Positions 1 through 64,000 of a DNA stretch of 64,000 bases are shown here, piece after piece. The stretch is from positions 372,001-436,000 of the forward strand of contig OY756144.1 in the NCBI GenBank assembly GCA_963576785.1, given 5' to 3'. A program made the position numbers and the translations under genes. Positions within the stretch are counted from its first letter, which is position 1. Each line of letters begins with the position of its first letter. The DNA comes from Chlorophyllum brunneum (taxonomy: Eukaryota; Basidiomycota; Agaricomycetes; Agaricales; Agaricaceae). The notes under the pieces were generated by a model. It was not told the DNA's origin. It did no database searches and was given only the letters and a program-made list of their open reading frames with translations.

Positions 1-427
1 GGATGGGGAATGGGTCGTTACTAACGAGTAGTCGATTAACGATGTGGTGGGAGAGGTTGTCCGTGCTTCTTGACTCGTACGTATTGAGTCGCTCGGCTAG
101 GGCTACGAGGATACTGTGCATCCGAGCTCGTATGTTTGAGATAACGAGGAGTTGCAAGTCGTCGTTAATTTCGTACAAGTGCCTCTCTAGTTGGTCTCTC
201 CTTCCTTCATCGATGATGAACTGATTGAGTCTCGGAGTGGCTTCGGATAATGTGTCCATAATTTTCAAGGCGCCTTCTTGGGTTGCTTTCACTGCTGCAC
301 CCAATAGTATTATGGTGTCGACTAGGGTTTCTCCTTCTACGAGTTCTTCATGGCTGGTCCTTTCTGGGACGAGTTCTTCGAATTCTTTGAGGTAAGGGTA
401 TGGGGTAAGTTGGCGTTCGGCGGGCAT
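1..427 (-). CDS. Third ORF of the retrotransposon, copy A (partial)
   Basis: N-terminal 142 or so codons of the 278-aa accessory protein described for copy C; it continues past the left window edge. It starts at the ATG at 425-427, downstream of the chromodomain end. No stops or shifts in the visible part. Compared with copy B it carries about two dozen base changes, of which roughly five alter the protein. Confidence 0.85.
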   Translation of the reverse strand, partial: MPAERQLTPYPYLKEFEELVPERTSHEELVEGETLVDTIILLGAAVKATQEGALKIMDTLSEATPRLNQFIIDEGRRDQLERHLYEINDDLQLLVISNIRARMHSILVALAERLNTYESRSTDNLSHHIVNRLLVSNDPFPI

Positions 428-524
428 GGTGTGTTGTAAAGATAATTGGCGAAGTCAAGTGTGAACTGGATACTACGAGTGATGCGTTGAGTGTAGTGGT
501 TGCTTGGAATGCGAGGTTTGCTGT

Positions 525-3500
525 TCATAATTGCTGCTTTTTACCTCCCCTTTTTATAGGTTTCATCCTCAAAATCTTGCTCATAAATTCTTGTACCGCT
601 TCCTTGGCATTATCTAAATTTGTCTCATCTTCCCATGTATCTTCTTCGGACGTATATTCTTTCCAGTGTACTAGGTACTGTTTTCGTTTCCCTTTTGTGC
701 GGTGTCCTCGGACTTCGTCTACTTCGTAGTGTTCCTCATCATTAACTATCTCGGGGATCGGTGGCGGCGGAGTGCGCTGGCTGTCATACTCGGGGTTATG
801 ATAGGGGGAAAGTAGTCTGCTGTTGAACACGTCATGTATCGCCCATGTTTCAGGTAGCTCCAGGCGGTAGCTTGTTTCTCCTATTTTTTCTTTTACTTGG
901 AACGGTCCGTATCTCTTGTGATCTAGTTTCTTTGTTGGTCTTGTTGTCTAATATTGTCTGCCTCAAGCCAAATTTGGTCTTCTGCTCGGTACTCGTGTTC
1001 TGGCTTTGTGCTGTTCCGCTTCTCCATCTGTACTTGGTTTTGTTGGAGCATCTTGATCGTCTCTTGGCGTATGTCCTGTAGTTCCTGTATTCTTTCCGTG
1101 ATTGCCGGAGCTTTGATCTCATTTGAGATGTCTCCTTTCCATGGGTGTCGTCCGTATACTATCTGGAACGGTGAATGTCCTGTGGCACTATGTGTTTTAT
1201 CGTTATACTGGAATTCTGCAGTGCTGAGCCATTTCTCCCAGTTGTTCTGTGCATGATTGATTACATTTCTGAGGTAGGCCTCGACCTCTTGGTTGATGCG
1301 CTCCGTTTGACCGTCTGTTTGTGGATGGTATGCCGTGGATAGGTTACGTTGGGTGCCGGTTGCTCTGCAAAGTTCCGCCATGAATTTTGATGCAAATTGT
1401 GGACCTCTGTCACTGATGATCCTGCGTGGTATCCCATGTTGTCTCCATATGTCGTCCCGATATATATCTCCTAACTCCTCGGATGATAGGGTGGTGTTAA
1501 CTGCCCGTAGTCTGATCATTTTGCTGAAACGATCAACGATGACGAGTATTGTGTTGTATCCCTCCGATTTTGGCAGTGGTCCTATCATGTCGATTGATAT
1601 CTCTTCCCATGGTCCGGTGGGTATTGGTAGCGGATGGAGGTGTGTGGTAGGTCGTGTTCAGAGTATTTTGTTTCGCTGACATGTGTCACATCCTTTGATG
1701 TATTGTTTAACATCATTGCGCATTTGTGGCCACCAATATGTCCTTTTGAGGAGTTCGATCATTCTGTGTTGTCCCGGGTGTCCTACGTCCGTTCTGTTGT
1801 GGTGTTGTTGGAGTATTTCTTGGCGTAACTCGGTGTTTGGTGGTACGTATATTCTTCCTTCGAAGATGGGTAATCCATCAGTTTCCCATATCTCTTCTGG
1901 TCGTTTCTCTTTTTCTCTTAACCATTGTGTTTCTCTCCTCTGCTCCTTTCATAATCGGTGTTTCAGGTCTTCTTCTCCCGATATATCCCAAATTTGTCTG
2001 ATCTCGGTGGTAGTGTTGTCGAATAAGTGGTCGGGTAATAGCGTGATATTTGTGTTGTCTCTGGTTGTATCCGTTTTCGCTAGTCTTGATAACACATCTG
2101 CTTTTGTGTTTGTTTTTCCGGGTATGTGTTTTAACGTGTAGTGATATTCTTGTAGTTCCAGTTGCCATCTCGCCTGTCGTCCTGTGAGTTGTTGCGGTTT
2201 CCTAAAGTATTCCAAGTTCTTGTGGTCCGTCCATATCTTGAATGGTTTGTCGGCATCAAGTAGATATTGTCTCCAAGTTTTGATCGCTTCTCGGATTGCC
2301 AATAGTTCTTTGTCGTAGATTTGGTAATTTCGTTCTGCCGGTGTCATTGTTCTCGAGTGGAAGGCGATTGGGTGCCACTGGTTATCCTGGTCTTGTGATA
2401 GTACTGCTCCTACTCCGTATCCTGATGCGTCCACTTCCACTCTATATTGTCCTTTATCTCGGGGCATTGCTAGTACTGGTTCGCTCGTGATTTTCTTCTT
2501 GATTTTTTCAAACGCTTGCTGTTGTCGTTCTGACCATGACCATTGTGCGTCTTTCTTCTTGAGTTCATGTAGTGGTGTTGCTATGTTACTGAAGTCTTGT
2601 ATGAATCGTCGGTAGAAGTTTGCAAAGCCGAGGAATTTTTCGACATCTTTCACAGATTTGGGTGTTGGCCATTCCCTTACTGCTTTCACCTTCTCTTCCT
2701 CCATTTTAACGCTGCCCTGTCCTACTACAAAGCCCAGTATGGGTATTTCCTTCGCGTCGAACATACATTTTGATCGCTTGAAGTAGAGCTGGTGTTTGGC
2801 TGCAATGTCTAAGAACCACATTGTTCTTTTCTCAAGTTCTTCTTGTGTGGTCCCTGGAATGACGAAATCGTCCATGTAGTTGACGAGTGTTCCTTCATGT
2901 AATAGTTCCCGAAATATCGTGTTCATCATTCTCTAGAAGGTTGCCGGTGAATTGCTCATTCCGAAGAACATGACTGTAGGTTCAAATAATCCGTTGTTTG
3001 TTACGAACGCTGCCTTCCATTCGTCTCCTTTCCTGATTCTGATGTTGTTGTATCCCCAAATGATATCGAGCTTGTTAAACACTTTTGCGTCCTTTAATCG
3101 ATCTAGAACTTCGCCTATGAGTGGTAGTGGCATTTTATCTTTGATGGTGTGTTCATTCAGTTTTTTGTAATCTTGTACCAGGCGTTTTGTTCCGTCTTTT
3201 TTTGGTATGAAGAAGCATGGGGTGGCGTAGGGGGATTGTGATGGTCTGATTCGTCCTGAGGCGAGATTTTCGTCGAGGAACTTTTGTAGTTCCTGTTTTT
3301 CCGTTATTGTCATCGGGTAAACTTTGGATTGCAGTACCAGGGGTGCATCCTCCAACAGATTTATCTCGTGGTCCCATACCGTGTGTGCGGGTAAATTATC
3401 AAAGTTCTTCTTGTTGAATAGATGGGTGTACTGTCGGAGGTATGGTGGTAGATCTTCATCGTCCGTCCGGTCCGCCTTTTTTTTCTTCAATGTGTTCCTT

Positions 3501-4006
3501 GACTGTCCGTATTTTCTCGTTGAACTGTATGTCACTATGTGATATTTTGCAATCTTCTGGACATCTCGTGAATCGTATGACATGATTGTTCCAATCGATT
3601 TCTGGGTTATGTTTAACCAGCCAATCGTGTCCCAGGTATAAGTCCGCGCTTTCCAATTATGTTACTAGAGCGTCGATTTGTTCCGTGTGGTTGCCGTTGT
3701 GTAGTACCAGTTGTGCTTTGTCTATTATTTCTCCCTTCCTATTTTCCGTTCCATCGGCGTTGATTACTTTGATCGGGGTTTCCAGGGTTTTAGTCGGGAT
3801 CTGTTCTTCTTCTACTGTTCGTTGTGCTATGCATGTGTGGGTGCATCCGGAGTCTACCAGAGTTGTAATTGGTTTGCGTCCTTTTCTTGTCTGGATTGTT
3901 GAGTCGAGGAGAAGTTCGCGCGTAGAGTTTCGTTTTTGGGGAATCACATATCGTCTATTGTGTGATAAAACAGAAACTCTAGTTTTATTGGCTCGCAGGT
4001 TTGCGC
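525..4006 (-). pseudogene. pol: Pol polyprotein, copy A (PR-RT-RH-IN-chromodomain), disrupted
   Basis: In order: aspartic protease with DSG core (3657-3947), reverse transcriptase with the YMDD box (split between 2933-3583 and 1949-2929), RNase H, integrase with HHCC zinc finger and D,D,E residues, a GPF module, and a chromodomain (525-830). It is disrupted by a TAA just after the protease segment, a length change at an eight-base A/T run between PR and RT, two TGAs around RNaseH/IN, a 1-nt frameshift before the GPF module, and a copy-specific TAG in RT. All but the last are shared with copy C, so this pol cannot make a full polyprotein by standard decoding. Confidence 0.92.
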
Positions 4007-5278
4007 CTACTCGGAGCCTTCGACAAAATCCTCTTTCTCCTCTATCTCTTGTTCATCATCCTCGTTGACTTCTCTGATATGGGCTTTCTTGGGTGCCCGG
4101 CAGTTCTTCGAGATGTGGCCCTGTTTACCGCAATTGTAACATGTTATTTTGGTGTACGTGACTTTCGTCTTCTTCCTGCAGTATTTGGCGATATGCCCAT
4201 AGAGGTTACAATTGTAGCACCTCGGTTTTCCAGTCTGATTGGTGTCTGCCCTTTGTCGTCCTATCTCCATGGGTTGTCCTCTTCCCCCATAGATAACTCT
4301 GGTGGTGGTTTTGACATCTCCTCGGGTGATGTCCGTTGCTTCGTAACCTTGTCCCACTGCGAGGATCGTGGTTTTCCATTTACTATATGTCGTTGGGACG
4401 GAGGTTGTCGGATATCCTACTATGGTTCGGATAATGTCTGCTCGGGTGTGACGCTTGAGGAGGAATATCGCGTGTGTGTCGTCTGTTCCTGCTTGGGCTC
4501 TCAATGCCTCGAATTCGATTAAGAAGTCTGCTGTGTTCTTCTTTCCCTGTTTGAACGTCTCTATTTCTCCTTCTGCTATGGCTTTTCTATTCCCCAAGGA
4601 GAATGTGGCTTCTACTTCTTTTGTGAAGTCCTCCCAAGCCGGTGTTTTCTTATTCTGGATGGCTTGTAGTTGTGTGTTGGCATAAGGACCTGCTAGTCCT
4701 CCTTTCATTCTTGCCAAAATAGCTACTATTTTCTGTTCCTCTTCATCTATCTTGTTGAACATTAGCCATAAGGATATGGCTCTCCACCAATCGTCAAATT
4801 TGGTCCTATCCCCATTGAAATAACCTGGTTCCGGGGCTAGGTTCTTTGGTACGTTGATTTCGTCTGTCATTTCTGGTTCTAACTCTGGTTCGCTGTGTTC
4901 GTTTTCGTAGGTCTCGGCGATTTCTATATCGGCTGTGGCGTCGGCAACTTCTGTGTCGAATTCGGTTTCAAATAAAGCTGTGTCGATTTCTTCTTCAAAC
5001 GGAGCTAGTTCTTCGTCTGTGCTGTGTTCGGATTCTTCCTCGTAGGTCTCGGCGATATCTATATTGGATGTGTTCTCAGCGACTTCTGTGTCAAATTCGG
5101 TTTCAAATAGAGCTGTGTTTTCGTCTACGCTGTGTTTGGATTTCTGCCGTTTAAGGCCTTCAGGGATTTCTGGTTCTGTTGATCGTTTGGATCCTGTTGC
5201 TACGGGTGAACCCTGGATGTCTGTTGGTCTCGGAGCTCTTGGTCTTCTCGGTGTTCTCGATGAGCTACTGCTGCTCAT
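4007..5278 (-). CDS. gag: Gag polyprotein, copy A
   Basis: 423-aa intact capsid/nucleocapsid protein. The N-terminal third is Ser-rich then strongly acidic, with an internal near-repeat (two LFETEFDTEVA segments around residues 57 and 101). The middle part resembles a retrotransposon gag capsid (WWRAISLWL, then an EDFTKEVEATF segment). The C-terminus has two CCHC zinc knuckles, CYNCNLYGHIAKYC and CYNCGKQGHISKNC, followed by an acidic tail. Its translation is identical to that of copy C. Pol begins in the -1 frame over the end of gag. Confidence 0.95.
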   Translation of the reverse strand: MSSSSSSRTPRRPRAPRPTDIQGSPVATGSKRSTEPEIPEGLKRQKSKHSVDENTALFETEFDTEVAENTSNIDIAETYEEESEHSTDEELAPFEEEIDTALFETEFDTEVADATADIEIAETYENEHSEPELEPEMTDEINVPKNLAPEPGYFNGDRTKFDDWWRAISLWLMFNKIDEEEQKIVAILARMKGGLAGPYANTQLQAIQNKKTPAWEDFTKEVEATFSLGNRKAIAEGEIETFKQGKKNTADFLIEFEALRAQAGTDDTHAIFLLKRHTRADIIRTIVGYPTTSVPTTYSKWKTTILAVGQGYEATDITRGDVKTTTRVIYGGRGQPMEIGRQRADTNQTGKPRCYNCNLYGHIAKYCRKKTKVTYTKITCYNCGKQGHISKNCRAPKKAHIREVNEDDEQEIEEKEDFVEGSE

Positions 5279-5358
5279 ATACTGTTGTCCTGGTCAGAGG
5301 CTATTATTCCAAGCCTAGCTACGAATAGTGGCACCTCTCTTGCAAGGTGAGTCGAATG

Positions 5359-5370
5359 ACACTTTACCAA
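5359..5370 (-). other. Self-priming primer-binding site, copy A
   Basis: The 12 bases next to the 5' LTR are complementary to a 12-base stretch inside the LTR about 33 bp downstream of the TATA box, where transcripts should start. This is the Tf1/sushi-type arrangement in which the RNA 5' end folds back as primer instead of a tRNA. Copy C has the identical layout. Confidence 0.75.
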
Positions 5371-5371
5371 A

Positions 5372-5672
5372 TGTTACGACCTTAGTCTCTGACTCAGGTT
5401 GCAAGCCTTTGGATAAAGGGAAGGAAGTAGAGAAAGGAAGAAGGGATGATACGATTGGTAAAGTGTAAGGAATACATCAAGTATTACTACACTTTATATA
5501 CTAGTGGTAAAGGCTAATAATAAGAGAGTCAAGTAACGGAGTCATAGGAGACGAGTAGAGGGAGTCAGGTAAGAGGCATAGCCTCTAGGGGTGATACAGG
5601 AGGTGAAACGAGTATGAGGGTACACGAGGTAATGGGCACATGATAGACATGAACGGCCTACAATTCGTAACA
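5372..5672 (-). repeat. 5' LTR of copy A (301 bp)
   Basis: Starts TGTTACGA and ends TCGTAACA in either orientation, giving an 8-bp perfect terminal inverted repeat with TG..CA ends. On the element strand it carries a TATATAAA box. It differs from the 3' LTR of copy C (15251-15551) at about seven positions, all transitions, and more strongly from the B-type LTRs at 6082 and 9061. The differences lie in the U3 half; R-U5 looks identical in all copies. Confidence 0.95.
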
Positions 5673-5876
5673 CGGGAGGTCTTTCACGGACCACCCATGA
5701 TGAGGGGCAAATTTTTATCTCGTTCGCCATGAAGGGCACACCACAAAAGGTCATTTGGATGAGAGGGTAGGCCTAAGCTACATCTGCAGTCGAGTACTAT
5801 ACACACCAAATAGTATTGAGACTCACTTTCAGTACCACAATACTGTCCTACTTGACCAATGAGTGAGGTATCGTAG
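5673..5876. repeat. Host repeat (kinase-relic type) flanking copy A
   Basis: About 200 bp between the copy A LTR and the truncated 754-bp-family repeat. It matches the part of the kinase-relic repeats that ends in the 'ttgagactcac' intron-donor region (compare around 37260-37430 and 46790-46960). No coding function is visible. Confidence 0.5.
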
Positions 5877-6081
5877 TGTGGAGAGCAACGTTTGGCTACT
5901 GCTGAACTCTCACGTCATCTCCAAGGGAGTCTTTTCGGATCAAAAATCTCGGAGCGCCCATCACTGGGTCGGGGCATCATCATAAACATCCCAAAGTCAA
6001 GTCTTCTGTCCCTCTTCCCCATTTCTATGCCTCCTCCATTTCTATTTCATAACTGTAAGCTATCCCCTTTAAGTCCAATTG
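5877..6081 (+). repeat. Truncated copy of the 754-bp solo-LTR-like repeat
   Basis: Begins with the same TGTGGAGAGC end as the full copies at 16659 and 33410. It matches their first ~205 bp and is then cut by the 3' LTR of retrotransposon copy B, just after ...CCAATTG. In the full copies the sequence continues with TAGGTCTACAC, so this repeat is the insertion site of B. Confidence 0.8.
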
Positions 6082-6382
6082 TGTTACGACCTTAGTCTCT
6101 GACTCAGGTTGCAAGCCTTTGGATAAAGGGAAGGAAGTAGAGAAAGGAAGAAGGGATGATACGATTGGTAAAGTGTAAGGAATACATCAAGTATTACTAC
6201 ACTTTATATACTAGTGGTGAAGGCTAATAATAAGGGAGTCGAGTAACGGAGTCATAGGAGACGGGTAGAGGGAGTCAGGTAAGAGGCATAGCTTCTAGGG
6301 GTGATACAGGAGGTGAAACGGGTGTGAGGGTACACGAGGTAACAGGCGCATGATAGGAATGAACGGCCTATGATTCGTAACA
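6082..6382 (-). repeat. 3' LTR of copy B (301 bp, B-type U3)
   Basis: Same TGTTACGA...TCGTAACA ends. On its internal side it abuts a polypurine tract (element-strand AAAAGGAGGTAT). Its sequence is the exact reverse complement of the LTR at 9061-9361. Confidence 0.95.
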
Positions 6383-6492
6383 ATACCTCCTTTTCAAGCT
6401 TCATGTCCTCATGATGTGTATTACTGTAAAGGTCCTTTGTAAGATAGAGCATACGGAATTTGGTGAGGTTTAAGAGAACGCAACGAGTGTTT

Positions 6493-7329
6493 TTACTCGT
6501 TCATAGGTACGGCCGCTCCCAGAGCTCTGGCCAAGTCCTTCTTGTTTCCTCCGATGAGAGGTGCTTTGTCAACACGGCATAAACCAATCCAGAGGGGTGC
6601 GTGTGGTGGTCCTTCTTTGAACAGGAAGTGGGTGTGGTTGTTGTACGTAGTGTTGTCGTTGGTGTGGTTGCTTAAAAGCTTGTATATGATATCTTTCCAG
6701 TAGTCGTTGTCCTTCTCACCTTCTGATTTCAAGGTGTTATATCCTGTCGGCGGGTGGAAGGTCATGGGTGTGATGGGGGGTACTACCGTGGTGAGTATGG
6801 TCTGGAGGTGAGCGACTTCTTCTTCGATGTCGGGGTGGAGTAACTGGTCGGCGGCAGTTCTTTCTTGAGTCTTTTGTTCGCATGTGTGGCAGATGTGATG
6901 TTGGATGGGGAATGGGTCGTTACTAACGAGTAGTCGATTAACGATGTGGTGGGAGAGGTTGTCTGTGCTTCTTGATTCGTACGTATTGAGTCGTTTGGCT
7001 AGGGCTACAAGGATACTGTGCATCCGAGCTCGTATGTTGGAAATAACGAGGAGTTGTAAGTCGTCGTTAATCTCGTACAAGTGTCTCTCTAGTTGGTCCC
7101 TCCTTCCTTTGTCGATGATGAACTGATTGAGTCTTGGAGTGGCTTCGGATAATGTGTCCATAATTTTCGAGGCTCCTTCTTGGGTTGCTTTTACTGCTGC
7201 GCCTAATAGTATTATGGTGTCGACTAGGGTTTCTCCTTCTACGATTTCTTCATGGTTGGTCCTTTCTGGGACGAGTTCTTCAAATTCTTTGAGGTAGGGG
7301 TATGGGGTAAGTTGGCGTTCGGCGGGCAT
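6493..7329 (-). CDS. Retrotransposon accessory ORF3 (278 aa), copy B
   Basis: Intact 278-aa protein between pol and the 3' LTR, 11 residues different from copy C. The encoded protein looks soluble and helical, has a conserved PIQHHICHTCEQKT stretch (around residues 140-153) that could bind metal, and ends in a basic PLIGGNKKDLARALG segment. No signal peptide or membrane segment is visible, so it is not a typical envelope. Frame conservation against mostly silent change suggests it has been functional. I do not recognise the family. Confidence 0.8.
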   Translation of the reverse strand: MPAERQLTPYPYLKEFEELVPERTNHEEIVEGETLVDTIILLGAAVKATQEGASKIMDTLSEATPRLNQFIIDKGRRDQLERHLYEINDDLQLLVISNIRARMHSILVALAKRLNTYESRSTDNLSHHIVNRLLVSNDPFPIQHHICHTCEQKTQERTAADQLLHPDIEEEVAHLQTILTTVVPPITPMTFHPPTGYNTLKSEGEKDNDYWKDIIYKLLSNHTNDNTTYNNHTHFLFKEGPPHAPLWIGLCRVDKAPLIGGNKKDLARALGAAVPMNE

Positions 7330-7426
7330 GGTGTGTTGTAGAGATAGTTGGCAAAGTCAAGGGTGAAGTGAATACCACGAGTGATGCAATGGGTGTAGTG
7401 GTTACTTGAAATGCGAGGTTTGCTGT

Positions 7427-7732
7427 TCATAATTGCTGCTTTTTACCTCCCCTTTTTATAGGTTTCGTCCTCGAAATCTTGCTTATGAATTCTTGTACCG
7501 CTTCCTTGGCGTTGTCTAAGTTTGTTTCGTTTTCCCATGTATCTTCCTCGGACGTATATTCTTTCCAGTGTACTAGGTACTGTTTTCGTTTCCCTTTTGT
7601 GCGGTGTCCTCGGACTTCGTCTACTTCGTAGTGTTCCTCATCATTAACTATCTCGGGGATCGGTGGCGGCGGAGTGCGCTGGCTGTCATACTCGGGGTTA
7701 TGATAGGGGGAAAGTAGTCTGCTGTTGAACAC
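7427..7732 (-). CDS. pol: Chromodomain end of pol, copy B
   Basis: 101-residue open segment carrying the C-terminal end of the GPF module and the chromodomain (YEVDEV..., KRKQYLVHWKEY, EEDTWE). Chromodomains in this clade tether integration complexes to modified nucleosomes. It is frame-shifted relative to the upstream integrase segment by the same single-base lesion seen in A and C. Confidence 0.88.
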   Translation of the reverse strand: MFNSRLLSPYHNPEYDSQRTPPPPIPEIVNDEEHYEVDEVRGHRTKGKRKQYLVHWKEYTSEEDTWENETNLDNAKEAVQEFISKISRTKPIKRGGKKQQL

Positions 7733-7824
7733 GTCATGTATCGCCCATGTTTCAGGTAGCTCCAGGCGGTAGCTTGTTTCTCCTATTTTTTCTTTTACTT
7801 GGAACGGTCCGTATCTCTTGTGAT

Positions 7825-8602
7825 CTAGTTTCTTTGTTGGTCTTGTTGTCTAATATTGTCTGCCTCAAGCCAAATTTGGTCTTCTGCTCGGTACTCGTGT
7901 TCTGGCTTTGTGCTGTTCCGCTTCTCCATCTGTACTTGGTTTTGTTGGAGCATCTTGATCGTCTCTTGGCGTATGTCCTGTAGTTCCTGTATTCTTTCCG
8001 TGATTGCCGGAGCTTTGATCTCATTTGAGATGTCTCCTTTCCATGGGTGTCGTCCGTATACTATCTGGAACGGTGAATGTCCTGTGGCACTATGTGTTTT
8101 ATCGTTATACTGGAATTCTGCAGTGCTGAGCCATTTCTCCCAGTTGTTCTGTGCATGATTGATTACATTTCTGAGGTAGGCCTCGACCTCTTGGTTGATG
8201 CGCTCCGTTTGACCGTCTGTTTGTGGATGGTATGCCGTGGATAGGTTACGTTGGGTGCCGGTTGCTCTGCAAAGTTCCGCCATGAATTTTGATGCAAATT
8301 GTGGACCTCTGTCACTGATGATCCTGTGTGGTATCCCATGTTGTCTCCATATGTCGTCCCGATATATATCTCCTAACTCCTCGGATGATAGGGTGGTGTT
8401 AACTGCCCGTAGTCTGATCATTTTGCTGAAACGATCAACGATGACGAGTATTGCGTTGTATCCCTCCGATTTTGGCAGTGGTCCTATCATGTCGATTGAT
8501 ATCTCTTCCCATGGTCCGGTGGGTATTGGTAGCGGATGGAGGTGTGTGGTAGGTCGTGTTCGGAGTATTTTGTTTCGCTGACATGTGTCACATCCCTTGA
8601 TG
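7825..8602 (-). pseudogene. pol: Integrase part of pol, copy B (truncated by gap)
   Basis: Encodes the CDTCQRNK zinc-finger end, then the catalytic core with SIDMIGPLP, SDRGPQFAS and the DGQTERINQEVE glutamate. An arginine codon (CGA) stands where A and C have a stop. The frame ends early before the GPF module because of the shared 1-nt deletion, and the upstream part is lost in the N gap. Confidence 0.88.
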
Positions 8603-8802
8603 NNNNNNNNNNNNNNNNNNNNNNNNNNNNNNNNNNNNNNNNNNNNNNNNNNNNNNNNNNNNNNNNNNNNNNNNNNNNNNNNNNNNNNNNNNNNNNNNNN
8701 NNNNNNNNNNNNNNNNNNNNNNNNNNNNNNNNNNNNNNNNNNNNNNNNNNNNNNNNNNNNNNNNNNNNNNNNNNNNNNNNNNNNNNNNNNNNNNNNNNNN
8801 NN
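8603..8802. other. Assembly gap of exactly 200 N
   Basis: 200 consecutive Ns between two oppositely oriented retrotransposon pieces. The round length suggests an estimated or placeholder size. Both flanks are multicopy, so the join across it is not supported by unique sequence. Confidence 0.98.
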
Positions 8803-9060
8803 CAACCACACCCACTTCCTGTTCAAAGAAGGACCACCACACGCACCCCTCTGGATTGGTTTATGCCGTGTTGACAAAGCACCTCTCATCGGAGGAAACA
8901 AGAAGGACTTGGCCAGAGCTCTGGGAGCGGCCGTACCTATGAACGAGTAAAAACACTCGTTGCGTTCTCTTAAACCTCACCAAATTCCGTATGCTCTATC
9001 TTACAAAGGACCTTTACAGTAATACACATCATGAGGACATGAAGCTTGAAAAGGAGGTAT

Positions 9061-9361
9061 TGTTACGAATCATAGGCCGTTCATTCCTATCATGCGCCTG
9101 TTACCTCGTGTACCCTCACACCCGTTTCACCTCCTGTATCACCCCTAGAAGCTATGCCTCTTACCTGACTCCCTCTACCCGTCTCCTATGACTCCGTTAC
9201 TCGACTCCCTTATTATTAGCCTTCACCACTAGTATATAAAGTGTAGTAATACTTGATGTATTCCTTACACTTTACCAATCGTATCATCCCTTCTTCCTTT
9301 CTCTACTTCCTTCCCTTTATCCAAAGGCTTGCAACCTGAGTCAGAGACTAAGGTCGTAACA
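9061..9361 (+). repeat. 5' LTR of copy C / 3' LTR of the preceding fragment
   Basis: 301 bp, TG..CA, 8-bp terminal inverted repeat. Contains TATATAAA at 9233-9240 and the predicted RNA start region near 9267. Confidence 0.95.
9233..9240 (+). promoter_or_regulatory. LTR TATA box
   Basis: TATATAAA in the LTR, 27-34 bp upstream of the 12-base stretch that pairs with the primer-binding site. This is the expected distance for transcription starting exactly at the self-primer. Present in every LTR copy here. Confidence 0.75.
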
Positions 9362-9362
9362 T

Positions 9363-9374
9363 TTGGTAAAGTGT
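9363..9374 (+). other. Self-priming primer-binding site, copy C
   Basis: TTGGTAAAGTGT, one base after the LTR, is the perfect 12-base reverse complement of 9267-9278 (ACACTTTACCAA) in the LTR. I saw no match to a commonly used tRNA 3' end. In Tf1-type elements the mRNA 5' end anneals here and is nicked to prime minus-strand DNA. Confidence 0.78.
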
Positions 9375-9454
9375 CATTCGACTCACCTTGCAAGAGAGGT
9401 GCCACTATTCGTAGCTAGGCTTGGAATAATAGCCTCTGACCAGGACAACAGTAT

Positions 9455-10726
9455 ATGAGCAGCAGTAGCTCATCGAGAACACCGAGAAGACCAAGAGCTC
9501 CGAGACCAACAGACATCCAGGGTTCACCCGTAGCAACAGGATCCAAACGATCAACAGAACCAGAAATCCCTGAAGGCCTTAAACGGCAGAAATCCAAACA
9601 CAGCGTAGACGAAAACACAGCTCTATTTGAAACCGAATTTGACACAGAAGTCGCTGAGAACACATCCAATATAGATATCGCCGAGACCTACGAGGAAGAA
9701 TCCGAACACAGCACAGACGAAGAACTAGCTCCGTTTGAAGAAGAAATCGACACAGCTTTATTTGAAACCGAATTCGACACAGAAGTTGCCGACGCCACAG
9801 CCGATATAGAAATCGCCGAGACCTACGAAAACGAACACAGCGAACCAGAGTTAGAACCAGAAATGACAGACGAAATCAACGTACCAAAGAACCTAGCCCC
9901 GGAACCAGGTTATTTCAATGGGGATAGGACCAAATTTGACGATTGGTGGAGAGCCATATCCTTATGGCTAATGTTCAACAAGATAGATGAAGAGGAACAG
10001 AAAATAGTAGCTATTTTGGCAAGAATGAAAGGAGGACTAGCAGGTCCTTATGCCAACACACAACTACAAGCCATCCAGAATAAGAAAACACCGGCTTGGG
10101 AGGACTTCACAAAAGAAGTAGAAGCCACATTCTCCTTGGGGAATAGAAAAGCCATAGCAGAAGGAGAAATAGAGACGTTCAAACAGGGAAAGAAGAACAC
10201 AGCAGACTTCTTAATCGAATTCGAGGCATTGAGAGCCCAAGCAGGAACAGACGACACACACGCGATATTCCTCCTCAAGCGTCACACCCGAGCAGACATT
10301 ATCCGAACCATAGTAGGATATCCGACAACCTCCGTCCCAACGACATATAGTAAATGGAAAACCACGATCCTCGCAGTGGGACAAGGTTACGAAGCAACGG
10401 ACATCACCCGAGGAGATGTCAAAACCACCACCAGAGTTATCTATGGGGGAAGAGGACAACCCATGGAGATAGGACGACAAAGGGCAGACACCAATCAGAC
10501 TGGAAAACCGAGGTGCTACAATTGTAACCTCTATGGGCATATCGCCAAATACTGCAGGAAGAAGACGAAAGTCACGTACACCAAAATAACATGTTACAAT
10601 TGCGGTAAACAGGGCCACATCTCGAAGAACTGCCGGGCACCCAAGAAAGCCCATATCAGAGAAGTCAACGAGGATGATGAACAAGAGATAGAGGAGAAAG
10701 AGGATTTTGTCGAAGGCTCCGAGTAG
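9455..10726 (+). CDS. gag: Gag polyprotein, copy C
   Basis: 423 aa, intact, identical in translation to copy A. Acidic N-terminal region with a duplicated LFETEFDTEVA segment, capsid-like centre, then CCHC zinc knuckles CYNCNLYGHIAKYC and CYNCGKQGHISKNC for RNA binding. The ATG is about 94 bp after the 5' LTR. The pol frame lies at -1 and is open from shortly before the gag stop, so either -1 frameshifting or reinitiation would be needed for pol. Confidence 0.95.
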   Translation: MSSSSSSRTPRRPRAPRPTDIQGSPVATGSKRSTEPEIPEGLKRQKSKHSVDENTALFETEFDTEVAENTSNIDIAETYEEESEHSTDEELAPFEEEIDTALFETEFDTEVADATADIEIAETYENEHSEPELEPEMTDEINVPKNLAPEPGYFNGDRTKFDDWWRAISLWLMFNKIDEEEQKIVAILARMKGGLAGPYANTQLQAIQNKKTPAWEDFTKEVEATFSLGNRKAIAEGEIETFKQGKKNTADFLIEFEALRAQAGTDDTHAIFLLKRHTRADIIRTIVGYPTTSVPTTYSKWKTTILAVGQGYEATDITRGDVKTTTRVIYGGRGQPMEIGRQRADTNQTGKPRCYNCNLYGHIAKYCRKKTKVTYTKITCYNCGKQGHISKNCRAPKKAHIREVNEDDEQEIEEKEDFVEGSE

Positions 10727-13700
10727 GCGCAAACCTGCGAGCCAATAAAACTAGAGTTTCTGTTTTATCACACAATAGACGATATGTGATTCCCCAAAAA
10801 CGAAACTCTACGCGCGAACTTCTCCTCGACTCAACAATCCAGACAAGAAAAGGACGCAAACCAATTACAACTCTGGTAGACTCCGGATGCACCCACACAT
10901 GCATAGCACAACGAACAGTAGAAGAAGAACAGATCCCGACTAAAACCCTGGAAACCCCGATCAAAGTAATCAACGCCGATGGAACGGAAAATAGGAAGGG
11001 AGAAATAATAGACAAAGCACAACTGGTACTACACAACGGCAACCACACGGAACAAATCGACGCTCTAGTAACATAATTGGAAAGCGCGGACTTATACCTG
11101 GGACACGATTGGCTGGTTAAACATAACCCAGAAATCGATTGGAACAATCATGTCATACGATTCACGAGATGTCCAGAAGATTGCAAAATATCACATAGTG
11201 ACATACAGTTCAACGAGAAAATACGGACAGTCAAGGAACACATTGAAGAAAAAAAAGGCGGACCGGACGGACGATGAAGATCTACCACCATACCTCCGAC
11301 AGTACACCCATCTATTCAACAAGAAGAACTTTGATAATTTACCCGCACACACGGTATGGGACCACGAGATAAATCTGTTGGAGGATGCACCCCTGGTACT
11401 GCAATCCAAAGTTTACCCGATGACAATAACGGAAAAACAGGAACTACAAAAGTTCCTCGACGAAAATCTCGCCTCAGGACGAATCAGACCATCACAATCC
11501 CCCTACGCCACCCCATGCTTCTTCATACCAAAAAAAGACGGAACAAAACGCCTGGTACAAGATTACAAAAAACTGAATGAACACACCATCAAAGATAAAA
11601 TGCCACTACCACTCATAGGCGAAGTTCTAGATCGATTAAAGGACGCAAAAGTGTTTAACAAGCTCGATATCATTTGGGGATACAACAACATCAGAATCAG
11701 GAAAGGAGACGAATGGAAGGCAGCGTTCGTAACAAACAACGGATTATTTGAACCTACAGTCATGTTCTTCGGAATGAGCAATTCACCGGCAACCTTCCAG
11801 AGAATGATGAACACGATATTTCGGGAACTATTACATGAAGGAACACTCGTCAACTACATGGACGATTTCGTCATTCCAGGGACCACACAAGAAGAACTTG
11901 AGAAAAGAACAATGTGGTTCTTAGACATTGCAGCCAAACACCAGCTCTACTTCAAGCGATCAAAATGTATGTTCGACGCGAAGGAAATACCCATACTGGG
12001 CTTTGTAGTAGGACAGGGCAGCGTTAAAATGGAGGAAGAGAAGGTGAAAGCAGTAAGGGAATGGCCAACACCCAAATCTGTGAAAGATGTCGAAAAATTC
12101 CTCGGCTTTGCAAACTTCTACCGACGATTCATACAAGACTTCAGTAACATAGCAACACCACTACATGAACTCAAGAAGAAAGACGCACAATGGTCATGGT
12201 CAGAACGACAACAGCAAGCGTTTGAAAAAATCAAGAAGAAAATCACGAGCGAACCAGTACTAGCAATGCCCCGAGATAAAGGACAATATAGAGTGGAAGT
12301 GGACGCATCAGGATACGGAGTAGGAGCAGTACTATCACAAGACCAGGATAACCAGTGGCACCCAATCGCCTTCCACTCGAGAACAATGACACCGGCAGAA
12401 CGAAATTACCAAATCTACGACAAAGAACTATTGGCAATCCGAGAAGCGATCAAAACTTGGAGACAATATCTACTTGATGCCGACAAACCATTCAAGATAT
12501 GGACGGACCACAAGAACTTGGAATACTTTAGGAAACCGCAACAACTCACAGGACGACAGGCGAGATGGCAACTGGAACTACAAGAATATCACTACACGTT
12601 AAAACACATACCCGGAAAAACAAACACAAAAGCAGATGTGTTATCAAGACTAGCGAAAACGGATACAACCAGAGACAACACAAATATCACGCTATTACCC
12701 GACCACTTATTCGACAACACTACCACCGAGATCAGACAAATTTGGGATATATCGGGAGAAGAAGACCTGAAACACCGATTATGAAAGGAGCAGAGGAGAG
12801 AAACACAATGGTTAAGAGAAAAAGAGAAACGACCAGAAGAGATATGGGAAACTGATGGATTACCCATCTTCGAAGGAAGAATATACGTACCACCAAACAC
12901 CGAGTTACGCCAAGAAATACTCCAACAACACCACAACAGAACGGACGTAGGACACCCGGGACAACACAGAATGATCGAACTCCTCAAAAGGACATATTGG
13001 TGGCCACAAATGCGCAATGATGTTAAACAATACATCAAAGGATGTGACACATGTCAGCGAAACAAAATACTCTGAACACGACCTACCACACACCTCCATC
13101 CGCTACCAATACCCACCGGACCATGGGAAGAGATATCAATCGACATGATAGGACCACTGCCAAAATCGGAGGGATACAACACAATACTCGTCATCGTTGA
13201 TCGTTTCAGCAAAATGATCAGACTACGGGCAGTTAACACCACCCTATCATCCGAGGAGTTAGGAGATATATATCGGGACGACATATGGAGACAACATGGG
13301 ATACCACGCAGGATCATCAGTGACAGAGGTCCACAATTTGCATCAAAATTCATGGCGGAACTTTGCAGAGCAACCGGCACCCAACGTAACCTATCCACGG
13401 CATACCATCCACAAACAGACGGTCAAACGGAGCGCATCAACCAAGAGGTCGAGGCCTACCTCAGAAATGTAATCAATCATGCACAGAACAACTGGGAGAA
13501 ATGGCTCAGCACTGCAGAATTCCAGTATAACGATAAAACACATAGTGCCACAGGACATTCACCGTTCCAGATAGTATACGGACGACACCCATGGAAAGGA
13601 GACATCTCAAATGAGATCAAAGCTCCGGCAATCACGGAAAGAATACAGGAACTACAGGACATACGCCAAGAGACGATCAAGATGCTCCAACAAAACCAAG

Positions 13701-14208
13701 TACAGATGGAGAAGCGGAACAGCACAAAGCCAGAACACGAGTACCGAGCAGAAGACCAAATTTGGCTTGAGGCAGACAATATTAGACAACAAGACCAACA
13801 AAGAAACTAGATCACAAGAGATACGGACCGTTCCAAGTAAAAGAAAAAATAGGAGAAACAAGCTACCGCCTGGAGCTACCTGAAACATGGGCGATACATG
13901 ACGTGTTCAACAGCAGACTACTTTCCCCCTATCATAACCCCGAGTATGACAGCCAGCGCACTCCGCCGCCACCGATCCCCGAGATAGTTAATGATGAGGA
14001 ACACTACGAAGTAGACGAAGTCCGAGGACACCGCACAAAAGGGAAACGAAAACAGTACCTAGTACACTGGAAAGAATATACGTCCGAAGAAGATACATGG
14101 GAAGATGAGACAAATTTAGATAATGCCAAGGAAGCGGTACAAGAATTTATGAGCAAGATTTTGAGGATGAAACCTATAAAAAGGGGAGGTAAAAAGCAGC
14201 AATTATGA
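10727..14208 (+). pseudogene. pol: Pol polyprotein, copy C (PR-RT-RH-IN-chromodomain), disrupted
   Basis: Protease with LVDSGCTHT (around 10870) to a TAA at 11074-11076. A frame change at an eight-A run (11249-11256). RT with NYMDDF, RNaseH with DASGYGVGAV and DHKNLEY (11150-12784, stop TGA). Integrase HHCC finger (HH near 12930, CDTCQRNK near 13050), then TGA at 13073-13075. Integrase core 13145-13810 (SIDMIG, SDRGPQF, DGQTERINQE). A 1-nt deletion near 13788 before the GPF module (RYGPFQV). Chromodomain 13903-14208 (YLVHWKEY, EEDTWE). Domain order is that of chromoviruses. The shared lesions with copy A mean both came from an already defective parent or were homogenised. Confidence 0.92.
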
Positions 14209-14305
14209 ACAGCAAACCTCGCATTCCAAGCAACCACTACACTCAACGCATCACTCGTAGTATCCAGTTCACACTTGACTTCGCCAATTATCTTTACAAC
14301 ACACC

Positions 14306-15142
14306 ATGCCCGCCGAACGCCAACTTACCCCATACCCTTACCTCAAAGAATTCGAAGAACTCGTCCCAGAAAGGACCAGCCATGAAGAACTCGTAGAAGG
14401 AGAAACCCTAGTCGACACCATAATACTATTGGGTGCAGCAGTGAAAGCAACCCAAGAAGGCGCCTTGAAAATTATGGACACATTATCCGAAGCCACTCCG
14501 AGACTCAATCAGTTCATCATCGATGAAGGAAGGAGAGACCAACTAGAGAGGCACTTGTACGAAATTAACGACGACTTGCAACTCCTCGTTATCTCAAACA
14601 TACGAGCTCGGATGCACAGTATCCTCGTAGCCCTAGCCGAGCGACTCAATACGTACGAGTCAAGAAGCACGGACAACCTCTCCCACCACATCGTTAATCG
14701 ACTACTCGTTAGTAACGACCCATTCCCCATCCAACATCACATCTGCCACACATGCGAACAAAAGACTCAAGGAAGAACCGCCGCCGATCAGTTACTCCAC
14801 CCCGACATCGAAGAAGAAGTCGCTCATCTCCAGACCATACTCACTACGGTAGTACCCCCCATCACACCCATGATCTTCCACCCGCCGACAGGATATAACA
14901 CGTTGAAATCAGAAGGTGAAAAGGACAACGACTACTGGAAGGACATCGTGCACAAGCTGCTAAGCAATCACACCAACGACAATACCACGTACAACAACCA
15001 CACCCACTTCCTGTTCAAAGAAGGACCGCCACACGCACCCCTCTGGATTGGTTTACGCCGTGTTGACAAAGCACCTCTCATCGGAGGAAACAAGAAGGAC
15101 TTGGCCAGAGCTCTGGGAGTGGCCGTACCTATGAACGAGTAA
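14306..15142 (+). CDS. Retrotransposon accessory ORF3 (278 aa), copy C
   Basis: Intact 278-aa ORF about 100 bp after the chromodomain stop and about 110 bp before the 3' LTR. Begins MPAERQLTPYPYLKEFEELV; the middle is helical (RRDQLERHLYEINDDLQLLV); a His/Cys cluster HHICHTCEQ lies near residue 143; a proline-rich TTVVPPITPM stretch lies near 185; a basic glycine-containing C-terminus follows. No transmembrane segment or signal peptide. Position matches that of env or antisense accessory genes in other LTR elements, but the sequence gives no family. It stays open in two diverged copies although pol is dead. Confidence 0.82.
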   Translation: MPAERQLTPYPYLKEFEELVPERTSHEELVEGETLVDTIILLGAAVKATQEGALKIMDTLSEATPRLNQFIIDEGRRDQLERHLYEINDDLQLLVISNIRARMHSILVALAERLNTYESRSTDNLSHHIVNRLLVSNDPFPIQHHICHTCEQKTQGRTAADQLLHPDIEEEVAHLQTILTTVVPPITPMIFHPPTGYNTLKSEGEKDNDYWKDIVHKLLSNHTNDNTTYNNHTHFLFKEGPPHAPLWIGLRRVDKAPLIGGNKKDLARALGVAVPMNE

Positions 15143-15237
15143 ACACTCATCGCGTTTTCTTACCCTCACCAAATTCCATATGCTCTATTTTACAAAAGGA
15201 CCTTTACAGTAATACGCATCATGAGGACATGAAGCTT

Positions 15238-15250
15238 GAAAGGGAGGTAT
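15238..15250 (+). other. Polypurine tract, copy C
   Basis: Purine-rich GAAAGGGAGGTAT directly before the 3' LTR; the plus-strand DNA primer site in LTR retroelements. The B-type version reads AAAAGGAGGTAT. Confidence 0.7.
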
Positions 15251-15551
15251 TGTTACGAATCGTAGGCTGTTCATGTCTATCATGCGCCCATTACCTCATG
15301 TACCCTCATACTCGTTTCACCTCCTGTATCACCCCTAGAGGCTATGCCTCTTACCTGACTCCCTCTACTCGTCTCCTATGACTCCGTTACTCAACTCCCT
15401 TATTATTAGCCTTTACCACTAGTATATAAAGTGTAGTAATACTTGATGTATTCCTTACACTTTACCAATCGTATCATCCCTTCTTCCTTTCTCTACTTCC
15501 TTCCCTTTATCCAAAGGCTTGCAACCTGAGTCAGAGACTAAGGTCGTAACA
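15251..15551 (+). repeat. 3' LTR of copy C (301 bp, A-type U3)
   Basis: TG..CA ends and the usual 8-bp inverted ends. Its U3 resembles the copy A LTR (seven transitions) rather than its own 5' LTR. Right flank is host kinase-relic sequence. Confidence 0.95.
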
Positions 15552-16658
15552 TCCCGCTTCTCTACAAGTAACTGTCGGTTACCTCTGGTGAGCGATCAGC
15601 AGCCATTTACTCTGCCAACGGATATCCTGATTGTATCGCAGCTCCCTGACCTCCCCAACACACGCTTGATCGGTTTTTCATACATGAACTCTTGATCCAC
15701 ACTCCAGTCATGGGTTGATTTGCAGAATAGTGCACTCTTATCGTGTGATGGGTGCACACTATCGTGGATTTGGGGGTATCTTTCATGTCAAGAACTAGTT
15801 CGACAAGCTCATATCAAACGAGTGCCACCGCAATGCGGGATGTTCCATCGGAGTTCTGAGGCACACGAAGACATATTAAAAAATGGTATCTGGTCATTCA
15901 GTCGCATCCCTTATGAGGTTCGTACGTCTTTTCTTAAATTCTATCCACTACTAAACTAGCTACCTACTTCAGGCCTATAAAGCACTAGATCCAATCAATC
16001 TCTTTCGATGTGGACGAGAATAGGACTGTAGCAACATCTCCAGAGTTCGGACCGTGACACATTATCGAAAAGCGGTAAAGGCAAAGTCAAGTTTTTTCGT
16101 AGCTTGTATCAGGTATGTACCTCCTTCACCTGTCTACTGACTGGCATCCGCTAATCAAAGCACTCTCAAAGTGACTTTTTACCAAAACTGACTGAAGTGG
16201 GGCGCACATTGGCTCAGGTCCGATAGTCACAGTCACTGGCATCAAAACTCAACATACGCCATGGAAGTCCTGACAGACTTGATGATAGGACTTAAATGCA
16301 AGCAAAATGATGCGCGATATTCAGAAGGAAGTAGCTGTGTACTAATTACGAGAGGATAGAGGAAGGTATCGTTATTTCCGTATGCTTGGAACATAAGTGA
16401 GGAAGGTCTTTTGGTGATTAAATTATATGTATGGGAAAGTGAGGATTCGGAACAATGTTGGAATATAATTTTATTCGTGGTATATTCAATCCATTGACGG
16501 CATTCAGGAGATACTATGCAGGGAAAGTTGACACGATTGGCAGCGGTGATGATGGTAGCGTTGAAGTGTTGCTACTGCTTCCGTGCACCGTTCATTGTTT
16601 TGCACAGTTCAAGAAGTGCATGATGACAGGGGATTGGATTGGGTACTATTTGAGATAC
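15552..16658 (+). pseudogene. TKL-like protein kinase relic K1
   Basis: Heavily decayed. A fragment around 15880-15930 reads NGIWSF.RIPYEV, matching kinase subdomain IX (D-W-S-F/Y-G-C-x-x-Y-E-V). Other copies in the window supply the catalytic-loop HGD and the DFG region. Downstream sequence (16200-16658) matches the 3' parts of K3 and K7 in inverted orientation. No usable frame remains. Confidence 0.55.
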
Positions 16659-17412
16659 TGTGGAGAGCGACGTTTGGCTACTGCTGAACTCTCACGTCAT
16701 CTCCAAGGGAGTCTTTTCGGATCAAAAATCTCGGAGCGCCCATCACTGGGTCGGGGCATCATCATAAACATCCCAAAGTCAAGTCTTCTGTCCCTCTTCC
16801 CCATTTCTATGCCTCCTCCATTTCTATTTCATAACTGTAAGCTATCCCCTTTAAGTCCAATTGTAGGTCTACACCGTAGATGATCATCTGGAGAAAGTCC
16901 CAAATAAATAATGTATTCTGCCTAACCTCTTCCTATCTTCTCTCTTCTCCCTCCTACCTTTATAGTATAAAAACATTATCAATCCATTTGTACCTGGTCC
17001 CCTATTGTTCTACACCTTGTCCATAGATGATTACCTTCATTTTTCTTCCCATTTTTCGGTCTGATTACTTCATTAAAATGTACCTTGGCATATTTCTTTC
17101 ACACTTCTAAAACTGGGCCATATTCATGTATGTATATAAGTAGTATGTCTTCGATAGGGGAAGGCAGAAAAATACGAATGAGTATCTAAATCCCCTCAGA
17201 TTCCCAAAGCCACTTCGTCTCTTATCTATCTCAACTCCATTAATTACCCAAACTTGATCACCGTTTTTCTCGACCATTTCCTGGTCAATTCCTCTCAAAT
17301 CTTCGACGCTCTGTACCGCTAATCGACTCCTTTTGGTTGGAAGCAAAGCGGTTGTTGGATTCGGCCGCGCTCGTTAAAGCGTTCGCTCACCAGCCCATAC
17401 CCTCGTTCTACA
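16659..17412 (+). repeat. Putative solo LTR, 754 bp (copy 1)
   Basis: Same ends and same 754-bp length as 33410-34163. Starts TGTGGAGAGCG and ends ..ACA, compatible with an LTR. Contains a TATA-like TATAGTATAAAAA near 16970. It shares no sequence with the 301-bp LTRs. The two flanks look unrelated to one another when compared with empty paralogous sites, suggesting a rearrangement through this repeat. Orientation is arbitrary. Confidence 0.6.
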
Positions 17413-18021
17413 GTAGCACTTGGGATCTGGCCACGGAGGAATATCAATCCCCATGACTAGGCCGTCTCTACTGAAACCCTCTTGGTCTCCCCCTACCCTA
17501 CCAGCTCCAGCAGCACGGTATCACATCGGTGAGGAAGTAAAAAAATATCGGACATGTCGTTTGTTTTCGACACCTCGGTTATGTTCTCGGAGAGGGAAGC
17601 GGCGATACGTTGGTACTGATATTACTTCTTTCTTTGCGTTCCCATATTCGTATCCGTTTGAGTGGTGGCAGTCTTGAGGTTGGTGAAAGGGATAGGAAAG
17701 AGCATCGGACTAGGTACATCCTGACTTGCGGCGAGAGGTTGAAAAGCCTTCCTCGGTGTCGTGGTCCCATGCTGACTAGGACAGCCTTGACAATGCTGCA
17801 GGTCGTGTAGGTGCGGTGGCTCCACGCCAATAACCCAGCTTCGAGGGCGGGTCAGAGAGTTGGGATGAGGATTTTGATATGTTGCGGTTGGCTGTGTTTC
17901 TGGTGAGGGTGCTTGGTTCAAATCTCTTTCTCACGCATCTCCTCTGTGGCCTCTCAGGAAAACTGCGAATGGAGGGCCCGCAAGTCGTTGGTCTCCCTTC
18001 CACCAAGGTCGTCAGTGTTCT
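17413..18021. repeat. Kinase-unit 5' region repeat
   Basis: Resembles the upstream segments of the kinase relics (compare 37650-37870, 43300-43740, 47090-47540, 58030-58430). Mostly non-coding; no intact gene is seen and no G gene lies upstream of F1. Confidence 0.45.
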
Positions 18022-19109
18022 ATGACTGATCCACCGCCTATCGCATGTGCCTACCTCAAAGTGAGCCTAGAAACGCTATCACTGGTGGACGTACTCGGAT
18101 CCATATTCCAGCTTCCACCTGGGCAGCACACTTTCTTTAGGATGCGACAGATACCTGTCGTGTTTCTGGGGAAGCTTGACCGCTTATCACTTATTCTAGC
18201 CGTACAACCCACCCCGGTTTCTCTTCAAATTATGCGCGATCTGCGCGAAATGGCTGGGGAGCAATGCAAAAAGCTGTCGGACGTCATGTTTTCTGGCCTC
18301 AAATTCGCAACCATTCTTACATACCCTTTCTCCGGATTCGGTCGGTGAGGAGACATTCCTGAACGTTCTTCTCGTAAACAACCACGCTTCAATTGTAGCG
18401 GACGACATGGAGGCAGCTTTGGAGGCCATGACCAAGTTCAGGCAGTACATGACCGACACTGCTGGCCGAATCGCAACATTGCTGAGTGACAGTGGGTTTC
18501 TCCGTACATTCTCATGTCTCTCTTCGAAATTCACGAAAACTTTCAGACAAGAAAAGTACAGGTAACACTGTATTTACCGCAGAAAACTCTTAGGATGTGA
18601 GGGAACTCGTCAATGCGGTCGATGAATGCAATGCCCTACTTCGAGAAAGTGGCAAACACTACCGAGAGATAGAAAGACAAACCGAAGATGAAGAATCCAT
18701 CAGATCCAATCAACCTTCGTATGAGGAGATCAAAATGCAAGAACGGTGGACTGCATTTTCTACGAGTATAAAGGGCCTGAAAGATGGCTTTGGCCCCCTT
18801 CACCGCAGGATACTTAAGGGCGGAGACATTCAGAGAGCCGATGACTCGTACGACAGCAGTCGGACTTCCGGAGACGCAGAGCCCGCCGGTTCCTCCAACA
18901 TAACGGACGCCCCAAATGGACAAAAAGAAATCTTGGATGCGAATGTATCTAATCCATCACCAAAGACTTCGCGCTGGAGATCATATTTGCAACGGATTTT
19001 CTGCTGCCTAACCTTGAAGCATTTGGGCCAGAGTGGTGTCATTTTCAGAATGCGACTGGTCTTATCTAATGTACCTAGAGTATTTTTAAATGCCATATCA
19101 TTGCCTTAA
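18022..19109 (+). pseudogene. Family F pseudogene F1
   Basis: Exon 1 is 18022-18060 (MTDPPPIACAYLK). A 51-nt intron with GTGAGC..CAG follows and exon 2 starts at 18112 with the family's LPPGQHTFF. A frameshift near 18340 and a TAG near 18594, where intact members have a glutamine codon, break it. The second-intron region shows a weak donor. Exon 3 still reads NAVDECNALLRE, then QERWTAFSTS and a degenerate RSYLQRIFCCL tail, and the normal stop is lost. No G partner lies upstream. Confidence 0.75.
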
Positions 19110-20960
19110 TGAACAGAAATATTCGGCATGGTCGGCCTTGTACTAGCTGGGGCTGTCCTTGAACGCGCCCCTAACATTCGCCACCGGTTTCCCTAAAGGT
19201 AGCATTATAGACAGTCAGGTCGCATGCGTACTGTCTCTTGCCTCGAACCGAGTACTCTAACTGTTGCTTGTTCTGGAATATTACAAAAGAATTCAGACAA
19301 GCAGGATCTAATATCGATACCGCCCTTCTCTGGAATGTTACGTCTTGTAGTTAGGATGCAGGATGTCTCTCATAGTAGTATATACCAGGGACCGGTTGCA
19401 ATGGTAGCTGGACTTTTTCCTGTTGTTTTCTGGCTCGTTGACATATTTGGTCCGTCAGAGTTCACGTACACCATCGTGTCACAGTTCATTAACATTCATT
19501 TGGGGTCCCACGCAGTCTCTGCTACCACGCGCCATCAGCCAGATCCGATGATCCTGTCTCCCTCCATTGTACTATTCCCTCGCCATCCCGCATTCAGCTT
19601 CTATTGTTCTCTCTCCCTCTGACAGAAGCGAACCGGTGGACCTTAGTGGACAACTGTTTTTGTTTCATCCGTTTCTCAACGCCTATCCGATTTTACCGCA
19701 AGAAGTCAGGTCCTTACCATTGAGCCAGAAAAAGAAGCTGAACCACCAGGCGTTCCGCAAACCTGGTTCTTTCTATCTCGTGTTACATGAAGGTGCGCTG
19801 CCGGAGGCTGTTGTTAATTGTCCTCCCATTGAGGGATTTCCAAGGGGACACAAGTGTCCAGAAGTTGAACACAGAAATTTACGGCCATTCGAGTTAATCG
19901 TTTGACCAGAAAAAAAAAACAATGACCGCTACCCTAGTGGTATCTCTTCGAGGCCCGGGCGAAGAAGGACTGGGGTACCGACTCAGAGGACGGGGTAGAC
20001 GTTGGCATGTGCCAGTCCCCTGCGACCAAGGCGCTCACACCTGGACTTCGAGCTTTGGGTCAGCAAAATTGGTGTAGAACGTGGTGGGATAACCTGGTAT
20101 GGGTGTACGGAAGGGTGCCGGAAGGGACGTCTTCAGTGAGCATTCAGCGCCGCCCCCGCCCCAAGCGTCTAATGAATATAACATTCAGTAGCAACACCGT
20201 CGTGCTCGCTTAGACCTGTCACCCCCCTTGCCCATCGTCTGCCTATATTGTCCTGTCAACAAGTCTGGAAATCTATTGTACGAGCCGCTAGCAGCACCAG
20301 GACCTGGTTAGGACATTGGTTCTGTGTTTGAAATTCCCATATCCCAAGGTAATTTTTCACCCTCAGCTGCTGGTAGTGGGAGACTTATTGTGACGATACG
20401 ACAGCTATTCAATCAAAAACAATGTGGAAAGCCTGGTCGTAAACGATGCGGATTATTCACCTGGTTGACAAGCTGATTGGCTCTGCCTCTCGACCTATGC
20501 CAAGCTTCCTTCCACAGGATGCAGGAGTAGTAAAATCAGGGAAGAAAAGCAGGATTCTGTTTAACTACTTCGAATTACCCCAGACGAAGCACGGAGTGTG
20601 TGATCTCAGGTGTGTATCAACGTCTTCATCCACGGAAAAGTGTCCTAAAAATTCAGTTCATGCAGATGTGGGTGGAGGACCAGCGCTAAATCTGATGGCC
20701 GGTGAAGAAAGCACTACGATGTCGCGACAACATCACTTCACAATAGCCAGTACATGTACACAATGACTTCCAGTCTATATTTATCGCCATCAGTATTGGC
20801 TGCCTCTTTGGCGGCCATAGCCACCGAGGTCTCGAGAAGGCACTGGTAGCGGCAGCGGTGGTGGGTACACAACGGTGTGGTTCTGAGACCGGAAGGGTGG
20901 CTGTACACTTACTTGCCAAGAGATGCCTTCCGACTTTTGTTTAGAACCACGCCTGGACAT
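19110..20960. repeat. F-gene 3' flank repeat (U block) and adjoining repeats
   Basis: Sequence after F1 with related copies after the other F genes and, orphaned, at 34164-34850 and 39540-40370. A recognisable anchor is 'gggaccggttgcaatggtagctgg' like sequence near 19390. The section 19920-20420 also recurs at 40370-40880 and 54500-54960. No coding potential recognised. Confidence 0.6.
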
Positions 20961-21699
20961 TGTGCCAACAGGCGGTGAGAGAACAGGGGGTTTGAATTGG
21001 TACCCTTTCCTCTCCCTATGAAGTGTCGGCAAGAACTCTATAGCCCGCGGACGCACCTGCCCCGACCAACGATGAATACTCTACCAACTCTCAACAACAT
21101 TTTAGTGTCCTTTTCGGGGAGTTCTGTTCCCTCTACTTCTCTTCAGTACCCCATTCGTGATATCTGGAGGGCTCCTATCGTATCGTGTTATCCTGTACTT
21201 CAGCCAATTTAAGTTACAGATTCTTCTTCAACGCTCGATTCAGATTCATTGTTGCACGCGAAAGATTGTGCGCTATGTACTGTGAACAATTAAGCAAATT
21301 GAATGATCAGTTGAATCTGAAGTAGAGGAAGAAAACGCGGAAGGTTGAAGTACAAAACAAACGACGTAAAACAATGAGTTACGGACGGGAGCAGCAGTAG
21401 TACTTCGACGCCACATCAATAACCATATCTTCTTTTGATTATTTCGTGATTATTACACGGTTACTTTCTTCCAACAATGTGTGCGACTTCTTTCAAATGA
21501 GGAACGACAACCAGCTGTCAGGCTTTCGCGGGTTGTGTCTCCTTGTCCCAATGCACTTCATGTATAATGTACGGCTAAACTGACCGTTTGCCTTTCAAAT
21601 GGAATGATATTCATCTCAACAACGACAACGCACGCCTCATTCCCTTACCCTTTTCGCGGCACGCCTTCAAGCCCACAAACCCAAATAATTCAAAACATT
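20961..21699. repeat. Non-coding repeat between U block and kinase relic K2
   Basis: 21000-21200 matches 28450-28640, 34840-35070 and 55262-55460; the remainder resembles the segments left of other kinase relics. No gene seen. Confidence 0.45.
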
Positions 21700-23240
21700 T
21701 AGAATCTTCGATCCATTGAACCGAAGATCGCCAGTCACGTTGATTCAATTCAGGGATGTCAGTTCGTGTCATTTACGAATGATGAACTGTATCATCGCTG
21801 GCGTTCAAATAAGGTTTCGTGCGCAACATTCGGATATGAGAACCCGACCAAAAGTTTTTTGTTCTCATTTTTGGTACCACCGCCTCATGTCAGAACGGAG
21901 TGTTCTTCCGTTTTGTGGGCATGTTGTTTTGTGTCAATTTCCAAATTTCAGTCGGTTAGAATCTCCGAGGACAGTGGTGGACTCAGTTCTCCTGGCAAGG
22001 ATTTTGACCAGTTCGGCGGTATTTCTCCCCGGCTGGCGTATTTCGTCGCCTTATCGAGCGCAAAACCATGTTCGTCTATCGTAGTCCGATTGGGCCCTAA
22101 ACATGAGCAGGAACAAATGCTTGGTCTTGGTACAGAATCGGCGATCCAAGGCAACTCTGGGACAGCCCTACCCAAGGAAACAGCTACAACGAATCTCGAG
22201 CCATACACGCCGCCCCGCAAGTAGCGCATGTCTAGGTGAATGGATTAGATTCCGAATCGTAAGACGCACGAAGGATCTGGCAACGGCTTCGGGTTAAGAT
22301 AATCCAAAAGTAGGCGAAAGACTCACGACGACAAAGGTATCCATAAATCACAAGCCCTACGTCAGTACGGGTCCTCCTTGAGAGAAAACAGTCCCCCACG
22401 ATCGTCACGAAAAAGTAGTTGTGTTCATCTTCTAAGCTGATGACGGGTGATACCTACCCATCCCTGATAGGCGCCACTAATGTGCAAAAGTCCTCAAAAA
22501 CACCTCCTGTAGTGCCCTCTCGTCCCCCCGGACACATCGGGATAGGAAGGTAAAATACCACGCAACGTTTGGCTTGCCTTTGGTTCCTATCATCCCATCC
22601 GCCAGAACTTCCACCACGTATGTTGAGTTTTGATGCCGGCGACCCTGACTATCGGACCTGAGCCAACGTTCGAAACCCTCCAGTGAGTTCTGGATGAGTG
22701 TCACTTTCAGAATACTTGGGTTAGTGAACCGCGTGAGCGCACGGGCGATTGCATGCCTGTCACCAGGTCCGCAGAACTTGAGTTTGCATTTCCCTGGTTT
22801 TCCGTAATGTATCGCGCGGTCCGTGGCCTCTACAGATGTTGCCGCAGTCCTATCATCTTCTGCATCGAAATAAATGGACAGAATCTAGTCTCACACAGAT
22901 GTTACAGAAAACAATCATTCGCGGTTCGATCTACCTCATGGGTTCCGGAAATATCCCTTCTCGTCATGGCGGTAATCTTACAAAAAGGGGACGTTGGATA
23001 CATAGGCATGGAGTGACACGGTTAACTTGGCAGTGGCTACAATTCAGAGAAAGACGTACTAACCTCGTGAGAGATGCAGCCGAATGACCAGATACCACTT
23101 TTCAGGTATTGGGAGTACATCTTCGTCACCTTCAGAGAACCCGGGTGTCGCATGCCGCACTGTGCTAGCATTTGTTGACACGGGTTTGTCTAACCCGTTT
23201 GCGCGATGTAAGGTACTCAGAAATATATTCTACATATCAA
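21700..23240 (-). pseudogene. TKL-like protein kinase relic K2
   Basis: On the minus strand a fragment near 23060-23110 reads SGIWSFGCISHEV, the subdomain IX signature. Downstream pieces around 22480-22700 match the K7/K8 segment that reads WLRSGSQGR..NSTYVVEVL. Frame is broken throughout. Confidence 0.55.
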
Positions 23241-24201
23241 AACATTAGCTCGTAATGCGTCGTGGAGGAGCTGGGAGTGTGGCGAGACTGGCAATGGGGA
23301 AGCGGAAGGAATGGAAGCCGAGCAGCCTTGGGGCCAAGTCAGGGGGTGGGGTGATATTAGGACGGGAAGTAAACCCGGAGGTCTCGAGGAAAAGGCGGTA
23401 ACATTGTCCTCGGATTTTTCGTCAAATGATTAACCCCAACATTCATAAATTCTGATTAATTTTCCGAACACTCGCGTCTCCCTAGAAATTCCGCAGTAGC
23501 AGCAGAAATACCAGTAAATTCTGACGACACACCTTCATATATTGAACCTGAAATCGAACAAGGGAAACAATCGAGCTTCACCACCTGGTCGTTTAGCAAA
23601 CTATTTTTGCCAAACACATATGTACCTTCAGTCGGCGGAAGTAGTGCAGTAAACCCTGAGAAACAAACGAAACAAACAAAACAATGGTCCACTGGGGTCC
23701 ACCGGATCGATGCTCTCGGAGATGGAAAAGAACAAGAAAACCTAAACTCGGGGCGGACGAAGGAACAGTACAATGGAATGGATGTAGGATCTGGCACGGC
23801 AGGGAGGGTGGCAGTATTTGCGTGTGATCAGTCCCCCAGACGAACCACCAAAATAAATTTGTCCGTGAACTCTAACCACCGAATACGTCTAAAAACAAGA
23901 AAAAGTCTAGCTACCATCGCAACCGTCGCTTGACGGACCTCGTGATCGTAGAGACGCCATGATCCCCGTTGACCCAAGGAGTATCTCAGGAGGGATCTTG
24001 TCAGGACAAAGCAAAGTGGGAGTACCTGTATCAAGTCCTACCTGTATTTCCTTGCTTGGTATTCCCTGACAAGAGCTGGCTCATCAGGAGCTTACCACCA
24101 AGCCGCACCGTTCCGTTCGAAATATGAAGAGAATAATAGATTAGGTACGATCCGTCGCTGATGCTCGTATATATTCATGGCGAAGATACATGTAGACTAC
24201 G
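23241..24201 (-). repeat. F2 3' flank (U block)
   Basis: From the F2 stop leftward, about 730 bp align with the flank after F4 (61304-62040) and after F3 (28700-29496). Non-coding as far as I can see. 23241-23470 shows nothing recognisable. Confidence 0.65.
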
Positions 24202-25306
24202 TTAAAAGATGAATTTTTTAATGGAAAGGCAAGAGAAAACGCGTCGAAGGAATGAACGTATAGTTCTCGGAGGATTATCCGGCACAGCTGTGGTATTTGG
24301 GGCAGGATGCGACGTGTCGTGTGGGGAGGTATAAGTCGTATCTGAGATTGGCCTAGGTTCTGGCTGAGTACCAGTCGATGGTGATTTTTGGTCTGTATGT
24401 GATGAATCCGCCGTCGTGGGTGCGGCGGCCCCAAACCAGCTCGGGTCGAAGAGGTCAGTGCCATACATCCGTGGGCCAAAGCGTATCTGGTGGCTGACAT
24501 CCCCCAACCCTTCAGTCAGGTTAGTTACACTTGTTGAGAAGCTGGTCCATCGTTGTCGAATCATGCGGATTTCCTCAAGCGTGGGCGGGGTGGATTCGAT
24601 TGACTCCATGGCCCGCAAGTGACGGTCCATTTCACGAAAATATTCGACTACCTCCCGAAAAAGGGCCTTGCATTCATCGACTGCACTCACCAAGTCGCTG
24701 ACGGTTTGAGAGTTTTTGGCTGTGAGTAAAGTGTTCTCTCCACCGTTACGATCTGGGACAATTTCTTTGGCTTCCTTCATGCTACGAGAGATAGATGACT
24801 CACCAGCATCGAATACAGATTTCATTTCTTGAATAGCAGCCAATATATCCCGACCAAAGCTCCCCATCTTCTCACCAGCATTTCCGACAGCGATTGTGAT
24901 ACCGTCTGCTCTCAGGGAAACAGATTGAAGGAACTGTATTGTACTGTCTTCAAAGGGCGTGTTTTCCATCAAGTCCAGAAGCCGAAGAAACAACAGCGCG
25001 AAGTCCGGTAGGAATAACAGGACGTCAATAACTTCCTCAACCTGTTTTGCGGCCGCTTCCCGAAGGGTTTTCAAGACTTCCATTGCCCGTGGTGGGCATG
25101 AGTGCGCATCTTCATAGGTAGAGAGCGCGAAGTGCAGAAGTCCGAACTTCTCCATAAATACCGTCGGTATTTCCCTGATCCTGAAGAGCGTCTGCTCCTC
25201 AGGTGGAAGCTGGAGCATTGATTCATCCTCGTCAGCGGGGTGGTCAGCAAGAAAGAGGTCCCCTTACTTTCAGGTACGATAATACAACAGGCGCTGGGTC
25301 AGTCAT
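24202..25306 (-). CDS. Family F protein F2 (3 exons, 331 aa), partner of G1
   Basis: Exons on the minus strand: 25306-25268 (MTDPAPVVLSYLK), 25209-24804, 24752-24202. Introns of 58 and 51 nt have GTAAGG..CAG and GTGAGT..CAG, phases 0 and 1, as in the other members. The second intron is in frame and free of stops, so an unspliced reading also looks open; comparison with F3 and F4 shows it is an intron. The protein is mostly helical. Conserved blocks are LPPEEQTLFRIRE, VDECKALFREV, IRMIRQRWTSFSTS, a Pro/Ser/Thr-rich linker, and a basic/Cys/aromatic tail RSFLRRVFSCLSIKKFIF. No transmembrane helix, signal peptide or known enzyme motif is visible. The tail could attach to membranes (inference). 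The G1 start lies 280 bp away, divergently transcribed. Confidence 0.85.
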
Positions 25307-25586
25307 GGGGAGATGTGTCTAAGGAGAAGATTGGTGTTGAGAAGGAGAAGCGCTGTTCATTGTGGTTCAGGTTTGCGCGCTAAACGGGCAGAACGAGCCA
25401 CGTGTCACTAACTGCAAACTGGATCGACAACTCAGATTGCCGATCTCGGTGCTCGATATGGAAATACATGTTGTCCCCATCTCAGATTGTACAATGGTAT
25501 CAAGAGCACATGGACTTGTCCTGACCCAGAATGCATATAAAAGCGTAAGGACTCTGAACGACCTACCTCACTACCCACCTACTGCA
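25307..25586. promoter_or_regulatory. Bidirectional promoter of the F2/G1 pair
   Basis: 280 bp between the two divergent start codons. Toward G1 there is TATAAAAG at 25536-25543, 44 bp before the ATG. The same box is found in the same position before G2 and G3. No clear TATA is seen toward F2. Confidence 0.7.
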
Positions 25587-27506
25587 ATGAGCCCCAACCA
25601 CACCCCATTCGACATGAACGCCTTAATCCCGCAAGAATCCCAAGCACAACTTCCACAAACGGTACAACAGAAACTTGACAAATTCGCGGATCTGTTATGC
25701 AAGATTTTCTCGTTACTCAAGTCGGCCCTATCGGAGACGCAACTGTAAGCCGTTGTCTCCACATTCGACTACATGTCTATTGACCCCAGAGCGACCAGTG
25801 AGATGCCAGAGGTTGTTAAACTCTCAGCAGAGTTCCGGGAGCTGGCGCAAAAGTTGGCCGATGCTCTTGACAAAAGCATCCAAAACAACGAAGGTTCCTT
25901 GAGAGACATCAGTCAACTCATATCAATCAGCCCAGCGACGCTGAAGAGCGACGGAGAAGTCGAAGCCTATGCTTCCCATGTCAAGAAAACGATGAACACC
26001 GCAAATGCAGATTTCTGCGATGCTACACTGGCCAAACTCGAGAATTTCAGAGAAGAATTGATCAAGGTGACGGACGACATACTTCGGCTACATATTTCCT
26101 ATGATGAACTGACGTCAAAAACTCCAGTTTGAAAATGGTCCCCTTCTGGAGTCCAGGATGCAGGCTAAGAAGAAACTCAAAGAGCAGAATGGTGAACGAA
26201 GGACCATACGCGACAAGAAGATTCTGTTGTCCAACGCTGAATTGCCATCAGGAAAGGGGGTGCTGGGCATCATCAAAACATGCCTTACACCTCTCCTGAA
26301 GGTTGTCACTGACAGATTCGACGAGAGCCTGGATGAGGAACTAACTCGTAAGTCACCGGTATGACCTCTACTCAGTGCCCGGCTGATGAGACTCGGTGTA
26401 GTCTTAAATATGGAGAAAGAGCTATGCATAGCTGAAAGCGAGGCTATCGATAATTTTGCAAAGGAGAGCAGAGAGGCTTTCAGATGCGTTGGACACTGTC
26501 AAGATTTGTGCCGAACAGCGAAAAACAACATCACGCTAACACTGGCGGCTGTCCAGCAAATTCAAGGGCAGCCAATACGACCGCAAACGGAAGAACAAAT
26601 TAATGACCAATTGTTGCTCTTGTTCAACATCTTGGTCCAGTTCCGATCCAAGGTGATACCTCATGATTTGTACGGGATACCTCGTCGCTCACACTATTCA
26701 TGATCAGATCACTAAGGTGTTGGAAGAAGCGTCAATGTCCAGGGAGGTAAGGCCCCTCAATAGCCTTTGTTAATACTCACTGTTGATGTGCGGGTATTTG
26801 CTTGTAGCCTTCACTAACTATCGACATCGAGAACTTCGAGAAAGACGTCAAGGAGCTTGTACCCCTTCTTACTCGGCTCACCACGGCAAAGGATATTCTC
26901 AAAGCACCTCATTCAGACAAGTTTCCCGTGATCGTTCGTGAGCTTGGCCAAAGCCTCTTCAAGCAGCTAGAAAGTATTGAAGCTGCCTTTACTCCTTGGA
27001 GCTTCTATACACAAGACAACTTGACAACGACATTCACTTTTCTTACCGAAATTTTGACCATGATGCGCACTGTCCCCCAATGGGCTATTACAGGACAGGG
27101 GATATATGATCGCATGAACGTCATGTTGGCGGACAATATCAGCAAGAGACGAGGCAAAAAGGCCCAAAGAAAGCTGAAGGCGGAGATCCTGGACCAAACG
27201 ACAGATATTATCGGGAAGAGGCTGACGAGCCAGGCTGGCGTTTTGGAAGCAATGACGCGGCTGTCAAAGATTATGAAAACGATACGTGACTACAATACCG
27301 AATTTGGCATTGCGCTCCTGCAATATAATGGCCGCCCCAGTTCTGGCCATCTGGTGGAGGCTGGTACCCCTCCTGAACTTTTTCCCAGGGATCCATTCGC
27401 CGTCGAGGCATCAGTGTCGAGTAAAGCTCGGGAAACGTTGGGGATTGAAGTCCACAGATTGAAAGCGTTCGCTTATGATGGCTTTGGGAAAGGGAATGAT
27501 GTGTAA
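25587..27506 (+). CDS. Family G protein G1 (6 exons, 544 aa), partner of F2
   Basis: Exons 25587-25744, 25799-26066, 26128-26347, 26402-26652, 26708-26746, 26808-27506; introns 54, 61, 54, 55 and 61 nt, all GT-AG, phases 2,0,1,0,0. The intron positions and the 39-nt exon 5 are exactly conserved in G2. Protein: N-terminal region with a KLDKFADLLCKIFSLL helix, long helical and coiled-coil-like segments, a central hydrophobic stretch GVLGIIKTCLTPLLKVV at about residues 186-202 flanked by charged residues, then WSFYTQDN, MNVMLADNISKRR and a C-terminal LGIEVHRLKAFA helix. No known domain recognised. The hydrophobic segment could insert into a membrane; this is inference. Confidence 0.85.
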
Positions 27507-27817
27507 TAGAGGAGACTTACCTGCACATGATCTTGTCCTGTCCCCTGTAAAACATTAATACATAATCTAAATAGTCATAATCCAAATATGACCCCTCCAC
27601 CCTACTTGAAGTCGACCGACAGATATATTCTTGCCACATGTTCTGATAGGGCTGTGAGTCTAATGATCCCGTTTCATACTCGAGGACTGCATTGGTTGGT
27701 ACGGCATTTGGCCACTGCACAACTCTGTTCGCTAAGTCAGGGTATCACATGTAGATATACTCTAAATATATTAGAATAGACCAGCTGCAATCCGATGCTC
27801 GAAACTGACACCTCTAG
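27507..27817. other. 3' flank of G1
   Basis: The first ~90 bp matches the flank after G2 (CCTG..GATCTTGTCCTGTCC). No further feature seen. Confidence 0.5.
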
Positions 27818-28270
27818 CTAACATGCTTGGTTGTAAAGCAGGAGCACAGACAGCATAAGAAATATATCCGAGAAGGATTTTGGCTTGGTAAATGGAGATG
27901 GATCTCTCACATCCAATGTTGCTTCTCGTTCATTTGGGGTGTCGGTTGGGTTGGGACTTATAGGGTACTGCATTTCTGGAAGCTTCAGAGTTATTGTATG
28001 TGGCATTTACCCATTGAATATGATGGTAACATGTAGACCCATTCAGAAGGCCATCCAAGTCGTCTCCCGGCCCTGCTACGCCCTTCTGAAACTTGGTCCA
28101 TCTTTTTTGCATCATTTCGATTTCTTCACCAGAGGGGAGATCGCGTTCGATGGACTGTTCATCTTTAGTCTGTCGTTCTATTTCTTTATAATATTCGTGG
28201 TTTTCTCGAATCAGTGTGGTACATTCATCGACCGTATCAAGGAGTTCTGGAAATTTCTCTATGGCATTCC
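27818..28270 (-). pseudogene. Family F relic F7 (exon 3 fragment)
   Basis: On the minus strand it contains TVDECTTLI, RQTKDEQSIERD and MMQKRWTKF in order, then, in another frame, DTPNEREATLDVRDPSP. These correspond to exon 3 of F1/F2. Exons 1 and 2 are absent and the frame changes, so it is a dead fragment left between the two F/G pairs. Confidence 0.7.
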
Positions 28271-28319
28271 CCGTCCACTAAGAAAGTGGACTGGCGCCTT
28301 GATTCAACAGGCAGACCCT

Positions 28320-28700
28320 GGGTAGAGGGGAAAACACTATGATGTCGCAACAACATCACTTCACAATAGTCAGTACATGTCACAACGACTTCCATAATCT
28401 AGATCCTTTGCCATCAGCAATGGTAGTGTCACGACCATAGCCATTGAGGTTTCGAGAAATGAGGGACACGATGGACCTTCCTTTTCCCATGAAGGGGCCC
28501 CAGCAAGAACCCCATCGTTTACAGACGCACCTCCTGCAACCGGCGATGAATGTTCTACGAACTCTCAACCGACCCTTTTGGTGTTCTCTTCGGAGAATCC
28601 TGTTCCATTTGTCGTTCGATCATTCCCTCGGTTTCTTTTCAATCTACCCAGACCTCCAGAGAGATGCGACCACAGGAGCGGTCACGGCGTTCTCGTCAGA
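28320..28700. repeat. Short dispersed repeat
   Basis: 28320-28640 is very similar to 55130-55460 (both contain a run from the 'cagtacatgt' segment to the 'tcggtttcttttcaa' end) and more loosely to 20700-21200. Non-coding. Confidence 0.55.
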
Positions 28701-29496
28701 GTACTAGCCCTAACGTCCGCAAGTTTCTGTTGATTCCCCTTAAAAATTCCTTGGCAGCAGGATATTCACGAGGAATTTCTAATGACGCGCTTTCATGTAC
28801 TGGACGTAAGATAAAACACGAGCAAGGTGAATCTGAGCCTGGTCGTTCAGCCTCTTTCCCTGGCTCAATGGCCAAATACATACCACCTTCAGTCGGCGGA
28901 AGCAAACACAAAACAACGGTCCACAGGGATCTACTGGCTCGAAGATGTTAGAGGCAGAAAAGAACAATAAAACCCAAACGCGGGGCGGAAGAAGGAAGAA
29001 TACAATGGGACGGATGTAAGATTTGGCACGGTAAAGAGGGAATGTGGCCCAGGGAAGCGGTTTTTGCGTGTGAGGGTCAGTCCCCAAACGAACCACCACC
29101 ACATATTTGTTCCGTGAATATCCAACCGCCAAGAACAACAATAACCAGCCAAAGAATTTAGCTACCATCGCAACCGTCGCCTGACGTACCTCGCGAATGT
29201 AGAGGCATCATCTCGAATCCCGATTCCCGTTGAACGCAAGAAGCATCTTACGAGAGGATCTCATTGGGACAAAGTAGAGTGATAGTCCTCGTGTTAGGTC
29301 CCGCCTCTCTATATTCCTTTCTTGATGTTTCCTGGTAAGGACTACCTTATCGGAGTCTTGCCATCAAGCTGCACTGTTCCGTTCGAAGAATGAACAGAAC
29401 GACATATTATACACGAGCCGTCACTGATGCTCGCATGTATTCATGGTCTGATTGTGACCCCGCTTCTGGAGCGTACAGAAATACATGAAAATTACA
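28701..29496 (-). repeat. F3 3' flank (U block)
   Basis: About 800 bp downstream of F3, similar to the flanks of F2 and F4. No coding region recognised. Confidence 0.6.
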
Positions 29497-30618
29497 TTAG
29501 AAGATAAATTTCTTGATAGAAAGACAGGAGAAAACACGTCGAAGGAATGAACGTATAGTTCTGGGAGTCTTATCTGGTGCAACCGTGGAAACCGGGGGAG
29601 GAAGAGGCGATGTGGTATGAGGGGAGGCATTAGCAGCATCTGAGATTGCCCTGGGTTCTGGCCGAGTACCAGTCGATGGTGATTTTTGGTCTCTAGGTGG
29701 TGAGTCCGCCGTCGTGGGTGTTGTGGCCCCAAACCAGCTCAGATCGAAGACCTCGGTATCATAAGTCCGTGGGCCGAGGCGTATCTGGCTGTCAATAGAC
29801 CCCATGTCCTCAGTCAAATCAGCTACACTCGCCGAGAAACTAATCCATCGCTGGCGAATCATCTGTATTTCTTCGGGCGACGGACAGGCGGATTTTATTG
29901 ACTCGACGTCGACGTCGTGCATGTGACGTTGCATTTCATGATAGTAGTTAATAAGCTCTTGAAGAAGGGGCTTGCACTCGTCGACTGCATGAGCCAAATC
30001 GCTGACAATTTGGGAGTTTTCGGCCGTGAATAGGGTTTTCCTTCCATTGTTACCGGCTACGGTAATTTCTTTGGCTCCTTCTATATGACACCCATAACAG
30101 ATGGCTCACCGGCATCAAGCACAGATGTCATTTCTCGAATAGCGGCTAGAATGTCTTGACGAAAGCTTGCCATTTTGTCTCGGGCGCTTTCGGCACCCCT
30201 TGCCATACGTTCTGCTCTCAAGGAAAAACTTTTCATGGCATCTAGCGTACCATCTTCAAAGGGCGCCTTTTCTAGAAAATCCAGCAGCCGCAAAAATGTT
30301 CTCGCAAATTCGGGTGCGGTATAAAGGACGCGGAAGAGTGACTCCACTTGATTGGCAGCCGTTTCCCTGAGGTTTTTCAAGATTTCCATTGCCCGCGTTG
30401 GACACGGCGGAGCATCTTGAACATCTTGATAAGCAGAAAGCGCGAGATGCAGAAGACCGAGTTTCTCCATGAACACTCTGGGTTTCTCTCTGATCTTGAA
30501 GAGCGTTTGTTGCTCCGGTGGTAGCTAGCCCATTGAACGATCGTGAGTAAGGTAGTCAACAACGATAGATTTCTCTTACTTTCAGGAACGATAATACAAT
30601 GGGCGGTGGGTCAGTCAT
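29497..30618 (-). CDS. Family F protein F3 (3 exons, 337 aa), partner of G2
   Basis: Exons 30618-30580 (MTDPPPIVLSFLK), 30524-30110, 30056-29497. Introns of 55 nt (GTAAGA..TAG) and 53 nt (GTGAGC..TAG), phases 0 and 1. Without splicing the second intron, a stop (TAG) appears and the gene looks broken; splicing restores a frame matching F2. Conserved blocks include LPPEQQTLFKIRE, VDECKPLLQEL, IQMIRQRWISFSAS, a linker of Pro/Thr/Ser, and the same RSFLRRVFSCLSIKKFIF tail as F2. An acidic ESIKSACPSPEE region lies in the middle. Function unknown. Confidence 0.84.
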
Positions 30619-30953
30619 GAGGATGGGTCAAAGGCAGGAAGCTCGTGGGTGTTGAAAACGGCAGGAATCAGAAACGTTTAAGCGCCATTCTCACATTGGC
30701 GCATCAGACTGGCTATGCGTCACGAGGAACGAACCACGTATCAACAACTACAAACCATAAACGAGAATGCCGGAACCCCCTGAGTCCGATTGACAGTTTG
30801 GACTGCCCGATCCGAACTCCGTCAAAGGTTGTTGTTCCCAATATTCTCTCATCTCGATTCGAACAATGGCATTGAGGTTCTTATGCGCTTGAACGCCAGG
30901 AGTGATGCGTATAAAAGTGCAAGAATTCCGAACGCTTTTCTACTATCACCACA
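30619..30953. promoter_or_regulatory. Bidirectional promoter of the F3/G2 pair
   Basis: 335 bp between divergent starts. TATAAAAG at 30910-30917, 37 bp before the G2 ATG. Confidence 0.7.
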
Positions 30954-32856
30954 ATGGACTCCATTTGCAGCCCAATTGACATTAATGCCTTGGTTGGACG
31001 ACAGTCTCAACCACCAGAACTTCCACCACAACTCGAGCAGAAACTCGAGAACTTTGCGGGCTTGTTATGCAAGATTTTCTCCATACTCCGACCAACCCTA
31101 TCAGAGCCTCAACTGTGAGTTTTTTATCCACGTCTTTGATATATGCGAACTTGACTCGCAACGGTCAGTGAGATGCCGGAGGTTGTCAAGCTCTCCGAGG
31201 AGTTTCGAGATCTGGCGAAAAGGCTGGCCGCTGCTCTTGAGAAAAGCATCCAGGACAGCGAGACCTCCTTGAAGGACATTGGTCGACTCACTTTATGCAA
31301 CCCAGCGACTTCGAAAAGCGATGAAGCCGTCCACGCCTATGCTTCCGATGTCAAACAAAAACTCGAGTCTGCAAATACAGATTTTAGTGATGCAATAGAG
31401 AGAATTAAGGTGGTCCAACAGGACATCATCAAGGTAGAACATAGTTTAACTAGGTTTCTATGATGAGCTGATGTCGAAATTGCCAGTTTCAAAATGGCCC
31501 CCTTCGGGATTCCAAACTACAGACCAGAAAGACAGCAAAAGAGCAAAAAGGTGAACGAAGGAAGATACGCGACCAGAAGGTTGTCATGTCCAGCACCGAA
31601 GTGCCGCCCTTAAAGGGACCACTGGGTATCATCAAATCGTGCCTCACACCCTTGTTGAAGCTTTTAATCGACAGAGTTGATGAGAGCCTGGATGATGAAC
31701 TAATTCGTAAGTCATGGGTACGGCTCTTGAACTGGCATCTGGCTGACGAGCGCTGAACTTTGGCTCAGTCTTGGATCAGGAGAGGAGTTGTGCCTGGCTG
31801 AAACTGAGGTCGTCGACAAGTTTTCCAAAGACAGTGAAGACGTCCTCAAATATGTTGGATCCTGTGGGAACTGGTTGACAGCGGTAAAATTTAATATCAT
31901 GGAGACACTCGAACTTGTCAGGCAAATTCAAGCGCAGCTGACACTACTGCCTCAAACGGAGAAGGAGTTTAATGACCAATTGTTGGACTTGCTCACCATA
32001 TTCACCCAGTTTGGATCCAAGGTGATACCTCATCAAAACATTGTATCCACCGTCGTCGCTCACACTACACATGACAGATTGCTGAAGTGTTGAAGGAAAC
32101 GTCCATGGCCAGGCAGGTGGGCCCATTCGGTATCTCTCAATATCTAGTGGCTTATATATCATTGACTCGTAGCCTTCCCTGAACACCGAAACAGAGAACT
32201 TCGAGAAAGATATCAAGAAACTTGTACCCCTTCTAACCCGGCTAGCCACGGCGAAGGATATCCTCAAAGCACCCCATTCAGAAAGGTTTCCCGCCACTGT
32301 TCGTGAACTTGCGCACTGCCTATTCAAGCAGCTAGAGAGTATTGAAGCTGTCTTCACCCCCTGGAGCTTCTATACCCAGGACGACTCGACAACGCCATTC
32401 ACTTTTCTTGGTGAAGCTCTGACTATGGTGCGCACCGTCCCGCAATGGGCCACTATAGGACAGGGGATATATGACCACATGAATGTCATGTTAAGCCATC
32501 TCAGCAAGAGGAGAAGCAAAGAGGCGCAAAGGAACCTGAAGGCGGAGACCCTCGATGGGATGACGGATATTATCGGGATGAGGTTGACGACTGAAGCTGG
32601 AGTTTTGAAAACACTGGCTGAGGTACTAAAGATTATGAAGACGATACGAGACTACAGTACCGAGTTTGGGATTACGCTCCTGCATTATAATGGCCGTCCC
32701 AGTTCCGGCTGTCTGATGCCACCTTCTATCCCTCCCGAAATTCTTCCCAGAGATCCATTTGATGTCAAGGCAGCGGTTGCAAGAGAGGCCCAGGAAACCT
32801 TGGGGATTGAAACCAAGAGATTGAAAGCATTCGCTGATGATGGTTTCGGCAACTAG
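30954..32856 (+). CDS. Family G protein G2 (6 exons, 536 aa), partner of F3
   Basis: Exons 30954-31114, 31169-31433, 31487-31706, 31780-32021, 32078-32116, 32173-32856; introns 54, 53, 73, 56 and 56 nt. Exon 3 (220 nt) and exon 5 (39 nt) have the same lengths as in G1. At intron 3 the acceptor must lie at ..GGATCAG, further in than the alignment with G1 first suggests; this keeps the frame. Protein: KLENFAGLLCKIFSIL near the N-terminus, a central hydrophobic GPLGIIKSCLTPLLKLL, then WSFYTQDD, MNVMLSHLSKRR and a C-terminal LGIETKRLKAFADD helix. Intact, clearly diverged from G1. Confidence 0.84.
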
Positions 32857-33409
32857 GGCGACAAGGTATAATAAAGGGTACTCACCTGTACACGATCTTG
32901 TCCTGTCCGCTGTGGAACATTAGTACATATTCCAGGCAGTTTAATTAAGATTAAGATGTATTGGTATCACTTGGGTGCCCTTCGCAACAGGATTATAGAT
33001 GTCCGTGATATTCAATGGGTTAAGGGCTCATGCACCAACTCTCAGACTTCCGAAAATATGGCGCCAATGAGTTCTTCCATCCAACAGGCACCCCAAACGG
33101 ACGAAAAGCAATATTAGAAGTGAGCTTACGCGTGATACCATGCCTTAACGAACAGTCATGCAGAACGGCCAAACGCCAACGCAGTTCTTGAACATGCCGC
33201 GGACATTCGTTACCAGCTTTACTAATCGGATCACCAGAGTAAAAGCCTTGTGGGAATGTGTAGCAAAGAATCAAATGCTCGATTTCAAGTAGGTAGGGTG
33301 CAGGCTCATGACCGGATACGGATGTGGACACTCGACTCGCATGGATGCAGTCTCATACCCCGAACTGGGCACAGCGTGACGGCCGAACCTGTGCAGCAAG
33401 CCAGTGCTT
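32857..33409. other. Flank of G2 with a scrap of family F (F8)
   Basis: First ~80 bp match the 3' flank of G1. 33036-33131 on the plus strand resembles the linker part of F1 exon 3 (TSDFRK..., then TPNGRKAIL). The rest has no recognisable content. Confidence 0.45.
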
Positions 33410-34163
33410 TGTGGAGAGCGACGTTTGGCTACTGCTGAACTCTCACGTCGTCTCCAAGGGAGTCTTTTCGGATCAAAAATCTCGGAGCACCCATCACTGG
33501 GTCGGGGCATCATCATAAACATCCCAAAGTCAAGTCTTCTGTCCCTCTTCCCCGTTTCTATGCCTCCTCCATTTCTATTTCATAACTGTAAGCTATCCCC
33601 TTTAAGTCCAATTGTAGGTCTACACCGTAGATGATCATCTGGAGAAAGTCCCAAATAAATAATGTATTCTGCCTAACCTCTTCCTATCTTCTCTCTTCTC
33701 CCTCCTACCTTTATAGTATAAAAACATTATCAATCCATTTGTACCTGGTCCCCTATTGTTCTACACCTTGTCCATAGATGATTACCTTCATTTTTCTTCC
33801 CATTTTTCGGTCTAATTACTTCATTAAAATGTACCTTGGCATATTTCTTTCACACTTCTAAAACTGGGCCATATTCATGTATGTATATAAGTAGTATGTC
33901 TTCGATAGGGGAAGGCAGTGAAATACGAATGAGTATCTAAATCCCCTCAGATTCCCAAAGCCACTTCGTCTCTTATCTATCTCAACTTCATTAATTACCC
34001 AAACTTGATCACCGTTTTTCTCGACCATTTCCTGGTCAATTCCTCTCAAATCTTCGACGCTCTGTACCGCTAATCGACTCCTTTTGGTTGGAAGCAAAGC
34101 GGTTGTTGGATTCGGCCGCGCTCGTTAAAGCGTTCGCTCTCCAGCCCATACCCTCGTTCAACA
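33410..34163 (+). repeat. Putative solo LTR, 754 bp (copy 2)
   Basis: Same length and ends as 16659-17412 with very few differences. Flanked by GCTT on both sides (..agtGCTT | repeat | GCTTgttctt..). The related U block at 19260-19275 contains the uninterrupted TTGCTTGTTCTGG, an empty paralogous site. This supports insertion with a 4-bp target duplication. Confidence 0.65.
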
Positions 34164-35070
34164 GCTTGTTCTTGAATATTACCAAACGAATGCAGACAAG
34201 TGGGATCTGGTATCAATGCTGGTCTTCTCTTCGATCCAAAGGATATTCCCTCCGGGGTGCTAAATGTTTCCACATCTGCAACAGTATACGTCAGGGACCG
34301 GCTGCGATAATAGCTGGGCTCTGTGCCATTCTTTTTCTGGCCTCGTTGACATGTGTGGTGCATAGGAGTTCGCATACACTGTTGTTCGTTTGGGGTCACA
34401 CACAGTCTCTGCTACCACGTTGGATCCGATGATCCTGTGTCCCTCCATTGTACTATTTCCTCTCCACCCCGCGTTTATCTTCTATTGTTCTCTCTCCTTC
34501 TGACAGAAGCGAAGCAGTGGACCACTGTTTTACTTTCACCCGTCTCTCAACGCCTACCCGATTTTACCGCATGAAGCCAGTTCCTTACCATTGAGCCAGA
34601 AAAAGAAGCTGAGCCACCAGGCATTCAGGGAACTCGGTCGTTTCTATGTTACATGAAGGTGCGCCACGGAGGTTGTTTTTAATTGTACTGCCACTAAGCG
34701 GTTTTCAAAGGGACACAAGTGTCCAGAAGTTGAACACAGAAATTTACAGCCGTTCGAGTCAACCGCTCGACGAAAAAAAAGTAATGATCGTTACCCGAGT
34801 GGTACCCCCCCCCCGCAATGGCAGCGTCTGTCGTGGCCATAGCGAGTGAGGTCTCGAGGGAGCGGTCCGAATGGGGGGCACGATGTACCTTTCCTTCCCC
34901 TCCTGAAGGAGCCGCAGCAACTTGAACCCCATTTTTTACGGATTCACCTCCCCCCACCACCGATGAATGATCTACGAACTCTCAACCCTTTTGGCGTTCG
35001 ATCACTCCCTCCATTTCTTCAATACGTTATTCATAATTTTCTCAAGGCTCCTAGCGTATCTCAATAAAAA
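34164..35070. repeat. Orphan U block (F 3' flank without F)
   Basis: Matches 19260-19900 and 39740-40400, starting at the 754-bp repeat insertion point. 34840-35070 is the short dispersed repeat also found at 28450 and 55262. No coding region. Confidence 0.55.
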
Positions 35071-37640
35071 CCCAATCCAATCCCATCCACTTCTTGAACT
35101 ATACGAAACAATGAACGACGCACGGAAGCAGTAGTAACACTTGAACATTACCATCATCACCCCTGCCAATCGTGTCGACTTTCCCTGCATCGTATCTCCT
35201 GAACACTGTCAACAGAATTGAATATACCACAAATAAAACTACATTCCAACATTGTTCCGAATCCTCATTTTCTCATACATATAATTTAATCACCAAAAGA
35301 CCTTCCTCACTTGTGCTCCGCACGGAAATAACGGTATCCTCTCGTAATTAGCACACAGCTACTTCCTTCTGAACTAAGCGATGTGAAACTTCTTCCACTA
35401 AACAATGAACGACAACCAGTTATCGTGACGCTCATCTCCTTACGTTTCATAATGTACGGCTAAAGACAGCTTTATCTTTCTAATTAAAAGATTTCCCTGT
35501 AGCATATACGTCTCATGACAGCTCTGATCCCTTACCTCAAATCGAACAATATTCATCTCACTGGATACAATCACCGCAGCACGCCTTCACGCCCACAAAC
35601 CCAAACAATACAAAACCTTCAGAATCTTCGATCCATTGAACCCAAAATCCGATTCGATTCAGGGTTATCAGTTCGTGTCATCCGTGACTGATGAACCAGA
35701 TCATCGCTGGCTTTCAGAATGGGGTCTCGTGTGTAACACTCAGGGAAGCCTATCAACCGCTTTTTGTTCTCATTTTGGCACCCACTGCTTCGTGCTAGGG
35801 TCGAATTCTTCCACAACTTTGCTTGTTGGGGTGGACGTACTGGGTGCGTTACTTCCAGATGTAAGTCGGTTAGGGCCTCCCACGGTGGTCCTCTTATACC
35901 CTGACACGATGATATCTTCAAGCCTCGCATGGATCAGTTCGGCGGTATAACCTCCCCGACCGGTATATTTCGTCGCCCTACGTAGCACAACAGTTCATAA
36001 ATCCATGTGCATGTATGGTAGGCTGATTGGGCCCTAAAAACGAACAGACATGAACACTGTAGGGCCTAAACCGACATAAGCTCCTGAAACAACTGGATAA
36101 AACTGTTTCGCACCTCTGTGGCCTCGTCTCGCTAGTGGTATATGCCTGGATGGACGCGTTGATTCCGGACAGTAAGACATGAAAATTCTGGCGACAGCTT
36201 CAGGCTACAATGTCCAAAAAGTAGCATTAGGCAAAAGACTCACAACGAAGAACTTATCCACAAATGAAGGTCCCTCCATCGGCGCCCATCCTGCTTGGGA
36301 GCAGCAGGCCTATCCGCAGTCATCATTGAAGAAGCAGAAATATTCATCTTCCAAACTGATTATGGGCGGAAAACCGCATCATATGCGGCCCTGATAGGCG
36401 CACATGGTCGCGCAAACAATTCCCAAAAACACCCCCCTTAGTGTCCTCTCGCCTCTCGGACCCACCGGGATACGAATGTCGAATACCGCGCATCGTTTAG
36501 CTTGCCTTTATGTCCTATCATCAAGCCTGCCAGTACTTCCACGACACATGTTGAGTTTTGATGCCAGTGACCCTGACTACCGGACCTGAGCCAACGTTGG
36601 TGGGGGACGCCATTCCAGTGAAAACTGGGGGAAAGATTATTTGGTGGATACTTGGGTCAGAGGACAGTAGTTGTTACGGAGATGAAGTTTACATACCTAG
36701 CACAAGTTACGAAAAGCTTGACTTTGCCTTTACTGCTTTTCCGGAAAGGCATCGCGGTCCACAGTCTCCAGTTCCGCATCGAAATACGCAGGCCGAAAGA
36801 GGGGTGTTCTAGCGTTTGTTCATCATCTGTTACAGGACATCCGTTCATGAACACTTCCGACAATATCTCTTTTCATCATGGTGGTAATCCTTCGAGGAGC
36901 GAACTTAGGAGTGGGTGCGAGTTAGATAAAGATGCACTGACCTCATACGAGATGCACCCGAATGACCAGATACCATGTTGGCAGTGCACCTTTGTTACCC
37001 CAGAACTCCACTGTCATATAGCGATCGAACGGGAACACTAGTCTGTAAACATCAACTCGTGGCTGGAGTGTGAACCAGGCGCTCAGCGTACCATCTCGCA
37101 GTCCCAATGACTAATTCCGTGATTGTGTAAATGTTGGAACCCAGACGGGGAGGTCAAAGCTACGACGCAGCTTGTCAGGACATCCGTCAGGAGAATAAAC
37201 AGTTACTGATCACTCACTAGGGGTAACCGAGGGTTATTTTGGGTTTGGTTGCAAAGGCTTTCATGGAGTGTCCATGGGGAATTATCTCGGGGTCGCCGTG
37301 AAGGGGAGAACGATCGGATGAGAGAGATGGTTCCATCCTATACATCCAGTTGAGTATTTTACGCAGGAAGTAGCACTGAGACTCACTCACACTATGGCCA
37401 TATCATCCTGCTTGCCGAATAAGCGAAAACCATCCTAGCCCAAGAGGAATATCAATCCCTGTGACACTCAGTTCCTCGGCACCGTCTCCATCAACCACCC
37501 CGAGATCCTTCCTACCGCCTCCAGTAACACGTCGCCGATCCCATGCTTTTTACGTCTACACCAGGCCGTGGTTCTTTGATAGGTGCGAGATGTATATGCC
37601 AAACTTCCAGATCGGGTGGGGGAAGTAGGAGAGAAAAAAC
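35071..37640 (-). pseudogene. TKL-like protein kinase relic K3
   Basis: Minus-strand relic with its 5' part near 37560-37640 (PDLEVWHIHLAPIKEP), an HGD catalytic-loop remnant near 37300 (LHGDPEII), and HGIWSFGCISYEV near 36950. A TATA-like ATATAAATACC lies just upstream (about 37698-37715). Many stops and shifts. The left end (35090-35600) is shared with K7 and with inverted K1. Confidence 0.55.
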
Positions 37641-38082
37641 GGAAGATGTTTGTTTCGATGAGTGGAATAAGTGTTTGTAGAAGGATGTATCGATGCGCTG
37701 GTATTTATATCACTTCTGCTGACTGAGAGGGGGTTGAGAGGGATGGTGGACCCGACTAGTCGTAGGTGGAGTAGGCGGGTGGACTGTATGTCAGTCACTC
37801 AGCCCTGGACTGAGTCAGACGGGTGAGTGATATCAGGTGTTTGGATATTTTGCGGTCGGTGGTATGTCTGAATCCCTTTCTCACGCTGACTGATAGATAG
37901 CCTCCAACTCGGGACGCTCTCTCTCAACAGCCGAAAGCTCCATTTCCACCACGACTCGCCTTGTCCCACGTCGCGCCCTCTCCATCCTCATAAAGACCTG
38001 TTTGAATACACATCAGGGAACTGGGTGTAAGTCTCATACATATTGTTCTATAGCGTACATCTCTGACATAACTCGTTCAGCT
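37641..38082. other. Region between divergent kinase relic and AIM9-like relic
   Basis: Repeat-derived upstream region containing the K3 promoter-like sequence. No intact gene. Confidence 0.4.
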
Positions 38083-38882
38083 ATAACGATGCCGTTGGAA
38101 CCGAGTATATCTTCATGCAGTATGTCCGACCTCAGTGATATCTGGCCTAGCCTAGACGAACAGGAAGTCATCTCCGTCGTCCGCCAGCTCACTCAACTCG
38201 AGTCGGTTATGATGTCGTTGTATTCCCCGCTGGCGAGAGCCTATACTTTACCAAAGAATTGGAGAAGGTTGCCACTGGGCTCGGCATACCACTGGAGGAC
38301 GAGCGTTTCTGTATCGGTCCAGATACAAGTCTGCCTCTCTGGTTCGGGAAAAGATCAGAGCTCGATGTGAATCGGGGACCCTGTATGCCACTTTCCGCCT
38401 TTTCATTATTACCCCCTTGAACCAACTGTTAACTATAGACCCAAGTGCCGAAGCAACTCTCGTAGCAGGAGCCCACAAGGAACTTGCTTACCTGAAGCAG
38501 TACGCACTCCGTGGACGTCTCTTCCAACACGCTAGTAGCCCATGGGAGGGCGAGACTTTTGAGCTGAAGCTTGCGCTAATAGAAGCAATGGAAATGTGGA
38601 AGGAGCTTGCAGGGGAGATGTACTGTGTCCAGTCGAGTTTGACGCTGAGGATGTACGTGAGACGAGGAAGTACAGGCAAAAGTAGATAGGTTTTTTGGTT
38701 CGTGTCAGAACATGGTTGGTCTCGGGGAGGATGGTTGGGTTTCGACTGAGGACTATGGGGATGCTCTGGTGTTTTTCAAAGAGAGCAAGGAGGTGTTGGG
38801 GGATGCCAAGTCGGCAGAGGAACGCGCGGAGATTATGGATCACTGGCCTTGGGATGATGTGGATGAAGAGAAGTATATGTAA
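38083..38882 (+). pseudogene. AIM9/APH-type kinase-like pseudogene 1
   Basis: Relic of the large basidiomycete family of aminoglycoside-phosphotransferase-fold proteins. Recognisable order: TEYIFMQYV, SLDEQEVISVVRQLTQLES, then in another frame GIPLEDERF, DTSLPLWFGKRSELDVNRGP, EATLVAGAHKELAYLKQ, then a jump to GRLFQHASSPWEGETF, FDAEDVRET and finally SAEERAEIMDHWPWDD near the stop. The beginning is missing, there is a frameshift near 38215, and the catalytic loop and IDW motif are deleted between KQ and GRLF. It stands head-to-head with K3. Confidence 0.8.
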
Positions 38883-39529
38883 TGGGTTGAGCTAGATATT
38901 CCATGGTGTTTGATCTCTACAGCAGGTGCTGTCCAAAAATTACTGTATGTATGTCAAATGTCGTCTGTGAAAAAACACATCCGTAATGCCAAATTTACAA
39001 TTGAGGGTCGGACCCTAGGAATGAATGTCCCTCCTACACAAAGGGGGGAATGGCCATAGTTGAAATCATAGATCAGACAACTTCAACATGGTTGAAATTG
39101 CTGTTGGTATGCATGTCGTGGTGAATTAGGAATATTAAAATAGACCTGGATGCCACCAATAGTGCATAGGGCGTGATAACAGACATTGTCATGAACCACT
39201 ACATGATGAGGACTGCTGCGATATTTACCATTATACATTCTAGGAAATACGCAGACTGCGAAATTACCACATGGGCATGATTCCTGTAGGGCCGAGGTCA
39301 ACCCAACATAAAACAACTATGAAAAGGATGGTTAATGTACAAGGCGGTGCAGTGTTGGCCATACCTTATTATAGGTGGGTACGTGCTATGGCCACATGGG
39401 GAACCGATGTATCAAGATCCAGATTGATCTCGATCGGCCACATGGAAGAGCCTTAACTAAAATTAGCAATGTGTCAAATTTGGGGTTTATTGATGTCTGT
39501 GGGTACGGGCACACAACGGATTTTCTCTG
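38883..39529. repeat. Shared downstream repeat and unassigned sequence
   Basis: 38952-39113 matches 59765-59936 after the other AIM9-like relic, a second shared piece with a sharp start. 39114-39529 holds nothing I can identify. Confidence 0.5.
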
Positions 39530-41100
39530 CCAACTAGAGTGGTGTCATTTTCAAAATGCCGCTGGTCTGATATAAGTTTGAGTATTCGGACATGCTATAT
39601 CATTGTCTTGACGAAGAATTATGCGGTACGGTCAACACTGTACTAGCCAAGGCTGTCCTCGGTAGCATTCGTCACCAATTTACCTAAAGGTCCACTCGCG
39701 TCGCATGCGTGTGGTGTCGAACCGAGTGCTTTAATGAGCTGGTGTTTGTTCTAAAAGAATGCAGACAAGCGGGATCTAATATCGATACTACTCTTCTCTG
39801 AAATGCGGTTATGTCTCATGGTCAAGATGCAAGACATCTCCACATTCACAGTAGTGTGTGTTAGGGACCGGTTGCGATGGTAGCTGGACTTTGGGCTGTT
39901 GTTTTCCGGCCTCATTGACATGTTTGGTCCGCAGGAATTGACATACATAGTCGTGTCACAATTCATTTGGGTCTCACGCAGTCTCCGCTACCATGTCAGC
40001 CAGATCCGATGATCCTGTGTCCCTCCATTGTACTATTTCCTCTCCATCCTGCATTTAGCTTTCCTTGTTCTCCCTCCTTCCGACGGAAGCGAACCAGTGG
40101 TCCCTAGTGGTCCACTGTTTTTATCTCGTCCGTTCCTCAACGCCTACCCGATTTTACCGCATGAAGTCCGGTCCTGACCATTGAGTCGGAAAAAGAAACT
40201 GAACCACCAGGCATTCATGGAATTCGGTGCTATATACCTTGTGTTGCGTGAAGGTGTGTCGCCCGAAGCTGTCATTAATTGTTCTGCAACTGAGGGATTT
40301 CCAAGGGAACATGAATGTCGATAAATTTACGGCCGTCCGAGGCAATCGTTTGACGATACAAAAAAAAAAGAATGGCTGCCACCGTGCTGGCATATCTCCA
40401 GAACCCGGGCGAAAAAAGAATGTGGGGCTTCGGGGATGGGTGGTCATTTGACATGTGTCCAGGTCCTCCACTACTGGGACGCCCACATGTGAAGTTGGAG
40501 TCTTGGGTGGGTGGGGGAGCTTGGCGGAGTAATTTGATATGGATACACGGGAGGATGCTGGAAGGGATGTCTTGGTGAGTATCCAGCCACCCCCAGCCTC
40601 AAGAGTCTAATGGGACCAACCATCCTCAGAAGTAACACCCCGTGCTCCGAGCCGCCCACACCCTCTCGTTTCCCTTGCCCGTCATCTGCCTATATCGTCC
40701 GTCAAAAAGTCTAGAAAGCTATTGTATGACCTATAGCAAGTTCTAGGCCCCCGTCTAAGACCTTCGTTCTGCGTTTGAATCCCCTATATCCAGAGGTGGT
40801 TTTCAAGCTAAAGCCTCCCGGTAGAGCGAGACTTATCGCGACTACACGACGGTTATTTAATTGAAATCCCAACTGTCAAGCTCTTGCGAAGCATGTCTCC
40901 TGTCTATGTTTCATAATGTACGGCTAACACAATTTCTACCCTCTAATTTAGTGGTAGTATATGTTTCTCAGTGCTGTGCATGCCAACAACTCTGTTACTA
41001 TTTACCTCTCAAATCGAACATTTTCATCTCAGTTGATACAATAACGACAACAATCAAGAACGCGCTGCGACCCGTCTTCACAAACCCAAACATTTCAAAG
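39530..41100. repeat. Orphan U block 3
   Basis: 39535-40370 resembles 19025-19920 after F1, starting inside what would be the end of an F gene; 40370-40880 matches 19920-20420. The F gene itself is gone. Confidence 0.55.
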
Positions 41101-43400
41101 GTATGGAACCTTCGACCGAAAAATCATCAGTCAGGCCGATTCTTATCGATTCGCGTCATTGGATCACCTTTCAAAATAGTAGCATCTCGTGCGCAACATT
41201 TAGGGAAGGTGCAAGAACCTGATCACTGTCGTTTTGTTCTCATTTTTGATACCACCGCCTCGTGGTGGGACCGGGTGTCCTTCCCTTTGTTTTACTTCGC
41301 GAGTTTGAAGCGATGAATGCGTTCATGCTGGGTGTGTGTTACTTTCCGAATGTAGGTTGGTTAGGGTCTCTGAGGACAGTCCTGGTCCTCTACACTCAGT
41401 TCTTCGTCACGAAGTTAACCTCTCTCCCTAGCTAGTATATTTCATCGCTATACGTAGTGCACTAGTTCATAATCCATGTTCGTATATGGTAATCCAACTG
41501 GGCCCTCCATACAAGCAGGTCCGTGTCCGCCCGTATTTAAGACTACGCTATACGAATACGGATATGTGGATGAATGCACTGCGTGGGTGTTGGATCGAAT
41601 GGTCTCCGAAGTTTACCTTGGACCACCGGTTAAGCTCGTGTGCCAAGGCCAAGCATTCGGACGGTCGACAAGGACGCGCCTAATCGAAAGTCCAGGGCAA
41701 TAGGCGCTTGAGACAGTTGAAGGGAACTATTTCAGACCTATGAATGGGTTTTGAGTCCTCTCTAGCCTCATCTTACTATTAGCGTATGCCTAGACGAATG
41801 TGTTGATTCTGGACAGTAAGATGTAATAAAACTCCGATGGGTGGGTGGCTTCAGCTGAAGATATTCGAAAAGTAGCATTAGGCGAAAGACTCACAAAGAC
41901 GAAGCTATCCAAAAATGATGCTTCCTACACCAATATAACTCCCGCTTGAAAGAAACAATCCCGCCCGCGGTCGTCAGGAGAGATGGGGGTGTATTTACCA
42001 AAGTGATCACCAGCGCCAAACTGGATCATATGCTGCCCTGAGAAGCGCCAACGGCGCCGACAATCGCGCAGAGAATTCTCAAAAACGTCTCCTTCAGTGC
42101 CCTTGCGCCTCTCGGACCCACCGGGACGGGAAAATAGAATGCTGCACAACATTTTGCTTGCGTTTTTTTCCTATCACAGAGTCCGCCAGAACTTCCACCA
42201 CGACGATGTCGAGTTTTGATGCAGGTGACCCTGACTATCGGATCTGGGCCAGGGTATGAAGTGAAAACGCCATTCCGGTGAGATCTGGATGAGGAATCGT
42301 TTGGTGAGTACTTGGGTCGGAGGACCGTAGTTGGTACGCAGATAAAGTAACTACATACCTATCACGGTTGACTTTGATTTTCCCAGAAAGGCACCGCGAT
42401 CCGCAGTCTCCTGTGACTTTGCGACCAGTTTATCTTCTTTCGCGTCGAGATAGATGGAGGGAATCTAGATCGTCCGCAGTTGATGGATATGGCCCACGAC
42501 TTCCGGGAATATCACTTTTCGTCATGGCAGTAGTCCCAGAGAAGGGGATCTTGCATGTATAGGCCTGGAGTACGTTGCTAGTTTAGACAAAGGCGCACTA
42601 ACCTCACAGATGCAGCCGAATGATCATTTAGGGGTTGGTGATACATCTTTGTTACCCTCAGGGATGGGACGGGGCATACCGCGCTGCAGTAGCATTCGTT
42701 TGATACGGGTTGGTCCAACTAGTTTTCGTGATGCAAGGTACCCCGAAATCCGTGGTCAATGCACCTCCGTCACTTGACACGAGAACACTATTCTGTCAAA
42801 CAGGATATCAACCCGTGGCTGGAGCATGAACCAGGATTCAACGTACCGCCATTATGGACAATATCTGAGGCCATCGAGTGTCAGATCGGAGGTCGGGGAG
42901 CTACGATACAATCAGGACATCCGTCGGTAGACTAAACAGTTATTGATCACTCACTAGAGGTAAGCGAGGTTTCTTGGTTTGGGTGTAGATGGGCAAGAGG
43001 AATCCATGGGAAAAAGACAAATTGTCTCGAGGTCGCCGTGAGGGGAGAGCGTTCGGGTGAGAGGGATGGGCCCATCCTGCACATCCAGCTGAGTATTTTA
43101 CGCATCAAGTAGCACTGACACTCACCCACACCACAGTAACATCATCGCGCATGACGGATTAACCGTCCCAACATTTAGGATCTGGGAGTACCCAACCACT
43201 TCCAACAAAACGCCGCCGATCCCATACGCATTTATGCCCACACCGAGCCCCTGGTCCTTCACTCCGCGCGAGACAGCTGCCCGGATCGAGGCAGTAAAAA
43301 AAGCGGGACCTGTCGTTTATTGCGGTGCGTCGAATATGTGTTCGTAGGGGGACGTACGATGCGTTGGTATTGATATTTCTTCTTCACCTTTGTCCCCATA
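41101..43400 (-). pseudogene. TKL-like protein kinase relic K4
   Basis: Minus strand. The segment around 42640-42810 reads SSDGGALTTDFG followed by YQTNATAARYAPSHP, matching subdomains VII-VIII (DFG and the substrate-recognition loop), then SFGCICEV. LSPHGDLE near 43030 corresponds to the catalytic loop. Stops and shifts throughout. This copy gives the clearest evidence that the repeat is kinase-derived. Confidence 0.65.
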
Positions 43401-43824
43401 TTCGTGGCCGTTTGAGTCTTGGGGTTGGTGAAAAGGAAAGGAAACGGTGATGGATGTGGTGCACATCTTGGCTTGCGGCGAGAAGCGCCGATTGGTGTCG
43501 TCTTCCATCCTTGTCCCATGCAGACTAGTGTGCCGTGTAGAAGGAGTTGGGAGGGAGGACCAGCCTCGACGATGTGGAAGGTGAAGGAATGGGAGTCGTA
43601 GGGTCAATGTCAATCACCCAGCTCCAAGGCCGAGCCAGAGGGTTGGATGATATCCGGACGGGTGTTTGGATATTTTGCAGTCGTGTATGTCTGGCGAGGA
43701 CGTTCCATGTTTAGAAGCGGCAGCTTGAGAATCCCTTTCTCACGCGTCTCACTGGAACTCTCGCTGGAACACCACCAACGAGGGAAGACCTCCAACTACC
43801 GGCAACGCACAGCATAAGATATTA
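43401..43824. repeat. Kinase-unit 5' region repeat
   Basis: Similar to 17440-17900 and 47090-47540. Ends close to the F6 stop. No gene recognised. Confidence 0.4.
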
Positions 43825-44988
43825 TCAGAAGTATTTCGAACTAATACAAGGGCATAATCGTTGAAGCCATACAAATTTAGATGAACCCTTCGTCGTTGGT
43901 GGTGGCGGCAATTCCTTTAAGCAACTCAAAGCGAACACTGCGTTGCCTGCCATTATGGGAGGTTGAGATTTAGCAGTTTGAGGTACAATTCCGGTTTTCT
44001 TGGCAAAGGCCATCGGCTTGTGCAATGTCGATAAATCGCACGCACAGCGGAACCAAACAACAGACATGTATGACTTGCGGTACGGTGGCGGGGGAATAGT
44101 AGATGTCGACTGGAATGGTGTTTGGAAAGGAAAATGACACGGTTTTGCAGTGTGCATGTGCGCGCCAACCTGTGCGATATCCAAGCTCAGTTGACCACTC
44201 CTTTGAGCATGCTCCTTCCAAAGCCTAGCCGTGGCTTGAGTTTCTTCAGCCGAAGGTCGTGGTCCTTTGACAATGTCATACAATCCTATGATATGTTCTC
44301 CAAAATATTCGTAGTAATTTGCGAGCTCCTGACATGTCTCTACGGTCCGACAAAGTGTGTCAAGGAGATCCTCGACGACTTTGAATTCATGAAATTTCGA
44401 TAGAAACATATACGGTCCATTGTTGCGAGGCAGACCTGTGTAGAATATCACATCAAAAGTCTTTATAGAAAACCAATGATACCCACCAATTCCCATGATC
44501 GGGAGCACAGGGTTGGCCTTCTCAATGACCTGCCGAAAGTATTGGATGCCTACAGTAACGCTGGAGTCGATCCCCTGCAACGAGTCCAGCATGATGTCAA
44601 CCACTGAACTAATCCGCGTTATCTCTGTCTTCATGTCTTCTTCACAAGCGTTCACGTTCGCAACCACAGAAGAGTAAAAGCGAGCAAAATCTTCCATGAT
44701 AGTCACCATAGCCCCTATCTCATGACATTGGTCGAACACCGCCCCTCTCAAGAGCTGGATTTCCTCCAAGGCACAAGAGAGAGGGTAATATTCCTGTAAC
44801 ACCGAGATTGCAAGGTGAAAGTCATTCACAGAGTAGAGCGTATACTGGCAGATTTGATTAATCTCATCTAACAGGCCGTCATCTGGGGGTGGCTTGTGGT
44901 TTTGGGTTAAGACACTTTGTCGTCACTGCTACATGAAAAGACTCACGATGAAGGGATCACAGGGCAGACAGTTTCCGTCAGCACCCAT
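43825..44988 (-). CDS. Family F protein F6 (about 352 aa), unpaired
   Basis: Exons proposed: 44988-44947, 44892-44487, 44435-43825, with introns of 54 nt (GTGAGT..AAG) and 51 nt (GTGGGT..CAG), phases 0 and 1 as in F2-F5. Exon 2 has exactly the 406-nt length of F2 exon 2 and aligns without gaps over its first 30 codons (PPPDDGLLDEIN against LPPEEQTLFRIR). Exon 3 shows VETCQELANYYEYFGEHI and a cysteine-rich VWLQRLCPCISSKYF tail. Exon 1 is the least certain part: it lies in sequence shared with kinase-relic repeats. The most divergent intact F, with no G gene beside it. Confidence 0.72.
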
Positions 44989-44999
44989 CCTGTTTGGGG

Positions 45000-47200
45000 A
45001 CAACCCTATGCGCCACCTTCATTAGCCTCAAGTACTCGAGCACCTATTGTTCAGCCCAGCATGTCACGTGATATGGCAAGGACCTTTCTCCCTCTCAACG
45101 CTGCATGCTTCATTCTTCGATCTACGAAGAGTCGGCTGCGGCACGCTTCACGGACCCAAACAAATAGTGATTAGTCATGCCAGTGAGGGTTATCACTGCC
45201 AGGTCGTAGCATTGTGGCTGGATCATCACTGGCTTTCCACATAAGGTCCCATGTGTAAAATTCAGGATATTTGTGAGAACGCAGCTAAAACTCTTCGTTT
45301 TCAATTTTGATACCACCGCCACTTGCAGTAGTAGTTTCTCCTCGACCGGTGTATTTCGTCGCACCGCGCAGTGTATTCATTCATAAACCCATATTCGTAT
45401 ACGGTAGTCCCAATTAGGTCCTAAACACAAGCGGATACGAACGCTCGACCTTGGACAAGGACTCGCCTAATCGAAAGTCCGGGACAGTAAGCTCTTGAGA
45501 CAATTGGATCGAACTGTTTCGCACGTTTTGGACCATCTATAACCCCGTCGCTGTCAGTAGCGCACTTCTAAATGACTGGATTGATTGTGGACAGTAAGTT
45601 TAGTCTAAAATACTCTATAAAGTAGCATTAGACGAAAGACTCACACCGATGAAGTTATCCATGAATGACAAGTTTTCCATCGGTATCGTCCTGGTTGAGA
45701 GAAGTAGTCCCACGGCCGCGCTCGTCACGACAGAGCAAGTGTATTAATCTTCCAAGCCCTTATAAGCGCCCACCACCATGTACAAGATTCCCAAAAACAT
45801 CTCCCTGAATGCCCTCCCACCTCTCGGACCAACCGGGATGGGAAACTCAAATACCGCGCATCATTTGGCTTGCGTTTATTCCCTACCATCAAGTCTACCA
45901 GTACTTCTACGACGTATGCTGAGATTTGATGCTGGCGACCCTGACTATCGAACCTGAGTCAATGTGTGTCTTTCCAACGTTGTATGAAACGCCATTCTAG
46001 TGAGTTCTGGGTGGAAGACCGTTTAGAGAATGCTCGAGTTAGTGGACTGCGGCCAGTACACAAGTGAAGTAATACATACCCGACACAAGATAGGAAGAAC
46101 TTGATTTTGCCTTTACTGCTTTCCCAGAAACGGTTTGCGGTATACAACTTCTATCTTTTTCCACGTGGAAATAGACGGATAGAAACTTGTCACAGACCGA
46201 ACGGAGTAGTAGGTCTTTGGTTCCTGAATTTGTTCGTCATCTCCCATATCTGTGGCAGGATATCCTCGTCGTTCGTAGTTCAGGGATCCGACTTACGACT
46301 CCCCAGAATACCCCCTTGCGTCATGGTAGTAATATTTAGAGAAGAATATTTTGCATGTATAGGTCTGGAAGACATGGGTAATTTCGAAATAGGTGCAATT
46401 TAGGGAAAGACACACTAACCTCATAAGAATTTGCGACCGAAGGACCAGACATCACTCTTGGTAGTGCACCTTCGTTACCGTCACGACTTTGGTGTCACAT
46501 ATCGTACTTTGGTAGTATGGGCTTGTCCAGCACAACGCGGAATACCGCCAAATTCGGGACCAATGTACGCCTGTCACTCGATACAAGAAATCCGCAAATG
46601 AAGTCATCAACCCGTTGCCGGAGCGTGAAGCAAGTGTCCAACATGCCGTCTTGTAATGTTGGAAACACAGGTAAAAGGACAGAAGAGCTCTGGTGCAACT
46701 TGTCAGTACATCCGTCGGGGAGAGCAAATGATTGCTCACCAGAGGTATTCAAGGTTTGTCGGGTTTGGTTGTAGGCGGCCGCAGGAGCCTTCATGAACCA
46801 TGCATGATGAGGGGGCATTTTGTCCGATTGGCCGTGGAGGAGCACGCCATAGAAATGGATAGTACTGGGACGAGAGGGATGGGTCTAACCAACACCTTCA
46901 GTTGAGTATTTTGTGCATTAAGTAGCAGTGACACTCACTCTTAGCACGGTCATGTCATGCTGCTTTGGAAATGAGCAAAAATCCAGCAGCACACTACCAA
47001 TCCCCTACCCTTTCACGCCAAAATCGAACCCTGGATCTTCACTGTACATGAGATTCTGTTTCAGTGTGAAAGTAAAAAATAGGGACATGTCGTTTGTTTC
47101 GATACGTCGAATATGCGCTCGGAGAAGGATGTAACGATGCGTTGGTATTGGTATTACTTCTTCATCTTTCTTCCCATACCCGTTTCTATTTTAGTGCTCG
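45000..47200 (-). pseudogene. TKL-like protein kinase relic K5
   Basis: Minus strand, same segment order as K3 and K7 (5' region near 47100, intron-donor GTGAGT segment near 46930, 3' segments to about 45120). No intact frame. It lies upstream of F6 in the same orientation. Confidence 0.5.
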
Positions 47201-48179
47201 AAGTCGTGAGTTTGGTGAAAAGGAAAGGAAAGAGCACTGGATGAGGCGCGCATTCCAGACTTGTGGTGGGAGTTTAAAAAAAGCCTTCCTTGGTGTCGTT
47301 GTCTAACCCTGTCCCATCCTGACTAGTGCTGCAGTGCGCCATGTTGTAGGAGGGGTTGGGAGGGATGGTAAGCCCTTCAGTGGGAAAGCTGAAGGAATTG
47401 GAGGTGCAGGTGGAATAAACGGGTGGACTCCACGTCGGTCACCCAGTCAGGCGGTTGGGTGATATCGGGACAGGTATTTGGATATTTTGCAGTCGGTGTG
47501 GTATGTCTGGCGAGGACATTCGGTCACTCGAAAATCCCTTTCTCACGCACATCAGAATTCAAGCCACTGGGAACATGTCTATCCAGATTCAAATACCAGA
47601 ATGCTAATTCACGCATGTACCCAGGAATGTTGTCCAAGAACCTGGTGTTACAGCCACCACGATTCCTACTCGCAAAGATCGTAAATTCAGTATTCAGATC
47701 AAGAGCGATAAAATACCTTCTCCAGTGGGCACCTCACCCAATTTCCAGCAAGACCGATGATAGGAGGTAAAGGGACAGATGAACACAAGTGTAGCGACTC
47801 GGGGTCTATAGATATGCATCGACCTTGTCAAAACCTACGAGATAGGATCAGAAATCTGCGTTTCTTTTCTGGTTTTCTTCTTTCAAGAATTTTCCAATTC
47901 GGCCTTCCATACAGTACATCCTCTTTGGCCTCAGATCATTGACACCTGTTCCACTTGGGCACATCCACAGTCCACGGCCCAGATTTTTGATCCAACCTTG
48001 TAGATTTGACTATGTCGGCGGTAGCATACCGTCAACTTCCGGGTATTTACACCTACATTCATCTACCCCTTATTCTTCTCCATCCTGTCACCTGTCACCC
48101 TCTTGATGCGACCCCGAGATTATATCTGGAACTTGGGCATATTTGTCTTGCCACAGTCAAAGGCCGCGATTCGATGTAG
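47201..48179. repeat. Repeat-derived region with AIM9-unit upstream fragment
   Basis: 47540-47790 (CTTTCTCACGCACATC onwards) matches the region before AIM9-like pseudogene 2 (58430-58735) and, inverted, 62060-62424. No AIM9 body follows. 47800-48179 has nothing recognised. Confidence 0.45.
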
Positions 48180-49080
48180 GTGTGCATGTGCACGGGATTA
48201 GTAGAATGTTGTGGGAGGGAGTACGGCAGGTGAAGATAGAGACGGTGTTGGTAGAGACGATGCTGAGGGCTCACTGAAAGCCCAAGCCGTTGCGATCGAC
48301 AGGATCCTGGGTATTAGGATGGTCCGGCCGTTTGGCAAGCAGGATTATATGACCGTACTGAGAGTGAGTCTCAATGCTACTTGATGCGCAAATTACTTAG
48401 CTGAGGGTGTAGGTTGGATCCTTTCTTGGCATGGTCCTTCACAGTGAACCGGAGAAAATTTGGGTCCCTTGCAATGGATGGTCCATGAAAGCCTCAGCGA
48501 TCCTCTACGACAAAACCCCATGACCCTCCGTTACTTCTGGTGCGCGATCACTAACTGCTTGCTCTCCCGGAGAACGTCCTGACAAGTTGCATTGAAGCTC
48601 CCTGGCCTCTTATCTGGGTTCCAAAACACGCACAATCAGGAGGTTTGTCGTAGGGTCTACGAGGTGGTGTGTTCAAACGAGTGTTAGCACAGTGTGGTAT
48701 ACAACACCCGAGTTATCTGCAAGTGACGAAGATGTACTCCTAACACCTGAAAAGTGGTATCTGGCCATTGGGCTGCATCTCTTATGATGTCAGTACATCT
48801 TTATTTAAACTGTAGCCACTGCTAAGTTGACTGTGTCACTCCAGACCTATATCCCCTTTTCTCAATCTTACTGCCATGATGGGAAGGAATATTGCCAGAA
48901 GTCGTGGGCCATATCCATGGGAATTCTTCGCGCCATTCTGGGCGGTTATCTGGGCCGCGTATGATGTGGTTTTCCGCCCGTGATCAGCCTGGAAGATGAA
49001 TATATCTGCGTCATTCATGATGACCAGGGATAGGCCCGCTGCTCCCATACAGGACGGGGCACATAAATTTCATTTGTGTG
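48180..49080 (+). pseudogene. TKL-like protein kinase relic K6
   Basis: Plus strand; the GAGAGTGAGTCTCAATGC intron-donor segment near 48360 and a SGIWPLGCISYDVS remnant near 48750-48800 place it in the kinase family. Ends in the segment shared with 36300-36400. Broken. Confidence 0.5.
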
Positions 49081-49993
49081 TAGTTTCGTCATTGTGAGTC
49101 ATTCGCCTTGTGAAACAAATACTACATCAGACAATTTGCTACTAGATCTCCGATTCAGGCAATCGCCGTCCAGGATTGGAGCGGCTTGTGTTCGATCATG
49201 AGTAACGATCCATGATCATTTAAAATTGATCATTGTGGTGCTGGTAGCGTGTGCCAGACCACCGCTGACTTTTAATCAACTGGTAAAGATCTGGGATCTA
49301 AGTTAGGCGATCGTTGATTTGTTGACGTCGGTTTGGAACTGTGGGGCCAGTAGACCAACCAATCATAGCTTCGCAACCGCAGCAGCATTGGCCTTTGCGT
49401 CATGACCGCTTCTTGGGGCAGTTGACGTGCAGAACATGTACAGGGAACCATATCACCAAAACCTTCCGGTACTACTTACAGCCACCCTACACTTGCCTAC
49501 TGTCGCAGTCAGGGCCTCACACTTACCGCTTTTCAAGACTCAATGGGTTTGAGGTGCGCCTTCTGTAGTATCACCATCGCCTGATGTCACAATTAATTTG
49601 TGAGTGCCTGTTCGTCCGGTTAAGCCCTGATAATGAACGGATATGGATATAATATATAGACGCGTCGGATACCGCTGGAGTGCGCTTTTGGGGCTTACTG
49701 CTATATGATGAGTCCCGAAGCTCATGGTGAGTCGAGCCGCGCGCTGGTGAAAAACATGGGTAGGGTGTTACTGTATATGTATGTCCAAACACCCGATGAG
49801 ACACGGTGAGCATGTTGACTGGGAAACAGGGAAATGTGGTCAACAAGCAACCTTTAACCAGAGGCAGAAGCAGGACGAATTTATATCATTGGCCAGCGAT
49901 GGTAACTACCAGATTATTTACCCACGATTATAGATATACGATTCTAATGTCCAAGATTGTCCGTAACAAATAGTCAATTGGTCCCTTTCTCCT
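49081..49993. other. No recognised feature
   Basis: Single-copy-looking sequence downstream of G3. Only short open frames without similarity to the families here. Confidence 0.4.
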
Positions 49994-51877
49994 TCAACTT
50001 TGATCCGGCTGTTTCTGCATCACCCTCAACGTCTGCACCGCAAGGTCCAGTGCCTCCAGTGCACTATCGGCAACGGCGAGGCTGGCTCTAGATAGGTCCT
50101 TGGGGGGCCTTACATCTCCGTCTCCGCCTGAGTGAGAATGCAATGGAGAGATTGCAGCGTTGGAAACATAAGAATAGAGGGCTAGGCTAAATTCTCCCGA
50201 AAAGCGTTGAACGCTCTGTAGAACCTTCAGAAGCCTTGCAAGCATCGCCAAAGCTTCCTCTTTCGTTGCGACACGTCTTCCCTGAATAGCTTCATGCCCA
50301 TTCTCTTCTTCTTTCTTCTGCTTGACGGACGCAAAATGGCTGCGGAGAAGGCTGACCTCAGACTGGAGGATGTCCTGAATGGTGGAGAAGTAAGGCATTT
50401 GGATAAGATTTGGACTCTCGCGTTGCATCAGAGCAGCCATGGGATCTAGGGCTTGGCCCTTGGAACCGCATTGGAGATATGCAATCCAAGTGTTGAGGAC
50501 GACCTGAATGGTCTCAAGTTGCTTGATGAGACCAGTGCGAAGTAATCCGACATTCTCCGTGTATCTATCCGCGTTTTTGTGCGAGTGGCTGATGATAGAT
50601 TTGGTTGTCTCCAACTCTGCAAAGACGGCGGGGATCTTGCGCAATTCTTCCCCAAAGACCTGAAACTCGCCTTTCATGGTTGGCTGAGGCCGCCCCTTTC
50701 GTCAATACCAGATTCATCGGTAAGGCGGCCAGATTCTACTCACATCATTATCAAGATCCCTGGTCGAGATGGAGGGGAAGAGTGGTTCGTCGGATATCGC
50801 ACCCTTGATCTGGGATACAGATTCGGTCAGGATATTTGAGAAGTGCAAGAAATATACTCGTACCGCCTCGGTGAAGTACATTAATTGGGACCGTAACTCT
50901 TCGATATCTTCGGTCTGTACTCCTTCTATGATATTTGTGTTTTTCTTGACTTCTTCGGATAATACCCTGAGGTTGTAGGTCAAAGTCTCTAACTGTGGCC
51001 AGTACTGTTCGAAGACACGCATTTTGGTCCAAAGTGACGTCAGATCTGAGGCGAGATCATCCAGCTTGTGAAGTGCCGCCGCAAATTGCTGTTCCAGCTG
51101 GTGGGATTCTGGGGCCCAGATCAGGACCGTTGAAAGGGCGAAGGTAGTTTACTTACTCTCTTTCTTCTTCTCCTTACTCCGGTTGAGCTTGACCACCCCG
51201 AGTCTGATGAACGGGCTAAGAACGAGGCAAACAAATGCAGAGAGTGTCTGGCCACCGGTGGCACCCTCCACGCCGCCGGCCACGGTCTCCCCCATAACTT
51301 GAAAATCCTCAAGTGCGTTCTGCTGGGCTATCTTGCCATTCATCATGTCTGTGACCGCAAGTTGGGATTCTTTGACTGTGGTGGTCTGAATCTATGGGAA
51401 GCTTAGCTTGATGCAGATTCGCGATGTGCTAGATGGGTAGTTACCCTCATGATATTCAGTCTGAAGGCTTGAACTCTGCTCCTGCCTTGAATGGGAAGCG
51501 CTCTCAAGATCTCGAATGTTTCATTTGCAAGTGCAGCCGAAACGGTGGGAGTGTTGTCGTCTCCAATGCCCTGGAGTCCTTGGATGATCAGAGAGAGGTT
51601 GTTACCACCCGCCTCTCCCATTTTCACTATCTCCTTGAGGCCTTCAATCAGGACATCAACTTCTTGTCGAAGTTCGTCTATGGGCTTCCTCATCCCTGGG
51701 ACATCCCTGTTCAAAGCAAATAAGCTATACGTGCAAGCAGGGTAAAGGGATGGCATACTGATATTGCGATGCCATCCATGGACTGCAGGTGTCAATTGCG
51801 GTCTGCATATGGGATTTGAGGTCGGCAGGACCGTCTACGGTGGGAGGGGCAGAGGGGGGAATAGTAGCTACGGACAT
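49994..51877 (-). CDS. Family G protein G3 (6 exons, 538 aa), partner of F5
   Basis: Exons 51877-51759, 51706-51445, 51391-51157, 51108-50864, 50809-50744, 50683-49994; introns 52, 53, 48, 54 and 60 nt, phases 2,0,1,0,0, the same series as G1 and G2. Intron 4 is stop-free and in frame but has good GTACGA..CTGAC..CAG signals and sits where G1 and G2 have theirs. Sequence is far diverged from G1/G2 but has the same plan: N-terminal helical region, then a Gly-rich ETVAGGVEGATGG run leading into the hydrophobic SAFVCLVLSPFIRLGVV (about residues 178-194), a Lys-rich SKEKKKES, helical blocks, and a C-terminal LASRL..-like helix (SALEALDLAVQTLRVM). Function unknown. Confidence 0.82.
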
Positions 51878-52204
51878 TGTAGAAAGAAGTTCAAGTGGAA
51901 TTGAAGTTAGATAGGCCTTCTGAGGGCATTTTTATACGTTGCGCTAGCGCTACTGAGGACGCAGGATGCAGGACGATCTGAACCAGTCCGTCCGTCTAGG
52001 ACAAGAGTTGTGGGTGCAGATCGTGGACAACGCGGTTCGGTTAGGGATAACAAGACATACCTCATTGTGCCATCAATCGACAGCCGATCTTCTCTGTCCA
52101 TCACCGAGCTGTCACGGGCGTCAAAGGTGGGTGTCACGTCCTTGCGTCGTGTCGACGGTGTCGTCCCATCCCGACAAGCTCGTTTCGCCCCATATCCCCT
52201 CCAC
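51878..52204. promoter_or_regulatory. Bidirectional promoter of the G3/F5 pair
   Basis: 327 bp between divergent starts. TATAAAAA on the minus strand at 51936-51929, 52 bp before the G3 ATG, in the context ACGTATAAAAATGC that resembles the boxes of G1 and G2. Confidence 0.68.
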
Positions 52205-53214
52205 ATGCCTGACACTGGACCGGTAGTATGTCGCGTTCTCAAAGTAGGTCTAGCACCACTAGCCGCTTGCTACTGGCTCACGAACCCTTCAGTTACCGCC
52301 AGAGCAACATATACTTTTCCGACTCAAAGATATGCTGGAGGAGATCCTTCGGGAACTGGACAACTTGAACCTTGCTCTGCGCGCATCTCATGAGACGCAG
52401 CCTAAGCCAGAGGCGCTTGAGCTCTTACACGATACTCGGGCTGAAGCAGCAACGCAAGCCATGGGACTCTTCCGCGTTGTTTACTTCGTAAACAACTTTG
52501 CAAGAATATTTGCCAAGTTTCTTGTGGCCGTGTCACCCTCGGCGTCGAGTTCTGCGAAACAAGGCCCTATAAGCATCCCATATCTGCGTGTCAAGACCGG
52601 AATCGTGACTAAAGAATGTGAAAAAGTTCAGAAGGAGATGATCCAGTTTGGACAAGATGCTACCGGTACCGTGGAACGAGCCGCCTCGCTATTGAGAACT
52701 CACAATGGTGATAAAACCTTCCTTCGTATCTTTGACAACGTCTATTGACTCTATGGCGTCAGAGGAAAAGAGCACAGAGACTGCCTTGAGTGAGGAAAAT
52801 GCTCGGAGTGTCAGCGGTCTGCTCCGTGCTGTTAACGAGTGCGCTTCTGGTCTCCAAGACGTCGGTAATTTCTTTCGGGAGATGGAGAAGCATCTGGGTG
52901 GACTTTCTGAGGCCATGGAGGCCACGCCACCTTCAGACGAGGAGCTTGACACGGTTCGATCCCGCTGGACGGACTTTCATACGGCCAGCGGGCAAGTTTT
53001 CGCCGATGTTGCCAACATACGCGGCGAGCTCAGCGACGACCCTCTGATCTTCACCGAAGACGATATTCCTCGCCCAAGGCAGGCAGCGGGAGCCTCCCCT
53101 ACGGAGCCTCGCACAGACCCCCGAGCGATCGAAGACTCGCCATCTGCACCTGCGCCCAAAAGGTCATTTTTCCGTCGCCTTATCTCTTGTTTCACAATCT
53201 GGGGTCTCGAATAG
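52205..53214 (+). CDS. Family F protein F5 (3 exons, 301 aa), partner of G3
   Basis: Exons 52205-52243 (MPDTGPVVCRVLK), 52293-52707, 52763-53214. Introns of 49 nt (GTAGGT..CAG) and 55 nt (GTGATA..CAG), phases 0 and 1. Exon 1 is 39 nt as in F1-F4 and exon 2 is 415 nt as in F3. Blocks: LPPEQHILFRLKD, VNECASGLQDVGNFFREME, DTVRSRWTDFHTASG, a Pro-rich linker and the basic/Cys tail RSFFRRLISCFTIWGLE. Divergent yet fully intact, which argues for function. No catalytic motif seen. Confidence 0.83.
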
Positions 53215-53979
53215 ATTAGTGACATCCTCTTTGGAACTTGCATATGACCCATCTGTCCACAGCTTTTGACGATGCCCATAGTATCATCACGTCTTGAACT
53301 ACTGTTCTCGACCTGAAGCGGTCGTAAATCTTTTGAACGTAGCTCACACATTGCGTAACTTGATTGAGAACCACGATTGTATCTTGTGGAAACATGGATC
53401 TGTTCATGTGAGGCTTGCAACCGAGTCACAGCTCTGCTATTTTTGTGTGGTCTTTTGTCTTCGTCTCCAGGTGCTTCGATGTTTCGGAACCCAGTTCAAG
53501 GGACAATGGAAAAATAAGCAGCTTCTCTGGGTCCTGACTTCACTTGGTGGTGAGGATCGCAGATGGCATTGCCGTAGGGCGAAGATTCATTGTACTTCTT
53601 CCAAACCACTACGCAGGCGGTACAATCGCGATCTATGGACAGCCTTTGTCCCGTGTATGGTTGGGTTGCAAAATTAGATTAGTGATGAATGATGTACGAT
53701 ATACATCACGCGTGATAACAAAAATGTGTGCGCCCACATGTTTCAAGGAAAGTAATTCCATATGATCCGAACTTGAAGCAAATGCGAAAAAGGCTACGAG
53801 CGGGGAAGAGTAAACGACATAGTTAGGGTATTAGCCCCGAAGATTCGTGTTGGGGGTGTTGTCTATGTGCCCCGGCGGGTCTCGTGAACACAGGTGACAT
53901 AAACCGTTATAACACCAATGACAGAATATTACAAGGTACAGCGGTAACGATACTCTCGAGTCTGCGGCAGTAACTGACC
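53215..53979. other. No recognised feature
   Basis: Downstream of F5. Short open frames only, with no similarity to neighbouring families. Confidence 0.4.
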
Positions 53980-55130
53980 ATAGTGGCTCTCAGGACGTAT
54001 GCTTGTATTATGATCTATGAAGGCATCCACGGACGCATTTGCCGGGGTGTGGGCATTATTCAGTTCGTTGCTCTGTTCTGGCTTTGTTCTGGGTCAGGCC
54101 CTAATCATTCACGTACACCAGTGTCATGGTTTTTTTGATTATTAGGCGGCGTCATGCAGGCACTGCTTAGTCCGTGCCGTCAAGGGTACTTGATCCTCAT
54201 GCGTTAATCCCACGAGCCTTTCTGCACCCCACAAATGGGTTTTATTATTCCCTGTGTCCCCCGACACTTCGGAGTGACGGGTCACCGTTTTGTTCCACCC
54301 TCTTCTACCTCAGGTCGTACCCGATTCGATCGTTTCGGACTATGTAGGGGACATTGAGCTCGAAAAAGGTGCATGCCCGTTGGCCTTTGCTGGTTATGGC
54401 TCGCTTTTCGTGCGGGTGCGTCGTTAGGAGGGGTCGTTAATGTCCTCCAACTAAAGGATATTCAAAGAGACATGGATACCCCGATACCGATCGGTGACCC
54501 GAGAATCCTCGCAGGGATATTCACATAACATAACAACGCAGGAGAACCGCTGCTGCGAAGGGCCTCCGGCTCACACCTGGAATCCGAGCCTTGGGTCGGC
54601 AAAATTGGTGTAGAACGTGATGGGGTGATTTAATATGGATGTGCGGTGGGTGCTGGAAAGGATGCTTTCGGTGAGCATCCAGTATAGCAACACCGCCGTG
54701 CTCACTTAGACCTGCTGCCCGCCTTGCCCATCGTCTGCCTATGCCATCTGTCAACAAGTTTGGATAGCTATTGTACGAGCCGCTACCAAGCTTCAGGAAT
54801 TGGTCGGACATTGGTTTCGTGTTTGAAAGTCCCATATCCCGAGGTACTTTATCACCCTAAGCCTGCTGGTAGCGGGAGACTTATCATGACTATACGCCAG
54901 CTATTTAATCAAAATCAAAGTGGCAGGCGGTTGGTCCAGTATCTCGAAGCATGCTAAGCCCCCCTCCTCCAATGGGTGAGAAGTGAAAGGGGGGAAGAAA
55001 ATCAGTGTTCTATTCAATTACACGAAGCACGTAGTAGGCGAGGGAGAGTCTCCGGTGAGTATGGCATTCCCCGTCCACTGAAAACGTGGACTAACAACTT
55101 GATTCAACAGGCAGGCTCCGGGTAGAGGGG
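53980..55130. repeat. Diverged U block after F5 and adjoining repeat
   Basis: 54030-54480 is a weak match to the U block of other F genes; 54500-54960 matches 19920-20420 and 40370-40880 more closely. Non-coding. Confidence 0.45.
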
Positions 55131-55500
55131 AAAACACTATGGTGTCGCACAACGTGAGTTCACAATAGTCAGTACATGTACACAACGACTTGCATAATCT
55201 ATATCTGCTGCCATCAGCAATGGTAGTGTCACGACCATAGTCATTTCGGTCTCGAGAAAGCGGTCCGAATGAGGGACACAATGGACCTTCCTCCCCCCAT
55301 GAAGGACCCCCAGCAAGAACCCCATCGTTTACAGACGGTACTCCTGCAACCGGCGATGAATGTTCTACGAACTCTCAACCGACCCTTTTGGTGTGCTCTT
55401 CGGAGAATCCTGTTCCATTTGTCATTCGATCATTCCCTCGGTTTCTTTTCAACGCCTCGTTCATAGCTTTCGGAGGGCTCCTATCGTATCTCAAATAATG
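55131..55500. repeat. Short dispersed repeat
   Basis: Near-copy of 28320-28640. Also related to 34840-35070 and 21000-21200. Confidence 0.55.
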
Positions 55501-58110
55501 TCCAGTCTAATCCGTGTCATCCTCCACTCCTTGAACTATATGGAGCAATGAACGACGCACGGAAGCAGTAGTAACATTGCAACGCTACCATCATCAGCGC
55601 TGCCAATGGCGCCGACTTTCCCTGCATCGGATCTCCTGAGCACCATCAACTGAAGTATATCAGGAGTAAAATTACATCCCAACATTGTTCCGACTTCTCA
55701 CTTTCCTCTCGATCCTCTCGTGACTGGTACACAGCTACTTTCTTCTGAACCTAGTAATGTGAAACTTGTTCCACTAAACGATGAAGGACAGCCAGTTGTC
55801 GCGACGCTCATCTCCTTATGTACGGCTAAGGACAGCTTTACCTTTCTAACTAAAACGCGAACAAGATTTCCCTGTAGCATATGCGTCTCATGACAGCTCT
55901 GATCCTTTGCCTCTCAAATCGAACGATATTCATCTCACTTGAGACAATCACCGCAATCTGCCGCAGCACGCCTTCACGCCCACAAACCCAAACAATACAA
56001 AACTTTCAGAATCTTCGATCCATTGAACCGGGAATCATTAGTCAGGCCAATTCAATTCAGGGTTATCAGTCCATGCCATCCGTGACTGATGAACCAGATC
56101 ATCGCTGGCTTTCAAAATAGGGTCCCGTGTGTGACATTCAGGGAAGCCGATCAACCGCTTTTTGTTCTCACTTTTGGTATTCACTCGGTATTCACTGCCT
56201 CGTGCTAGGGCTGAATTCTTCCACAACTTGGCGGGCTGAATCGATGGGGTGGACGTACTGTGTGCGTCACTTCCAGATGTAAGTCGGTCAGGGTCTCCCA
56301 GGACGACGGTCTCTACGCCCTGACATAATGATATCTTCAAGCCTCGCATGGATCAGTTTGGCAGTATCACCTCCCCAGCTAGTATATTTTGTGGCCCTGT
56401 GTAGCATAAACAGTTCATTAATCCATGTTCATTTAGGATAGGTTGATTGGACCCTAAAAACGAACAGACATGAACACTATAGGACTAAACCGACGTAAGG
56501 TCCTGAAACAACCGGATAATCCGTTTCGTACCTAGGATCCCTTTGTAGACTTGTCTTTCTGGTAGTACATGCCTCGATGGATGCGTTGATTCCGACAGTA
56601 AGACATGAAAGATCTGGCGATGGCTTCAGGCTACAATATGCGAAAAGCAGCATTAGGCAAAAGACTCACAACGAAGAAGCTATCCACAAATCAAAGTCCC
56701 TCCATCGGCGTCCATCCTGCTTGGGAGCAGCAGGCCTATCGCGGTCATCATTGAGGACGCGGAAATATTCATCTTCCAAACTGATTATTGACGGAAAGCC
56801 GCATCAAACGCGGCCCTGATAGGCGCACACTATCGTGCAAAGAACTCCCAAAAGCACCCCTCTTGGTGCCCTCTCGCCTCTCGGACCCACCGGGATACGG
56901 AAATCGAATACCGCGCATCGTTTCGCTTGCATTTAAGTCCCATCATCAAGTCTGTCAGGTCTTCCACGGTGTATGTTGAGTTTTGCTGCGAGCGACCCTG
57001 ACTACCGGACCTGAGCCAACGTGTGGTGGGGAACGCCATTCCAGTGAAATCTTGGGGAGAGGTCATTCAGCGGGTACTTGAGTCAAAGGACAGTAGTTGT
57101 TACGGAGATGAAGTATTTACATACCTAGGACGAGTTACGAAAAGCTTGACTTTGCTTTTACTGCTTTCCAGAAAGGCATCGCGGTCCGCAGTCTCCAGTT
57201 CCGCGTCGAAATACGCAGGCCGAACGAGGGGGTTTTTTTGGTTCTAGTGTTTGTTCATCATCTGTTACAGGATATCCGTCCATGAATGGCCCACGACTTT
57301 TGGCAATATCTCTTTTCGTCATGGTGGTAACCAGCTAACTTAGGATTGGGTGCAAATTAGAGAAAGACGCACTAACCTCATAGGGGACGCACCCGCATGA
57401 CCAGATACGTGCATCTTTGTTACCCTCGGAACCCCGCTATCATAAGCCGCACCATGGTAGCACTCGTTAGATATGGGATCACCCAACGCAATATGGGATG
57501 CACAGAAACCCACGACGAAAGTATGCTTGTGAGTCGAACGAGAACATATTCTGTAAACAGGATATGAGCTTACGGCTGGGACGCGAGCTACATGCTCAAC
57601 GTACCATCTCGCAGGCGCAAAGGAGAGGACAGATTATGTTGGGGTCGCCGTGAAGGGGAGAATAACTCGAGTGGGAGGGATGGGCCCATCCTACACATCC
57701 AGCTGAGTATTGTACACATCAAATGGCGTTGAGACTCACTCTCAGCACGGTCGCATCATCGCGACCGACAAATGAACGAACTATCCCAACATTTAGGATC
57801 TGGCGGTAGAGGAATATCAATCTCAACGACTCCTAGTTCCTCGGCACCGTATCCATAGAGAACCTCTTGATCCACCTCGAATGCCTCGTCGAACCACCTC
57901 CAGCAACGCTTCGCCGATTCCATGTTTTTTACGCCTACGCCAAGCCGTGGTCCTTTGATGGGTGCGAGATGTATATACCAAACTTCCAGATCGGGTGGGG
58001 AAGTAGGAAAAAAAAAACGCGACATGTCGTTTGTTTTTTGTTTCGATGAGTCGAATATGCGTTCGTAGAAGGATGTATCGATGCGCTGGTATTTACATTA
58101 CTTCCTCGCC
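55501..58110 (-). pseudogene. TKL-like protein kinase relic K7 (left arm of inverted repeat)
   Basis: Minus strand. 5' portion near 57760-58025 reads PPDLEVWYIHLAPIKGP and GAEELGVVEIDIPLPPDPKCWD; the HGD remnant (SPLHGDPNIIC) is near 57640. From 56802 rightwards it is matched by K8 in inverse orientation with very high identity. Many stops; not functional. Confidence 0.6.
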
Positions 58111-58740
58111 TTTGCCCCCATATTCGTGGCCGCGTTGGTGGTCGAAGTCTTGAGGTTGGTGGAAAGAAGGGGGCGAAGGAGTATGCGTCCCGACCGGCGG
58201 CAGGAGTTTTAAAAAAAGTTGCTTGGTGCCGCCCCCTACCCTGGTTCTGTGCTGACTGGTGCGCCGTGTTGCAGAAGGAGTTGAGAGGGATGGTGAAACC
58301 CGACAAGTCGTATGTGGAGTAAGCAGGTGGGCTGTATGTCAGTCACTCAGCCCAAGTGAAGGGTTTAGGTGATGTCAGGACGAGTATTTGGAAATTTCGC
58401 GGTCAGTGGTATCGCAAGGCCACTTGAAAATCCCTTTCTCACGCACATTGGTGACTGATAGTGTCTATTCGGAATACTAATTCATGTATGTACCCAGGTA
58501 TGTTCTGATCCCGCACATAGAACCCAGTGTTACAGCCACCACGATTCCTAATCGTATTAAAGGTCGCAAATTCGGGCTCCAGAGCAAGAGCGATAATCAC
58601 AATATACATTCTCCCGACATGCAAATTCCGGCAAGACTCTACAGCAAATGTTCCTCTACCGACAGACACAAATCCAGAGTACGCACGAAGACGACGGGCT
58701 GGGAAAGAATGAAGACAGAGGTAAGGGACAGATGAGTTCC
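56802..58740 (+). repeat. Left arm of large inverted repeat
   Basis: Reverse complement of 62060-64000. The part 56802-57290 appears identical to its partner; 57290-57860 differs at roughly 3%; the innermost part is more diverged. The right arm runs off the window, so the repeat is longer than seen. The 3.3-kb loop holds AIM9-like pseudogene 2 and F4. Confidence 0.85.
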
Positions 58741-59811
58741 GTCTTGCCCTTTCCCATCATCGTCACCCCGCGCTGCGTGCTTGAGCGTCAACAAGACGAC
58801 TCCGGAGCTGATCTCGCAGGACAATCCGTTGCCCAAGCTCGCCGAGGGTGGGTTTAACCGTACCTTCCCCACCACCCTACGCGACAACTTCCAAATGGTC
58901 GCCCGTATTCCGTACCCCATCACCATCCCTAAATTCTACGCCGTCGCCACTCTAGGATCCCCGCGTTCCCCAGGGTTACCTGTTCCCAAAATATATGGGT
59001 ACTCGCCCAGCTCAGACAACGCCCCTGGAATCGAGTATATCTTCATGCAGTTCGTTCAAGACTCCAACCTCAGCGATGTCTGGCCTAGCCTAGACGAACA
59101 GGAAGTTATCTCCGTCGTCCGCCAGCTTACTCAACTCGAGTCGGTTATGATGTCGCTGTCTTTCCCCGCTGGCGGGAGCTTATACCTTACCAAAGACTTG
59201 GAGAAGGTTGTCACGGGGCTGGGCATACCGCTGGAGGATGAGCATTTCTGTGTCGGTCCGGATACAAGACTGCCTCTCTGGTTCGGGAGAAGGTCAAAGC
59301 TCGACGTGAATCAGGGACCCTGTACGCCACTTTCTGCTTTTTCATCATCACGCCCTTGAACCAACCGATAACCATAGACCCAAGTGCCGAAGCAACTCTC
59401 GTAGCAGGAGCCCGCAAGGAACTTGTTTACATGAAGCAATTCGATCAACCACTCTTGCGGTTCTGGCGCAAAGGAGGGCTGGTTATCAGTACCAGGAACA
59501 GTCGCCATCGGCCCACATCAAGAATTTGAACCTTTATCTCCTCATCGCATCATCACTCGTCCCTAGAGACCCCACTCTAAATCGTTTCTGCATCTGCCAT
59601 CCAAACGTCCAGCAGAGCAACATCATCGTGTCGAGGTCACCCAACTCTGGCTGCCAGATCGCTGGCCTAATCGACTGGCAACACGCCTCCATTCTGCCCA
59701 TGTTCGTCCTTGCTGGCATCCCCCAGCGCCTCCAGAACTACAATTATATTGTCTCGCAATCTATGTCAAATGTCGTCTGTGAAAAAATACACCTGTAATG
59801 CCAAACTTACA
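58741..59811 (+). pseudogene. AIM9/APH-type kinase-like pseudogene 2
   Basis: In order: KLAEGGFNRTF, FQMVARIPYPITIPKFYAVA, GLPVPKIYGYSPSSDN, GIEYIFMQFV, DEQEVISVVRQLTQLES, PLWFGRRSKLDVNQGP (58781-59359), then shifted frames for EATLVAGARKEL, LYLLIASSLVPRDP, the catalytic-loop region CHPNVQQSNIIV (near 59595-59625) and GLIDWQHASILP. The usual catalytic Asp of the H-x-D loop is Asn here. A frameshift follows 59340 and the C-terminal third is replaced at about 59765 by a repeat also found at 38952. Upstream 58440-58735 is shared with 47540 and 62424. Confidence 0.82.
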
Positions 59812-60222
59812 ATTGAGGGTCGGACCCCAAGAATGGATGTCCCTCCTACACAAAGGGGGCAATGGCCATAGTTGAAATCAGTATAGATTAGACAATCTCA
59901 ACATAGTTGAAATTGCTGTTGGTATGCATGTCATGGTGATCTCGGCAAGCGACCATTGGTCACAAAGAGACACACCATCTGGTTATTATGTGAATTTGAC
60001 AAATGATTCTTTGCCGATCCACATAACAAACAACTGCTAGAGGAAGACAAAATATTAGATAAGATGTATAACGAAATTTATGTAGACCCATAAACACTGT
60101 ACATATTGCCACGATCTGATCACAATAAGACTGCAAGGGAACTGCAATGAACATCACTTCTGATTCCCGGCCTTTTCAACAAACACCAGCCGCCTTGCAC
60201 AACCTTATACTCATTCATCCCC
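59812..60222. other. Repeat tail then F4 upstream region
   Basis: Up to 59936 it matches 38990-39113. 59937-60222 is the sequence before F4; no G gene is found divergent to F4 here. Confidence 0.45.
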
Positions 60223-61303
60223 ATGGCTGACCCACCACCCATTGTGTTATCGTCCCTGAAGGTAAGAGAAATTATTCTTTGCTGACTACCTCACTGACTG
60301 CAGCAAATCAATGGTTTAGTTGTCACCTGAACAGCAAACGTTCTTCAGGATCCGAGATATACATACAGTGTTACTGGTGAAATTCGGGGGTCTGCACTCT
60401 GCACTCCGTATATATGAAGATTCTCCACCACAGGTGGCAGAAATCTCGAAAAAACTCCGGGAGGCAACAGCAGACCAGGTCGAGGAACTTTATGACGTCT
60501 TGTTATTCCTATCAGAGTTTGCGCTTTCGTTTCTTCCGATTCTGGACTTGCTGGAGAGGGTACCCTCTGAAGACAACACAATCAAATCACTGCAATCCCT
60601 TTCCCTGAAGGCAGACGATATCATGAAGGCAGCCAGAAACACCAGTGACAAGCTGGCAGATTTGGCCCAAGATATTTTATCTGCTATTCGAGAAATGAAA
60701 TCTATACTTGATGGTGGTAAGTCAACTATTTCTCATGCTGCATAAAAGAAGTCAAGGAAACAATCTTAGGTCGAGGGAATGCTTTACGCGAACCCGAATA
60801 TCCTCAGGTTGTCAATGACGTGGTGATTGCGGTTAACCAATGCAAAGTCCTTCTTCGGGAGATAGTCAACTACTTTCGTGAAAGGGACCGTTGTTTGCTG
60901 GATATTGAGTCCATCAAATCCAGCCCCCCTATGCTTGAAGAAATTCGCATGATTCGGGAACGATGGACCAGTTTTTCAACGAGTATAGCTAGTTTGAGTG
61001 AGGGATTAGTGGATACTAGGGACCAGATACGCGATGTATGATACCAGGGTCCTTGACCCCAGCTGGTTCCGGGCCACCCCACCAATGGCGGCGTCCTCGC
61101 CACACAGAGACCAGAAATCACCATCAAATGGTATCCAACCGGAGCCCAGGGTAATCTCAGACACCGCCGATACCTCCCCTCATGACATGTCGCGTCCTCC
61201 CGCCCCAAATTCCGCGGCTGTGCAGGATAATCCTCCAAAAACGATACGTATATTCCTTCGACGCGTTTTCTCTTGCCTTACCATTAAAAAATTCATCTTT
61301 TAA
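60223..61303 (+). pseudogene. Family F pseudogene F4 (11-nt deletion)
   Basis: Exon 1 60223-60261 (MADPPPIVLSSLK), exon 2 60320-60716, exon 3 from 60770. Introns of 58 nt (GTAAGA..TAG) and 53 nt (GTAAGT..TAG) in the family positions. The frame is sound to residue ~230 and includes LSPEQQTFFRIRD and IRMIRERWTSFSTS. It then meets TGA at 61039-61041 because 11 nt present in F2 (TTTGGCCCACG) are missing. The lost C-terminal part continues in another frame to the IFLRRVFSCLTIKKFIF tail. Either a recent pseudogene or a truncated protein without the tail. Confidence 0.8.
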
Positions 61304-62059
61304 CGTAGTCTACGTGTATCTTCGCCATGAATGTATACGAGCAGTGACGGATCATACCTAATTTGTTATTCTCTTCATATGTCGAACGGAACGGTCTGAC
61401 TTGGTGGTAAGCTCCTGATGAGCTAGTTCCTCACAAGAAAGGAAAATTAACAGGCAGGACCTGACACAGGTACCCCCACTTTGCTTTGTCCTGACAAGAT
61501 CCCTCCTGAGATACTCCTTGGTGTCAATGGGAATCATGGTGTCTCTACATTCACGAGGTCCATCAAGCGACGGTTGCGATGGTAGCTAGAACTTTTCTTG
61601 TTCTTAGACGTATTTGGTGGTTAGAGTTCACGTATAAATTTGTTGTGGTGGTTCGTCTGGAGGACTGATCACACGCAAACAATGCCATTTTCCTTGCCGT
61701 GCCAGATCCTACATCCATTCTATTCTAGTGTTCCTTCGTCCGTCCCGAGTTTTGGTTTTATTGTTCTTTTCCATCTCCGAGAGCATTGTTCCGGTGGATC
61801 CCCGTGGACCATTGTTTCGTTAGTTTCGCAGGGTTTACTGCCCCCCATTTCCGCCGACTGAAGGTACATATGTGTTTGGCAAAAATAGCTTGCTAAACGA
61901 CCAGGTGTGAAACTTGATTGTTTCCCTTGTTCGATTTCAGGTTCGATATATAAAGGTGTTTTCTCAGAATCTACTGGTATTTCTAAATGTTACTGCGGAA
62001 TTTCCAAGGAGACACGAGTGTCCGGAAATTTGATCAGAAATTTATGAATGTTGGGGATA
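61304..62059 (+). repeat. F4 3' flank (U block)
   Basis: Aligns over about 730 bp with the reverse complement of 23470-24200 after F2. Non-coding as far as visible. Confidence 0.65.
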
Positions 62060-64000
62060 GAGCAAGACGAAACTCATCTATCCCTTACTTCCATCTTTAT
62101 TCTTTCCCAGCTCGTCATCTTCGGTGCGTACTCAAGATTTATGTCTGCCGGCAGAGGCACATTTGCCGTCGAATATTGCAGGAATTTGCATGACGGGCTC
62201 GCTGGAGAACGTATATTGTAATCGCTCTTGCTCTGGAGGCTGAATTTGGGACCTTTACGAGTAGGAATCGTGGTGGCTGTAACACTGGGTTCTATGTGCA
62301 AGATCGTAACATTCCTGGATACATACGTGGAGTAGCATTCCGAGATTTGAATAGACATGTCCCCAGTGGCTTGGATTCTACTGAGAGTATCAGTCAGTGA
62401 TGTGCGTGAGAAAGGGATTTCCAAGTGGCCGACATACCACCGAATGTAAAATATCCAAACACTCGTCTGGTATCACACAACCCCCTGACTCGACCAGTGG
62501 GTGACTGACATACAGTCCATCTGCTTACTCCACCTACGACTTTCACCATCCCTCTCGACTCTCTCTACAACACGGCGCACCAGTTAACACAGAACCAAGG
62601 TAGAAGACAACACCAAGCAAGGGTCAGGAAGCGTAACTCTCCACACCCTCCCTTTCACCGGCCTCAAGACCCCGACCACCAACACGGCCACGAAGAGGGG
62701 CAAAGACAAGAAAATGATATAAATATCAGCGCATCAATTCACTTTTCTACGAACGCATACTCGACACATCGAAACAAACGTGTCCGGTTTTTTCCCCCCA
62801 CCTCCCCACCCGATCTAGAGGTTTGGCGTATATACCTCGCGCACATCGAAGAACCACGGCTTGGCGTAGGCGTAAAAAGCATGGAATCGGCGAAGCGTTG
62901 CGGGGGTGGTTCGACGAGGCATTAGAGGTGGATCGGGAGGTTCTCTGTGGACACGGTGCCGAGGAACTAGGAGTCGTTGGGATTGATATTCCTCTACCGC
63001 CAGATCCTAAATGTTGGGATAGTTCGTTCATTTGTCGGTCGCGATGATGCGACCGTGCTGAGAGTGAGTCTCAACGCCATTTGATGTGTACAATACTCAG
63101 CTGGATGTGTAGGTTGGGCCCATCCCTCCCACTCGAGTTATTCTCCCCTTCACGGCGACCCCAACATAATCTGTCCTCTCCTTTGCGCCTGCGAGATGGT
63201 ACGTTGAGCAAGTGGTTCGCGTCCCAGCCGTAAGCTCATATCCTGTTTACAGAATATGTTCTCGTTCGACTCACAAGCATGCTTTCGTCGTGGGTTTCTG
63301 TGCATCCCATATTGCGTTGGATGAGCCCATATCTGACGAGTGCTACCATGGTGCGGCTTATGATGAAGAGTTCCGAGGGTAACACAGGTGCACGTATCTG
63401 GTCATACGGGTGCGTCTCATATGAGGTTAGTGCGTCTTTCTCTAATTTGCACCCAATCCTAAGTTAGCTGGTTACCACCATGACGAAAAGAGATATTGCC
63501 AAAAGTCGTGGGCCATTCATGGACGGATATCCTGTAACAGATGATGAACAAACACTAGAACCAAAAAAACCCCCTCGTTCGGCCTGCGTATTTCGACGCG
63601 GAACTGGAGACTGCGGACCGCGATGCCTTTCTGGAAAGCAGTAAAAGCAAAGTCAAGCTTTTCGTAACTCGTCCTAGGTATGTAAATACTTCATCTCCGT
63701 AACAACTACTGTCCTTTGACTCAAGTACCCGCTGAATGACCTCTCCCCAAGATTTCACTGGAATGGCGTTCCCCACCACACGTTGGCTCAGGTCCGGTAG
63801 TCAGGGTCGCTCGCAGCAAAACTCAACATACACCGTGGAAGACCTGACAGACTTGATGATGGGACTTAAATGCAAGCGAAACGATGCGCGGTATTCGATT
63901 TCCGTATCCCGGTGGGTCCGAGAGGCGAGAGGGCACCAAGAGGGGTGCTTTTGGGAGTTCTTTGCACGATAGTGTGCGCCTATCAGGGCCGCGTTTGATG
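62060..64000 (-). repeat. Right arm of large inverted repeat
   Basis: Reverse complement of 56802-58740, continuing beyond the window. Carries K8 and the upstream fragment of an AIM9-like unit (62060-62424 on the minus strand). Confidence 0.85.
62710..64000 (+). pseudogene. TKL-like protein kinase relic K8 (right arm)
   Basis: Plus strand, TATA-like GATATAAATATC near 62717, then PDLEVWRIYLAHIEEPR, GAEELGVVGIDIPLPPDPKCWD (to 63047), the GAGAGTGAGTC intron donor, and GARIWSYGCVSYEVSAS (about 63390-63430, subdomain IX). Interrupted by frame changes; same decay as K7. Confidence 0.62.

Follow-up and report, generated by a model that had tools for sequence, protein, structure and literature searches.

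The explanation that we favour, tentatively and with somewhat less than even confidence, is that F and G, two genes arranged head-to-head, encode the two components of a ClyA-like pore former, alpha-helical and cytosolic, that is kept as a pair and predicted to work only as one; pore formation, the biological role and the fold of G are putative parts of this reading. The earlier note on this DNA had proposed that the two products work together, which is partly supported, indirectly, by fixed pairing, matched divergence of the partners, dN/dS well under 1 and the predicted ClyA-type fold of F. The window is the whole analysed stretch of 64,000 nucleotides from Chlorophyllum brunneum (contig OY756144.1, positions 372,001 to 436,000), and its F and G features are as follows.

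18022..19025, plus strand: F1, unpaired degenerate copy of F, with further copies at C6:325 and 368 kb
24202..25306, minus strand: F2, 331 aa, exons 25306-25268, 25209-24804 and 24752-24202 (splice model, exons hand-set)
25307..25586: F2-G1 intergenic region, 280 bp common to both genes
25587..27506, plus strand: G1, 544 aa, exons 25587-25744, 25799-26066, 26128-26347, 26402-26652, 26708-26746 and 26808-27506
27817..28277, minus strand: F fragment downstream of G1
29497..30618, minus strand: F3, 337 aa, exons 30618-30580, 30524-30110 and 30056-29497
30619..30953: F3-G2 intergenic region, 335 bp
30954..32856, plus strand: G2, six exons, 536-aa model with a later acceptor
32971..33125, plus strand: short F fragment downstream of G2
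43828..44922, minus strand: F4, long, unpaired, strongly diverged relative of F
49994..51877, minus strand: G3, 538 aa, exons 51877-51759, 51706-51445, 51391-51157, 51108-50864, 50809-50744 and 50683-49994
51878..52204: G3-F5 intergenic region, 327 bp
52205..53214, plus strand: F5, 301 aa, exons 52205-52243, 52293-52707 and 52763-53214 (exon 2 end hand-set)
60223..61303, plus strand: F6, unpaired, with an early stop in the third exon and the tail kept in a later piece

According to these coordinates, the three head-to-head pairs F2-G1, F3-G2 and G3-F5 lie where they had been described, with start codons separated by 280 bp (25306 to 25587), 335 bp (30618 to 30954) and 327 bp (51877 to 52205), respectively. 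TATA-like boxes are found 51 bp upstream of G1 and, in the G3-F5 intergenic region, 59 bp upstream of G3. No such box lies within 90 bp of F2.

All gene models are predicted from DNA alone, by dynamic-programming ab initio splice models with some exons set by hand. For G, the previously described structure (six exons; intron phases 2,0,1,0,0) is matched exactly ab initio by G1 and G2, and the splice model gives it in 12 of the 16 G loci region-wide. The exceptions are G308, two copies of G3 that retain the in-frame intron between exons 4 and 5, and one 5'-truncated G3 copy; in the latter the short exon 5 was resolved by the splice model, and the exon 4/5 split of G3 was taken from this sister. 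The three exons of F (13-codon exon 1, phases 0 and 1) are recovered ab initio in some copies, while those of F2, F3 and F5 were hand-set using splice sites and sister copies. The description of all six paired genes as intact fails for G2: compared with two sister copies, it lacks one base close to where exon 4 begins, and its reading frame is open only through a later splice acceptor. G2 would be either broken or spliced at that acceptor. The G proteins are about 540 aa long, some 230 codons of which lie in the last exon, and G3 shares 16-20% identity with the other G types. F4 is 19% identical to F2 and likewise has a basic, cysteine-bearing C-terminal end. No signal peptide is apparent by eye in F or G.

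All F and G matches found in the 38.9-Mb genome fall within C6:229-451 kb, a stretch of 222 kb; the searches used a loose initial screen, and relatives that have diverged very far may have escaped them. Here a divergent F stands beside 15 of 15 full-span G loci (full span being scored against queries that include models from those same loci), and no full-span G without an F was found among them. The outcome that the earlier note named as refuting its reading, F and G mostly unlinked in the genome, is not seen for G. Of the 30 F loci, 14 stand without a partner, none of them a full normal copy: eight are fragments, three are copies of one degenerate gene, and the others are a diverged relative, an early-stop copy and a tailless copy. 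The 15 paired loci represent ten distinct pairs, the remainder being near-identical copies (99-100%) within large duplications, both inverted and direct; these copies may be unresolved haplotypes. Since pairs arose by block duplication, random placement is unsuitable as a null. Such an origin also figures in a different, rather unlikely explanation, according to which F and G are ordinary lineage-specific coiled-coil or scaffold proteins that attack no membrane, and owe their pairing simply to repeated duplication, in blocks, of a single ancestral divergent pair that shared a promoter. The copying of recent members as whole blocks (e.g., C6:266.7-272.4 and 296.8-302.4 kb, 96.7% identical) agrees with this explanation; the lack of any full-span G without F, however, does not.

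The distance matrices of F and G agree closely (Mantel r 0.986); this value and dN/dS use one copy per distinct pair, with one near-duplicate, G267/G297, included. The F and G types have diverged in step, and for this reason every F-G pair is proposed to be cognate. The dN/dS check suggested in the earlier note gives values well under 1 for F and for G (0.19-0.39 in 12 chosen comparisons across both partners, with two further comparisons saturated), which argues against scaffold proteins paired by duplication alone. Positive selection was also looked for, and no excess of replacement change appears in the 14 usable whole-gene comparisons.

These results point in both directions for another explanation, to which we assign a low probability, namely that F and G are an antagonistic pair in non-self recognition or killing: one would be an effector of cell death, the other the regulator or immunity factor cognate to it, and unlike pairs would be incompatible. 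Fixed cognate pairing and co-divergence would be expected of such a system, as would an apparent lack of signal peptides. In contrast, the dN/dS values without excess replacement do not favour it, nor does the coexistence of ten pairs in one genome, all of which would have to be mutually compatible. If the effector were a pore former, this explanation would overlap with the one we favour.

The neighbourhood of the cluster is similarly ambivalent for an antagonistic pair. In its favour, the cluster borders a stretch rich in NACHT-type genes (C6:28-209 kb), which holds 13 of the genome's 150 scored PF24883 matches (from 225 candidates); one further match lies at 447.7 kb, within the cluster. NACHT arrays, however, are present on other contigs too, and the PF24883 profile also matches 9 of 14 control genomes, above the cut-off in five of them. 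The idea that F or G might be fused to NACHT genes nearby finds no support either: in the two readable genes (7 kb) there are no F- or G-like parts, the best E being 0.48. With respect to layout, the available excerpt of PMC12881547 gives two tightly linked, interacting genes as the commoner arrangement in fungal heterokaryon incompatibility, and F and G resemble such pairs in their linkage. They differ from these pairs in lacking any known het, NLR or HeLo domain; HET, NACHT and HeLo domains of Pfam give nothing above chance in either protein (nearest HetE-N, E 0.47), which also counts against an antagonistic pair.

Profile searches bear out the earlier statement that neither protein belongs to a recognisable family, since eight G and seven F models have no match to Pfam or NCBIfam at the curated cut-off. 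The nearest matches are unrelated families, TIGR04527 (E 0.0007 in one of the eight G) and DUF7874 (E 0.0017 in one). Among PDB sequences the F profile has no match, and those of G are weak, mainly to the coiled coil of NEMO (E 0.04 to 3), and are taken as chance; this lack of a curated family and the coiled-coil matches are what scaffold proteins might show. Against 5.8 billion proteins, F2 alone finds no homologue at E<=0.001, and the G alignment finds none at this level among 7998 candidates scored. The F alignment (A2, in which F5 stands in an earlier version and two rows stop short of the C-terminus) finds one relative at E<=1 among 7998 candidates scored, P0001, a partial protein resembling F5, with 74% identity over exon 2 of F5. 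Profile comparison of F with G detects no relationship between the two families.

The model of F2 predicts a five-helix bundle, then a disordered linker and a short amphipathic C-terminal tail of basic character that carries a cysteine. According to the available excerpt of PMC6162564, ClyA-type alpha-pore-forming toxins share a five-helix-bundle frame, and predicted F has this frame. No head is evident in F between its third and fourth helices, and the most hydrophobic part of F2 falls in helix 2; in ClyA-type toxins the membrane-active region is placed in the helix hairpin (alpha4-alpha5 or head/tongue). Fold searches, a check proposed in the earlier note for both proteins, favour ClyA-type bundles for F at weak E values (0.007-0.19) and cover G only through exon 6, whose model has low confidence (pLDDT 48) and whose matches served only as contrast for F. 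Helical bundles yield many loose structural matches, as the scaffold explanation would have it, but the Foldseek list of F is almost purely ClyA-type. HeLo/MLKL cell-death effectors, four-helix bundles whose N-terminal helix is membrane-active, are absent among the best 50 matches listed for F in either structure search, an absence that excludes nothing.

The components closest to F are those of Bacillus ClyA-type alpha-pore-forming toxins, i.e., the Hbl binding component, HblL1, NheA and Cry6Aa. Compared with them, F has no sequence similarity found and no clear head insertion (the alignment spans 323 residues of Hbl B and 248 of F), it carries the extra linker and cysteine tail, and the F and G genes are eukaryotic and intron-bearing. 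The ClyA-type toxin family includes two- and three-component systems. F and G resemble XaxAB/YaxAB in that two unlike components are encoded side by side; here, however, the genes are divergent, G is longer, and the pore is putative. Excerpts of the literature describe XaxA and XaxB as non-homologous to each other, so a profile match to a toxin family is not strictly defining. A hydrophobic segment, near residues 186-204 in G1, is conserved across G, and its proline, present in nine of ten, may be compared with the Gly/Pro hinges proposed for XaxB. Conservation of this segment and of the F tail again disfavours scaffold proteins. In comparison with the tripartite AhlABC/SmhABC toxins, there are two genes rather than three, and no hydrophobic-head signature was identified in F. 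The Pleurotus pink-coloured protein (PDB 8ii8) is a 225-residue chromophore protein with no gene partner to our knowledge; the F profile has no PDB sequence match, and no paper on the fold of this protein is among the matches listed. Likewise, fungal ClyA-type pairs are absent among the literature matches listed, as far as titles and the beginnings of abstracts indicate.

In the two-part pore former that we favour, the cysteine-bearing basic tail would tether F to the membrane, G would provide the membrane-inserting part through its hydrophobic segment, and F would bind G to give a heteromer that opens the membrane, each F-G pair acting as a cognate set. It might serve to kill the fungus's own cells upon non-self fusion or infection or to poison fungus-eating animals, and neither use is preferred. 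The second use, a two-part cytosolic pore former stored in hyphae and expanded as an arsenal against fungivores, seems improbable as a separate explanation: a tail that tethers F to membranes would be unexpected in a toxin kept in store, and a nematode-toxic mushroom pore former described in source excerpts is of another kind, a putative beta type. It is a use of the favoured explanation rather than a different mechanism.

A broader version of the favoured explanation is more doubtful: a eukaryote-borne cytosolic multi-component ClyA-fold system, in which an obligate two-gene cassette has been multiplied at one locus, beside an NLR array, to about ten mutually diverged cognate pairs, each of them specific for its own partner and serving separately to kill self cells or enemies. 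Were this true, pore formers of the multi-component ClyA type would not be only bacterial, and a fungus would use a whole set of paired genes. Such fungi would then have a concrete protein candidate for non-self or grazer killing; models of non-self recognition in basidiomycetes are built on ascomycete work, according to the accessible part of a 2021 review (PMC8229728). With ten cognate pairs in a single genome, nature would moreover have supplied an experiment on partner specificity.

Finally, divergent gene pairs also make up HD mating-type loci, as excerpts of the literature describe, and a mating-type-like locus with pairs as in HD1/HD2 was considered. It is unsupported and highly improbable, since F and G have no homeodomain match in Pfam and the matches of this genome lie elsewhere: those to KN-homeobox, the only homeobox model searched, at C6:1.90 Mb and on C2, and those to the STE3 receptor on C10 and C1.

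The three divergent pairs of the window, each an F and a G gene placed head-to-head, are borne out in the layout claimed by the earlier note, with start codons 280 bp (F2-G1), 335 bp (F3-G2), and 327 bp (G3-F5) apart. The exon structure it described also proved correct: the G pattern with intron phases 2,0,1,0,0 was obtained independently for G1 and G2 by a splice-site and codon-usage gene model, with no alignment between the two used. F genes have a first exon of 13 codons followed by two more exons, as set by hand for F2, F3, and F5 from splice sites and sister copies. P0001, a 183-aa partial F5-like protein from another public sequence set, is 74% identical to F5 exon 2 and appears to read through the same first intron as F5. 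Since P0001 resembles F5, the F family exists beyond this assembly.

Searches of the genome (38.9 Mb, 14 contigs) with five queries confine all F/G matches to positions 229-451 kb of contig C6, on which the window occupies 372001-436000 (39 matches for F2, 16 for G exon 6, 23 for the diverged G3, 12 for the diverged F4, and 51 for another G type). According to the tblastn map, this region holds 19 G and 30 F loci. A divergent F partner accompanies 15 of the 15 G loci that span the full length. The proposed F-G linkage is correct and far stronger than the window suggests. As for the F loci, 15 lie beside a full-span G and 1 beside a G relic. The 14 with no G beside them comprise eight fragments, one degenerate gene in three copies, F4, F6, and F450. 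The four remaining G loci, and two of the unpaired F loci, are listed here.

C6:229.4-230.8 kb, G relic, head-to-head with an F relic
C6:287.4 kb, G fragment
C6:348.9 kb, G copy, 5'-truncated, at a duplication edge
C6:445.8 kb, G fragment
C6:432 kb, F6, unpaired, with an early stop
F450, unpaired, with its basic, amphipathic C-terminal tail lost

F4 (window 43828-44922) is a long F relative. It has another copy at C6:445 kb, which is damaged and now continues into a fragment of G.

Self-comparison revealed large duplications in the region, both inverted and direct, including three copies of the F2-G1/F3-G2 block.

C6:327-341 kb, copy A
C6:351-365 kb, copy B, inverted
C6:393-405 kb, copy C, inside the window

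A and B are identical across ~10 kb, and over ~6.5 kb a single base separates A from C. All three are mosaics; their remaining stretches diverge by as much as several percent, a pattern that gene conversion or a mixture of haplotypes would give. The G3/F5 stretch lies within a 9.5-kb inverted duplication (window 48918-64000 and C6:420918-443884) with arms identical over ~7.5 kb. A run of 200 N at C6:380603-380802 (window 8603-8802) lies between inverted 24-kb arms that are 99% alike, and a scaffolding or haplotype join is therefore possible there; inverted Ty3-type retroelement copies surround this run (window 1-15200; C6:371-387 kb). The near-identical copies would fit recent duplication with gene conversion and, equally, unresolved haplotypes of a dikaryon. 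Because both readings fit, we count ten distinct pairs; two of the ten, G267/F270 and G297/F300, share 96% identity.

Across these ten pairs the F and G distance matrices are concordant (Mantel r 0.986, with 0 of 20,000 permutations as high). The dN/dS ratio is 0.19-0.39 in 12 comparisons chosen from 90 possible, two further chosen ones being saturated, and 0.46 and 0.51 for two recent F copies. Identity in six comparisons is 0.47-0.90 for aligned exons and 0.30-0.69 for introns, a few introns (0.65-0.69) being as similar as the weaker exons. Among the ten pairs, G253/F255 seems to be eroding on both sides: its G is shortened and its F lacks the tail. A TATA-like motif (loose pattern) occurs within 90 bp upstream in 10 of 10 G models and 0 of 11 F models. 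All these observations are what block duplication of the pairs would give, provided that neither member is dispensable; the suggestion that the F and G products work together is supported indirectly.

A ClyA-type pore former, named for a family of alpha-pore-forming toxins, is a specific, testable prediction for F/G. We do not claim ClyA family membership: one defining feature, the five-helix-bundle frame, was found on a model; for a second, a membrane-active region in the helix hairpin, F has no evident head between helices 3 and 4 and G has a conserved hydrophobic segment; and lysis is a prediction. Passages in the literature describe two- and three-part ClyA-type systems in which one component docks and another inserts (PMC6162564, PMC6086661, PMC6602965). 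By analogy, G would be the membrane-inserting component and F the docking and assembly component, and the F tail may anchor F at the membrane. No signal peptide is apparent by eye in F or G, so both would be expected to act in the cytosol, a location compatible with self-killing and with a stored toxin alike.

Among the 150 matches to PF24883, a Pfam model for NACHT-type genes, scored in the genome, 13 fall in a dense array of NACHT-type STAND genes at C6:28-209 kb, adjoining the F/G cluster, and one more lies inside the cluster at 447.7 kb, beside F450. This neighbourhood leans slightly toward an immunity role for F/G, although comparable arrays also occur on contigs C13, C9, and C7, and PF24883 also matches in 9 of 14 control genomes, in 5 of them above the cut-off.

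Repeated fragments at window 37897-38689 and 58736-59798 we take to be kinase-like, of phosphotransferase type. Pfam DUF1679 matches weakly, below its cut-off, at 58736-59359, and the two remaining pieces scanned against Pfam gave no match. The genome has STE3 pheromone receptor matches, and 0 of 14 control genomes do; this marks it as fungal, probably from a mushroom-forming species. The best KN-homeobox match of the genome (C6:1904679-1904786) shares its contig with the F/G cluster, at a distance of ~1.5 Mb.
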